From Ulota crispa (Eukaryota > Streptophyta > Bryopsida > Orthotrichales > Orthotrichaceae): a stretch of DNA of 64,000 nucleotides. Shown here one piece after another: positions 1 through 64,000 of the stretch (position 1 is the stretch's first letter; every line of letters starts with the position of its first letter). The DNA lies in contig OY987246.1 in assembly GCA_963920765.1 (NCBI GenBank), positions 23,073,167 through 23,137,166 on the forward strand. The letters are read 5' to 3'. The position numbers were made by a program, and so were the translations under genes. The notes below the pieces were generated by a model. It had not been told where the DNA came from. It saw only the letters and a program-made list of their open reading frames with translations, and searched no databases.

Positions 1-88
1 GACAATGATTGCAATGACTATAAAACAACTACAAAATGACTGTAAAATGATTGTATAGTCATGGTTTAGTCATTGTCACTTAGTCATA
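1..88. repeat. Imperfect inverted repeat at window edge
   Basis: The first bases (GACAATGATTGCAATGACTA) are answered near position 88 by TAGTCATGGTTTAGTCATTG, an imperfect inverted repeat separated by about 35 bases. It could be one small palindromic element or the end of an element that starts outside the window. No target duplication can be judged because the left flank is missing. Confidence 0.4.
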
Positions 89-839
89 TAGGATGCTGTT
101 TTTTACCTGTGAAGTTTGCCTCAAAAGAGAACAAGAATTATGATGTTTAGTAATTATCCACACAATCAAACATTCAAAAAAAGGTTTGGACTCTTATTTA
201 ATGAATCTAGAAGCATTTACCATTTAATAATCATTAACACTACAAAATTTATTCATAGAATGTAAAAGTTGGTGTGATTGATTTGAAATAGAGGTTCTAT
301 TCTAAAACTAAAAAATGCAATGTTTTTGAAGGAGAGAACATTGATCATTAGTTTCTTGAAACAATAAATTTTATAATACTAGCAAATATTGAAGTTTTTG
401 TTTTTAAAAAATTCTCCTTGGTGGAGTTTAACTTGGATTGACATGATTCAATTTGGGTTGGTAAATAGACTTGCTTTCCTATTTGAAGGCATTTTTTATT
501 ATTTTTTTAAATGTTTCTTTTCATCTCGGGCAACCTTCAAAAAAGGGTAGCAACCAAAAAATGGTCAATTGTGCGTTTAGGGGTTGATTTGCCCACTTCC
601 TTGCGCTGCATTGTGGCCTTCTTGTGGTGCTTGTTAAGTTACTACTAGTATAGGCACCCATTGGTCCGACGAAACACAAAATGATTTTAGGCCCAATTAT
701 GCAAAACATTCCCCTTGCAAAAAAATTAATTCTTACTTTTTATCTGTGTACTCCAATTTCAAACTTTATACATGATGTAAAATATTTATCTTTGAATAGC
801 AAACATTCTCTTGCAATAAAATATTTTTTGTTCTATACC
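89..839. other. AT-rich spacer, nothing recognised
   Basis: I see no gene, RNA or clear repeat here. Short open frames on both strands lack any recognisable protein pattern. Confidence 0.5.
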
Positions 840-1312
840 CACCAAGTTTTATACCCACCGAGTTTTTTACCCATGCAATGAAAGGAATATTACTATTTTC
901 TCATGTAGGAAAATATTAATTGGTTTTTACCTACACTTTTTTACCCACGTAGCAATCATTTGCGCAACATCTTTTTTATTCTTTTGTTTTGCCAATACAA
1001 TTTTTTTACATTTTCACTTTTTACCCACACATTTTTTTACACATGCCATGTTTTACCTATGCAATTTTTTACCTATGCAATTTTTTAGCCTCATAGATTT
1101 TTATATACGCAATACTTTTTTACCCACGCAAGTTTTTCACCAGTGCAGGTTTTTACCCACGCAAGTTTTTCACTAGTGCAGGTTTTTACCCACGCAGGTT
1201 TTTACCCACGCAGGTTTTTACCCACGCAGGTTTTTACCCACGCAGGTTTTTACCCACGCAAGTTTTTCACCAGTGCAGGTTTTTACCCACGCAGGTTTTT
1301 TTACCCATGCGT
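840..1312. repeat. Tandem array, 16-bp unit TTTTTACCCACGCAGG
   Basis: From about 1143 to 1312 the unit TTTTTACCCACGCAGG recurs about ten times, with variants such as TTTTTCACCAGTGCAGG. From about 840 to 1140 there are more degenerate copies spaced by unrelated bases (TTTTTACCCACG, TTTTACCTATGCAA), so the array appears to decay upstream. It ends about 160 bases before the first supported exon of the nuclease-kinase gene. Confidence 0.85.
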
Positions 1313-1474
1313 TAAAAGGATCGCCTATAGATAGATAGATTCACTGCGGTTTAAGCTTAAGTGAAGTTATATTGGTGTTCTTCGTCTTTCTTTTCTTCTC
1401 CAGGCCTTTGTCTTGTAGCAGCTCTTCTGCTCACAAACTTTTCTTTTTCTTGTTTCTTTTGCAATTTTTTTGTG

Positions 1475-4400
1475 ATGAGCGAGGTTAGGCAATGCGTTGT
1501 CCTTCGGCAAATCATGGAGACCCATTGGCCAGAGCTGGGTATCGAAGATGATGACATCAACAAACTGGTGGCCTCGGGCTATACAAATGCCCATGCACTT
1601 GAAAGTGCTAGCAAAGAGGATTTGCTCGAAGTTCTTCCTGACCGATTGGGTGTCGTGATGCAGCTGGTGAAGACATTTGTAGAGCCTTCGAGATTTTCAA
1701 GTAAGCTTGTGTTTCCCACATGAAGGCTTCTGTTTTTTTGAGTTAGATATGTCGGTGAGCTTATTGCATTGGACTGTTTCAGTAAGGTATCATGGGCAGC
1801 TTTTACTTTTTGGTCTACTTTAGGGTTTTGTCAGATCTGTTTTTGTGACCGTCATGTGTAATCCTCTTCTGTAAATTTTGGGAGTAAATATTTCGACGAT
1901 TCATTTCGAATCCTCTTATGTGGTTTGGTGTAAACCCTAAACCCAATTATGTGCTTCTTTACACCATTCTTATAATCTGCCTTGCTCTGTTTTCGTGAGT
2001 GCTTTTCGTCAAGAAAAGTGTCTGTTTTTCCCAGTGGTACCAAATGTATGCTTTCCTCAACCAAACACAATAGCAACCAACCATTGCAAGTATAGTATTG
2101 GGTGTAAGGTAGCAGCACCCATAACCGTCAGTTTAAGGGTTTTGAACATGATGGTTATTAATAAACATCTAGCAAATTATAGGATCCTATTAGCAAGAGA
2201 AAATTGATGATTTTGCACTTTCAAATGTATTATTTGGATACTGTGAGAATAAGTTGTGAATTTTTAAAGAGCAAACTGCCATTATACCCATAACCAACAC
2301 TAAGGTTTCATGTTCACATGTTGTACATCCTTGTAATTACATTTATTTACTACCATATATTCTCCAAGATTTTAGAGGTGATGTAAGGTTTCATGTTCAC
2401 ATGTTGGTACATCCTTGTAATTACATCTTTTTACTTCCACAGATTCTCCAAGATGTTAGAGGTGATGGTTATGGGAACAGTGGCGCTTATGGGTACTGCT
2501 ACCTTATTTATGGATTTTTATTCTAATAACTGGCTTGCATGTGCAGATAAATGCACAGAATTTGATTGGCTACGTCAGGAGTTGCCGTAATGGAGATCAG
2601 AGAGGTCTTGCACGACACCGAGCGCCACGCATACGGAGCGGATGTATAGGCCTGTGAGCGTGAAGTATTGGGACGTGGTGAAAGACATCGACGACTTTTT
2701 GAACAAGGCAAACAAGACAAGACGCATGTATGAGGAAGTGAATGGCTCTCAATTCAGATCAGTATCAAAGAGGGGTTCGAAAGGCATCATTCTTGTTGTC
2801 TTGTTCACCATCATTCCATTTTTTAGAAAGATGCGACCAGGTTGCTTGGTAACATGGAGCCAGCAAGTCTATCTTCCAATGCCACCAGAATCTTTCACAG
2901 AAGGAGGAGAGTTGACGAAGAACTCAGACGGATCCATTGCCGAGGACAGAGCTGTCCCAAAAGCTTTTGCACATGCCATACCTCCTCGTGCGGATACGAT
3001 GATTGAACTAGACGACGAGTATGTTGTTGCTATTGAGCACAAGAAAAGAGGTCTCGAATGTCCCGTGGATTTATATAAACTGTGGGCGAAATGCTCATGT
3101 CAGACAGGTTTTAAGCATGGCCAGATCTCATGGGATTTTTGGGTCGATTCCCGTTTTCACGATTTGTCAAGAATGCTCAGTTGAATGTCAAGCTTTGCTA
3201 ACATGGGGGGCTGTATTGATTTAGGGATCACCCTCAACTCCGAGTGCTGGTGCAATTCTAACATCAAGGAAGAGCATGCCAAGAGTCTTGTGAATTGCAT
3301 TGCTCAGTTTTATGAATACATGGTTTTGTAAGCAGTTCATTAACCCTTTGTCTACCTTGGGATTATTCGGGTGGGGCTAGCTCAGTGTTGCGCCTTTGTC
3401 ATGATTTTCCAGTGAAAAGGCAGTTCTGTTTAACAAAACTTCGTTTTTTGCCCGGGCAGCTATTTGGTGTTCTGACCTACTTTTATTATTCACGCAGGTT
3501 TGGCTAGCTAGTCTCTGCTTTTGTCCACACCCCTTTTGTTGTTCCATCATGCTTTTTGTGTAATTTGTAGGGTGTCCTATGGATTACGTTCAGGAATCAA
3601 AAGGCTCCGACATGCATGCACCCCGTTTTTGTGCTTTCTAGTACTGCAGTTGTGAGGTTGTCCTCATTCTATCTTCTTTTTCTGTTGAGTTGCAGGGCAA
3701 AGGTTGGGTATGGCGTTCTCTCCGATGCCGAGAACTGGTATCTCTTCAAAAGAGATCATGATGGCGGCCTCTCTATTTCAACAGGTTTCAGATTGAATGG
3801 TGGGCAAAGGCCTTTGCTTGCGGCACTTTGTTTATATATTGGATTCTGCTATCAAAACCCGTGGTCAGTTTAATGATTTCCCTAAGAACGGTGAGCGTCC
3901 CTGGAGCTCGGAGGCTGCCCCTTGCATCAGTCCCAGTAGCAGCATCCCTAACGATAATGAAGACAAGGATAGCACTTCCAAGCAAACTGAGCGCAAATCT
4001 GGTGGTTCCAGAACGTCGCCAGCTAGGTAACCTATTTAATTAGCCACCTACCCAAGCATTGGCACATTCTTTTCTATGTAGACAAAAGAAGAGAACAAAT
4101 GTTTAAATGATGGCAAGTGCATGTACAGGACTCGATGTGCACCAAATGCGAGGCAGAATCAAATGCAGGAGATTTCTGCATCAGACTTGCATCTGGACAA
4201 CCAACCCATCAGCAGTGGGGGATGGAGCGGCAACGTGGTTGGCGGCACTTTGAATGGTCGCCGTGTTGCAGTGAAGCTGGCTCCCCGCAATTCGGAACGT
4301 GCAGAGGTGAGCTGGAGTCTTGTCATGGAATTGTTTTTGCACGCCCGTCTAAAAGTTCACTATTACTTGGTCTACATCGGGGCTGACCTGGAGTGTTCTT

Positions 4401-5389
4401 GCCAGCGATTGCTTTTGTAGCAGGCCGTCTTTGCTAGACGCAACATGGAGCATAAACGTTCTTTAAACTGGCTAAATTTCACAGGATTGCTAACAAAATT
4501 TTCATGCAGCTAAAAAATATGTAAACTTTACAGTGTTAAATTTGAAAATTTTAGCTTTATAGCAGTGTTTTTAGCTACTCGTGCTAAAAATGAAAATCAT
4601 ATGTGGGAACACTGATTTTTTTTGTGTTGAAATGCATGTGTGGTTTGCGACACCTTATTAGCTTCTGATCTCGTTCTGTACTTACCGTCTTGTGGTTGTG
4701 GTCGTGCTTGTACACTCAGGCCCTATTGAACGAGGTGGACGCCTACCAAAAGCTACAGGAGTATTGGGGGGAATTCGTGCCCTCATTAGTTGGATATGGA
4801 ACCACAGCCCATGGCCAGATCGTTTTCATAGCAGTAGACTTGATCGATGGCAGTCCACTCGAACCTGGTAAGTAATAATCAAGCTCTTAAACCAACAAAT
4901 GGGGAGTGTGATGGTCTTCCTCCTTTCCCTTGGGCTGCTTGCTTGCAGCTTAATCATGGTGCCAGAATAGTATCTCTGATGCTCTACAATCGCATGGCTG
5001 GTAGACGTTAGGTTTATTTTTCAGTGTATTGTTTTTTGTTCTCAGGAACAGTGACCATTAGTTTTATTTTTTCAGTGTTTTTTTTTTTGTTCTCAGAAAT
5101 AGCGACCGAGGAGGTGGCAACTGCGGCATGTCGGGCCCTTAGTGCAGTCCATGCATGTAAGCTGCTTCATGGGGACGTGGAGGCACGCAATATTATGGTT
5201 GTGGGGGGTACACAGCCTTCTGTCCGCCTTATTGATTTTGGCTTTGCACGGTGCAGCAGCAGTAAGAGGTCGCACAAGGCAGAGCTCTCGAGGTTGCAGA
5301 GCGTCATGGCGACATGGGTGTTGGTGTGGAGAAGAAGTTTGGTGCAACATAATAGCCTCATCGTCAGCAGCTATCACCATATTCGTTAA
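1475..5389 (+). CDS. SAM-like / PD-(D/E)XK nuclease-like / protein kinase-like gene, probably decayed
   Basis: Supported exons: 1475-1700 (ATG, helical SAM-like segment with DINKLVASGYTNAHALESAS), about 2590-3107, 3225-3327, 3696-about 3815, about 3815-4026, 4129-4306, 4720-4867 and 5097-5389. Junctions 3107/3225, 3327/3696, 4026/4129, 4306/4720 and 4867/5097 keep phase at GT-AG sites. The middle has a nuclease-like core: Asp in ADTMIEL, ExK in VAIEHKK, then QFYEYM (Q-x3-Y) and NWYLFKRD. The last exons have kinase elements: a Gly-rich loop (GGWSGNVVGG), VAVK, a Glu in EALLNEVDAY, HGDVEARNIM (catalytic loop) and LIDFGFAR (DFG). Nuclease plus kinase resembles Crinkler-RHS-type (CR) effector-like proteins; that is inference from motifs. 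Problems: the exon 1 to 2 junction does not stay in frame, the frame shifts near 2645 and near 3800-3825, and the C-terminus runs into a MITE. It could be a pseudogene or contain sequence errors. The role is unknown. Confidence 0.6.
2301..2467 (+). repeat. 83/84-bp tandem duplication over a 3' splice site
   Basis: 2301-2383 and 2384-2467 are near-identical direct copies, both starting TAAGGTTTCATGTTCACATG. Only the second has a plausible acceptor (TTCCACAG at 2442); the first has CCATAT at the same place. The duplication covers an intron end and the start of the following putative exon of the nuclease-kinase gene. Confidence 0.85.
4459..4614 (+). repeat. Intron repeat, copy 1 (also in the ABCG gene)
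   Basis: This stretch of the intron 4307-4719 (TTTAAACTGGCTAAATTTCA ... GTGTTTTTAGCTACTCGTGC) matches two adjacent copies at 33667-33825 and 33841-33987 in an ABCG intron, apart from scattered substitutions and small indels. A more distant inverted copy lies around 42300-42370. It is a dispersed repeat with no clear terminal inverted repeat. Confidence 0.75.
5012..5107 (+). repeat. About 46-bp tandem duplication over a 3' splice site
   Basis: 5012-5057 and 5061-5107 are direct copies containing the pyrimidine tract, TTGTTCTCAG acceptor and first exon bases (GAACAGTGACC versus AAATAGCGACC). The downstream acceptor at 5096 keeps the kinase frame. This is the second duplicated acceptor in the same gene. 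Confidence 0.8.
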
Positions 5390-5623
5390 TTGGGAAAAAC
5401 CGTACATTTTGGGACTTTCAGGTGAAAGTTTGAGGAGGTCTCCTCAAACCTAGCTTGCAGCGTTTTTTTGTACACGTGTCCTCATCTGAGAGGAGGCATT
5501 TGAGAGGGAAAAAGTGGCGCAGACTTAATCTGATACCTTCAAATCTGATTTAAAGTAACTTTTTGGGTTTGAGGTGGAGTACAAGGTGGGACACCTGTTT
5601 TTCCCAGATTAACAAATATGGTG
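5375..5623. mobile_element. MITE family C, copy 1 (supplies the stop of the upstream gene)
   Basis: Terminal inverted repeats CACCATATTCGTTAATTGGG and CCCAGATTAACAAATATGGTG bound about 250 bp. The interior shares long stretches with the copy at 7083-7334 (GTACACGTG, GGAATTTGAGAGGGAAAAA-like, TACCTTCAAATCTG). The TAA at 5387-5389 ending the kinase-like frame lies within the left terminal repeat. No convincing target duplication is visible. Confidence 0.8.
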
Positions 5624-6128
5624 TTAGCTTTGTTTAGTGTAGCATAACCACCCTTTTCAAGTGACTCCGATGAGGGAGATGGAGCCCACGGTTGTAAGCT
5701 ACGACCACAGGGCACCGTATCTACTTTGCCGTAGAGTACTCATACGGCGGTTTGCAGCGATCGAGCGGTTTTATGTGGACTTAGCTACCTAATCAAACCG
5801 TGACGATGAAAGACTTGTGATCTCACAACTTGGTTGCAATTGTTTCAGAAAGATCGACCGAAGAATATCAAAAGTCTCAGATGCATCTGACGCCATACGG
5901 ACACGGTGGGTGACCCTGAGGAGAAGATCGAGGGTGCACAATTGTCCGAGAAATGGCGGGTAAGCATGTCGAGCGTGACAGATGGCAGGTACGGAAATCC
6001 GCTGGGAAGAAGGTGCATAAGCACGTTAATTGTTTCTGAAGGGGGAAATCACCAGGCTGAGATGGTGGATCAGAACTCGTGCACAATTGCCTAGATACGC
6101 GTCCTCCATATATTCCTACCGCTCTCAA

Positions 6129-6485
6129 CACCATATTCATTAAGTTGGGTATTTGTGAACATTTTGGGAATTCTGGCCCTTTTCTGTCAAGTGCGCATTT
6201 TACTGTTTTCCAATGAAATGAGATATATATCTTCCAGAAATACTCTCTTTATTACCCAAGAAGTTTATGATCTTCTAGAAATATGCTCTTTATTACCCAA
6301 GAAGCCGAGAACAGGACCTATTTGTTCCACAAAATAACAATATTTCTGAAATTTTGGACAGAAAGTTCATTAACTAAGTTTAAGGTGATCACCTTAAACC
6401 TCTCAAATGGGTTTAAGGTGACTCTTTTGGTTTCAGGTGAAGCACAACTTGGGAATTGCGTTTTCCCAATTTAATGAATATTGTG
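6129..6485. mobile_element. MITE family C, copy 2
   Basis: The ends CACCATATTCATTAAGTTGGG and CCCAATTTAATGAATATTGTG are inverted repeats matching copies 1 and 3. The interior differs, with an internal direct repeat (CTCTTTATTACCCAAGAAG twice, about 6244 and 6287). Confidence 0.7.
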
Positions 6486-7082
6486 TTTCTTGTAAAATAT
6501 TGTGCTCGAATAGGAATTCCACAACAAATCACGGCACTTTAGTCAAAGCAACAAACACTTGTACAGTTTCAGGGGGTTGAGGAGAATGGGGGCAAGGCAG
6601 GGGTGAGCACACACTGGTTTGGTTTCGTGAATTACAAAATTCAGTGACTAGCAAGGAACGACAATGACTACCTCGATCGATCGCCCTATTTCTAAGCAGA
6701 AGAAATTATGCAGTTTTGTAATGTAGCTGGATTCTTACAACTTCCACTCTTAGCAAGCGCAGCAGCTGCAGATCTTGAATATTAGTGACGGTGTAAATGC
6801 AGCAGATGTTGAAACCTTTTCTCTTTTCTAATGCTTTGGAAACACTGAGCAAATAACGTATTCCTGCTTCTCCTTGCTTCAGTTACAATTTTCAATTACA
6901 GAACTGAAGTAAACCCGTTATTCTGTTATTTGTGTACCATGTGACTATGGTGTTTTGCACCGTAACATACACGAAGTTTTCTTTGGTGCACACGTAAATT
7001 TTACGATCATGTCGTTCTTTGCACGTTTGCTGTGGGAGCTCCATTGATGTCTCTTCATCCACACTAGCCTCATGACTATGAA

Positions 7083-7334
7083 CACCGTATTATGTAATCT
7101 GGGAAAAAGGGCACTTTTTGGGACTTTTGAAGGTTCTAGGTGATCACCTAAAACCAAGTTCTAGCATTTTTTTTGGTACACGTGCCCTCACCTATGAAGA
7201 GGAATTTGAGAGGGAAAAAATCTTAATGACTCAAACTGAATCTAATACCTTCAAATCTGGTTTAAGGTAACCTTTTGGGTTTAAGGTGGAGTACAAAATG
7301 GTACCTCCTTTTTCCCAGATTACATAATATGGTG
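7083..7334. mobile_element. MITE family C, copy 3
   Basis: The ends CACCGTATTATGTAATCTGGG and CCCAGATTACATAATATGGTG are nearly perfect inverted repeats. The interior aligns with copy 1, so both derive from one master. Three copies within 2 kb suggest local hopping or preference for this site. Confidence 0.8.
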
Positions 7335-8039
7335 TTTATGGCTACAATCATAAGAGCAGCCCAAGTTACAGCAAAATCATGACCTCAAACACATCGTCGA
7401 TCATACCGCTTACATTCCACAGTACTTTCGTTACGACAAACTATGACCAACAGTCACCACAGGTAATGCAACAGATTCTCTTGTCTTCGTTGAAGAGGCT
7501 GTCATCACAAACGCAAAGTGAACAACATGTTGATGCAACAAAAAGGCAAAAATATTCAACCTGCGCCGGTACGGACAAAATTTCCCGCCAAAAAACTTGC
7601 ATCTGATGCCAGCTTGGAACGTTGGTGGACACGTTGCTGCTTCCAAGTCAACCCATTTTTTTTTCTGGCTCCAGAGTGCCAATTTCCAAAAAAAATGGAC
7701 AGCTTCCAACTCAATTCTCCTCCGGGTTCAACGCTCTTGTACAAAGATACATATGTTGTATCGTCTGGATAGTATAACTGCTTCCCGACCTATGCATGCC
7801 AATTTTATGCACCCATTGACTACACCATATTGTTGAGGATAGTGCAAATACAAACTCCTGCAATTCATAATTGAATCCATGCATTGGAACCAGTGTTTTT
7901 GTTTGGGGCAAAATGTCCGCAGGAAGCGAATTTTTTTTAGAGACGCCTGAAATTAACGCCAAAGGTTGGGTTTCCAATGAATATATTTTGCCAATTTTTC
8001 ATATATATCATTAAAAGATCTGGACATGTCGTCAAGTAG
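7335..8039. other. Spacer, no supported gene
   Basis: Short frames exist on both strands but none resembles a known protein. A segment at 7885-7990 (TGTTTTTGTTTGGGGC ...) recurs in diverged form at 8484-8590, so both are probably fragments of one repeat. Confidence 0.4.
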
Positions 8040-8169
8040 CACCATTCACCATTCACCATTCACCATTCACCATTCACCATTCACCATTCACCATTCATCA
8101 TTCACCATTCACCATTCACCATTCACCATTCACCATTCACCATTCACCATTCACCATTCACCATTCACC
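8040..8169. repeat. Heptanucleotide array (CACCATT)n, about 18 copies
   Basis: Eighteen or so uninterrupted CACCATT units with a single CATCATT variant. Near-perfect identity implies recent expansion. The unit is not the plant telomere repeat. The open frame through it is a by-product of the 7-bp period. Confidence 0.98.
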
Positions 8170-8856
8170 AGTGACAAAGCACAACAAATGTATAATTTTC
8201 TTTGTATGTGGTAATTGTACAAGCATGACCATCAATTACTAAATCGTAGAAGCCTCTCAAGTGGGTCCACAATCCACACATAGACTTAAGTTTATATGGT
8301 ACCCTGATTCCAAAGTACCATGATTTTATTGAGGCATAAAAAAATACTACTCTAAAGGATAAATATTATGTGTTACATATGTATTGGTCAAACTACATAA
8401 ACAAAAGATGGCATGGTACAATCAGTCAATTTCATTGGTCAATTGTGCCCAACTAAGCTACATTGAATATTGCATGTAGGTCAATGTTTTTGTTTGGGGC
8501 TACAAATCTCCAAAAAATGAATTTTTTAGGAGCCCAAAATTAGCATCACAGCCAATGAAAACAGTGAGTGTAATTTGCCAAAATTCACCAGTGTAAGGGA
8601 CTGCTTTTGCCCCTGGTTTCCCACATGTCATACCACAATCATTTGCTTTAAATGTCTTTTTGCACTAAAAATTTGAGGATTGCTTGTGGACTTCAACAAA
8701 AATTAAATGAAAGAAGCCAGATTTGCACCAGATAAAAAGGCAATTGCCAAATTAGCACCAAACACAAAATTCCAATCTAAACACTGATTGGAACATCTCC
8801 AAATATGCAAAAAACTTCATCTATCGGTCATAGTGGCACGTTAGGTTGTTCAAGGA

Positions 8857-9093
8857 TTAACCCCTGAGCGCCCAGCTCATGTTTGAGCATAGGGGCCAAA
8901 TGGGGGGTTTAATGGGCACCAAAGTTTGTAAAATATCATCCAACAAAATGTGACCGTACGGATGGAAATAACACTACCTTCTTGCTGATGGGGACTAGCC
9001 ACATATAGGTTTGCCTTACTTATAAATAATATATATGCAATCTATTTTTGATCCTAGCAACAGCATCCCGTCGCTAAGGCGCCCAAGGGTTAA
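8857..9093. mobile_element. TTAA-bounded element (family B), copy 1
   Basis: Bounded by TTAA on both sides: left end TTAACCCCTGAGCGCCCAGC; right end read outward-in TTAACCCTTGGGCGCC. The TTAA duplication plus CCC termini follow the piggyBac pattern. No transposase frame is present. Confidence 0.65.
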
Positions 9094-9237
9094 GAGTTGC
9101 ACAAAAACTAAGCCCTAGGCCAAGTGCAATTAAACCCATGCGAGCTTGTTTTTCACTCTTTCCAAAACCACGGGCCAAGTGCTCCCACTTTGGTTTCAAA
9201 CACTCACTTCAAAGTTTTGCATCCATCAAATTTGACT

Positions 9238-9570
9238 ATAAGGTAGGAGGCTCATAAACCAACCATCTAAAGGCTGAAACTTGAGTTTTGGGGAGTTGAA
9301 ACTTCTTGAAACATTTTTGTGTAAATTTTTCTTGAAAGACAAGAAGAATTCCCATCTAATCCAAGTTGTTTCATATTTTTTGGAGCTTTGTGGAATTAGT
9401 TATGAAATTTTGAAGTTGAAGTGGCATAGGGCTCTAAAACTGCCCAGCTCCTCAAATCTACACAATTTGTACATTGTTGAAACCTATGAAAAATAACAAG
9501 TACAAATGAAATACATTTGAGAAGGTTAGCGGTTTTAGAGCGTGGGCAGTTTATGAGCCTCCTATCTTAA
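9238..9570. mobile_element. MITE family E, copy 1
   Basis: Ends AAGGTAGGAGGCTCATAAAC and GTTTATGAGCCTCCTATCTT are inverted repeats. The interior shares segments, in reverse orientation, with the copy in the ABCG intron at 37506-37799. Confidence 0.75.
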
Positions 9571-9704
9571 CATCAAATTATCTTTCAATGTTTTGCGTAG
9601 TCCAAACTTTAAAAAAAGGTCCAAAAAGTCTAGAATTGCATGAATAGTTTAGATTTGTATAAACACAACACAACCATTGTAAAAAACTATTCTAACATTC
9701 TTTA

Positions 9705-10005
9705 CACTAAATATTGCCTTTAGGTTGCTCAAGATTAATTTATTGACATTTTACATTGTATATATATTTATTGTTGATACAATAATTTTCATCACTAGTT
9801 ATTGCAATAAAAATTTCATAAAGGTCCTCACAACAACAACCATGTTGTGAAAAACAAATAAGCAGCGTCCACCTCATAAACTATATAAAATCCTAAAATT
9901 TAAAGAGTTAAATGCGCCTCCAAGTAGCCAAATGATGAGTCATGAGGTAATTTTTCAAGTTAAGACAACCCAATTGTCAAGGCAACCTAAATGCAATATT
10001 CAGTG
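9705..10005. mobile_element. MITE family F, copy 1 (CACTA-like ends)
   Basis: Ends CACTAAATATTGCCTTTAGG and CCTAAATGCAATATTCAGTG form a terminal inverted repeat of about 26 bp. The interior shows diverged similarity to 16613-16922 (CCTCCAAGTAGCCAAA, GGCAACCTAA). The CACTA start fits the CACTA superfamily, but the 3-bp duplication cannot be confirmed. Confidence 0.65.
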
Positions 10006-10850
10006 TTGTAATCATAAGAACTTTGGCTTCTCTAATGTTGCTGGAAAGCCAAAAAAAAACAAAAAACAAAAAAAACAAAATGTCTCACATTTGCTATAGA
10101 AAGCACGCATACGTTCACCAATGCTTGTCTTCTTCCTTGTACTTTTTGGCACCTCAAACATAAAATGAGCTCAGGACTTTGCATTAAAAAGGATAAAACA
10201 AAACAAAAATAAATAAATAAATAAATTTAGATTTCTTTGTTACAAAAGGGGTACTTGTGGCACGTTTTATTTCACATTTTGTTTTTAGCTAGGGTGGCTC
10301 CACGAGTTCAACATACTGTACGTTGGGTCAGGGTTGTTCCCCTTGTCATACCCCCAAATAGCTTTACCCAACATACCATATGCAAACAAAAAGTTTTTCA
10401 AAAAATATTTCAAACAATTAGGTGGTGAAACCAATGTTTGGGGAGAAATTTTAGCTTCGTCTGCCAAAATCCGGCATTTCCTAGTTTCAACCGGACTTTT
10501 ACTAACATGCACCGTTCTGTAAAACTTCTAAACTTCTAGAATAATATATATGTAAAAAAAATTGGAGAAAATGACCAATTTTTTATCTGGTAGTTTCAGT
10601 TTTTAACCGGCTGCCAATACACTAACCGCTCGTTGCCTGGTTCTCCCCGAACCCCGGGTGAAACCATTGAAAAAATCCTTTTTCTAACCCAAAAAATGAA
10701 AATACGTACCGTGCCATCTCTCAAAGAAGTAAAAAGGATTTCAAAGTAAATTCACAGCTTTGAAGTTAATGTGTTGAAAGCACACCAAGTACTTGGCTTG
10801 AATTTAATGATGGTACCATTCATCTATGGTATTGGTTTCAAGCTATTGTT
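10006..10850. other. Spacer with repeat fragments
   Basis: Holds A-rich tracts (about 10050-10080, 10195-10225) and a segment around 10420-10650 faintly related to 20170-20300 and 26520-26760 (CCGGACTTTT, GGTTCTCCCCGAA). No gene recognised. Confidence 0.35.
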
Positions 10851-11276
10851 TTAACCCGTAAACGCCAAGGAGGACAATTTTTGTTTTGATTTCAAAAAAT
10901 TTATCATGTATGACAGGATAAACCCGTTTTTTGATCATTTGATTTTTTGTCTTTCAAAAGTGATCATAAATAGATGGTTCATTGCAGAAGGCAAAAAAAC
11001 AACCTCACCAAATGCATTCATATTTTTTGGTAACTCAAATTGTGAGAAAATTCAAAGTCACTGTGCTAGGTCTCACGCTGCCCTTATTGCAATTTTCATG
11101 AGGTCAACATGTGCTAGGTCTCACGCTGCCCTTATTGCAATTTTCATGAGGTCAACATGCACTGTTGATTTTTGTAACTTTTAAAAACAATACTACAAGG
11201 TAGGCACATATCAAAACATTGTAGAAACTACATGGCAAGGTAGGCCGCAGTTACCTGCCCAACGATTAAGGGTTAA
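10851..11276. mobile_element. TTAA-bounded element (family B), copy 2
   Basis: Left TTAACCCGTAAACGCC; right, read inward, TTAACCCTTAATCGTT. The interior (AAGTGATCATAAATAGATGG, ATGCATTCATATTTTTTGGT) matches the reverse complement of the element at 25466-25835. A 48-bp internal tandem duplication (GTGCTAGGTCTCACGCTGCC) lies at about 11061-11158. Confidence 0.75.
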
Positions 11277-11963
11277 ATAGAAAATTTTATGAAAGACTTA
11301 TCCTAAAATATAAATTGTGCTTGGCACCTATTGTTATCTTGTGTTGTGTTAGTTTTTGAAACAACTAAAAATAAGTGCAAGAGAAGTTGTCTTGTTGTAA
11401 AGGAGATGTCAAGGTTGTGCACCCCCTCCAAAAAAAAAAAGGTGCCAAAAGATTAATTGGGCCCTTGCAAACTTGGAATCAAACTCAACTCATCATCTAC
11501 TTTGGTGGTTCTTTTTTGGATGTTGTCCCACGTTAAGAATTGAACTAGAGCTATATATTTCTTACTTTTGGAAAACCATCCTCTCTTCTTGTGAAATAGA
11601 GAAATACCCCAAGGTGTGGGTACTACTTTCAAGATAACTCTAATGAGAGGTTATTTGGGTAGGTAACTAGGTACCATACCCTCTTTAGCGATTATTGACA
11701 ATTTTTTGTCAAACACTGGCGGTATTCAAATCCATTTGAAGTAACAGTTCATGGGTATGGATGCAAGTACTAGTGATATAAACTCGCTTTTTTTTGGCAA
11801 AAGTCAGAGTGGTTGGTTGGGGTCAATTCTCCGAGACAAAGTTGTCATTTGTATGACAAGCATCCTCTGTTGTACTTTTGAACAATAGAAATCCGGTTTG
11901 TTGAAATGGTCCATGCAGTCAAATAAAGCAAGAGAGTTTGGTTGCTTTGAAATGGGCGGATCC

Positions 11964-12155
11964 ATGCAAATATCTTTGCAGTAAAATGGTGAGACATGAG
12001 CAATGAGTCAAGATTCTATGAATGGGAATTGATTGTCATTCCAAAATCAATAAAAAAACTAAAAAAAACATCAAATTCTTCAAGAGACAAATGTTTAAAA
12101 TGCACAACTATATGGTCTTATGTACACAATCATTGGTAAAATTTAGGGAGATTAC
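11964..12155. mobile_element. MITE family D fragment, left part, probably split
   Basis: AAAATGGTGAGACATGAGCA, GGGAATTGATTG, AAAATCAAT and GTTTAAAATGCACAA match the left two thirds of the intact copy at 59565-59812. The matching right end (AGCTCACAGCTCAC) appears at 13371-13412 after a TTAA-ended element, suggesting a later insertion split it. Confidence 0.55.
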
Positions 12156-12442
12156 AAATAGGGGCATGGTTTCAAAATAATTTATAAATTTTTGTGAATT
12201 TTTTTGGTTTGGAAATTGGTTGATTTTGATACAACACATTAAATGTTAGTTAACTTTCAAAAACTTAAAGGCTTCTCCAAATCAAGCCTAAAAAAGAAAT
12301 TTTAACAAAGGGAATGGAAACTTTTGGAGAGAATTCTATTATTTTTGGAAATTAGCTCATATTTAAGGTGATGTATCTAAATCAATCAATGTCCAAACCA
12401 AAAAAAATTACAAAAAATTACAAATTATTTTGAAATTGTACC

Positions 12443-13359
12443 TTCCCTGAGTGTCCTCTCAGGGGACAAATGAGATTTTGGGCAGGTACCTAGAGCCTCA
12501 ATTTTTGTCATGATTTTTTGAGACATTTTTTGAAGATAGGAAAACACATTTGCTTTTGGGAAATATCATTTTTATTCCAATCTCTGCCCAGGAGCAAAAG
12601 TTATGCTCATATAAGCACAAATTTATGGAGATTGGGCAGCAAAAAAATATTTACAAAAACTTGAATTTTTTTTTGAATTTTTTTTTCTCATAGGTTATAG
12701 TTTTTTCTACATTTGAAGCTTTGATTCTTTCCATTTGGACTAGTTATGACAAAGTTATGGACAATCTTGTTTTTGGGGCAATTCAAGCATCTTCTTGAAA
12801 AAATAACTTATAAACTTCATTTTTGAATGTAATTTTAACATTTTTTCAAAAAACAATTTTGGAGAGGGTGAATTTTTCTTTCTAGAACAATCTCACCATT
12901 GGGATTATTGTGTTTCAATTTCATTGTAGGGTTATTAACAATCTAAGTTTTTGTTCAATTTCATACCTTCTTCCACCTAATGTTTTTTTTAAGAATGAAA
13001 ATTAAGTATTTTTTGTTTTGGTTTTTTTTGGAAGATTCTCAACTCAATTTTCCACCATAAAAAAATAAACCTCAGAAATCTATGGTGCAAAAATTTTAAA
13101 TTAGAAAAGTTCAAAGTCAAAGAATCTAGTCATGCAAGGTGCAAAAAATTTGTTTTTTACACTTTGAACGCAAATATCTTGCAATCTGGGTGGTCAAAGT
13201 TATTGAATCTTTTTTTTCACATTCTTGTACTAGTCTAGTACAAGATCCTATGACTAGATATGAAAAAAGACCAATTTTCAAACTTTTTCTTTTTGCAATA
13301 GAAATGACAATTTTGAGTGTCTTTTGACAAAATAAAGGCCCCAGGGATTTAGGGGTTAA
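12443..13359. mobile_element. TTAA-bounded element (family B), copy 3, left end degraded
   Basis: The right end, read inward, is TTAACCCCTAAATCCC. The proposed left end CTTCCCTGAGTGTCC has lost the TTAA. About 917 bp, AT-rich, no transposase. Boundaries on the left are uncertain. Confidence 0.45.
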
Positions 13360-13841
13360 CCAAAAAAAACCAAGCTCACAGCTCACAGAGACCACTGCTC
13401 ACGGTATAGTATTCCGTAAGTCATGGAGGATTCAATGATCATATTAGTCACATAGTTCAAGGACATACAAAATTTACTTTCTTACATATTTGGTTTTACA
13501 AAGCTTCTATTGCATGCATTTGAAATCATTCATCCTTCATATAATGGACATTTGCACTCTTAGAGGTTAATTCCAAGAGTCAAGGCTCATTTGGAACGTC
13601 AACAAATCCTCACATTTAATTAGTTCAAATTTGGGATTCAATCCAAAAGCATTTGCATTAGGAGTACATGCCAAAATTTTGATTTTTTTTTCAATGCTCA
13701 AATGACAATATCTAACAGGGTTCTAAGGCCAAAGTTTAGGCTGATCGAATACAAAAGGCCAAATTTTGGCCTTCAGGTCATTGCCAAATTTTATTAAGAA
13801 GGGAAATCATTTAAACAAAAAAAAGTTAGATGGTCAACACC

Positions 13842-14163
13842 TTAGAGCATCTCCACCAATGCCCTCTCAAGGTTTGATACACGCCCAAAGTGGATGAAAA
13901 GTGCTGAGGGCTCTTTCCAAATTCCTCTCAAGACACTCCATCCTAGCATGTCTAGCAAGGGTCCTTTAAAACATTATTTATCCTTATTTTAGTGAACTTT
14001 ATCCTCTACTTTCCGTGATAAGTGATCAAATGATTATTCATGGGGCATGTTGAAGTGCAAGGCCACCTTTTTGAAAAGCATGGGTGGAGATCAAGGAGCT
14101 TGAGGGCCCTTCAAAAATAAATGGAAACCTTTGAACAAGCCAAGACCAATGAAGATGCTCTTA
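13842..14163. mobile_element. Small inverted-repeat element, GAGCATCT ends
   Basis: TTAGAGCATCTCCACCAATG on the left is mirrored by GACCAATGAAGATGCTCTTA on the right. The ends resemble those of the element at 27498-27845. No target duplication seen. Confidence 0.55.
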
Positions 14164-14860
14164 GGATGGCAAAAAAAAATTCTCAACAATTCTCCTTGGC
14201 TCTTTCTTTACCTCTTTTTTTTTTGTATTTTTGCAAGGCTTGCATTAATAGCGACAATTTTTGGGCGTGAAGACCTTTAAATGCAAAAAAACTTGCTCTC
14301 CTCATGCTCTTGTTGCAACAAATGCTTTTAATCATTTTTTAACTCATCAAAACTCAAAACCTAGTTCAAACAACCCAAAAATTTCACAATCACAATTCTC
14401 AATGTAAAGAAGCCCTCATCAATTTAGATTTAGGATTTAGAGTTTTAGCAACAAGTAACGGTTGACGCTTGCTATGATACGCATCCACCAATAGAATTTT
14501 ATTAAAAATTTCATATGTTATATAGAATGCAAAATAAAATTTTGATTTTAGTAATATAATATCACAGAGAGTGGATGTGATAATATAGAGGTGCTTGTGA
14601 TTTAGTAGTATGATAGCTAATCATAGGAATCTTATATGCGACCACTGTCCTTGCGACTCCTGTCACTGTCTGCGACTGCCTGCAGTGATAACCGTAAAGC
14701 CAGGTACCTTTCTGAGCTGCCTTCTAGAACACCGTAGGGCATGATTTAAGAAGGTATGAATTTAGAAGCTTCCAGTGCAAATGGATGAGAACCGTTCATC
14801 TTTATCTCTATCCTCCAACTGTAGCAAACCATTGCTTGCCTCTGGGCAACTCGGTCAAGG

Positions 14861-15170
14861 CCGGGCCACACAGACCGAAACCGGCGTTTCAAAACGTCGG
14901 TTTGTGAAAAACAGGTGTCTTAATTACTTATTTCAGTAAAAGCAGATCCTTTGAAGTTCAAGGGCTCATTTTTTTGGTTTGTTTAAAAACGTTGGTTTTG
15001 AGAGTTCATAAATCGGCGTCTCAAACTTCTTGTCCTAGAATGGTGGAGAGATTATCTTTAGCTGCACAGTAAATGAAAACTTGGAAAAGTGATTGTCTCT
15101 TAGTTTTCCAAAAATACAAGTTACTCTTCATCCGTTTCAAAACACTGGTTCTGAGCCTGTGTGGCCCCGG
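14861..15170. mobile_element. Inverted-repeat element, CCGGGGCCACACAG ends
   Basis: CCGGGCCACACAGACCGAAA and its counterpart CTGAGCCTGTGTGGCCCCGG form terminal repeats extending about 40 bp (GTTTCAAAACG on both arms). Internal subterminal repeats of GGTTT..GTTTTGAGA type are also present. Only one copy is in the window. Confidence 0.65.
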
Positions 15171-15435
15171 CATCAGTTGTTGCCAAATTCCGTACACCAA
15201 ACAGTGCATTTATGTTGCCCTATTTTAATTTCTAAATATTTCACACTATTTTAAAAAAATTACCAAGACTACAATTATGGTTCCTGTGTCTGTTTTCACC
15301 ATTCTCCATTCTTTATTTTCCACTACCCACAAAAGAGACACACCTTCCATGAAAAATTGATGGCATTGGTTCCTATTTTCCCTCCACCACTTCTCATTCT
15401 TGACGGAAGTTTGATTCGTGGAGAAGGTGTGACTA

Positions 15436-15715
15436 GCGTTTAATTTTTTGGCAAAATTTGCCTAATTCTTACCTCAAAACCTGAGTGTCAAATGTAACTC
15501 TAGAAAAATTCTTGAAAAAAAAGGATGATTTTACCAAATCCCTCCCCACATTTGCACTAGATTCACCAACTTTTGGATGAAAGCTACTAATATTAGTAGA
15601 TTTCATGGATGAATGTAAACACACAATCTGTCCAACTCTATCCAAATTTTCCTTACCTGCTGACATGGTGGGGTGCGTGTCGCTCTACCAGGAAAAACCA
15701 AAAATTAAACGCTGG
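15436..15715. mobile_element. MULE-like MITE with exact 9-bp target duplication
   Basis: GTGTGACTA occurs at 15427-15435 and 15716-15724 exactly flanking 280 bp with inverted ends AGCGTTTAATTTTTTGG / CCAAAAATTAAACGCTGG. A 9-bp duplication is typical of Mutator-like elements. Confidence 0.75.
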
Positions 15716-16612
15716 GTGTGACTACCCCAGTTGTTTCCCAACTCACCAACTCCGGTAAAAGTCTTGGCCCTTTGTCAACTTTACAGGCACATGAAAGTCT
15801 GCCCCCACCCCCACCCAAGTTATCAATCACAGCAGACCGCTGTGACAAGTAGGCTGACCTGGAAAATAAGGAGGTTTTTATTTTTCTTCTAAAATGTCAG
15901 CTGAAGGGAGGATTCGGTAGGGGGTCAGGATTTCCAAAATGTTTTCATTGGATATTATTTTCAGTTCTGACTGCCATGCTAGAATCATGGGTCCCTTGTG
16001 GCTGATGAGTCTTGAGTCTTGAGTCTTGACCGGTCCTAGACTTCATATTTCATGAGTCATGAGTTTATGGCTCATGACTCATGGTATTGGATTAATTATA
16101 AATTTGACTTGCTTGTTGTCTACACTCAAATTGGTCAAAGATCCAATGAGTCAATGATTCTATGATTCAATAAGCTTAGTATTGACGTCATTGCCACTTG
16201 CTCTTCTAATGTTCTCTTGTGAACTTTTCATGTAGGAAATTGAAGGCCCCCTGACGCAGCCATTCTAGAAGGAGAATCTTTATCAATGTTTTTGTCTGTA
16301 ATAATATCCGTGCAAGGTGGGGACCCTGGCATGATACCACCCTTTTACAGCATCTCCACCCATATGGGAAGTTGGGCAATGGGCACACAACGGAGTGGAG
16401 AGACTTTTGGATGAAAAGGAAGTAATCTATGCATGGACGTGTCATGATATTTTTCTTGGCATAGCAAAAATTGCAGTTTTCCCGTGTATGGCAACTCCTT
16501 CAAATGTTATATTTTCTTCTCCAAAAGAGATTGTATAACCAACAATGGAGAGTCTATTTGCTTTTTTTTGCAAGCAAAGAGATTTGTCATTGGTTGAATA
16601 TTAGTTTACCTA

Positions 16613-16922
16613 CCCTAAATAATGCAATTAGGTTGCCCCACATTATTTTCTTGACATTTCAAACTATATGGATACTTACTAATACTACAATGATTTTTGA
16701 TAATAATTGCCACAATTAACAAATTTTAACAACAAAAAGGGATTGACAACAACATTTGTGTTGTGTAAAAATGGACTAGTGGAGTCCAAGTCGCAAAACA
16801 TGTGAAATCTTAGTACCTCAAGAGTAGCATGTGCCTCCAAGTGGCCAAACACTGAGTTATGACATAACTTTCCAAGGTAAAGCAACTTGATTATTAAGGC
16901 AACCTAATTGTAATATTTAGTG
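16613..16922. mobile_element. MITE family F, copy 2
   Basis: Ends CCCTAAATAATGCAATTAGG and CCTAATTGTAATATTTAGTG are inverted repeats. The interior is a diverged version of 9705-10005. Confidence 0.6.
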
Positions 16923-17246
16923 TCCTTAAATGGGTAGGGAAAATAAATGGTTAACGGGTATAAACAAGAAACATTGTGTTCCCAATATTGAAGTCTTTGA
17001 GGTCAAATAGACTAGAGATGCCCTTACAATGCAAATGCCATCTTAGAGGGCAAATTCCATCCAAATGGGAAAACAAGATGTTTTTGGGTTCTAACTGAAC
17101 CAAAGATGTTTCACTTTATAATAAATTGATATCTTGTAGATGCATTACTCACGGTTCAAGTTTAGTGATTGCTTAAGTTTGTTTGTACAACTTTGGACAA
17201 ATCCACTCATAATTAATTCATTTCTTGTTTTTGAAGTATTCTTATG

Positions 17247-17392
17247 ACCTATGGTACGTTGCTCTAAAAGCAACCATGTTCTAAATGCGTTCTCTATCTA
17301 GAAATGAGTTACAGGTTTCTTCAGATACCTATTACTATCATTGATGAGTTAAGTAAGTTTGAATGGTTTGTTTATGGACCTCCTACCTTATG
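17247..17392. mobile_element. MITE family E, copy 2 (short form)
   Basis: Shares GCAACCATGTTCTAAATG and the GGACCTCCTACCTTA end with copies at 26293-26463 and 61667-61818. About 145 bp; the left end is degraded. Confidence 0.55.
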
Positions 17393-20300
17393 TATAGTTG
17401 ATTTTGGTGATTTTTGAAAGTGCTATCTATAATGTATTGTATTATACAAGTTATTTTTGTTATTATGTCTGGCTTTAGTAACACTAACTTGCACAATTTT
17501 GAGAAATAAGTGAAGTTGTAAGGTGCACTAATAAGATGGTTCACAATAATTTAAATTGATTCAATATATTGTGGGGTATGGTAATTAGAATACTATTTTA
17601 GATAGTGTGACACAAATGGTTGAAGCCCATGGAAGTTTTGCTAGCCCATATCTCAACTATGTAATGTATGAATGATGTTGCATAGTAGAGGTTGTGTCAT
17701 AAAGTTGCTAGTTGAGTTAAGCCAAAAGATTATGGACAAGCTGTACTTGGAGAACAAGTGCAAGTTACACACCAGACATAACACTAATTAGACATAATTT
17801 GCTCAAATCAATATGAAGAGATCTTGCACTATTTAAAGTGTTGCACTAGTTAAAATAATTTTTGTAGTAAGATGCAAATGGAGATAATTAAAAATTACAT
17901 CAAAATACTCTTGATCTTCATTCAAAAAGTAAATTATACTTTAGATTGTTTATTAAAACAATTCAAGTGAGATTCCAAAACAATTTTTTCAATATATAAA
18001 CACTTTAGGTGCTTCAATGAATTTTTTTTGTACAATCAAGTGAATAAAATTACCTTCCTTATGAACCAAGTTGAGGTTTCAATATAATTGCCAAATAATT
18101 GTGAATTTTCTATGCTATAAATGTTATGGCTAATACAAACAACTTGTTGTCTTGGCAATGTTCATTTTGATTTATTTGTCACAAAACATTGTAAAAAAAC
18201 ATAATTTTCACTAGATGAGAATGTTGCTCTCTCCTAAAGTTTAAATTGTTTGAATCCTATATTCTAAGGCATCTAAGTCCTCACATAAGATGTTTTATGG
18301 TTCAACAAGTCAATTTACAATAATCTTCATGATGTGCATGATCTCTACTTGATAAATAACTTTTGGTAATGGCCATTAATTATACTTAGCTAGTGGCCCC
18401 TTGCCATGCATCCCCATCCACTTATTAGATAATTTTGTAACAAATTTAATTTTAAAAGAAAAGCTCCATGTGGGTAGTAATATATAAAATGAAGCTCTAT
18501 TAAACAAGCGTCTTCTAAGTTACAAATGTGTTAGAATGATAGCCATACCATCAATTGTATCATTTCCTTGGCTTTAACCCATACAAATGGAATTCATACA
18601 TGCACCAAAAATAATTTTCAGGATTGTAAATTTTAAGCAAAAATAGAGGAATGATGTACAAAGCTACCTATGGACTATACATATAATCATGAACTTCCTA
18701 TGTCCATAAACATCTTAAGACCTTTTAATATTTTGCAAGTATCTTCAATCCAATCATTTGCAAACAAAAACAAGTTTTGGATTATTACTATGGTGAAATA
18801 AGGTATAAGAAGACATGCTATTGCTAAAACTTGAATTACATTGACCTTCACCTTGCCCTATCGACCATTTTATTTGATGTTGCCATACTTTAGATAGCAT
18901 CATTTTGGCTACTAAAAATCAATCACCATTCTTTTTTTCAAGCTAGATTGGATTTCCTTTCTACGAGTGAAAAACAAAATTATGTTTTTCTTCTAAAAAC
19001 CATTATTTTCCAAGTACCTAATCAAATTTGGAAAAAGTTTATCTTTTTTTGAATATTAGTGAGTATGATGGCAAATCCAACCATATACGTATAATCTATG
19101 AGCTACATTCTAAAACATCATTCGGAAGTTATCACCAAATGACTCTTTCGAGTTGCGCTTTTATCACACATCTTTGTATTTTATTTTGTGAAGATCTACG
19201 TCTTGATTGTCAAGGGAATTACAATCAATTGATTCTTCTCTAAGTCAAAACCTAATTCGGTTGTGGAAAAAAGATTTCATCTAAGCACATGCAAAGTAAA
19301 GATTTGTGAGTGTTAAATATAGGCTGATTCCTTTTTTTTTTCATTACCAAATCGCCCAAAACAAACCCATTCCCAAATTTTTTTTGCATCTCCCGAAATT
19401 ATTTTCCCTTGAATTACTTGTCAATTTTTTTAATTCTTTGCAAATGGTTTAGTCCTTGCTTCAACCAAGGAGTTAGAAATTATCAGCTCCATACAATAAA
19501 ATAAAAGTTTCCTACATCTTGAATTAGTGTGGACAACTTTCAACCCCACTAAAACAAATATATGGTGGCTGATACAAGGTTTGAACATATTTCCACATAA
19601 TACACTCACAACATGTTTACACTAGCAATTAAGGCTGTTTTGGAGCTCTTCGAGGTCTCAATCCATGATTTTCATTGATCCAATTTTCGAGATTAATTTC
19701 AATGCCTTCATACAGGAGCCAACGCCAAATTCTTACAAAATAGAGTTTAGTACTAAAAAGACAAGACTTAACATGGCTCCAAGGTTAAAATCTAGGTCCA
19801 TAAAGATGGAGGATCACTTTGTGACTTTGAGGCCATTGTCAAATGTCATCAAAATTCAACTATCTTAACAAAATTGCATTTCGTTTTTCGAAGTGGTCAA
19901 AACCTTGAAATGAAAACTGAGATCTCAACTACTCTACTTGATTTCTTTCTTCAAGTGTTCTGCAATATTTATAATAGTTACGACCTCAACTTTTTGGTCT
20001 AAAGGACTTTACACTAAAGACAAAAGGCTTATGAAATACTCTCAACACAATAAGTGAAATTATTTTCCGAATAATTGTACTTGGTCTCTTCCCTTGAATC
20101 TTGTCCATTCAATTTTGATACTTGAAAACAATGTCTAACCAAATTTTAAGTTCCATCAATAAAAACCCAACATTTCTCATTTTCATCTGCTTTTTTGAGT
20201 GCATGCACCGGATATTGCCTACATATTTATACTATAACCAGATACTTTAGGAAAATTGACTAATTCCTATTCAATAAATTCAGATTTTGACCGGTGATAG

Positions 20301-20733
20301 TCCGATACTGTCAATTTGTTGGGCTGACTTTGTTTTGTTTTTCTGCATCTCCCTGCTCATTGCTTGGAAGTTATAGCCTCAAGTTCTCAACTTTTTGTCC
20401 TCAAGGCCAAAGAACACCGTCATTGTACTCCTCTTTTAATATGTACTTGAAACTGTTATTGAGATCACATGTGCTGAAATTTTGATACGGTCACCCCCAA
20501 GTTCAGATATCCTAGTGTAAAGGGCCCTTAGAATGAGTACGGCTTGTGAAGAAGGTTAGCCCTCCCTTGCACAAGTTTGTCAATTTCTGTAGACTTTTGC
20601 ACCAGAACTATGACCACATGACTTTTATTGATACCTGATTCTTTGCATATCATTATTCAACCTGACAAAGGGATTCCCAGTGTTGTAGATAATTTGGTAA
20701 AACTCAACAAATAAAATTGGAGAAGATATGTAG
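17393..20733. other. AT-rich spacer, nothing recognised
   Basis: About 3.3 kb on which I see no gene, structured RNA or clear repeat. Confidence 0.4.
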
Positions 20734-21002
20734 TAAGGGTAATGCTGAATCGGGAGCAGGGATCCATGAGGCGTGAGCGATGAGCATAGTTTTTTTTAAT
20801 ATAAAAATCAAAATATTAAATTTCACTTATAAATGTGTACGTAGGACCTTCTAATTGTGCAACATAAACAATCGTCTTTAGTAAAACATGCAATTTTTAA
20901 GTATTTCCATTGATTTTGAGTTCAAAATTGGTTCTTGATCACAAAAATTTGGCTCATCGCTCATGGGCTCACTATTTTACGCTCACAAAATAGCGTCATC
21001 CA
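20734..21002. mobile_element. MITE family D, copy (inverted orientation)
   Basis: Read on the minus strand it begins GGATGACGCTATTTTGTGAG and matches 62187-62420 and 59565-59812. Flanks ATATGTAG / ATATGTTA are a likely 8-bp duplication (6 of 8 bases match). Confidence 0.65.
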
Positions 21003-22272
21003 ATATGTTAATGTCATGCAACTAAGGAGTATGTTAATCCAAGTATTGACTAAGAAATAAAGCTTCGTATCAATTGGAAACACATTTGTTCAAAATTCAT
21101 TATTTTCATGATTGATTTTCGTCTAGTAGTGCAAGAAGGCTTGAAATTGAAACACAAGTTGATTTCTAGGAAGACTTCATTGATGGCAAGAAAATGCTCC
21201 AATTAGGTCGTTGGTTATATGATTGAATTTCTTTATCTACGTATGGGTTCAAGCACTTTAAATTGTTTACAATGTTAAAAAAGATGCATCCTATTGGGGA
21301 TTTTTCATTTATAAAAAAAATTAAATTAGTTTATTTTTAGATATCCTGCCGTCTTGCACTACCATTAAGAATTACACTGTCTAACTCTTTTTGCACAAAC
21401 CTCAAAGATACCTTGCTATTGTTGTTGGACCTCTAAAGCTTTTTTTGGCATTTATTCATCGTAGACTCTTCAAAGTTGTTGTTTCTTAGTAGGTGATAAA
21501 AACAAAACAAAACATAAAATTTTCTCATTCTTGAACTTATCACCTTATCTTGGGTTAGTAAAAACATTTGTGGGAAAATATTTGGACCATTTGCCCGTGT
21601 AGATTGTAAGATATTGATGTTTGAAGTGCACTGAAAAACGTTTTGTATACTTATGCAACGCCTTAGAAAGCATGCACATAAGAGATTTTTTTTGATAGAA
21701 TCACCAACATGTGCACCCTTGTTTGAAATAGCTGTTAATACTTATAACTTCCATTCATTTTTGGGGGACTAGATGTTCCTTTGAACAAGATTCAACAATT
21801 CCATTGAATTTTTGACGCATTTAATGGCTGCTAAGTATAATCTAGAGGTGAGTTTTTAATAAATCTAGGGCCCGCTTCAACCTCACCTAAATCCCCCTCC
21901 ACCCTTTTTATTTTTCTTCATATGAACCTTGAGGTGAAAATTTTCACCTAAAGAAAAACGTTGAATTTTAGAAAGCTATCATGATATGTCAAATTTAAAT
22001 ATTTGAAAACCATTTTTGGACTCAATGACCATTGATAGTCTCCTACGCTTAAATAAAGTAAAATTGAGCAACTACAATATAGAGGCAAATTTGTAGTGCT
22101 TCATTTGTTGGTAAATAAATGGAACATTTTACTTTGTAGTGTCCACATAAAAGAGGAGAGGAGTAGTTGGAGGAAGATGGAAGAAGGCTCTACACTTCCT
22201 GAAAACCTCACCTCCGAGTTATTAATGGTTGCTTCCAATTATTTCTAGTACATAGCCACTTGATTTTTCTTA

Positions 22273-22613
22273 GGGGCTATTCACACTACATTCCACGTCC
22301 TATATCTGAACAAATATCCCAACTTAGTTGAGTTGTTAAGGCAAAAAGGAGTACTAAAGGAAGTTCTTAATGTTTTATGCAAAAATATTGGTGGCACTTG
22401 GGCTGAAAGTTGGGTTTAGTAAAATGGTCAATTTTAACTTGGAGCAAAGTTTCATCTTCTTTGGTGTCAAAATTTTCAAAATGTGTTGTCATGTAAGCAA
22501 CCTGGAGGTAGGACTTGGTACATGGTGTGAAGCACCAAGTCTCATCTTTTGATTTTACACCAATCAAATTCTTAAATTTCAATAGAATGTGAGACATAGT
22601 ATGAATTGCCCTT
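22273..22613. mobile_element. MITE family G, copy 1
   Basis: Left end GGGGCTATTCACACTACATT, right end ATAGTATGAATTGCCC. The interior (AAAGGAGTACTAA, GCAAAAATATTGGTGGCACT) aligns with the copy at 50441-50822. Confidence 0.65.
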
Positions 22614-23680
22614 CATGTGTATTTGAATGGGATTTGACAATTTCATCCATTTTTTACCCAATATTAAGGTAGCTAGTGTAAAAAGGAGGTAAGTTAAAGG
22701 TTGCTTTACACTATGGTGGAGAAGTGCTCCAATTAGTCAAGAAGTTTTACCCAAGACATGGCTATTTTGAGGCCACCAATGGGATGTTGGACAAGATGCA
22801 AAGATAATAAAATAATGAAAGAAGAAGTCTTGACTAGTTGTAGTGTAAACACTAAGCAGAGAAGTCTCTTGGACATTTTCACAAATTGAAATCCATTAGA
22901 CAACTTAACCAAGGGAAAATTTTGACTGGTCACAACAAAGAAACCATAACCCTAACGGATCTCCCCATATGTACATTTTGATTTTGTAGTCACTTTTAGG
23001 ACAAAGCTTTGAGAAATTAGCCATCTTCCTTTTGGAAATACAAAAAAAAATTCTTCTCTTTTGGAAACTGATTTGTATGGAATTATCAAGAATTAAACTT
23101 TTCTTTACCAAAATTAAATAAAATTTATTATAAAATTTTCTTTAAAAAAAATTCTCAATCTAGTTATTGTGTTAGTACTAAGTTAATAAATTATAAGTTG
23201 AAAAAAATAAAAAAATAAGATACTATAAATAAGGCTATTTGTTGGATTGTTTGTTTGTTTGTCACATTGAGATCTCCTAAACTATGTGTCCTTCCGTTGC
23301 ATGCTTGGTGCCATTAGAAAGCTTTTGACAAGGAGGGGTGCACAAACTTGGTTTCATGACATTTGGGCTTACGGTGGGAAAGTTATTGAATTTCAAAACT
23401 TTTAATGGATTAAAAATGTAAAACATTACTTTTACTTTTATTTGATGGCATTGGATAAATTTTAAAAAAAGAAAAAGAAAAAGAAAAGCATGATTAAATC
23501 ATGATGAAAATTGGGCCAATGCCACAAGGCCACGCAAATAAGATACTAAATTAATACTAATTTGGAACTTCTTTCATTTAAAAAAATATAAAAATTCAAG
23601 AGAAAGATACATATCTTAATTTTATTTAAAAAATAAAAAAATCCCTTTAAGAATTAATCCTAAAAAAATTCTAAATATTG

Positions 23681-23759
23681 CAAACCCCTGAATGCCCACG
23701 ATGCCAAGTCTCAGTGTTGAAAACACCACATTTTGGTGTCATAGGCATTTAGGGGTTAA
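23681..23759. mobile_element. TTAA-ended hairpin (family B), 79 bp
   Basis: AACCCCTGAATGCCCACGAT and the right end, read inward TTAACCCCTAAATGCC, fold into a near-complete hairpin. The left TTAA is CAAA. Probably a deletion derivative of a family B element. Confidence 0.55.
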
Positions 23760-23936
23760 AAAAGTAAAAAGCCAAAAAAATATAAAATTAAAGAAATAAC
23801 TGAAAATACTCATTTTGATAAAATAGGATTGTCTAAAATATCAAAATATGAAAAAGAAAAAAGATTGAAAATTCCTTGTCAAAACACAAAACTCTTCACA
23901 CAACCCCCACATTCAAGTTAATGTTTCACTGTAAAT

Positions 23937-24888
23937 TTAACCCCTACAGGACCAAGGGTGTTTTTTGAGAAAAAATCTCAAAAATTGTTAGCTTTTAGTG
24001 CATTGCCCAAAATTGAAAATATAAACCTTTTTTTTCTCAATTTCAACCGTACAAAAGTGTGTCAAGAAAATAAGTTAATATGTACCAAAAAATTCAGTCC
24101 ATTCAATGCGTGGATTGTAAAATTGAAATGTTTGAAGTGAGAAAAACAGCTATTTTTCATTCCTGCAAAACAAGGTCAGCACACTTTGAGCTTTCCTAGA
24201 GTAAGTTTTTTGCTCTACACAAATTTGAGCTTTTTGACTATTCACAAGTATATGATGTTAGGTTCACTCATGAAAAATTCTAGATGCAAATGTAGAATCT
24301 AGCTTATTCTAAATCACCATGCAATGCAAGGAGGTTTAGTGAATTGGTAATACATTAGTCATTCTTTCATCATTTCTTGTGCAATGAGGAAGTGCTTTAT
24401 TTGAAATTTGAATAGTGAAAAGTTAGAGACAAACATTTGGAATTTGTGAAAATAAGTTTCAAGAGATTTGAATTTATAAATTGAAAGATAATAAGGCTTG
24501 AAGTTAGAGGAGTTTTTTTTTCTTGAAACTACCCAAACATAGTTAACAAAGTTTGACTCCCTTCAAAATGTGATGTGAGAGCTTAATTTTTTTTTTTTTG
24601 ACAATTGTACATTATGTTTTTTTAGTTACATAATTGCCAAATTTCAAAAGTTGATGAGAGTTTTAGCATAAGATTCTCCAAAGATGCCCAAGCTGCCCAA
24701 ATTCTTTTGGGTAACATAACTTTTGAACCAAGCATCCAATTGGAGAAAAAATTACATCTCCACTTATTGGATAAATATTTGCACCTTGTGTAACAATTTT
24801 GAGAACATCCAATAAAATTTGACTTCATATGACCCTACCCAAGTTCTCAAGTGGCTATTGAATAGCCACTTGGTCCTTCAGGGGTTAA
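23937..24888. mobile_element. TTAA-bounded element (family B), copy 5
   Basis: Left TTAACCCCTACAGGACCAAG; right, read inward, TTAACCCCTGAAGGACCAAG. The 20-bp ends agree at 18 positions. About 950 bp, AT-rich, no supported coding region. The same end motif recurs at 56920. Confidence 0.75.
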
Positions 24889-25465
24889 AATTCTAAAAAG
24901 GAAACGTGTCAAGCATTAGTACTATAGAACACTTCAAAGTGAAAAGAAACTTTAGTTGATGCACTTGCACTACCAAGAGCACGACCATGTGAAAAGAAAA
25001 AGAGGCAAATAGCCAGTTATTGAAATTTGAACTAAAAGAAACCTTGAATTGCATGGTTGAGATGCCACAATGAAAAGACAATAAATAAGGTTGGAGTTCT
25101 CTAGAGGCCAAGTTTCTTGTCCGGGGGGTTGAGGCTTGCCAAGGAACTTGACCTCTGAAGAACTCCCTTTACCAAAAGTGTTGCCACATAGGCATTACAA
25201 TCATTTTTTTGTCCATGCTTGAAACTCTCCACTAGACAAATCTTAACCGTGGTGTAAACCCAACCTCAAGAAGAATAAAATTTCCTTCAATCACATTTGC
25301 TCCATTTCCTTATAGTTCTTGACTAATATTCTTCTCCACCATACTGTAAAGGGGCCCTAAGATTTTGGCACATATTTTCCAAAAACAAGATTGGATAGAC
25401 TACCTCCAATTCTCCACTAAAGAGTGGTTTGGTGTACTGCACTTACAAGGGGTGTCATTGCAAAA

Positions 25466-25835
25466 TTAACCCTTAAATGCTAGGCTGATCATTGTGACCA
25501 GCCCAGCTATAGTGATTATACATTGTTTGTCCAATGCCCAGTTATTATAATAATGTTTCTCAAAGTTGCAAAAGTCAATAGTGCATGGTGCCCTCACAAA
25601 AATTGCAAAATTACAACTTGGGACCTAACACCGAGTTTCTAAATCTTATCACAATTTGGGTTACCTAAAAATATGAATGCATTTAATGAGGTAATTTTTT
25701 GCCTTCCACAATGAACCATGTGTTTATGATCACTTATGAAAAAAAATCAAATAAAAAACCAAAATAAATCATTTTACATAGCTTTTTTTCAGACGCCGCG
25801 GATGCAAAACTTCCGCGTTGGCGTTTAAGGGTTAA
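25466..25835. mobile_element. TTAA-bounded element (family B), copy 6
   Basis: Left TTAACCCTTAAATGC; right, read inward, TTAACCCTTAAACGCC. The interior is the reverse complement of the element at 10851-11276 with moderate divergence, so the two are copies of one element. Confidence 0.8.
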
Positions 25836-26292
25836 GTAAACCAGGTTTTTAAGGCTTTATTATTTGGCCCAATGATCTCAATAGACGAAACAAAAAGTAG
25901 GATTTATTAAGTTTCAATAGCTGTAAAAAATTATGAGGTTTTCATACATTTAATGTTTATCAAAAGGATGATGACACCAATTGAATTATGACTACCCATG
26001 TGGTAGGGAAAAAAACGAGGTGGTCTCATTTTACACAAAAAAATGCAGGTGCAACTAAAGTTTAAATAAATGTAAATTCTCGAAATTTTAACAGAAGCTT
26101 CTAAGCATCGGTAAAAAAAAAACAGAGCAAATAGTATCTAAATTCGGCTATTTCTAGGATATTGTAGAAAACCATGTTAGAATCGGATTTTTACCACCCT
26201 TGGCACACACATGTTTGTGGGGTCAGGGTGGTAAAAAGGTCAGCCTTTTTTACAAACAATGGCATTAGTAAGAATTTGCCCCTATTTCGTAA

Positions 26293-26463
26293 CTAAGGTA
26301 GGAAGCTCAAATTCCATTCAGGTGCTACTTACGTTCAGCGTCTATGAGTAAAAACTTGCTAAGCTTACTTAGTAACCCATCAAGATTGTAATAGATATTT
26401 GAAAGAACATGTTACTCATTCCTAAATAGTGAACCCAAACAGAATTAGAGCCTCCTACCCTAG
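26293..26463. mobile_element. MITE family E, copy 3 (short form)
   Basis: Ends CTAAGGTAGGAAGCTC and GAGCCTCCTACCCTAG. The interior (GTAATAGATATTTGAAAGAA, CATGTTACTCATTCCTA) matches 61667-61818. Confidence 0.75.
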
Positions 26464-26851
26464 TCAATTTTATCTTTTACACTCAAACAAAGCCTCCAAA
26501 TCAATGTCAAGGGAGAAGTTTCAACTTCACCAACTAAAATTTAGCATTCCCCATTTTCAATCGGCTTTTCACGGGCATGTGTTGGGTATTTTTCTATATG
26601 TATGATGTAATTTACTATTATCAGATGTTTTTACAAAATCTAGTCAATTTTTCATGGGGGTATAGCTTCAAAATTCAATCGATGGTTTTGTCATTTCTAG
26701 TGGTTGACCTTTATATCACAAGCCGGTTCTCCCCAAATACTGCTTTGAATCCAAACTTGCATTTAAAACTTGCAAATTCAATCTCCTTGTGGTAAATTTC
26801 CAAGCTCTTTACAATGGTTGCCAACATAACCAAATGAAGAATGTGGGCTTT

Positions 26852-28209
26852 ACTGCACACACGTGTTTGTGGGGGCAAGGGTGGAAAATTTTGACCTTCC
26901 ACTTGCGTAGTTTAGCAAGTGATTATGTTTGGGAATATTGATTTGACATTTTGGATTCAAGGAACCCTCGTTGCATCTGGAAGCACGGAAGAGGACAAAA
27001 TAAACCAACTCCAGAAGAGGAGCAAATTAATACGTAAATGGTGTTTGAACAAAATCCTTTACATTTTTGGTAGTCCTTATACTTGTGAAAGTAACAACTA
27101 AAATCGCAAAGTGCTGTCACATTGTGTGACGTCAATCTAGCCAGCAAACATGACACATGGCAATGTTTTCTTTTAGCAACGTGTATTCAAGCTGAGGGCC
27201 TCACACTAGCAACCTCACGTTTGCCTCACACTAGCAACCTCACGTTTGCATCATAGTTAACCACTTAACAATGTTGCTATTTTATATATGCTCTCTTGTG
27301 TTGTATATGGATGGGGCATTTGGGTAGAACATGAATCTTATTGGAGCTGTAAATTTTAGGCCAAGTCACACACATACTATCAATGAACAAGAGATTTTTG
27401 GAGAATTATTGACATTTGTCATAAAACTAGTTTTTCAAGTACTAAATGGTCTTGGTATGAATACAACCAACAATTTTGGTAATTGACATTCTTATTAAGA
27501 GCATCTCTTGCCACCCTTCCATTACCAAGTCCCCTTCAATTGAAATTTGTCCATTTAAGAGCAGATGGCCACTTGTATCTCCAGCACTACACTTCACTAA
27601 ATATGCTTTTTACCAATCACAAGTCACTGGAACTTTCAAAAGCTATAAGTAAGCTATCATTTACTATGACGACTTGCTAAATCCCAAGAGAAAATATAGT
27701 TTGTAGAGGGTTTAGTAACCCCTTCAAATATGGCTTATTTGAGAGGGGAAAGTTAAGGTAGAGGCTAACACACACTAGAATTGATTGCTTACCATCCAAA
27801 AATTAGGGAGGGGGGGGGGCATTGGAGGGTGGCACGAGATACTCTAAGGGCTAGTTTCCATGGGTGATCAGAACCGGAAGCCCATTTAGGATGATCATCG
27901 GTAGAACAAAGAAAAATTTTGAAATCTTCACAACTCATAGAGTTTAGAAAACAACTTCCGATTTTGGATTTAGACCGTTTAGGAATGTAGTTTGACTTTT
28001 GCAAAATCAGAGGTTGAATGTCCAAGCCGGATCCCTCTAGCCCCCATGGTAACCTACCCTAAGGGATTAATTTGTGCTCCCCCTTGGTTCCAATCACTTG
28101 AACATGAGAATGCCCTCACGTGAAACCCTTACCTTGCACTTTTACTTTACGACTGTAAAAAAAAGCTGAGCGTTTCCACCGTGGCCCCACAAACACGCAT
28201 GTGCAGTAT
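26852..28209. repeat. Widely spaced inverted repeat pair
   Basis: ACTGCACACACGTGTTTGTG at 26852 is mirrored by CACAAACACGCATGTGCAGT ending at 28209, with a related direct copy at about 26204. This could delimit a 1.36-kb element (or 2 kb with the outer copy) containing the smaller one at 27498-27845. No target duplication found. Confidence 0.35.
27498..27845. mobile_element. MITE with AGAGCATCTC ends
   Basis: AGAGCATCTCTTGCCACCCT and GGAGGGTGGCACGAGATACT form an inverted repeat of about 27 bp. A poly-G tract lies just inside the right end. Confidence 0.65.
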
Positions 28210-29244
28210 TCCAAATTACCAAGTGCTAGAGGAGCGTAATAAGTTACAGCTTGCTTCTGGAAGGGGCACTCGTGTTACCAAACCCACGGGGGATCGCAAA
28301 CGTTCGCAAAACGTGCGCGGCCGGCGCGACACCCAAGGCAGCTCCCCCGACGTTCTAGAACACCACCACCTCCACCGGCACCAACTCCTCCTGCTCGATC
28401 CAAAGAACCTTCTACCGTGAAAAGCGCGTCCCGAAGTCCCAGGCACGACAGATCCCCCGCTAATCTTAAGTTATTACTCCGCGGGCCCCTCTGCCTCGCC
28501 GGCATTCAAATACCCTTCCGAAGTCGCCAGTCGTCGCCACGCCCTCTGACTGGAACACTGCATGTCCCTGGAAGTACTACTAGTCTACCACTGCCTCCCT
28601 TTTGCAGCAACCCCGACAGTCTGCCTTCCTCTCAAATCTCTCCCCCTCCCCTCCTCCTCAAAACTGCAGCGCTTTTGGTGGGTTTCTTGTCTGGAAATGA
28701 TCTGGTGCAGCAATCAACGCCCCTGATCAGCTGCTGCAAGCTTCCGCCTCCTTCTCTTCTAAATTGCCGTGCACCATAAGATATTTCTACGTTCCTGTAA
28801 GTTAGTATGTAAAAGTAGGGGGGGTATTGGATTTGTGTTGTTGTCCATAGAAGAGCGACGCGCTCAATCGTTCCAGTCTTAGTGATACACAAGTTAGACC
28901 TTGGAAAGGGGGAAGCCGAAATTGCTGTACTTCGCCAACGTCGCTTCGCTAACGTATTTTCGAATTGTCGCCCGAGTCACGCAAATGATGACAAATGATG
29001 AGAAGGGTGTGTGGAGAATGAGAGACGGTGGGTGGTGATGGAGCTGGTACACAGAGCGGAGAAACCAAGGTGGTTTGAATTGGTGGATCGGAGTCGAGGG
29101 AGTCAGAGTACGTGGCTCAGCTTGACGATTAGTGAATGATACCGAGTTTGAGGGTGAGTACCGTGAGTTGGATTTGAGAGGTTATTTTTGAGGGGCTTTT
29201 GCCTTTTCTTGAGAGTTTGGTGGCTGCATTTGAGAGTTTGGGCC
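28180..29244 (+). promoter_or_regulatory. GC-rich upstream/5' leader region of the ABCG gene
   Basis: Base composition switches from AT-rich to GC- and CpG-rich at about 28190 and stays mixed up to the ABCG start codon. Proline/leucine-rich open frames at 28181-28779 lack ATG starts or known motifs and I read them as non-coding. A promoter and 5' UTR, possibly with a leader intron, are the simplest reading. No TATA box or start site can be fixed. Confidence 0.4.
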
Positions 29245-32200
29245 ATGGCGCGGGCAGTGGAGGTGGTGCCGGCGGCGGCAATGGGGGAGCATGGAGGGGA
29301 TCCGGACGTGATGCAATGGAGCGCCGCGGGCGCGGGAGCGAGCGGATCGAGGAGGCTGTCGCAGAGCGGGAGTCGGCGGCTGTCGTACTCGCAGAGCGTG
29401 GGCAACAGCATCCGGAGCCTGAGCGCCAATGTGGGCGGGACGTGGGGGCTGATTGGCATGGTGGACAACCCGCTGGAGCGCGCGTCGAACCACGCGCACA
29501 ACGACGGCGCCATGGACGACGAGGAGGCGCTCAAATGGGCCGCCGTGGAGCGCCTGCCCACGTACGACCGCGTGCGCACCAGCGTGTTCCACAAAGCGTC
29601 GGGGGGCGTGAAGCAGGTGGACGTGCGCGAGCTGTCCCCCTTGGAAACCAGCGAGCTCCTCGACAAGCTCATGCTGGAAACGCAGGATGAGAACAACATG
29701 CTCCTCCTCAAAATGCGCAAGCGCCTCGACAGGTCCGCCATCTCCCATGCCCCATGCTTCACGTCTACTCTCCCTCTACCATTCAAACAAACTAGGGGGA
29801 AATTTCATGAAAGAATATCCCCTGAAATTTGCAATATTCTCATAGATAGATACCCCTGCTTTTTCAGAAAATTTCACAAATACCCTTGGACCATGATTTT
29901 CATAGATACTCCTGAAGTTTGCAATACTTGCATAGATATCCCTGAAGTTTGCAATATTTTCATAGATTCCCCTGCTTCTTTTTCGGAAATTTCACACAAA
30001 TACCGTTGGACCAAAATTTTCATGGAGACCCGTGAAGTTTGCTATATTTTCATAGATACCCCTGCTTTTACAAATATATCACAAATACCCTTGGACCAAA
30101 ATTCTTAGGGGCATTTGTTTGTTTGTTGTGCATGCCACTTTCCTTCTTCCTTTGTGAGCACGCTGCTTCTTTTTAGTTTCATTACATTTCCTTCTTCAAC
30201 GTTGGTCATGAAGAAAGTATGAGCACAACAAATAAATGCCTAAATTTTTTGGTCCATGGGTATTTATAAAATTTCTGAAAAAGCAGGCTAGGGGTGTCTG
30301 CAAATATTGCAAACTTCAGGGGTATCCATGAAATTTTCCCTAGTTTGAATTACTTCCACTCTGATCAGAGTAAACTCGACTAATCAGATTGGTCGACATA
30401 TTTCAGCCTTGTCGCTGACTTGGAAATGCTGTGTGTTGTAGAGTTGGAATTGAGCTGCCTAAAATCGAAGTGCGATATGAAAACCTTTCAGTAGAGGCGG
30501 ATTGCTACGTGGGAAACCGAGCTTTGCCATCCCTGCCAAACGTCTCCCGGAACTTTGTCGAGGTACGAGCATCACTATTCTTTTAAGGGAAAATTTTATG
30601 GAGCACCTTGAAGTTTACCATATTTGTGTAGATACCCCTGGTTTTTCAGAAATTGCCCAAATATCATAATTTCAGGCATTTGTTTTGTTATGCACGCTAC
30701 TTCCTTTATGACCAATGTTTGAGCAAGGAGTACAACAGAACGGCAAGGGAGAAAGAAGTGGCATGCACAACATAATAAACGCTTAAAAATTATTATCCAA
30801 GTGTATTTGTGCAATTTCTGAAAAACCAGGGGTACCAATACAAATATGGGTAAACTTCAGGGGTGTCCATAAAATTCCCCTTCTTTTAAACTACGAAGGC
30901 ATAACAGGAAACTCGTCTTTCAACTTTTCTGCGAGGACGTTGAGATTCCTGACCATGCTTGTTGCTTTTCAGACTGTTTTGGACAAGTTTCATCTGTCGC
31001 TTACCAAGAAGGCGAAGCTGTCCATTCTGGAGAATGTCAGTGGTGTAGTCAAGCCCAGCAGGTTAGTTTCTCCAGTTGCTCTTTTAGCATTCTAGTTCAA
31101 ACGAGCACTTGAAATTCTTTCTTAGTACCGTCGTTAACACCACTTTTAATGCAAACATACCTTGATTTGGGCTTCGAATTCATACACCACAAGGCCACAG
31201 TCTGTTGAAGTAACGCTTGGAAGCAGATTCCGTGAGATTCAGTGAGGTTCAGTGAGATTCAGTTCTTGGGGGTTTGAAAACATAGTCCACATTAAAGGCT
31301 TCCTAAACTTTAGAATGATATGGTTAAATATTCTTGAAGTACTAGGTTTGTGAGGTTTTTTGAGGTTTTACAAGGTTAGCTAGGGTTTTTTTTTTATAAG
31401 ACGGGGCTTTTGCACACAGGATGACGTTGTTGTTAGGTCCACCGGCCTCTGGAAAGACGACGCTGCTCTTGGCGCTGGCAGGAAGGCTAGAGAAGAGCTT
31501 ACGTGTCAAAGGCAAGGTGACGCTCAACGGACACACTCACAAGGAGTTTGTGCCGCAACGCACCGGTGCTTACATCAGCCAACGTGACCTCCACGTCGGC
31601 GAGATGACTGTCCGAGAAACCCTGGACTTTTCTGCCAAATGCCAAGGCAGTGGCACCCGCTATGGTGAGTTGCAATAAATCTACATTTCTGCGTATTTTT
31701 GCATGTTTTTGCATGTTTTTGCTTGTGTTTGAAACACAGCTGAAAAAACCGACTAGTTAAAACCATAGCTCTATTAAGATGTTGAACTTTGACTTAGTAT
31801 CTGCTCGTGAAGATGTGGATTTGTTACGACATTGTTAAGAAATTCCTGGCAAGATATGCTCTAAAGGTAGTCTCCTTGTTTGTGTGAACTTTTCTATAAC
31901 CTTGTTTTTTTCTCAACTCAGAGCTTCTGGAGGAGATAACTCGGAGGGAAAAGGAAGCTGGAATCTACCCTGACGCGGATGTAGATGCGTTCATGAAGGT
32001 GGATTTTTTTTCTGCAGTTTTCTTTTGCTTGTTTACTGTGTTTTTCCTACTGTATGTTGATCTGGGCATGGTTAGAAAAACTTACAATATGCTTAGTTTA
32101 TAGTTTACCTGGCTTAAGAGCTGAGTGTGTGTGTGTGTTTTCACACAGATGGCGATACTTTCAGGAAACCAGCAGAGCGTTGGGACGGATTACACGTTAA

Positions 32201-35200
32201 GGGTGAGCCTCTAAAGCTACTTCAACCAATTCTGTATTTAGTGGCTGTTGCTCCTTCTACGAATTTTTCATGAACAATATTGTTATGGATCCCACATAAA
32301 TAGTCCTTCAATTTCTCCGTGTCATGACAGATTTCATTCAGTGTTGCCAGGTCGTCTTTCATGTGTTTCTCTAACTTTCTGTTATAAAAATCAATGACAT
32401 GTATCCACTGCATGGCCGAGTTCTCTAGTTACACCGTCTATGCCTAGTGTAGTAAGACTCTAAGATTTCTGTCACGTGAGTTGCTGCTGGAAGAACTCTG
32501 CAGCTTTTGCAGTAATTAAGCTTACTAAATGGGGTTCTTTCTTTTTGGGGTAGATATTGGGACTGGACGTGTGCGCTGACACCATGGTGGGTGACGATAT
32601 GCGCCGAGGGATCTCAGGCGGTCAAAAAAAGCGAGTAACCACAGGTACGTACGAGCTGTACTAATTTCCAAAAGTCCTAATATCTTACACATATAAGAAA
32701 AACTCGAGTATGGAAAACTCTTTGTCCAAGAAGCCATAGTTTTTCATGAATCAACTCACGAGAGTTGATATCATGCAACCTCCAATTTGCATGCACACAA
32801 TTCAGCACATCAAGTAAACATTCGTAAGTATTCATAGACATGGTCTTCTCCTTGTACTCCCTCGTAAAGCGAGGGTTTTTGTACCAGTAGTTTATAACAT
32901 GATCAAGTTAGTGCAGGCTAAAGTAATCAGGGAAAATTTCATGGATACCCCTGAGGCTTGCAATATTTGTATAGATACCCCTGGTTTTTCAGAAATTGCA
33001 CAAATACCTTGGACCATAATTTTTAGGGATTTGTTCTATTGTGCATGCCATTTTCTTCTCCCTTTGTGCGCACGTTGCTTCTTTTTTGTTCTATTGCACT
33101 CCTTGCTTCATCATTGGTCACGAAGGAATTAACGTGCACAACAAAACAAAAACCTGAAAATCATGATCCAATGGTATTTGTGCAAATTCTGAACCAGGGG
33201 TATCTATACAAATATTGCAAACTTCAGAGGTATCCATAAAATTTTCCGAAGTATTTGCTGTATTGTACATGTGGCTATGGATTACGAAAATGGGCAGTGG
33301 TTGTATTGAGCGCTGATTTGAAAAATGGGACTTGGAATGTCCGCCAGGGGAGATGATAGTAGGGCCATGTACGGCGCTGTTCATGGACGAGATCTCCACG
33401 GGGCTGGACAGCTCCACCACGTTCTCCATCGTGAAAACACTCGGCCAGTTCACGAGGTTGATGGACAGCACGGTGGTGGTGTCGCTGCTGCAGCCAGCGC
33501 CCGAGACCTTCGACCTCTTCGACGACATCATCCTGCTCTCCGAGGGCCAGTGCGTCTACCACGGCCCCCGGGAACACATCATGCGTTTCTTCGAGTCCTG
33601 CGGCTTCAAGTGCCCCGACCGCAAGGGCATCGCCGATTTCTTGCAAGAGGTGAGAGAGTCTCTTACCTCTTTAAACTGGCTAAACTTCACATGATTGCTA
33701 AACAAAAATATTTTCATGCAGCTAAAAAAAAATGTAAACTTTCCAGTGTTCAGTTTGAAAATTTTAGCTTTTTAGCAGTGTTTTTAGCCACTTGTGCTAA
33801 AAGTGAATCGTTTTTGGGATCACCCCAGGTCTGACCAGCGTTCTTCAAACTGGCTAAATTTGCAGGGTTGCTAACAAAATTTTCATGCAACTAAAAAAAA
33901 AATGTAAACTTTCTAGTGTTCAATTTGAAAATGCAGTGTTTTTAGCCACTTGTGCTGAAAGTGAAAATCATTTTTTGGGATCACCTCAGGTGACCTCGCC
34001 CAAGGACCAGCAGCAGTACTGGACCGACACCCGGCGTCCCTACCGGTACCTGCCGGTGCGCGAGCTGGCCGAGCGCTTCAAGAAGTTCGAAATCGGTGAC
34101 CGGATGTTCCAAGAGCTGGCTGTCCCGTTTCCGAAGGAGCGGAGCCACCCGGCTGCGTTGTGTAAGAAGAAGTTCGCAGGCACCAGAATGGAGCTTTTCA
34201 AAGCTAATTTCAGTAAAGAGTATCTCCTCTACCGACGCAACGCTTTCATCACCGTCTTCAAAACCGTGCAGGTATTTAGATCTACCCTTTGCCTCAAACC
34301 TCCTAGTTCTCACACAACACATTAAAATTCATTAAAAAAAAAAAGACATCAAAGACTTGATTATCGTTGTTTCAATGGGAGGTTTGCACTAGTGAATAAT
34401 GAGAATGGAACAGGCTACTTAATATAGTAGTAGGTTTTTGGGAAAATTTTATGGATACCCCTGAAATTTACCATATTTGCACAGATACCCCTAGCTTTTC
34501 AGAAATTGCACAAATACCATTGGACTGTAATTTTCAAGTATTTGTTCTTTTGTGCATGCCACTTTTTTCTCCTTTGTGCGCACTTGGCTTCTTTTCTGTG
34601 GTCCAAGGGTATTTGTGCAATTTCTGAAAAATCAGGGGTATCTATGCAAATATTGCAAACTTCAGGGGTATCCATGAAATTTCCCCTCGATTTTTTGACT
34701 ATTGTGACATGTGCTTATTGTTGCGTAACTCCCGTTGAAGTGGTAATGTGGGAATGGACACTAAAACCATCAACATTGATTTTAGTTTCCCACCCTCTTC
34801 CACTTGCACTAGTGAGAAGCCCCTCTTGAAGAAACACTACAAAATCCTTGGAATGATTGTTGTGTAGCTTTTTTTATGTTTATCGTTTCATTTTCTGAGG
34901 TATGTTTGTTGTGCAGGTTTGTTTGGCGGCGTTCATCTCCATGACGGTGTTCTTCCGGACGAGGTTGGGCCACGAGACAGTGGAGGACGCCACCGTGTAC
35001 TTGGGAGCGGCGTTCTATGCCATCGTGTGCATCATGTTCGGCGGGTTTGGAGAGCTGGCCATGACCATCCAACGGTTGCCGGTGATCATCAAGCAGCGAG
35101 ACCTGCTCTTCTTTCCAGCGTGGACGTACTCGGTGTCCGCCGTGGTGCTGTCCATCCCGGGCTCCTTGCTCGAGGCAATTGTGTGGGTGGGCATGTCGTA

Positions 35201-38200
35201 CTACGTCACCGGCTACTCCCCCGAAGTCAGCCGCTTCTTCAAGCAGATGCTGCTGCTCTTCACCGTCGAGCAGATGGCCGGGGGCATGTTCCGCTTCTTC
35301 GGTGCTTTATGCAGGTCAGTTGCCAATTCCTCACAAAATTACTCTTCCCACAAAACCTGTTCTCTCTAAGAGTCATTTGCACATTTTTTATCACAACAAA
35401 ATTTTGTTGATTTTCCTCTGTCAAGTTTCAGGAATTCTTCACATTTCCCTTTCCCCTGTGAGTTGTTAAACATTTCTGTCTATTTCTTCTATGATTTTTC
35501 CCTCTGTCGATGACATTTCTCCTTGTGAGTTGTTCAACATTTCTGTCTATGATTTTCCCTCTGTCACATTTCCCCCTGTGAGTTGTTACACATTTCTGTG
35601 AACTATTCCTTCTATGATTTTTCCCTCTGTCACATTTTCCCCCCTGTGTCACATTTTCCCCCCTGTGTCACATTTTCCCCCCTGTGAGTTGTTAAGCATT
35701 TCTGTCTATTTCTGTCTATGATTTTTCCCTCTGTCACATTTCCCTGTTAGTGCACACGCAATTTATATGCAAATCCTTACAAGGGAATTAAAAAAGAGTT
35801 TGTTGTGTATGTTTTTGTGGACTTTTCGGGCCTGGGATGTGAAAAAGTGTGTATTTTTTTTGCAGGTCCATGATTCTGGCCAATACTATTGGCTTTGTCT
35901 TCATTCTAGTCTTCTTCATGTGCGGTGGGTTTATCATTGGGAGGCCGGATATTCCCGGGTGGTGGATCTGGGCGTACTGGCTCTCGCCCATCACGTACGC
36001 GCAGCAGGCGATCAGTGTGAACGAGCTCACTAGCAAGCGCTGGAATCATGTATGTTGTCCCTCTCCTGCCTTCAGTTTCACTGTTGGAGGTGCCCTTTGT
36101 ATTCAAAACAATTCCTTACATTTTAAACTCTCCAAAACTTTTGTTTTTTCCTTGTATATTTTCTATTGCATAACTCTTTATAGAGATTTCGAATTTAGAG
36201 AATTATGAAAGATGTACTACGTGACTAAAGAAAAATTTGCATGGATGGTCAAGTGCTTGAGAACTGAAAGGAAACCAGAGACCAAATCTGTAAAGTTTTC
36301 TTCTAGCTTCTGATAGCCAAACTTCTGTTACCCGAACTCCTGATAACGAGACTTCTGATAACCAAAGTTCTGATAGTTACACTTCTGATAGTCAAACTTC
36401 TGATAACCGAAGTTCTGATAAGGAAACGATGTGGGCTTTGGCAAGGACAGCTCGGTGCTGGCAGTGGAAACTTGTCAGTGGGAGTGGCTGCTTTGGAAAG
36501 CCGGGGCCAGTACACGGAGGCGTATTGGTATTGGATTGGTGTTGGGGCTCTGTTAGGGTTGGCCATCGTCTACAACGTTGGCTTCACCATCGCCCTCGGC
36601 TACATGCCTGGTACCATTCCATTCATCCCATCCTTAAAACAAACGAAATCCACTTTAGAAGTTATGATAGCCAAGTACGGTGCTGCTTGGATAAGGTCAA
36701 TGCTTTGGGAGAGAAAAAACTGTTGATCATATCCGAGCACTGATTGACTTTAAAGAAACACTCCATTCAACTAAGAACACAAAAAAAAGAGTGGGGACTT
36801 TGACACTATCCAAACATTTCTCTTATAAAGGTTGACCTTAGCCAAGCACCACTGTACAACAGTTTCCGAAAGTTATTGTTACATAGAATTCCGTAACATA
36901 TTGTTTAGTAAACTGAGTTCAGTGTAATGTTACTGAAATAATGACTACGGCGGCTGTTGCTGAAATACTGATTGTGGTGGCTGTGGCGATGGCAGCGCTG
37001 GGAACGCCGCAAGCAATACTGTCGGAGGATGACCTGGCGTTCAAGGAAGCAACTAAAGTAGGCACAGCAGGAGCGATGGACGCCGCTTTGTCATCCTCGC
37101 AGAAGCGCCAACATCCTTCATCCCGAAGCAGGTCGTCGTCAGGGAAGCCGCCGAGGAAAACCTCCGCCGCGTCTCGGAGCCGTGAAATGGGCCCACAAAT
37201 GAGCCGCAGCAGAAGGTCCAGCGGTGACAGACAAATGGTGGTGCCGACGGAGCAAAAAGGCATGGTGCTACCCTTCGAGCCTCTGTCCATCTCCTTCGAC
37301 GACATCAGCTACTTCGTCGACATGCCCGCCGTAAGCAAACACCTCACTCAGTCCATGCCATTGACCTGCCTTTGCTTTGACCCTTGCTTTTGCAACCAGG
37401 CTAAGAGAGACCAAGAGGCTAAGTGAGAAATAGTCATGGCTTGACAAGGTTTAGTGCGAAAACTGCATATTGTACTGATGAAAGCAAGGTTGGTGTGAGA
37501 ACTCCCTAAGGTAGGAGGTTCGAAAAGGGTGCAGGCTCTAAAATGGTGCACCTCCTAGTTTTTCTTAGCCCTCTCAACAATGTACTGTGCAGGCAATATA
37601 TACATTTGAGGAGGTGCTACCATTTTAGAGCCCTAAGCCATTTCAACTTCAAAATTTTGTTATAACTTATTCCACGAAGCTCGATCCAAAAAATATAAAA
37701 CAACTTGGGTTAGATACCAATTCCTCTTGTCTTTCAAGGACCTCCCCAAAATTAAGTTCCAGCCCTTAGATGGTTCATTCATGAGCCTCCCTACCTTAGT
37801 ATTGATGAAAGCAAAGTTTGGTATGGAAACTGCCTAGTGTACTGATGAGAGCAAGGTTTGGTGTGAAAACTCCCAAGTACTGATGAAAGCAAGGTTTTGT
37901 GGCGAGGGTGGGCAGGAGATGAAGCGAGAAGGCATGACGGAGACGAGGCTGAAGCTGTTGAGCAACATTACCGGCTCTTTCAGGCCGGGCGTGCTGACAG
38001 CGTTGGTAGGGGTGAGCGGCGCCGGGAAGACCACGCTCATGGACGTGCTCGCGGGTCGCAAAACCGGAGGCTACATCGAAGGCGACATCCGCATCTCTGG
38101 ATTCCCCAAAGTCCAGAGCACGTTTGCCCGGATCGCTGGATACTGCGAGCAGAACGACATCCACTCCCCGCAGCTCGACGTGCGCGAATCCCTCGTCTAC

Positions 38201-41200
38201 TCCGCTTGGCTCCGCCTCTCCCCCGACATCTCCGACCAAGACAAGCTGGTACGCACCCGTCGTTTTCTACGTCCCAAAAGTTTCTTGACTTTTTGGGTTC
38301 TTTTGTATTCTCTGATAATCTACTTCCATACCTCGTTTCCTACGTCCCAAATTCTGGACTTTTTTTGAATTCCTTTGCATTCTCAGATAGTCTACTTCCA
38401 AACCTCGTTTTCTACTTCCCATATTCTTGGTTTTTTGAAAATCTTTGCATTTTTCTTTTGTCTCTGATACTTCCAAACCTCGTTTTCTACGTCCCAAATT
38501 CTTGACTTTTTGAATTTCTTTTGCATTCTCTGATAGTCTACTTCCAAACCTCGTAAGCTACGTCCCAAATTCTTGACTTTTGAATTCTTTACATCTCTTT
38601 TTGTCTCTGACACTTCCAAACCTCGTTTTCTACGTCCAAATCCTAGTTTTTTGAGTTCTTTTTTTGGTTGGTGCGGTTGGGTGATGTTGGTGGTGGTGGT
38701 GATGATGTGGTTGTGTGCAGCAATTCGTAGACCAAGTGATGGACTTGGTGGAGTTGAACCCCATCGAGCATGCGCTGGTGGGGCTGCCGGGCATCACGGG
38801 GCTGTCCACGGAGCAGAGGAAGCGCCTCACCATCGCCGTGGAGTTGGTGGCCAATCCGTCCATCATTTTCATGGACGAGCCCACCAGTGGGCTCGACGCT
38901 CGCGCTGCTGCCATCGTGATGCGCACCGTGCGCAACACGGTGGACACCGGCAGGACTGTTGTGTGCACCATCCATCAACCTAGCATTGACATTTTCGAAG
39001 CTTTCGATGAGGTTTGTGCTTCTGCTTTCTTGCCTTTCGGACGTCCCTATTTTCCTCTCTTTTTTGCCGTAAAAAACCTGATTTTCATGCTTATTTCCAT
39101 ACGTAGATAGTAGTGAAACGTTTGGTGCAAAACACGAATACTTTTTATACCGAGCCAGGCACAATTAAGATGGAGTAACTTGGGCTTCCGCTTCTTGCCT
39201 TTCAAATGTCCCCATTTTCTTCTTTTTGCCTTTTTTGCTTTTAAAATGTGATTTTTATGCTTAGTATCATACTTAGATAGCAGTGAAACTTTCGTTGCAA
39301 AGACGAATAAATTTTATTCCGAGCCAGGCACAATTGAGATGGAGTGAATTGGGCTTCCGCTTCTTGCCCTTCAAAACGTCCCCATTTTCTTTTATTTTGC
39401 TTTCAAAAACCTGGTTTTTATGCTTAGTAACCATACTCAGACAGTAGTGACACTTCGGTGCAAAAACGAATACTTTTTATACCGAGCCAGGCACAATTGA
39501 GATGGAGTGATTTGGGCTTCTGCTTCTTGCCTTTCAAACGTCTCCATTTTCTTCTTTTTGCCTTTTTTGCTTTAAAACGTGTTATTAATGCTTGATATCA
39601 TGCTTAGATAGCAGTGAAAGATTTGGTGCAAAAACTGATTTCATTTATACCGAGCTAGGTGCAATTGCGATGGAGTGATTTGATGAAGATACTGACTAGA
39701 TAAGGCCTGTGTGTGTTGCTGTACAGTTGTTGCTTCTGAAGCGTGGAGGACGTGTGATTTACAATGGACCACTAGGACACAATTCTGATAAGCTCATTGA
39801 TTACTTCCAGGTATGGCTTTCATACGCTAAAATTGAGCTTCAATTGTTGATATGGGTGGGAAGTAAAGGTTGGATGATTCGAACTTAGTAGTGATTGGCT
39901 GTGATTTTTTTTTTTTTTTTTTTTTTTTCTAAATGGCTTTTCTGGTGTTGGTGTAGGCTTTACCCGGTGTTGCAAAAATTAAGGATGGGTACAACCCAGC
40001 CACATGGATGTTAGAAGTCACCAACACGACTGTTGAGAACCGACTTGGAGTCGACTTTGCTGATCTCTATTTGAGATCCAACCTTTACCTGTACAATCCA
40101 ATTTCCCCCCTAAAGCTTTCCCACACACATGCAATGGTTGGTGTAGTTGTTTGTTTAGACGCCATAAATGATCAAATCTGAGTTTCAAAGGCCACTGTAA
40201 TATGTCTTCTTGTAAGTTGGTCACAGAGAGGTTTGAAAACATAAAATATTTTTATGTTTGAGGTTCACCAGGGTGGTGGTTACTTGGCCGTATGTTCAAT
40301 AACCTTCTCCAGCCTCCCAGCTCTTGAAGGTTGCGAAGTCCATGATTCATGTCTGCTTTTGTATTGCTTCTGTTTGTTTTTCTATTTCCTAGGATTGGAA
40401 GTTGGTCATTCTTGATAGCTGATCTATTGGGGTGACGTGGCAGGCAAAACAAGCAACTTGTAGAACAGCTAAAAACACCACAACCAGGCTCCGAAGATTT
40501 GTACTTCCCCACACAATTTTCCCAAAACTCCTACAACCAGCTCAAGACTATTCTATGGAAGCAGTTCATCACGTATTGGCGGAGCCCTGATTACAACCTC
40601 GTCCGCTTCATCTTCACCTTTCTCATTTCCTTGATCTTTGGCAGCCTCTTCTGGCAAAAAGGAACCAACAGGTAAAAAGACCCTAAACCCTAAGCCCTGA
40701 TCCCCAAACCCTAAGAACCCAATTTCAACAACCTCCCTCCAAAACAAAGCTTGTTTCTCTACTGCCACGTCACTAAACCACTCTCATACAAAACCCTTTC
40801 CCATAAACCTCAGGAGTAAGACTTTTTGCATACAAGAAGAGCATGAATTTGTGAATGATTAAACTTTGTATAACATTTCGTTTGTGCGTTTTTTTGTTTT
40901 TGTTGGCAGGGATAATAATAAGGACTTGGTGACGATATTGGGTGCGCTGTACGGGTCCACTATTTTCTTATGCTTCAACAACTGTGGTGTTGTGCAACCC
41001 GTGATTAGCATTGAGCGCACCGTGTTCTACCGAGAGAAAGCCGCTGGGATGTACTCGGCCATTCCTTACGCTTTTGCACAGGCAAGGCCTAAACCCTTTG
41101 CGTTTTTTTGGGAAAATTTGATGGATACCTTTGAAGGTTTTGCGATGTTTTTATAGATACCCCTGTTTTTTCAGAAATTGCACAAATACCCTTGGACCAT

Positions 41201-42886
41201 AAGTTTCAAGCATTTTTTTTGTTATGCATGTCACTTCCCTTTTTCCTTTGTGCACACATTGCTACTTTTTTGTTCCATTGCACTCCCTTCTTCAATATTG
41301 GTCATGAAGGAAGTGGCTAGCACGACAAAGAAAGACCTAAACATTATGGTCCAAGGGTATTTATGCAGTTTCTGAAAAATCAGGGGGTACCTATACAAAT
41401 ATTGCAAACTTCAGGGGCATCCATCAAATTTTCCCTGTTTTTCTTTTTGTGTGTTTTGGTGAGGGGAGTTGTTGTTAAGGCCAATGCATGTTTTCCCTGT
41501 TTTTTTTTTGTGTGTGTTTTGGTGGGGGGAGTTGTTGTTGAGGCTAATGCATGTTTATTTGGTTTTTAATTTTTGGGTTGGTGGGGGATGGGGAGAGCAG
41601 CTTCTGGTGGAGATTCCTTACGTGTTGGCGCAAGTGACGCTGTACGCAACCATCAGCTACGCTATGATTGGGTTTGAGTGGACGGCGGCCAAGTTCTTCT
41701 GGTATTTCTACGTGCTCTACTTCGGAGTGATCATGTTCACATATTACGGCATGATGATGGTGGCGCTCACGCCCAACGCCACTCTGGCCACCATTTGCGC
41801 CTCCTTCTTCTACGCCCTCTTCAACCTCTTCTCCGGCTTCCTCATCGCCAAGCCGGTAAATACTTACATACATCCATACATATCCTCTCACCTTCATTTT
41901 CTCAAAGCAAAAAAAGGAAGAATATACATAAAACCAACCTAAACCATGTTATGCTCTAATAAAAAACCACCACTCTTAATCCACCGTTGTATTCACTTAA
42001 ATCTGAAAGAAAGCTTGCTTTTACAAGGAATTCCCAAAACATTACCAAACATGGTATTACTTCGAGTATATCTGAAACTATTAGTGACTGCATTTGAAGA
42101 AACCGAAAGCCACTAAAAGCTTAAGAAATGCCTACATGGCACCACTTTTGAAAGCATTGGCGCCGAGAAACTGGGACCTTGGGGCCTTTTACCCAGCTCC
42201 AAAAAACTAAGTCCCACCATCTTTTTGAGTGCTTTTTGTTAGTATTTCTTTTTGCCCCTTTACAACTCAACAACAAAAGTTAGTATCTTGCTCTTTTCAT
42301 GGCACTTCCAAAGTAGCTCAAGCGGCTCAAAAACACTGCTAAAACGTGCTAAAATTTGCCGAGATTTGCTAAAGTTTGAAATATAAGATAGTGTGTTCAC
42401 ATTTTTTTGCATTTTCTTGGGTGAACATTTAGCTGACTGCAGCGACAGTTGTGAAAACTGACTGCTACCTAGCTAAGTGTGTGTTTTTTTTTGGAGTTCT
42501 TGTTCTTGTTTTTGTTTTTGTTTTTGTTTTTGTTTTTGTTTTGTTTTGGTTTTGGTTTTGGTTTTGTGTGTGAGGTACGTGGCGTCTCACGGTGCGGTTA
42601 TGGGGTGTGGCAGTTGATTCCACCGTGGTGGATATGGTACTACTGGATCTGCCCGGTGTCGTGGATCATCAACGGCCTGGTGAACTCGCAACTGGGTGAC
42701 GTCACGACCAAAGTGATGATCCAGGGCAGCATGGAACCGATTCCGGTGAAGGACTACATCCACAACACCTTCGGATTTGAGAGGAGCTTCCTCAAGTGGA
42801 CTGCTCTGGGCCTCGCTGGCTGGGCCGTCTTCTTTGCCCTCATTTTTGTGCTCGGCATCAAGTTCCTCAACTTCCAACGCCGTTGA
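29245..42886 (+). CDS. Full-size ABC transporter, ABCG subfamily PDR type (21 exons, 1531 aa)
   Basis: Plasma-membrane ATP-driven exporter of the pleiotropic drug resistance group by family; substrate unknown. Exons: 29245-29732, 30442-30562, 30973-31061, 31420-31664, 31922-31998, 32149-32202, 32554-32644, 33348-33649, 33990-34271, 34917-35314, 35866-36049, 36451-36610, 36996-37330, 37916-38248, 38721-39011, 39727-39810, 39957-40090, 40444-40671, 40910-41081, 41601-41855, 42614-42886. All join in phase with GT-AG ends except one GC-AG intron. Reverse order NBD-TMD-NBD-TMD: Walker [10 protein letters not shown] (239-247), signature ISGGQKKR (378-385), Walker B ending FMDE (403); second Walker [10 protein letters not shown] (974-982), signature LSTEQRKR (1081-1088), Walker B IIFMDEP. 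PDR hallmarks include [17 protein letters not shown] and [10 protein letters not shown]. The start ATG has a GCCATGG context and gives the usual PDR N-terminus. The exon 12 acceptor at 36450 was chosen by phase and is the least certain. The linker carries a Ser/Arg-rich stretch (about 863-909). Confidence 0.95.
29796..30340. mobile_element. Family A MULE-like MITE in ABCG intron 1 (composite)
   Basis: Ends GGGGAAATTTCATGA and CATGAAATTTTCCC match the other family A copies, but this one is 545 bp because the left subterminal block (CCTGAAGTTTGCAATA ... CCTTGGACCA) is repeated about three times. It fills most of the 709-bp intron. No clear duplication at its flanks. Confidence 0.75.
30587..30880. 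mobile_element. Family A MULE-like MITE in ABCG intron 2, exact 9-bp duplication
   Basis: GGGAAAATTTTATGGAGCAC to TCCATAAAATTCCCC, flanked by TTCTTTTAA at 30578-30586 and 30881-30889, an exact 9-bp target duplication. It makes up about 70% of the 410-bp intron. Confidence 0.9.
32930..33248. mobile_element. Family A MULE-like MITE in ABCG intron 7
   Basis: GGGAAAATTTCATGGATACC to ATCCATAAAATTTTCC. Flanks AAGTAATCA / AAGTATTTG match at 6 of 9 positions. The interior shares GTGCATGCCA and TTGGTCACGAAGG with other copies. Confidence 0.8.
33667..33987 (+). repeat. Two adjacent copies of the intron repeat, ending at an acceptor
   Basis: Copies at 33667-33825 and 33841-33987 match 4459-4614 in the nuclease-kinase gene. 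Each ends in GGGATCACCCCAG or GGGATCACCTCAG. The second of these is the exon 9 splice acceptor, so the 3' splice site of the ABCG intron coincides with the edge of the repeat. Confidence 0.8.
34440..34686. mobile_element. Family A MULE-like MITE in ABCG intron 9
   Basis: GGGAAAATTTTATGGATACC to ATCCATGAAATTTCCCC, 247 bp. Flanks TAGGTTTTT / TCGATTTTT match at 7 of 9. The interior is shortened relative to other copies. Confidence 0.8.
35425..35760 (+). repeat. Minisatellite in ABCG intron 10
   Basis: Four to five irregular copies of a unit of about 55-60 bp containing CCTGTGAGTTGTTAAACATT and GATTTTTCCCTCTGTCACAT, with a nested triplication of CACATTTTCCCCCCTGTGT near 35630-35680. Confidence 0.85.
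36303..36423 (+). repeat. 16-17-bp tandem repeat in ABCG intron 11
   Basis: About seven copies of a unit close to ACTTCTGATAACCAAAG ending 28 bases before the chosen exon 12 acceptor. It leaves that acceptor with a poor pyrimidine tract. Confidence 0.85.
37506..37799. mobile_element. MITE family E copy in ABCG intron 13
   Basis: CTAAGGTAGGAGGTTC to GAGCCTCCCTACCTTAG. The interior (GAGGAGGTGC, CTTGTCTTTCAAGG) is the reverse complement of the 9238-9570 interior. Confidence 0.75.
38263..38650 (+). repeat. About 75-bp tandem repeat in ABCG intron 14
   Basis: Five to six copies of a unit carrying ACTTCCAAACCTCGTTTTCT and ACGTCCCAAATTCTTGACTT fill nearly the whole intron between the NBD2 Walker A exon and the signature exon. 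Confidence 0.9.
39012..39690 (+). repeat. About 150-bp tandem repeat in ABCG intron 15
   Basis: Four copies of a unit with GGGCTTCCGCTTCTTGCC, ACCGAGCCAGGCACAATTGA and GATGGAGTGA. They occupy 39012-39690 of the 715-bp intron. Confidence 0.9.
41082..41600 (+). other. GC-AG intron (ABCG intron 19)
   Basis: The exon 19 sequence ends ...TTTGCACAG and continues GCAAGGCC. Splicing here in phase 0 to the acceptor at 41600 gives ...[16 protein letters not shown], the conserved PDR sequence. No nearby GT donor gives a family-like join. CAG|GCAAG is the usual GC-donor context. Confidence 0.85.
41110..41435. mobile_element. Family A MULE-like MITE in ABCG intron 19
   Basis: GGGAAAATTTGATGGATACC to ATCCATCAAATTTTCCC, 326 bp, beginning 28 bases after the GC donor. 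Flanks CGTTTTTTT / TGTTTTTCT match at 7 of 9. Confidence 0.85.
42496..42566 (+). repeat. (TTTTTG)n / (TTTTGG)n microsatellite in ABCG intron 20
   Basis: Runs of GTTTTT pass into GGTTTT shortly before the last exon. Confidence 0.9.
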
Positions 42887-43756
42887 AGGGATTTCACTTG
42901 ACTTACGATAAATCTATGAAAAGTACATTGGCATGGTAAAATGCCACGTGTCATTTCCTCTAGAGCAAAAAAGGGGTGAAAAGATGATTCTTGAGCTCTT
43001 AAGGCCTTTGCTCTTCTTAGAAAATTGATTTTAGGGCTACAAAGGCTTTTGTTGCTTTCTTACTATGTGCGTGGATTGCGTGCCAAGTTGCAATTCTTGT
43101 GCATAGGGTGGAGATAGCTTTGACCCCTTTTTTTCTCTCTGTTATTTCTCCAAATGCTTGCAATGTTTAAGCTTACTTGCGTTTGGAAAAAGATTGTAGC
43201 TTTGGAACATCATCCCCACCCTCATGATAGTAGTAGCAGTTTTTTTTTTTTTTTTTTAATTGTTTGCATTGGAAGGTGTTCTTCTGTAAGTTGTGTATAA
43301 CAAATTTATTTGCAGCTCGTTGTCTGCGTTGTATCAACTCCGTTGTTGCGGTGAATGAAAAAGATTCGATTACTCTTTTAATTTTTTGTTCTCTTGGCTG
43401 AGTGTGACTTTGCGTTGTTTTCTCAATGGAAGGTTCTGTTTTATGTTGTATTGTTGTGCACGTCTCCCTCTGTAGGATGACCAGGTGGTGTTTACAATGT
43501 GGTGTGCCAATGATATTGATATTGAGTGCGATTCTAGGGCTGAGGGTTTAGGATTTGGGGTATTAGTACAGTGGCGCTGTGTTTAAGGTATTCTGTATAA
43601 GGACCTTGTAGCCGTGACCAACCTAGTTTTCATTTAATGATGGATTTAGCCGGGTCTTGTTTTCGATAAATATGTGCTCGTAAGCCTTATGAGCGTTTCA
43701 TTATTTGCCCCACGTCCTATTGAATTCTGAGAATCTGATTGCTGTAAATTCAAAAG
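42887..43756. other. ABCG 3' flank / probable 3' UTR
   Basis: Follows the TGA at 42884-42886. AT-rich with a T tract near 43240. No defined polyadenylation signal can be singled out, and no gene is seen. Confidence 0.35.
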
Positions 43757-44018
43757 TTGGTTTTCACGCTTCCCACTATGTCCCAAGTTCCACGTCCCAA
43801 CTTTTTTCATTTTACTTATATGGCACTACTTTTTGTATGTCTTGGTGCCAAAGAAGGTGGAACTTCACTCAATGTTTAGGTTGACTGTTTTTCTAAATCA
43901 AACTTTCATCCCAAGTTCTACCAGTTTTATTGCATAAAATATTCATGTCAAGACTAAGCTCTCATATTAAGGTGGAATTTGCAAAGATAGAACATGGGAC
44001 ATAGTGTGAACAGCTTCC
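43757..44018. mobile_element. MITE family G, copy 2
   Basis: Ends TTCCCACTATGTCCCAAGTT and GAACATGGGACATAGTGTGA are inverted repeats matching the ends at 60609 and 50441. It abuts the Stowaway-like element. Confidence 0.6.
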
Positions 44019-44039
44019 AAGTGTATCAATAAATATGTA

Positions 44040-44722
44040 CTCCCTTTGTCCCAATATAAAGCTCCAAATTAGGCATAGTTCTTGTCCCACTGAAAAGCTC
44101 CCTTTTGCTGAGAAAGCATTTGTCATGTCCAATGATCTCATGGGGGCAAGTTAAGCAATTAGAAAGCATTCCTCTCCTAACAAGTTTGGCCTTGCCCATA
44201 TGAGGTACCATTGTTGCTACTAATCTTTAAATCATCAATAATGAGGAGCTAGCAACATGTACAAATATGATACTTTTTATATGGAAATTGGGTGCCCAAA
44301 TAGCAACATCAAAGCTAGAGATTTTGCACACATTTGTTAGATGATATATTGATTCTAGAGCGCATAAGTCATTGGTACAAATACTAAAATAATGAGGAGC
44401 TAGTAGCATTCACATACTATGCACAAATATGGTATACTCTTTGCATAGAATTTGGGTATCTAAACGACAACATAAAAATTGGAAATTTTGCAGATATTTG
44501 ATAGGTGATATATTGATTCTAGAATGCATTTGTCACTAGCATAATAACTAAAAATACAGTTAATCCCTCATTGAGTAGTATTTTGCGTTTTTTTCTTGGC
44601 AAAATTTCCCTAGACTTGACAGATTTTAGCCACTGCGATTCTTTCCCTCCCAATTTTGTCCAATCTAAACATGACACCGCATGGTCCTCTGTCACTCCAA
44701 AAAAACACTGGGACAGAGGGAG
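44040..44722. mobile_element. Stowaway-like (Tc1/mariner) element
   Basis: CTCCCTTTGTCCCA and TGGGACAGAGGGAG are terminal inverted repeats flanked by TA on each side, the Stowaway signature. The 683-bp interior has an internal duplication of about 150 bp (44232-44375 and 44392-44545, sharing AATGAGGAGCTAG and GATATATTGATTCTAGA). No transposase. Confidence 0.85.
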
Positions 44723-44966
44723 TAACTGATAGTTGAGGTACATATAAGTGACGTGGTGGAGATACAAATATTTTGGAGATAGTTCATAATCGTATGACGA
44801 AAAAATTTGCTTATACGTATATTTTAGGATTAGGGTATATTTCTGCTTTGATCTGAATTAAATAAGACTTTCAGTATCTTCGAAGTGGCACTGGATGAAT
44901 GCAACCATGTTATCAAATAAATTGGAGACAGAAGTTTTCGTCATAGCTACTGGTTTGTAAACTTCG

Positions 44967-45356
44967 TTAACCCTTTAAAGACTGGTCGACCAGTTCCTGG
45001 TCGACTTTGACTCTTTCCAGTTTGTAGAGAGAGCATGTCAAGGAATTTGATGACGTGGCAAAGGGAACAGATTTGGGAAGAGTTTAGGATAATAATCATG
45101 CCAATCTAAGGTGGCATGTGGTTAAAGGATTGAAAAAACTAAAAAAATACTGGCTGAAAATACACCAATAAATGCAAAAAGATGGTCATAACAACCAAAG
45201 AATTCATGATGTATAACACTAAATGTTGCAAGATACTTCCATTTGTACTGTCAGATCTATGATAGACATCTATATGCAATAACCCTAAAATGCCCCCCAA
45301 ATGGAAATACAAATGATTGCCCACCCTAGAATCGACCACGGTCGTTAAAGGGTTAA
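44967..45356. mobile_element. TTAA-bounded element (family B), copy 7
   Basis: Left TTAACCCTTTAAAGACTGG; right, read inward, TTAACCCTTTAACGACCG. A subterminal palindromic repeat GGTCGACCAG/GGTCGAC lies just inside the left end. Among the most piggyBac-like of the set. Confidence 0.8.
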
Positions 45357-45763
45357 GGAAAAATCAGCATACTCAAGAAATTTTCAACTTTCCACATTCT
45401 CATAAGCAAGCTGAATGTTACAAACTCTTTGTACAAAAATGCTTCTTTACTTTGAAAAATATACATAAAACAAAAATAAGACCACAAGGTCTCATGTCAA
45501 GGGCGCATCACGGGCAAATTGCTTTTTGTGTTGGTCCAATGAATGATACTAGTAAAGTGAAACTTGGATGCCAAGTTTGTTCTTTGCTATTTTACAATAG
45601 AGCCAAATCTTTCCTCCAAGTTTTTACAAAAACTTGGAGCTAAAACGTTCACAATCTTGAAAAAGTGTAATCATGTAAGCATTTCTAAGAGAATCAAAAC
45701 TTGCAACAGTATTGTAAAAGTTGCAAGTGTCATATTTGAGAAGGAAAAATAAACGTGCATGCT

Positions 45764-48700
45764 TTAGAGTATTAAAAATGGGTGTGCGTGACGTGGAGAT
45801 GCTGATGATACTTGAGGCTGATGGTAAAAAGGGCGAGTGCGCATCATGAACCAAAAACTCACCGTGGCACTTGCAATACAAAGCAAGGCAAGCATGAGCA
45901 GCGATGAGCTAAAGCACATGCTGCCCATGCAAGCATTCTTCGCACCCAAGTCCCAAGAATGGCTTCTGTAAAATGCAGCTTGATTTCCATACAACATGCC
46001 CACCAAATTGGTTGAGAGCAAGTAGGCTCCAATAGGGGCAGCAGTCCTGAAGCGTCACCATCACAAACATTACAAATTAGCAAAAAAAAACTTTTGTAGC
46101 ATTTGATATAGGGACATCGCTATTTTTTGAGGGTCAAACGGAGAGTTGTGAGCGGCAATTCAAGATTTTGTGAGTTGGAACCAATTATTAGCTCAATATT
46201 ATTGGAAAAACTAAAAAAGTGTAAGTTCTACAAAAGATGATAGTTTAAAATGCATAATTATAGGACTCTATGAACATAGTTTTAGGTGAAATTTAATATT
46301 TTGACAAAAAATCCTTGGTCATGGCTCAAGGTTCACAAATCTTTGCTCACAAAATAGCATTCCCCTTTGAAATAGTTGACAAAAACAAGGACACGATTTT
46401 GAACTCATAAGTGAGACCTTTGGAGTTTCATGTGACAAAAGTGACTTTGTTTTTTTTCCTAACTTAATACTATAATGACTTAACAATTCTTTGTAGTGGA
46501 GAAAGGTGCAAGGTGCACAAATCCCAATTGCTTTTGCATATTACATGAAATTTTTGTGTTGTTGAGGAGAATTACCACATTACTTGTGACTTTTTGTGAG
46601 TGATTGAAACATCTCTAACTTAAAAATTCTAAAACTTCTTTAAATGTTGCAATTACATGCATTTGAACTAATTTATGAAAATCGTGCTTTTGAAATATTA
46701 AACAACTATTCATAACAACCTTCTAAAGCTTTTTTTCTGTTACCGCTGACAATAGATTGTCAGTTAGTTCGGTATTGTGAGAGATGTGGGCAACAACAAC
46801 AAAATTCATTTTCCTACTAATTTAAACAATATTTCCAAAATGGAAGAAAGGAAGTTACCGTGTTTCATTCATTCCTAGATGGCTTCGTACTTTGAATTCT
46901 TCCATTCTTAAGGACTTTTACAATTTTTTCTCTTTTTTAGGATGCTGTCAACATAAAGAGGTTATGGTTTTCTTTGACTGTTCTAATTCCTTCGCATTCA
47001 AAAAAATATGAGTTCCGATGATCCACTTTTATTATTATTCTTATTATTATTGTTATTATTATTTTATTTTACAAATGAAATTCAGCTGGGGAGAGGGTGA
47101 GGAATTTTTTCAACTCACGAGCTAATTTTATACAAAGTTGGAAATTGTTGGTGACCAAACACTTCAGCCAAAATAGGAGGTTGGAGGCTCCAATGAGAGC
47201 CATAGGCCATGCCCACCATACAGGACCCTACATAAAGAAAGGGCACCCCTGCACATCCAACAAACAATATGGTAAAGCAGCCTCAATATATCAGGATAAG
47301 TAATTTAAAGTTTCAAAAAATGTATATTTTCAAAGGGAATTGATATGCACACCACACCTTCTTGACTATCTCACCACACCCCGGGTAAATTTTAGATTTC
47401 TACCATCAAAAAGCTGAATTTGAGAATTTGGAATTCAGATTTGGACTTAAAGACCTGGATTTTGTCTAGAACCATAAAAAAATGTTGTAATTGAACAACA
47501 CCCAATGAAAAAGCTTAGCTCAGGGGAAAAGTATAACTTTTACTTTTTTTTATAAAAAAGATAAGCTTTTTTACTGGGTGTTGTTCAATTAAAACTTTTT
47601 TTGTGATTCTAGACAAAATCACAGTCTTTGAGTCCAAATCTGAATTCCAAATTCTCAAATTCAGATTTTGATAGTAGAAATCCAAAATTTACCCCAGGGT
47701 GTGGTGGGATAGTCAAGAAGGTGTGATACACTTATCAATTCCCATTTTCAAAAACAAGTTGACTCCAACGCCTTAAAATTTTCCCAAAAGATCTTCTTTT
47801 TCTTTCTGACAAAAGTATTTGCTGATATATTTATTTATTGGCTCTAAACCACTGCAAAGGAAGAGATTTTGCAGCAAGAGGAGCTACCTTGAGGAAAATT
47901 GAATAGATATCTACATAAACACCAAGCTAATGTTACAAGAATAGATCATTCTCTCAAAGCCTAGCTGCTTGTTTTTTTTTTCTGAAACTATACTATGTAA
48001 TTACTAAAATATTCTTTCTGTGTTTATCTAAAATGATATGGAAGAAAAGACAATTGATAAAAAACATTGACAATTGAAAGCAAAAAACTCCTTATTTCAC
48101 ATAGGATATGCTCCAAGAACTTTATACAAGTCCCGTGACCTCATGGTAATAAGCAGCGACATTTATTTCTTTCAAAGTTGAAATGAATTGTAAAAAAAAA
48201 GTAGCAAAACATATCAATAAAAAAGAGTACCCCATGTACTATCACTTCATCTATGCTCGATTTCCAAAAAACCAATATCATATTCTTATGAAAATTATTG
48301 GACTCCTTGAATTTGGTAGGTTTCACACTACGTACAAGCTACAAGTGGATCCTCTAGTAAACGAAAGGGATCTAGTGAAACCCAAAGCTTAGATTGAGAT
48401 ATCCTAGATTTTATTTTATAAACACCAATGTTTGCGAGCAAAAGAATACTCTATTTGCAACAGTAAAAAAAGATATGTTTTGTGGAAGCTGTTTATAATT
48501 AGCTCTTGGCAAGGTGGAGTTTGAAATCTTTATAAGGGGGTTTTGGATTGAAGAGGTGAAAATCGAATTTAAACTCACAGCCTGTAGCAAGGAGAAGGCA
48601 GCAAGAGCTCATCAGGATTTGCGCCATAAGCAATCCAAATGGCCTGGGGTATCCCTTCTTTAAGAGAAAATCTGATCCATACCTGCACCCCCAAATAAAA

Positions 48701-51700
48701 CAATAAGCATTTATTTATAAATGAGAACATTGTCATAATCGTGTGTAAAAATTTAGGACACAAATATTTAAATATCTAAGCTCCAGGCTTTGCTAATAGT
48801 CATTTAGCTATTTGAAGATACTTATAGCCTTTAGTGTAAATCCTCCCAAAAACCAAGTGGTCCTAAAATTCTTAACAAAATATGACATTGGTATTCACAA
48901 ATCAATTACACATGAAAAGATAACCCAAAGATATTTTTAACTAAACCTCACAAAATAGTAAAGTGTCTCCCCTTAAGGGGGGTAGGCATTGACATCTTAT
49001 TAGGAGAATCCCCAATAGGGCTCTATTTTGGTGATACAACCCTACATCTATGGCCATTCATATTCCTCTATATTGGAGGGGCTATCACATGCTAGTCCTC
49101 AACAAAATAAATTAAAAAGCTAGTTGTAGTAAATTATATGAAATCATACTCATAACATTAAATTTAAAGAAATAAAAAGATTGGAACAAATGAAATAAAG
49201 GGTTGTCTTGTACCCTCCCAATAAGCAACCAAAGCAACTCCAAACGCTTATGAGACCCTTAAACGCTTTCACTTGATGATCTCCTAACAATTGTCCAATC
49301 TGTTCAAAAAGGAGAAAAGAAAAAAGAGGTTTCTTTTATATCAATGGTCCAAAATGTTTGTCAAAATAACACAAGGCTTCACCTAGGTAAACCTTTTGGA
49401 GTCCTAGAAAAATTTATTGATAAGATAATGAAATGTGTCCACCACAAGTCACAACATATCACATGCAATACTTTGTCTACCATAAGCCCATTAGCAAAAA
49501 AACTGGTAAATAAATACAAAGAAAAGGATGCAAGAAAATTATTTCTGATGAGTCCATAGCAAATGAGAGTGTGCCACGTATACTCTTAAGAAAATATGAG
49601 ATTGTAAAAATGTAGTGACCTGGGCAAAGTTGTTGATGACAGCCAATCCAGTGCCTCCACCGATCATCAATACTGCCATTACCAACCTGTAGTATCCATG
49701 CCAAACAATTTATAAAAAGTTCTATAAATTTATAAAAGTCAACTTCAATAGCATATACAACTGCCTCAATATAAAGAAAAAAATGACAAGCCAACAAGGT
49801 AAAAAAAAAGTCATGTAATAGGCATGTTTATCACACAAAATGAGGTTTACATTTACAATGATTTTCAGCAACCAAAAATAATAATTTATTCGGAGGGATA
49901 ATTTCTAGTGTATATTTTGGTCGCATAATGTGTCTCTAGTCAACTTTTTCTGAACCATTTTGTCCCATTTTTATAAACATTGATTATATGGTAGTTTGTT
50001 GCTTCAAATAACTATCTTTGTGTGGATATGAGTTGGGTTTAATTAATAGGAAGTCAAGCAAATGCAATCCAACCATGAACACAAATCAAACTTTGTTCAC
50101 AAAAAAACTAAAACTACACACCCCCAATATGCGGCTTTGGCCTTCAATATATGCTAAAACAAGAAAAGATGCATAATAAAAGAAAAAAAATCTGCTTGTC
50201 AATAGAGATGTGTATGATAAACCACTCCCAGGCATCCAACTATGCACAAAGGTGCAAGCCCAATTCTCTTGTGCTTAATACTAGTAAAACCACAAGGTAG
50301 AACCACTTCTTCTACATGCAAAATCAAGAGTGTTTCACCATCACTTCACTTGGTGCTCAAGGATTGGTTTACTGGCATCAATTACTGGGTTCATATGACA
50401 TTCCACCAATCATAAGCATAACATGTTAAGCTCTAATAAAGGGCAATTCGCATTATGTCCAATGTCCCATTTCTAAAAGTCCCACCTCAACTCTAGAACT
50501 AAGTTCAACACCAAATCCTGACTTTACTGATTTATCAAGAGCAAAAAGAAGTACTAACAAATCATAAACAAATGTTTGTGCAAAAATATTGGTGGGACTT
50601 GAAGTTGACTGATGTATGGCTGAGCAAAGATGGTCACCCCGAATAGTGAGTGAAATTCCAACTTGGCGTCAAAACTTCCAAAGCATTATCACATAGGCAA
50701 ACAAAAATACAGTGAACTCAAACATGGGACACGGAACACAATGCGAATTCCCAAGTCTCAACCTTGCTTCTTTCTCAGATTCTCAGATAAGTTTCAGTGA
50801 GACGTTCACGTAGTGTGAACCACTCTAATAAACTATCGTTCAAAAACATATAGTACTTTACAATTCCACATCACCACAAAGGGTACCAAATTCATGTATC
50901 TATCCTTTCTCCAAACTTTGCTAACACAATTGCTACAGCCACAAGAAGAGTTATGTACATATCACAAATTTCAACACAATATATTATTATTCTCTCGACA
51001 ACTTTTGGTTTCTCTATAACAATGTCAAAGCATTTTAAAGAGAATAATTGCACATCCAAGAACACTCTAACATCTTCCTCACCAAGTGACAAAGATACTC
51101 ATGGATTCCAATCTACAAATGCCCTTGTAAATTTTTACCCTCAAACATATTAATCCCTCAAGGCCCAAGGGGCTCAAATAGCGCCCCTATGCATTATATT
51201 TTGAGATGGTTTGATTTTTTTTCAAAATTAATTTTAATAATTATTAATTTGAGTTATTTTTATTGACGTCTAGTTTAAGTATCAAAATCCGATTTTGAAA
51301 ATGAATGATTATGATTTGTCTATTCAAGATTTTGTGCAAGGATGTCTATTGTAAATCTTCACTTTATAGTGTTGAGAGCTCTTGGGAATGAGCCTCAAGT
51401 ACACTAGAACTTGGAGAAACAATCACACTAGAAATTTAATTCAAGAAGTTGTAGAATAGGTTTTGAGAGACCTTAAATTGATTAGGGTTATGCATGTTGT
51501 CCTTTACATGCTCATATTTGTTTGGTGTCCTCAATTTCAAATTTGAGATGTGAAAAGAGGATTGAAAGACTTTAAATCACTTTCACAGTTTTAACAACTT
51601 CATGATCAAATCTTATAATATTTTAATTTATAAGTGATATTGTTGTGTTTTCTTTTCCCATGTAATCTCTAACATGTCTAGCTTGAATTTGTACGGTTAC

Positions 51701-54700
51701 GTTCCAAAAAAAAGTGATAAAATTTATTAAAATGTTGGCATTTTGTTCATTCTAGAGCAGATTCTAAGATATTCAAAAAAGTTCAGGGGCGTTGAGGGGT
51801 TAACAACAAAATGGGTGGTCAAGCATAAAGTTTGCAAAGGCATTGTACAAACTCAGTTTCAAGAACCTGAGGATCTATTGGAGGCCATTGTACATAACCA
51901 AATAACAAGATACTCATAAATTCCAATTTATCAAAGTATCTAAGATGCTTTTTATGATCTTAACCCCTGAGCACTTCGGTGCAATGTTGGACCTTTTTGC
52001 AAACAAATTGGCACCACAAGTTCAAAAGCAACATCTAGAAGAGTGAATAGTTGATATTGCACAAGGCTTAGGGTCCGCATATGTATGAAAAATTTAGTAA
52101 GTTTTTGTTGCATGGATCAAAAGATTATAACGGTTAAAGACAACAAACTGTCAAATATGGAGAGGCCACATTCTGGCCTATGGGGGCACTCAGGGGTTAA
52201 AGCAAAGTTATGACATTACACAAGATTTGGCTATTGAATGTAATTGACAGACACACAAAACAGACACATGTCTATCTACTCTTGCGTTTTAGGGTTTTTA
52301 AAAAAAAATTAACCTAAAAAAGGAAGAATTAAATTCCTATTTATCATTTTTACCAAGTGATATGGTTTTAAATCCACGTTTTAACCTCATTTTGGCAATA
52401 ATGAGAGTCATTAGCATGTACAAAGTGAGCTTTTTGTTTTTAATCATTTCTTGCAGTCAACTATAAGTTTGACAAAATCCCACAGACATGAGTTCAATCG
52501 GGCACTTCTGGGCAGATGGACGGGCAGGCCAATGTAACAACCACGTCTTGAAGTGATTACAACCTCATTCAAATCAGAACACAGACCCCTTTTGCAACTA
52601 CAAGAGAGCCCCTTTGTAGATAAGGCAGAGCAAGCGTGGTACCAGAAATCCAGGCGCAGCAAGGGGGGCGTCAAGCAGGACTGCTGCAGCAACAGCTTCT
52701 CTCCGCCGTTGTTGTTGCTGAAGACCAGCAACTCATGCTCGTCGCCGTCGATGCTGACGTGAGGGGAGGAGGGGATGGTCACCGTCTTTAAGGCGGCGAG
52801 CTCGTGGTCCTCGTGGATGTCCGGGAGTTGCGGTCGGAAGGGCTTCTTCCTGTACAGCGACTCTCGCCTCGCCAAGTCCCGCCCCAGCACACTCGTCGCG
52901 TCCTCCGCTGCGTCGCTCTCCTCCATGTACGCCGCGAAGAAGTCCACCGGTCTCCGAATCAGCTAATTAAGATGATGCACCAGCACAACCCCCATGCAAC
53001 TCTTGTAAATCCCGTGCTCACAAACTCAACCAAAACCATAGCTCACGGAAGATCTTTGCTCCAAAGATTAAATCCATGTTTTTTTGAAAAGTGTTATCTT
53101 AGAGGATGTGCATAACGTTGTAATGTCTGCTAATCATTCCATAATCTTGTAGAGTGTAGATTTGCCATCATAGGGATGTCTTAGTGGACAAAATGCTTTG
53201 TCCCATGTTTTGTCAACCTTCATTTGGTGAGAAATTGTCATGTCATCATTGATTTTGTCTTTTTGGTGGAAGGGTTTCAAATTAGGAATTGAACGTTTGG
53301 TGGAGTTACAATTTTGTTTCCACTTTAATGATTGTCTTTTATCTCACATGAAGTGGGAGGGAGTGTTTTGTCCAATGGGCAAGATTTGAGGTCACCTTGG
53401 GAGGTGATCCCAAATCTTGTTCACTACAAGTGAATTCCTCTCCACTTTTGGATAGAGTGAGTAATGACATGGCTTTAACACCTAATGGCCATTTGCTTCA
53501 CTATGAAAGCTCCATTAGACAACCCCTCTCACTAGCCAACAAAACATTCCTAAATCTTGCTCACTTCCCAATTTGAATTGGCCCATGTAACGTGACTATG
53601 CCTTCATACTCTAACTTGTTAGATGTGGCAAAAAGCTTGAGTTTCCATGGTTGATGATTTTGGTGAGTCCAATATTCAAAGTGAAACAACTATTGCAAAG
53701 AACTATTGAACAATTTATCATATTTGTGGTCTCTATGAATTCCATGGCTATGATCCTTGATTCAAGGGGTACACTCAAGTTTGAAGAGTTTAGTTCTAAA
53801 GTTGTGCATGACACTAGAATTAGTTTGCTAATCATTCCACAATCTTGTATGGATTAAATTTGCCTTCATAATCTTGAATTAGCTAAATGCCATAATACGC
53901 CTAAGTTTCCATGGTTGATGATTTCCAAAAAAATCCAGCACTGCAATAACGGATTAGGTATAGGTAATGTGAAAGCAGAGTATAGTTCACATATTGAGCC
54001 ACAAGAGTGGTGAGGATGAAGTTGTTATTTTTCTTTGTCACTGGGTTTCACTATACATTCATGTTACTTGACATATCCTCAATGGTTGGATCTTGTTCAA
54101 TCATTCAATGCTTAGGGACAAAGAACACAATGATGTTCAAACAAGCCCATGTTATATGGAAAGCAACATGCCTCTGTTGCCATTCTATACAAAAATGAGT
54201 TCCATTGAAATTATGGTTGTTTTGGTAATATGACAAGTTTGAAAGTGCCAGTACTATGACACTCAAATGACTCAACTACATATAGCTATAACAATCAAAA
54301 TCAAACCAAAATTCAAATCGATTTAAGGTTCTACATGTGCATCTGAAAAATCACCAATTTGTTCACATGTGGTTGCTATTTTTAACAAACATGACAATTT
54401 CGATTTGCATACAAAATCGGAATCGAGAATTTCATCAGTGCAGACATGGAAAAACTTATTAAAAAAAACAAAACAAAAAAAACCACAAATGAATGGCTGT
54501 GGAATAGGAGAGAATTACGTACAGGAATTATGAATATAGCTGAAGCAAACGTAAGCATGATGGTCAAGTAGAACTTCAGTATATCTCTTCCAGGATGTAA
54601 AAAAGCCTGCCAGTTCAGTCCTTTCATTTAGAAAAATGAAAAAAGATGAATTACTCGGCCACCAAAGCTTTGAATTCCATGTGCATGTGACCCCAAAAAA

Positions 54701-57700
54701 AAAATAGGGAAAAAAAAAAAAAAAAAAAAAAACCTTGCTAGTATAAAATTCTGAACCTTACAATAATCTGTATGACACGAGGACGGTCCTTGACTTGGGA
54801 CCAAATCTTAAAATGTCTTCTTGATGAATATTGAAAAACAAAACCTTAAAAAAAGTGTCTAACTTGCCAAAAAAATCTTTGCATATAAAAAACCAATAAC
54901 CACAATTAATTAAGTGAAAAGAGGGTTTGAAAAAGCAAAAGAGTAGTACTTTGATGATGATAACCACCATGAGAAAGATCCCAAGACAAATCAGTAACCC
55001 CTGCAATCACGAAATAATCCACAAAGTGACTAAAGTAATTTCGAAATCACGAAAGTAATTTCGAAGTCATGAACTTAATTTAAACGACAGAACTTCCAAA
55101 AGAAACTTGCAAGTCCAAGAGGAATTCTATACCCTGTATTATTTCAGAATTTCAAAGCATTCATAATATTATCTCTAATTTCAGTGGAAATTCCTTTTCC
55201 TCGCCCAAAAAAAATCCTCCTAACAAAGTGCAAAGGTGGGTTAAATTAAAATCCTTTCTTAAAAACTGGCAAGGGAGGAGTATTCTACTCTGTAAGTAAA
55301 GCATCAACAAGATCCAAGAGAGGACAAACATTCATTGCATTATTTCATCAATACCAATGGGTCCCTTTTGCTTTACTAAACCATCAAGCTTCAATCCCTT
55401 CTTAAAATGTAAGGGAAGGATAACCCAACATTCTCTAGTGAGGTCTGACAAAAGATCCAAGAGAGGGCAAGCATCCATAGTCCCACTCACTAAACAAAAT
55501 TATTGAGGAAAGGAACATTCCATTGTTGGACGTGATGGCACACAAAAGAGTTTAAAACTTTAAACGAGTAACTTTCTCTAAAGAGAAACTATATAATAGT
55601 TAAGCTTTTATACACTTACATAAGTCAAATGAAATCTTTGCTTGACATCTTCACCATCATCATCTTGGTACTCTGGAGGAAAAGGTCTTGTAAAGTATGC
55701 CAACACAAAGGCAGCCACTGAGGGCACCAGCGCCACCAACAGGACAAACTGGTTCTCATCCGCCTCCATAAAGGCCTCATAAACCTGAGACATGGCCAAT
55801 AAATAAGTAGCAAAAAAACACAATGTTATAAACCCAAAACATGATATTTAGCGTATCATTCCAAAGAAAAAGCAATCGTTTTGGCCTCATCTTGAGATAA
55901 AGCATGAACTTTTTAAACTTTTTAAACTTTTAAAGCTTCAAGGACCACTATTTTATAGGGAGAATTTTATGGATCGGATACCCCTGAAGTTTGCAATATT
56001 TACATAGATATCCCTGCTTTTTCAGAAATTGCACAAATACCCCTTGGACCATAATTTTCAAGCATTTATTTGTTATGCTTGTACTTCCTTCATGATCAAT
56101 GTTGAAGAAGGGAATGTAATGAAACAAAAAAGAAGCAACGTGCACACAAAGAAAGAAGGGAAGTGACATGCACAACAAAATAAACACCTGAAAATTTTGG
56201 TGCAAGGGTATTTGTGAAATTTCTGAAAAAACAAGGATATCTCTTATAATATTGCAAACTTCAGAGGTATCCATGAAATTTTCCCATTTTTATACCGTGA
56301 TGCATATACTTTGATAACCCATATATGCCGTGGATAGTTTAACTCTAAAAGATGTGCATGACATAAAAATATTTATGGAGCACCTTGGCTCTATATAATC
56401 TAGACTTGTTGGTTAAATATGCCATAAAAGTGAAAAAGAGAGACTAACCAAGACAAATATGGCGCCACTCAGTCCCACTTGTGCTTTGAGAATGCCCATT
56501 GCTGTTCCCCGGTAATCTCCAAAGCTTTCTAAACTGCACAAGCATTACATTTCAATTAGTAAACTTCAAAAAAGTACCATAGTATTGTACCAAATTGCGC
56601 CTAAAATAATCAGGTTTGCATTTAAAAGCAAAACCAAATGGTATCATCACTTGGTGGAAGACTTATGAAAACGATAATGTAGAAAGATATTTGAAGTTGT
56701 AATTTTTTTTTTGATAGAGATGGTTTTCTTATATTTTCATCTACCAACATAGGGCAAATATTACTCTTATTGCAGTGCTAAACCAAACCTAGTTAGCAAG
56801 AAAATATGTTTATCAGAAGAAAACACTAATGCTGCACTTGATTAATTTTGGACTATGGAGGCCATTTTAGACTGTACACAACCATTGTGATGTCACACAC
56901 ATCTATAACATTTGGTTCTTTAACCCCTAAAGGACCAAGTAGCCCTTTGCAACCAATAAAATACGGGGTATTTTTCTTGTATTTGGACTGCATCCACACC
57001 TTTATTATATTTGAGATCAACAAAGAAGTTAGAATATAGATTAATACTATTCTAGGGAGGTAGTCAAGATCCCAAATTAAACTTTTTGTTGGTAGCAAAT
57101 GCCAATTATACATCAGCGTACATATTATGTATTATAGTAGCTCGATCTTTTAAGGGTTAACATGTATTGGCCCCTATCAAGGGATCACTCCATACAATTT
57201 GAAGGGCTACGAATAAGCAAACTTTCCAGATTCTTGTCACCTTATAGTAAGATTTGTTTTTCTCAAGCTTCTGGTTGTTTAGAGACTACTTAGTTACAAC
57301 GTCTTGATGAAGGGCGTCATGTTAAAATAAATTAAGAGTGTAAATAACATGTCTTTTTTTTAAATTGTATCTTCAAAACCCTTCAAAAAAGTGAGAATTT
57401 AAAAAAGAACCTAGGTATGGGATATATCTTTCCCAAAGACAATAAAAACAAAGTAGATTTTAGAGAGATAATTTTGGTTTTGCTTTTAGGTTTTCTTAGA
57501 CATATATTAATACACAGTCATGCATTTTGCGCAAGCTAAATGTATGTGGTTATTGTTGGGGGCACTTCTATACCTAGGAGGTGCCCTTTACCCTTGCAAC
57601 CTACCTCAAAGTTCTAGAAAAAGGGCACAAGAAAAAAATTCTCTTGTTTATATGGAAGGGAGCTTACGTTGTGGTAATGCAACCGGTATCGATGAAGCTG

Positions 57701-60070
57701 TCCCCACCAACACCAAGAATAAAATATGTACATAGCTACCTTTCCAAATTCAACATGCAACACTACTTAATTATTTTCTAACCAAAACAAATGACACAAA
57801 AAAAACTCCATAATAGGAAAACCCTTGCAAAAAATTCAAAAGAAAAAAAAGAAATTCATAAAATATTTGAAAAGAAACCAAGCAAGGAATGGAAGATAAC
57901 ACTTACAAGCCCAAATGATGGTTTAACAACTCCAGTTAGGGTCATCCAAACCTGTACAAAAACATTGAAAACCAGTTTTAAAGGATCTCGGAACAATAGA
58001 TAATTTACTAGTAAAGTGACCATGTTCGATTGAATTTAAAATCCTTCCTGAAGGCCTAAAGGAAGGAGAATGTTTGGGTTAATACAAAAATGTTCCAATC
58101 ATGATTTTTAATGTTACAATCAGAAAAAAAAGGTGAGCATCAAATTACTTTATTGACTAGAGAAAATGTTTTCACTTTACCTTTTTCCCTACAACAGCTA
58201 CATGGTAGAAGTGGGCATTCACAAACTAGATTTTCAAACTTCTCCCAACTTCCTAAGACAGCCAAAAACTAGGATTTTTATAGAACAAAAAGCACCAAGG
58301 GGAATACAAATATTAAGGATCGTTTTCAAATTTGGGCTTAATACTTGTCAGCTTCTCTATCTTTTTTTCCTCCCCACTCTTCACTCCCCCTTCTTGTCCT
58401 TTTAATGATTGACTTGTGTAGAATCTTCGTAGAATGTCAAAACTTCATCCTTGGTTTTCCATTTTTGACATAGATGTTGTGACCATTATTTTGGAAACTA
58501 TTAACCAAATCCTGGTCTTAATGCCAACTGACATAATCATTTCAGTAACCATAGATTCATGGTGTTATAATTATTATTATGTTTTTTTTTGTTGAGGCAT
58601 AGCATGCAAATTGAATGAGATGGAACATACCATGCTGTATCCAAATAAGTGGAGGATGGCGCCAATGGAAACAGTAACCCAAGGAGGGTAAAAACTATAA
58701 AAAAGCCCGGACACAAGACCCAGCAGGTAGCCCCAGTCCCTTGCAGCTCCCACATCATCCGTTTGTTCTTGGGTATAATGCAGAACTGCTTGCAAATGTC
58801 CACTGTAGACCGCGTATGTGTAGGTAAGGCCCCCACAAGCCTGCTCCACAAAAGGGCAAAAAAGAAGAAGTAAAAGGGATTAGATACAAAACTCTACATC
58901 CTCCTAACACCCCCTCAAAAAAACCACAAATCTACCAAGATCTAGTTGGAGATAAGACTAACTTGGACCTCTCAGCCCCTTTTTCCAATTCTCTGCTACA
59001 AATTCTCAACTTTTAAAAATTGCAGTGTCCTTTCCCTCAAACCATGATTAAATAAGATCCAACCATCGAGAAATAACGAGAAAGTAAACCCTCGTCGGCA
59101 TACAACCCCAATCTCCCTTGCCATGACAAAATGTTTCTTAAAAATAAGCCTATACTTTCACTAACTAATCTAACTTCAAAAGAACAGAAACTACGTACAA
59201 TAGATACATTTAACTAATCTGACTATTCACGTAATTATGGACTTTTGGGGTCCTTAATTTTTGGGGATTTCTCAAAGTTTGAGTGTTTTTGGATTTTGAC
59301 ATACTTCTCTCAATGTACTGTAAGTATCTCCTAATCTTTTACAAATCAAACCAATTTTTAAGCTGTTACTTATGGACTTTGGATAGGCAGTATTTAGTTA
59401 AATATGACATACAAGATAATTGATCACGTTATGTAAAAACAAGACAATTATTGAACATGATTAGCCTACATGAAATAAAATCCTCAATTGTGAATCTACA
59501 CAAGGTGTTGTGATCCAAGGACACAAACACTTTGATACATTACACAAAGGAAGGATTATTATGGTGGGATAATGCTGTTTTGTGAGTGTAAAATGGTGAG
59601 CTATGAGCAGTGAACCAAGATTTTGTGAGCAAGAACCAATTTTGATCTCAAAATCAATGTAAAAAAAAGAAGGTAAGTTTTTCAAGAAATACAAGTTTAA
59701 AATGCACAATAATAATGTCACATGTACACAGTTGTAGGTGAAATTTAATATTTTGACAAAAAAATCTACGCTCACGGCTCATAGATCCCTTGCTCCCAGT
59801 ATAACGTTCCCCTATTATGGTGTAATACGGTACAGCATTCCCCTATTATGGTGTAATGATCCTGAAGCTCTTGTCCAACCAGATTGTGCCAACTCAGCTA
59901 ATTATGAAGCAAAGGGAACAGGCAAAGCAATGTTTTCAAAAGCAAGCCAAGCCGAACATGCGAGTGGAGCCAGAGAATTTAGCATACTGTACCAGGATGA
60001 GGGTGTTGGTGGAGAGGCCCAGCCATCGATCCACTCGGGGAGCACACGTCCTGGATTTAGCTAAATCCAT
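45764..60070 (-). CDS. Nodulin-like major facilitator (MFS) transporter, 14 exons, 592 aa
   Basis: A multi-pass membrane carrier of the plant nodulin-like family (nodulin-like plus MFS regions, as in NFD4-type proteins); substrate unknown. Exons in coding order: 60070-59993, 58843-58631, 57951-57907, 57735-57668, 56533-56449, 55784-55620, 55000-54950, 54606-54523, 52962-52643, 49686-49620, 49299-49214, 48682-48579, 47248-47119, 46046-45764. All 13 junctions keep phase with GT-AG ends. Family marks: RWLGLSTNTLIL then QACGGLTYTYAVYSG, VGAARDWGYLLGLVSGLFY, YRGTAMGILKAQVGLSGAIF, GGGTGLAVINNFAQ, GYPRPFGLLMAQIL, the exon ending ELFG/HFGTI-like (EVFGHQQFPTLY) and TAAPIGAYLLSTNLVGMLYG. Exon 9 encodes a long acidic cytosolic loop (FFAAYMEESDAAEDATSV). 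The ATG at 60070 is chosen because it yields the family N-terminus. Exon 2 could begin three bases later. Convergent with the ABCG gene. Confidence 0.92.
46110..46365. mobile_element. MITE family D copy in the MFS gene
   Basis: Contains AAGATTTTGTGAGTTGGAAC and GTGAAATTTAATATTTTGAC as in the other copies. Flanks TTTGATAT / TTTGAAAT match at 7 of 8. Lies in the last intron. Confidence 0.75.
47030..47068. repeat. (TTA)n microsatellite
   Basis: About a dozen TTA units with single-base interruptions, in the last intron of the MFS gene. Confidence 0.9.
47335..47743. mobile_element. Foldback MULE-like element, exact 9-bp duplication
   Basis: A 409-bp near-complete palindrome: arms of about 190 bp starting GGGAATTGATATGCACACC and ending CACTTATCAATTCCC, flanked by ATTTTCAAA at 47326-47334 and 47744-47752. 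Both arms carry GAATTTGAGAATTTGGAATT-type sequence. Located in MFS intron 12. Confidence 0.92.
50441..50822. mobile_element. MITE family G, copy 3, with 10-bp duplication
   Basis: GGGCAATTCGCATTATGTCC to CACGTAGTGTGAACCA, flanked by CTCTAATAAA at 50431-50440 and 50823-50832. The exact direct repeat suggests a Mutator-like element. In MFS intron 9. Confidence 0.75.
51150..51803. mobile_element. TTAA-bounded element (family B), copy 8
   Basis: Left TTAATCCCTCAAGGCCC; right, read inward, TTAACCCCTCAACGCCCC. 654 bp, inside MFS intron 9. Confidence 0.65.
51960..52200. mobile_element. TTAA-bounded element (family B), copy 9
   Basis: Left TTAACCCCTGAGCACTTCGG; right, read inward, TTAACCCCTGAGTGCCCC. 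241 bp, 157 bases from copy 8, inside the same intron. Confidence 0.75.
54700..54733. repeat. Poly-A tract
   Basis: An A run broken by a GGG in the MFS gene intron between exons 7 and 8; on the coding strand it is a T tract. Confidence 0.85.
55958..56285. mobile_element. Family A MULE-like MITE in an MFS intron
   Basis: GGGAGAATTTTATGGATCGG to ATCCATGAAATTTTCCC, 328 bp. Flanks TATTTTATA / ATTTTTATA match at 7 of 9. The only family A copy outside the ABCG gene, and it too is in an intron (between exons 5 and 6). Confidence 0.85.
56920..57160. mobile_element. TTAA-bounded element (family B), copy 10
   Basis: Left TTAACCCCTAAAGGACCAAG; right, read inward, TTAACCCTTAAAAGATCG. The left end is nearly that of copy 5. 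In the MFS intron between exons 4 and 5. Confidence 0.7.
59565..59812. mobile_element. MITE family D copy, exact 8-bp duplication
   Basis: Flanked by TATTATGG at 59557-59564 and 59813-59820. Ends TGGGATAATGCTGTTTTGTG and ATAACGTTCCCC. The 8-bp duplication suggests a hAT relative. The right junction (CCCCTATTATGGTGTAAT) is itself tandemly duplicated at 59813-59860. In MFS intron 1. Confidence 0.85.
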
Positions 60071-60608
60071 GCTGCACTGCAAGCCGTAGATCTTCCCCTC
60101 CTCCCCTCCCCTCAGCACAGACGATCAAATTTGCTGCTACATCTCAAAACTCTCCATCTTCGATCCCTTCCAAACCATTCAATCTTCCTGCAAAAAAAAT
60201 CACAAAAAACAAATTAAAAAACTAAAATGATATAATTCCCACATGAGACCCCCTCATTGACCACGTGGCGGTACCGCAAGCAACAAGTTCCTCAAGCTTT
60301 GGTGTTTGTGAACCTCATACACCAAACATATATCCTGCACTGACCTACCCTAAAACGCCCAAAATCTCCTTCTTTTTTTTTAATTTGTAGGTTCATGTTC
60401 AGACAATAAAAATATGGTACTTACCTTAAAACTACATCAAACTGGTCATACTCATAAGGGAAGGTTGAAGACTTGAGAGTTACTTTAGATGAACAAAAAT
60501 TTACTTGGACATAAAAAATTGTGTCGGAGTGTTCTGTTGTTGATGTCCAGTAGGAAATTTAGGGAGACGAGGGGTAGATGTTACAAAAAAAAACCACTAA
60601 TATACCAA
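60071..60608. promoter_or_regulatory. Upstream region of the MFS gene (minus strand)
   Basis: Directly 5' of the MFS start codon on the minus strand. It would hold the promoter and 5' UTR. GC rises slightly at 60080-60130; no specific element is recognised. Confidence 0.3.
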
Positions 60609-61078
60609 GGCCAGTTCACATTACGTCCCACGTCCAATCTGTGCAAGTACCAGCTCTGAGATCCCAATTTTGGTAGGTCATTACAGTAGAAGAAAAACGA
60701 GTTCTGCAAAAATGTCTTAAACAACTATATAATGACTCAATCATTATTGTTGAGAAGATTTGCAGTTGTTGTGAATCAATTATTTGAGACATTTTTTTCT
60801 TCTAGTGTTAAGAGAAGAAAAAAAAAGAGTACTAAAAGAATCACAAAAACATTATGCAAAAAGTTAGAGGGACTTGGAGCTTAAGGTTAATTTTGCACAA
60901 CCCCAAACCTTGAGCAAAATTCTACCTTCTTGACTCCATAACTTCCCATAAGCGCCATGTAGGCAAACTGCAATCTACTGGGACGTGGAACTTGAGATAT
61001 ATTGTGAATTACTAAATCCCAACTTTCGATTCACCGCAATAGGATTCTAAGATTTCTATGGGACGTAATGTAAACCGC
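60609..61078. mobile_element. MITE family G, copy 4
   Basis: GGCCAGTTCACATTACGTCC to GGGACGTAATGTAAACCGCC are clear terminal inverted repeats. The interior shares AAAGAGTACTAAAAGAA and CATAAGCGCCATGTAGGCAA-like blocks with copy 3. An internal inverted repeat lies near 60680-60800. Confidence 0.75.
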
Positions 61079-61666
61079 CTTAAAAACCACACTAAGGGCC
61101 TGATCCACTCTCCTATACTGACCTTCATTACCGACAACGTATTTCTTCATACACTAGGTTGGGCTGGTTAGCTAAGGGGGTGTAGGCATAACCTGATTGA
61201 TCATCTACAATCAGCAACTTTTGGATAAAAGATGAGGTTTTTTTAGTTGTCACTTCCAAAGGGTTTACAGCTCTCTCACTTAAAATTGCGTTACAAATTC
61301 ATGCACAACAACAAATATAAACTTGAAAATTTTCTCTCACCAGAATTTGACTTGCACTCTCCATACAAAGATTTCCAAAATCATACTCTATGAAATAAAT
61401 GCTTAAAAGTGATACAGAAATAGTAACCGCTACCTCAAATGTCCACAGGGTTTGTCACAAACTCCTAGCAAAGTTAGAAAACTCTCGGTGTCACAAAACT
61501 TCCAGCCCAAGTTAGCAAACTCTAGGTGGTTACTAATTGCATGTAGTTTTCACTGAAGGGCTCAGACTAAAAGCAGCAAGGGTTCAAGTACCCCTCCACC
61601 AGTATTCCTGACACCCGTATCTATAGAATGAAATCCAGAACACTTCAATCTAAGCTTTGGGCTTCA

Positions 61667-61818
61667 CTAAAGTAGGAGATCCATAAACCAACCATTCAAG
61701 GCTACCCAACTCATCAATACAGTAATAGATATTTTGTAGGAACATGTCACTCACGCCTAGATAGGGAACGTATTTAGAACATGTAGAACATGGTTGCTTT
61801 TAGAGCCTCCTACCTTAG
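61667..61818. mobile_element. MITE family E, copy 5 (short form)
   Basis: CTAAAGTAGGAGATCC to GAGCCTCCTACCTTAG with the interior shared by 26293-26463 and, in reverse, 17247-17392. Confidence 0.75.
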
Positions 61819-62186
61819 GTCTTCTTTAGTTACGGAAGGATTTATGTGCAGCTTAGTAAGTCCAAGGATATGATAATTCTCAAAAGAACATGACACTAGT
61901 GCCCACAAATTAATTACACATAAAGGAATAAGGCTGAGTGTCCAAAAATCAATCAAGGATACTCCAACAGACCATGCTTTAATTTCTCTAGAGTAACTCA
62001 ATTTGCTCCTTCGGCTTCAATGAAGGGTATTATCATCTAGGGTTCTAGGAATCCTTGAGAATCTTCACACATCTCTTTTGCAGTCTGCATTCAAAACTAT
62101 GAAATCATTTCTAAGACTCCATGTTTGCTAAAAAAAAAAAAAAGGAAAAATCTTAAAAAATTGGCCATTTTTCAAACCTCTTCTAG

Positions 62187-62420
62187 GGACGACGCTATTT
62201 TGTGTGCATGAAATAGTGAGCCCATGAATGGTGAGCTCATAAGTGGTGAGCCTATGAGTGGTGAGCCAAGATTTTGTGAATGGGAACTGATTTTAAGCAC
62301 AAAATCAATGGAAAAACTTTAAAAAATAACAAAAAATTTCCTACATACACATTTATAGGTGAAATTTAATATATTTTGACAAACAAAATCTAGGCTCACA
62401 GCTCACGATTTAGCATTCCC
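62187..62420. mobile_element. MITE family D copy
   Basis: GGGACGACGCTATTTTGTGT to AGCTCACGATTTAGCATTCC. Flanks TCTTCTAG / CCTTCTAG match at 7 of 8. A short internal reiteration of GTGAGCCTATGAGTG-type units sits near the left end. Confidence 0.75.
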
Positions 62421-62519
62421 CCTTCTAGAAGAAACAGAGAATGCCAAGATCTTCAAGCTGAGCTGCAAATTCTAGAAGCACAACTCAAGATAAAATGAGC
62501 TGCAAAGTTTCTGGAAGCT

Positions 62520-63530
62520 TACTAAGACAGAGACAAGTCAGCTTTGGCGCCTTCTTCTTCGTCTTCTTCACAACAAGGACTCTCCAGCGACCACCATAGC
62601 TACTCGAGGGAAAGTCTAAACTACCATTCTCTCTGCCATCGCTGCAACATCACCAGCTTCTCGCACTCCAGCTCGCACTAGTCGAAAAGTCGCATCAATG
62701 CGCTCTAAAAAGCGAATCTAGACAACACATACAAAACCGGAGGAGATGCTGCCAAGTGGAAATCCTAATTGCCGAAGCAAAAAGTGAGCGCCAGAATTGA
62801 AAAGACTCCGCCAAGTTTGGTGAATAAGTTAGATTGTTCGTTGACTCGTACTTTTGCAAGTTACATTCGACGAATGATTGCTTTTCCGGCCATTCGGCTA
62901 TCTGAAAGTATTATTGTTTAATCTTCGCGGCTAAATTTGAGAAGCTTTCGTACAAAAAGCGAATGTTGTAACGACAAATTGTGAATAACTCGCGGTGTAG
63001 AAATTCGAAATTTGAGTGAAACGAGTGGTAATTTTAGTAAAACTTGAGCTAATTGTGGAAATCATACTTTGGGGACGCCTGTCTTCTAATTAAAGGAGTT
63101 GCATTGAAATGGTGTTATTCTTTTTGCATTATTGAAATTAGACACGAAGCAGTTGTTTGGTTTTGGGAGATTGGCTTGTTAGGAAGGCTGTTGGTGTGTT
63201 GGCTGCCAGTGAGCTGCCGGTTTCTGTGCGACTGTGCCGATCGGTCATCGGTAGTTCGGTGGCGCCGCCATCGCGGGGAACTGGGAACTGGGAAGAGGGC
63301 GAATTGGTGCTTTGGTAGCATCAGATGCTCCGCCGGAGAAATACGCCGTTCTGTCCGGGGAAAGACGAGGGCGAACTACGAAGAGTCTGTGGACTGTGGA
63401 GTGAATGTGGATGCAAACTTGGGCGACCTGCGGACGGCGTCCTACGGATTCAAGTGGGTGGACACAAGCCGGAACTCTAGGCCTACATCAAATAGTGCAT
63501 TTAGAGGATCTCTTGCCACAGCCAAATGAA
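62520..63530 (+). other. GC-rising region, possible start of another gene
   Basis: GC content rises between about 62540 and 62700 and again at 63200-63480. An open frame ends at 63529 (…GFKWVDTSRNSRPTSNSAF…), but it has no ATG start, no recognised domain and no matched splice partner. It could be a promoter/first-exon region of a gene leaving the window or non-coding DNA. Confidence 0.2.
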
Positions 63531-63850
63531 GTCCTTGGAAATTAAGTTTGGAGGGGACAAGAGTAGCAAGTAGTGTAATAGGGCGTGAAGGTTTCTTGCA
63601 ATCTAAAAAGTTTCAAAGCCTGTACTTGTGATACGACAAATTGCACTGGTACATTTGGCTACACAACGTGCACAGTGCTTGGCAAGGACTGTGAAGGGGG
63701 CCTGGAGAAACCTTGAATTTGTTGCAAAAGTGGCTAAACTTGAATGGCCTTGCTCCTGCACATCAACAAGTACAATGCTGTTGGAGACTTGAATTGCAAA
63801 AGCTATTACGGGTTGAATGCAAAGGGCTCATTTGGCAAGTGGCAAGGGGT

Positions 63851-64000
63851 GCTCTTAGGTTGCCCCATACTAATTTCTCGACACTTCATACTCTTTAAAT
63901 ATTTTCTAAGACTATTGTAACTTTTTTCAATCATTACTTTGATAGATAATGGAGGAAGCAAGCAAAGGTTGGAGCATAGCAACAAGCACCAAAACTAAGG
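63851..64000. mobile_element. MITE family F, copy 3, cut by the window end
   Basis: CTCTTAGGTTGCCCCATACT followed by sequence like the left part of 16613-16922 (TTGACATTTCAAACTATATG-type). The right end lies outside the window. Confidence 0.45.

Follow-up and report, generated by a model that had tools for sequence, protein, structure and literature searches.

Short TTAA-bounded elements of a moss genome and their probable place in the piggyBac superfamily

A 64-kb stretch of a moss genome, hereafter called the window, holds ten intervals that are very probably non-autonomous transposons (MITEs) of the piggyBac superfamily, belonging to several families. The ten have inverted ends at TTAA, piggyBac-type transposase genes elsewhere in the genome lie within elements that have such ends, and paralogous sites without an element are found. 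A preliminary description of this DNA had proposed the superfamily assignment, which is now supported by matches to the profile PF13843, by transposase-bearing elements and by empty sites.

Ten elements in the window

Inverted TTAA-CCC[CT]T ends were read at the coordinates of each of the ten intervals (Table 1), confirming the candidates put forward in the preliminary description, as did comparison with shuffled sequence. TTAA is present at both borders in eight of the ten, as had also been described; the exceptions are the left borders of the 917-bp candidate and the 79-bp element (TTCCCTGAGTGTCC and CAAACCCC, respectively). Together the ten cover 4,507 bp, or 7.0% of the window. Within the window there are 17 copies of the motif TTAACCC[CT]T, compared with 1.5 on average and never more than 6 in 30 dinucleotide shuffles. 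Adjacent convergent pairs of ends at a spacing of 60-1500 bp occur six times, whereas 200 shuffles gave 0.015 on average and at most 1. No stop-to-stop frame of at least 150 aa overlaps any of the ten, in agreement with the earlier statement that none encodes a transposase.

With E<=1e-6 as the threshold, eight of the ten match loci fetched from other parts of the genome, although for the 917-bp candidate the match spans just 84-92 bp. The fetched loci represent a small part of the genome, and within that fraction the elements at 8857-9093 and 51960-52200 have no match. Judged by its sequence, the 79-bp interval reads as a probable decayed member of a hairpin family of uniform length, consisting of 75 bp plus the second TTAA.

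Table 1. Elements in the window, and transposase-bearing elements elsewhere in the genome
Feature	Position	Ends and borders	Relatives and remarks
237-bp element	8857..9093	TTAACCCCTGAGCGCC / TTAACCCTTGGGCGCC; TTAA both borders	no relative among fetched loci
426-bp element	10851..11276	TTAACCCGTAAACGCC / TTAACCCTTAATCG; TTAA both borders	kin of ~390-bp family A; 75-83% in pieces to L066, L068, L075, L080
917-bp candidate	12443..13359	left decayed (TTCCCTGAGTGTCC), right TTAACCCCTAAATCCC	weakest of the ten
79-bp hairpin element	23681..23759	left CAAA, right TTAA	83% over 77 bp to L039:2023-2099
952-bp element	23937..24888	TTAACCCCTACAGGACC / TTAACCCCTGAAGGACC	in ~950-bp family; 85-87% across element length to L002, L004, L044; empty site C5:7244857-7245006
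370-bp element	25466..25835	TTAA both borders	remote kin of family A
390-bp element, family B	44967..45356		both ends align with transposase-bearing L042
654-bp element	51150..51803	TTAATCCCTCAAGGCCC / TTAACCCCTCAACGCCC; TTAA both borders	74% over 553 bp to L008
241-bp element	51960..52200	TTAACCCCTGAGCAC / TTAACCCCTGAGTGCCC; TTAA both borders	no relative among fetched loci
241-bp element	56920..57160	TTAACCCCTAAAGGACC / TTAACCCTTAAAAGATC; TTAA both borders	82% over 242 bp to L007:2171-2412
Transposase element	C3:13130262-13135288	TTAACCC both ends	
Transposase element	C2:15046195-15051296	TTAACCC both ends	
Transposase element	C1:1176510-1184004	TTAACCC both ends	
Fourth transposase element (L042)	C4:3588220-3594834	left end TTAACTCT, split by nested element	

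Abundance of the ends and empty sites

The strict end motif, TTAACCCYTNAANGNCC, has 24,790 matches in the 274.8-Mb genome, compared with 2 for the reversed control. For CCCYTNAANGNCC there are 29,982 matches (control, 402), and TTAA lies directly before it in 24,790 of these (82.7%). Terminal inverted repeats that start with CCC are seen both in the window elements and in the genome-wide motif counts. Elements of 389-419 bp with both strict ends number 68, and the control gives none. Sampled copies in four families have a mean identity of 85-88%, and therefore most of the movement is probably old.

In all 37 of the paralogous empty sites that we read, 4 bp stand in register in place of TTAA-element-TTAA. 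The preliminary description had suggested a search for empty sites with TTAA, and such sites exist: the 4 bp are an intact TTAA in five of the 37 and another sequence in 32 (CCAA, CTAA and others), so that most of the sites give the length of the target and not its sequence. Furthermore, because TTAA is palindromic, the empty sites alone would look the same if TTAA were the context and a 2-bp TA were duplicated on either side of ACCC...GGGT, and it is the link to the transposase, described below, that decides between the 4-bp TTAA and the 2-bp TA readings.

Searches were made with 35 joined flanks (20 + 15), with 40 candidates scored in each search, and four flanks yielded empty sites among the matches listed. 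In the first set, sites of the query itself took up 38 of 55 rows, and in the second, 39 of 40 came from one element; therefore, the other 31 flanks may still have empty sites. Five more of the fetched elements, L073, L074, L078, L084 and L085, were left out of the second set because their flanks matched such elements. Paralogous empty sites are sites without the element and say nothing on excision itself, which would presumably be seamless, by analogy with other piggyBac elements.

Transposase genes and the assignment to piggyBac

A profile search with DDE_Tnp_1_7 (PF13843) gave at least 120 matches in the genome, all of those listed being above the cut-off, and 110 of the 120 listed have stop codons inside the domain. 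Six transposase regions were fetched, and in three of these the gene lies between TTAACCC ends. In a fourth, L042, both ends of the element align over ~40 bp each with family B, which includes the window element at 44967-45356. The preliminary description had proposed looking for a full-length copy that encodes a piggyBac-type transposase, and these three elements and the fourth, which is tied to family B, answer to that. L044, also among the six, has no clear end pair. The transposase-bearing elements are about 5-7.5 kb long, and their ends (TTAACCCCTCATCGCC, TTAACCCTTGACCGCC, TTAACCCTTGCACGTCC and TTAACCCTTTAGCGACC) are each 1-2 bases or less from the strict motif; in the second copy of the C3 element, which is likewise one of the six regions, the left end reads TTCACCCC.

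The DDE_Tnp_1_7 domain was confirmed in L042, L043 and L044. With phmmer, L042 matches 6x67 (E 4e-20) and L044 matches piggyBat, 9c0f (E 4e-18). When L044 is aligned to 9c0f and 6x67, three aspartates, which we take to be the catalytic residues, are matched (in contexts like TVDE, CDNFF and GVDxxDQ). A one-frame motif scan finds all three in seven of 30 loci (L009, L011, L013, L018, L023, L025 and L037), a count that is too low because reading frames are broken; L042, an open copy, has N at the expected third catalytic D. Past the domain by 177-222 nt (59-74 codons), a broad Cys/His pattern is found in 16 of the 30 loci, and in 15 of the 30 the cysteine-rich motif behind the domain is alike, whole or partial, L024 being set aside as unlike. 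Any Cys/His hit within 900 nt is found in 21 of 30 loci, compared with two of 30 on the other strand. PF13842, the model that Pfam provides for the cysteine-rich domain, has no match anywhere in the search, and a search of viral contigs for relatives of the transposase alignment A1 gave six pattern matches, none of which was confirmed.

We propose that the longer elements elsewhere in the genome would make a piggyBac transposase that recognises the shared TTAA-CCCYTnAAnGnCC ends, and that an element would be cut out and reinserted at another TTAA, giving TTAA flanks on both sides. These transposases probably moved the window MITEs in trans. Among the elements examined, family B alone has a sequence tie to a transposase-bearing element, and the abundant GGACC and ATGCCC families have none.

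Kolobok and Sola3 also target TTAA, and the abundant families could conceivably belong to one of these superfamilies, with piggyBac as a separate, rarer resident that shares the target. Such an arrangement would accommodate both the tie of family B alone to a transposase-bearing element and the GGACC and ATGCCC families, which are without an autonomous partner among the elements examined. Nevertheless, the transposase-bearing elements and the MITEs have ends of the same make, and we consider this arrangement quite unlikely. Even less probable is that the intervals are Tourist-like or Stowaway-like MITEs in a TTAA context, that is, PIF/Harbinger elements with a 3-bp TAA target or Tc1/mariner elements with TA. 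Both TAA and TA are contained in TTAA, and at TTAA the 2-bp and 4-bp readings predict identical occupied and empty sequences; however, 82.7% of ends retain all four bases of TTAA, the outer T among them, and DDE_Tnp_1_7 is the transposase within such elements. This identity was rejected because the elements examined carry DDE_Tnp_1_7 and not a PIF or mariner transposase. Finally, the poor border in each of the intervals 12443-13359 and 23681-23759 is what chance inverted motifs in AT-rich DNA might look like, but the shuffle and reversed-pattern controls contradict a chance origin, which we rejected as having practically no probability. Assignment to piggyBac is the reading that we retain.

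Relation to known systems

The piggyBac superfamily is best known from animals. The moss elements resemble T. ni piggyBac and piggyBat in having TTAA on both sides, CCC ends and DDE_Tnp_1_7, and the likeness extends to the three aspartates and the C-terminal cysteine-rich motif, which are also present in the moss transposases. They differ in that the host is a moss and its transposase copies mostly contain stops (110 of 120 listed). In addition, T. ni piggyBac is given as 2,472 bp in a passage of PMC10140906, compared with about 5-7.5 kb for the transposase-bearing copies of the moss.

The preliminary description held that piggyBac elements are rarely reported in plants, which is only partly right, as reports exist. 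In the portions of these sources cited here, PiggyBac is one of seven angiosperm MITE superfamilies in a review (PMC10004981), a fern genome table gives PiggyBac 1,230 copies and 0.00% (PMC6890710), and an insect paper mentions plants as organisms in which piggyBac was identified (PMC10140906). The angiosperm MITEs and the Ceratopteris annotations are likewise plant elements assigned to PiggyBac; unlike these reports, as far as the portions cited go, the moss assignment is based on linked transposases together with empty sites. The copy number differs as well: 1,230 copies are given in the fern table (PMC6890710), and the moss has 24,790 strict ends. In these portions of the plant sources compared, piggyBac is a minor item. 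In the literature surveyed by title and start of abstract, no piggyBac elements of a moss are described, which does not show that none exists.

Stowaway and Tourist MITEs are short, high-copy and hairpin-prone and have AT-rich targets. The moss elements are like them in all of these features and differ in their full TTAA borders, their other ends and their other transposase. We tentatively suggest, as a possibility that we hold with some doubt, that in this moss lineage piggyBac takes the role of Stowaway and Tourist in flowering plants, as a non-autonomous swarm of many thousands of elements in many families. The swarm would include the uniform 79-bp hairpin, which may be among the shortest piggyBac-type substrates and would be moved wholly in trans.

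The piggyBac superfamily is already known, including in published plant reports, and what stands out here is the copy number in a moss together with the uniform 79-bp hairpin member. That the host is a moss is borne out by a LEAFY exon, identical to 4bhk at 104 of 106 positions. This moss, in which the strict end motif has 24,790 matches, offers a natural piggyBac system for plants and suggests that this superfamily can be the dominant one among the MITEs of a land plant. Its sequences are useful for asking about the minimum size of a piggyBac substrate. If a repeat pipeline has no piggyBac class, such repeats in moss genomes may be given the wrong label.

The window elements and their families

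The preliminary description had marked ten intervals with CCC-type inverted ends, and the described features were present in all ten when each was read at its coordinates; eight have TTAA at both borders, as had been counted, and the two exceptions are given in the table. For TTAACCC[CT]T the window has 17 occurrences; 30 shuffles averaged 1.5 and never exceeded 6. Adjacent convergent end pairs number six; 200 shuffles averaged 0.015 and yielded at most 1. Eight of the ten elements match loci fetched from elsewhere in the genome (E ≤ 1e-6). Element 23937-24888 is 85-87% identical over its full length to copies at three loci (L002, L004 and L044), and 44967-45356 shares 75-81% identity with five members of a family of approximately 410 bp (family B). 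A paired-end pattern recovered 68 elements of 389-419 bp in the genome (control 0). Pairwise identity averages 87.9% (8 copies), 84.9% (6), 87.0% (4) and 86.6% (3) in the four families sampled, whose copies were mostly picked from this list and therefore have intact borders by choice. Element 23681-23759 is a member of a uniform family found at 43 places when both 17-bp ends were required to be exact and 74-89 bp was allowed (control 0); 40 of the 43 are exactly 79 bp long. In hairpin folding, none of 200 shuffles does as well as the window member (z -4.4) or a member at L039 (z -8.9).

Genome counts were made on the assembly of 274.8 Mb in 157 contigs, in which the window occupies C5:23073167-23137166; the assembly is smaller than the 462.3 Mb stated for P. 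patens in one paper (PMC9631980). The strict end TTAACCCYTNAANGNCC, a CCC-type terminal motif preceded by TTAA, occurs 12,388 + 12,402 times (reversed control 1 + 1), the looser form TTAACCCYTNNANNNCC 29,048 times (control 221), and the motif without TTAA, CCCYTNAANGNCC, 29,982 times (control 402). TTAA thus precedes 82.7% of CCCYTNAANGNCC ends (strict-end count over 29,982), a high retention if copies generally differ by 12-15%, as the sampled sequences do. The 24,790 strict ends, approximately 12,400 elements' worth, are a floor, because just 4 of the 20 borders in the window fit the strict form and 16 fit TTAACCCYT; a true total of several tens of thousands of elements is plausible. Pairs of strict ends arranged back to back around a single TTAA occur at 256 places (control 0). 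An even distribution of ends among TTAA sites (372 in 64 kb, by a both-strand count of 744) would give approximately 96, so the excess is mild and is to be read against a real density that is uneven.

The empty sites sought in the preliminary description were found by joining the flanks of 35 elements (20 + 15) at a single TTAA and searching the genome. At least four of the 35 have, among the matches listed, paralogous places whose sequence continues through the junction. Of the 57 such places among the matches listed, 37 were read, and all 37 alignments have 4 bp in register instead of TTAA-element-TTAA. The 4 bp are an intact TTAA at five sites (L088, L091, L092, L096 and L100) and differ from it at 32. 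The simplest reading is that insertion picked a repeat copy whose site was TTAA, and CCAA or CTAA would have become TTAA by a C-to-T change. Because TTAA is palindromic, duplication of TTAA and duplication of TA in TTAA context look alike in empty sites alone, and it is the transposase that decides between them.

Transposase genes and the elements that carry them

A genome search with the piggyBac transposase profile PF13843 (DDE_Tnp_1_7) gave at least 120 matches, all above the cut-off and the best at 254.5 bits, a floor with 116 of 528 first-look candidates scored. In 14 control genomes there was no match, which says little about eukaryotes, since the plant LEAFY family also had none there. 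The domain is free of stop codons in 10 of the 120. Larger stretches were taken around six of these loci. In three of them the domain lies between TTAACCC ends, which supplies the full-length copy with a piggyBac-type transposase that had been called for. A second copy of the C3 element lies on C10, with outer 600 bp 90% and 94% identical and left border TTCACCCC. At transposase region L044, examination of the ends gave no clear pair. The domain of the C1 element consists of two open stretches in one reading frame, 270 bp apart; the gap could be an intron. Transposase copies of equal or near-equal score also occur as pairs in opposite orientation, 14.5-109 kb apart, and are either inverted duplications or assembly duplicates.

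In phmmer searches, the transposase of the C4 element (L042) matched 6x67, which we take to be T. ni piggyBac, at E 4e-20 and the piggyBat structure 9c0f at E 6e-17, and L044 matched 9c0f at E 4e-18 and 6x67 at E 7e-16. L044 keeps its aspartates in VDE, CDN and GVDxxDQ contexts, and L042 has N in place of the third. A one-frame motif scan found all three in at least 7 of 30 loci (L009, L011, L013, L018, L023, L025 and L037), an undercount given the disrupted frames. At 177-222 nt behind the domain, 16 of the 30 loci have a broad cysteine/histidine pattern; L024 is unlike the rest, and the other 15 are alike in whole or in part. Anywhere within 900 nt the pattern occurs in 21 of the 30 loci, the opposite strand having a hit in 2. 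The profile of the cysteine-rich domain PF13842 had no match. Such a domain, with varying cysteines, is said in one paper's account to be usual in the piggyBac family (PMC8086355).

Features located in the window and the genome
Feature	Location	Detail
Window element, border exception	12443-13359	left border decayed
Window element, border exception	23681-23759	CAAA at left
Empty sites read	window 23937-24888	1/1 (84%)
Empty sites read	L002 element	16/16; CCAA at 14/16
Empty sites read	L083	1/1 (91%)
Empty sites read	L075	19/39; CTAA at 7/19
Empty-site 4 bp, non-TTAA (others occur)	L049; L086	TCTA; TTAC
Back-to-back ends (example)	C1:571401-571430	
Transposase element, TTAACCC ends	C3:13130262-13135288	5,027 bp
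Transposase element, TTAACCC ends	C2:15046195-15051296	5,102 bp
Transposase element, TTAACCC ends	C1:1176510-1184004	7,495 bp; 19-nt arms 89% complementary
Transposase domain of C1 element	C1:1180709-1181995 (L043:4150-5838)	
Transposase-bearing element (L042)	C4:3588220-3594834	left end TTAACTCT
Element nested in L042	L042:221-1190	909 bp
Opposed transposase pair	C7:18203169 + 18223004	
Opposed transposase pair	C2:36765124 + 36779670	
Opposed transposase pair	C10:676128 + 785346	
Recurring inverted repeats	window 29898-34687; 41160-41386	arms 35-86 bp
Hairpin-like inverted repeats	window 12170-12435; 47332-47746; 55976-56272; L044:889-1178	

Superfamily assignment and activity

Within the left terminal repeat of L042, an element with similarly built ends is nested in TTAA (TTAACTCT-TTAA-GG). 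With it removed, the left and right ends of L042 align with the family of window element 44967-45356, the right end at 84% identity over 38 bp (E 3e-4) and the left in an alignment that carries no statistic. As judged from sequence, this likeness is the most direct tie of a window element to a piggyBac transposase, and we assign the window elements to the piggyBac superfamily with high confidence. The abundant families could instead belong to another superfamily with a TTAA target, piggyBac being a separate resident, which we consider very improbable. The C4 element has TTAACTCT at its left in place of TTAACCC, and for that reason our confidence in the piggyBac assignment is slightly lower, and the chance of this other origin slightly higher. 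Under the piggyBac assignment, longer elements encode the transposase, which would recognize ends common to many short families and move them to new TTAA sites, probably acting in trans.

The level of identity among family members, together with the disrupted transposases, suggests that activity lies mostly in the past; a few stretches that are open, and empty sites as much as 94% identical, make more recent movement possible. The preliminary description had considered piggyBac rarely reported in plants, yet the superfamily is already in print for them. A table in an olive paper enters PiggyBac with figures 1, 34 and 0.000 (PMC4007544). In one moss genome paper TIR elements, with CACTA in first place, account for 29.13% of the genome (PMC11704416). 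The present case is notable for the mass of elements in a moss, the tie to transposases and the 79-bp family.

A LEAFY gene and further inverted repeats

Six genome matches were found with PF01698, the best (103.6 bits) being a LEAFY SAM domain whose sole PDB match is Ginkgo-type LFY, 4ude. The DNA-binding exon downstream is identical at 104 of 106 positions to 4bhk, FLORICAULA/LEAFY HOMOLOG 1, presumably the protein of the moss Physcomitrium patens, and scores 245 bits versus 174 for the next chain. It has D and C at what we presume are sites 312 and 345. One account of LFY types, defined by sites 312, 345 and 387, assigns genes of the moss class Bryopsida to type II, found also in one liverwort (PMC6588583). 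The host is accordingly a moss in all likelihood.

Recurring inverted repeats (CATGGATACCCCTGA...TTTCAGAAATTGCACAAATACC) lie in the region of a gene that by eye resembles one for an ABC transporter, apparently between its exons. The hairpin-like inverted repeats in the table are possibly other MITE families.
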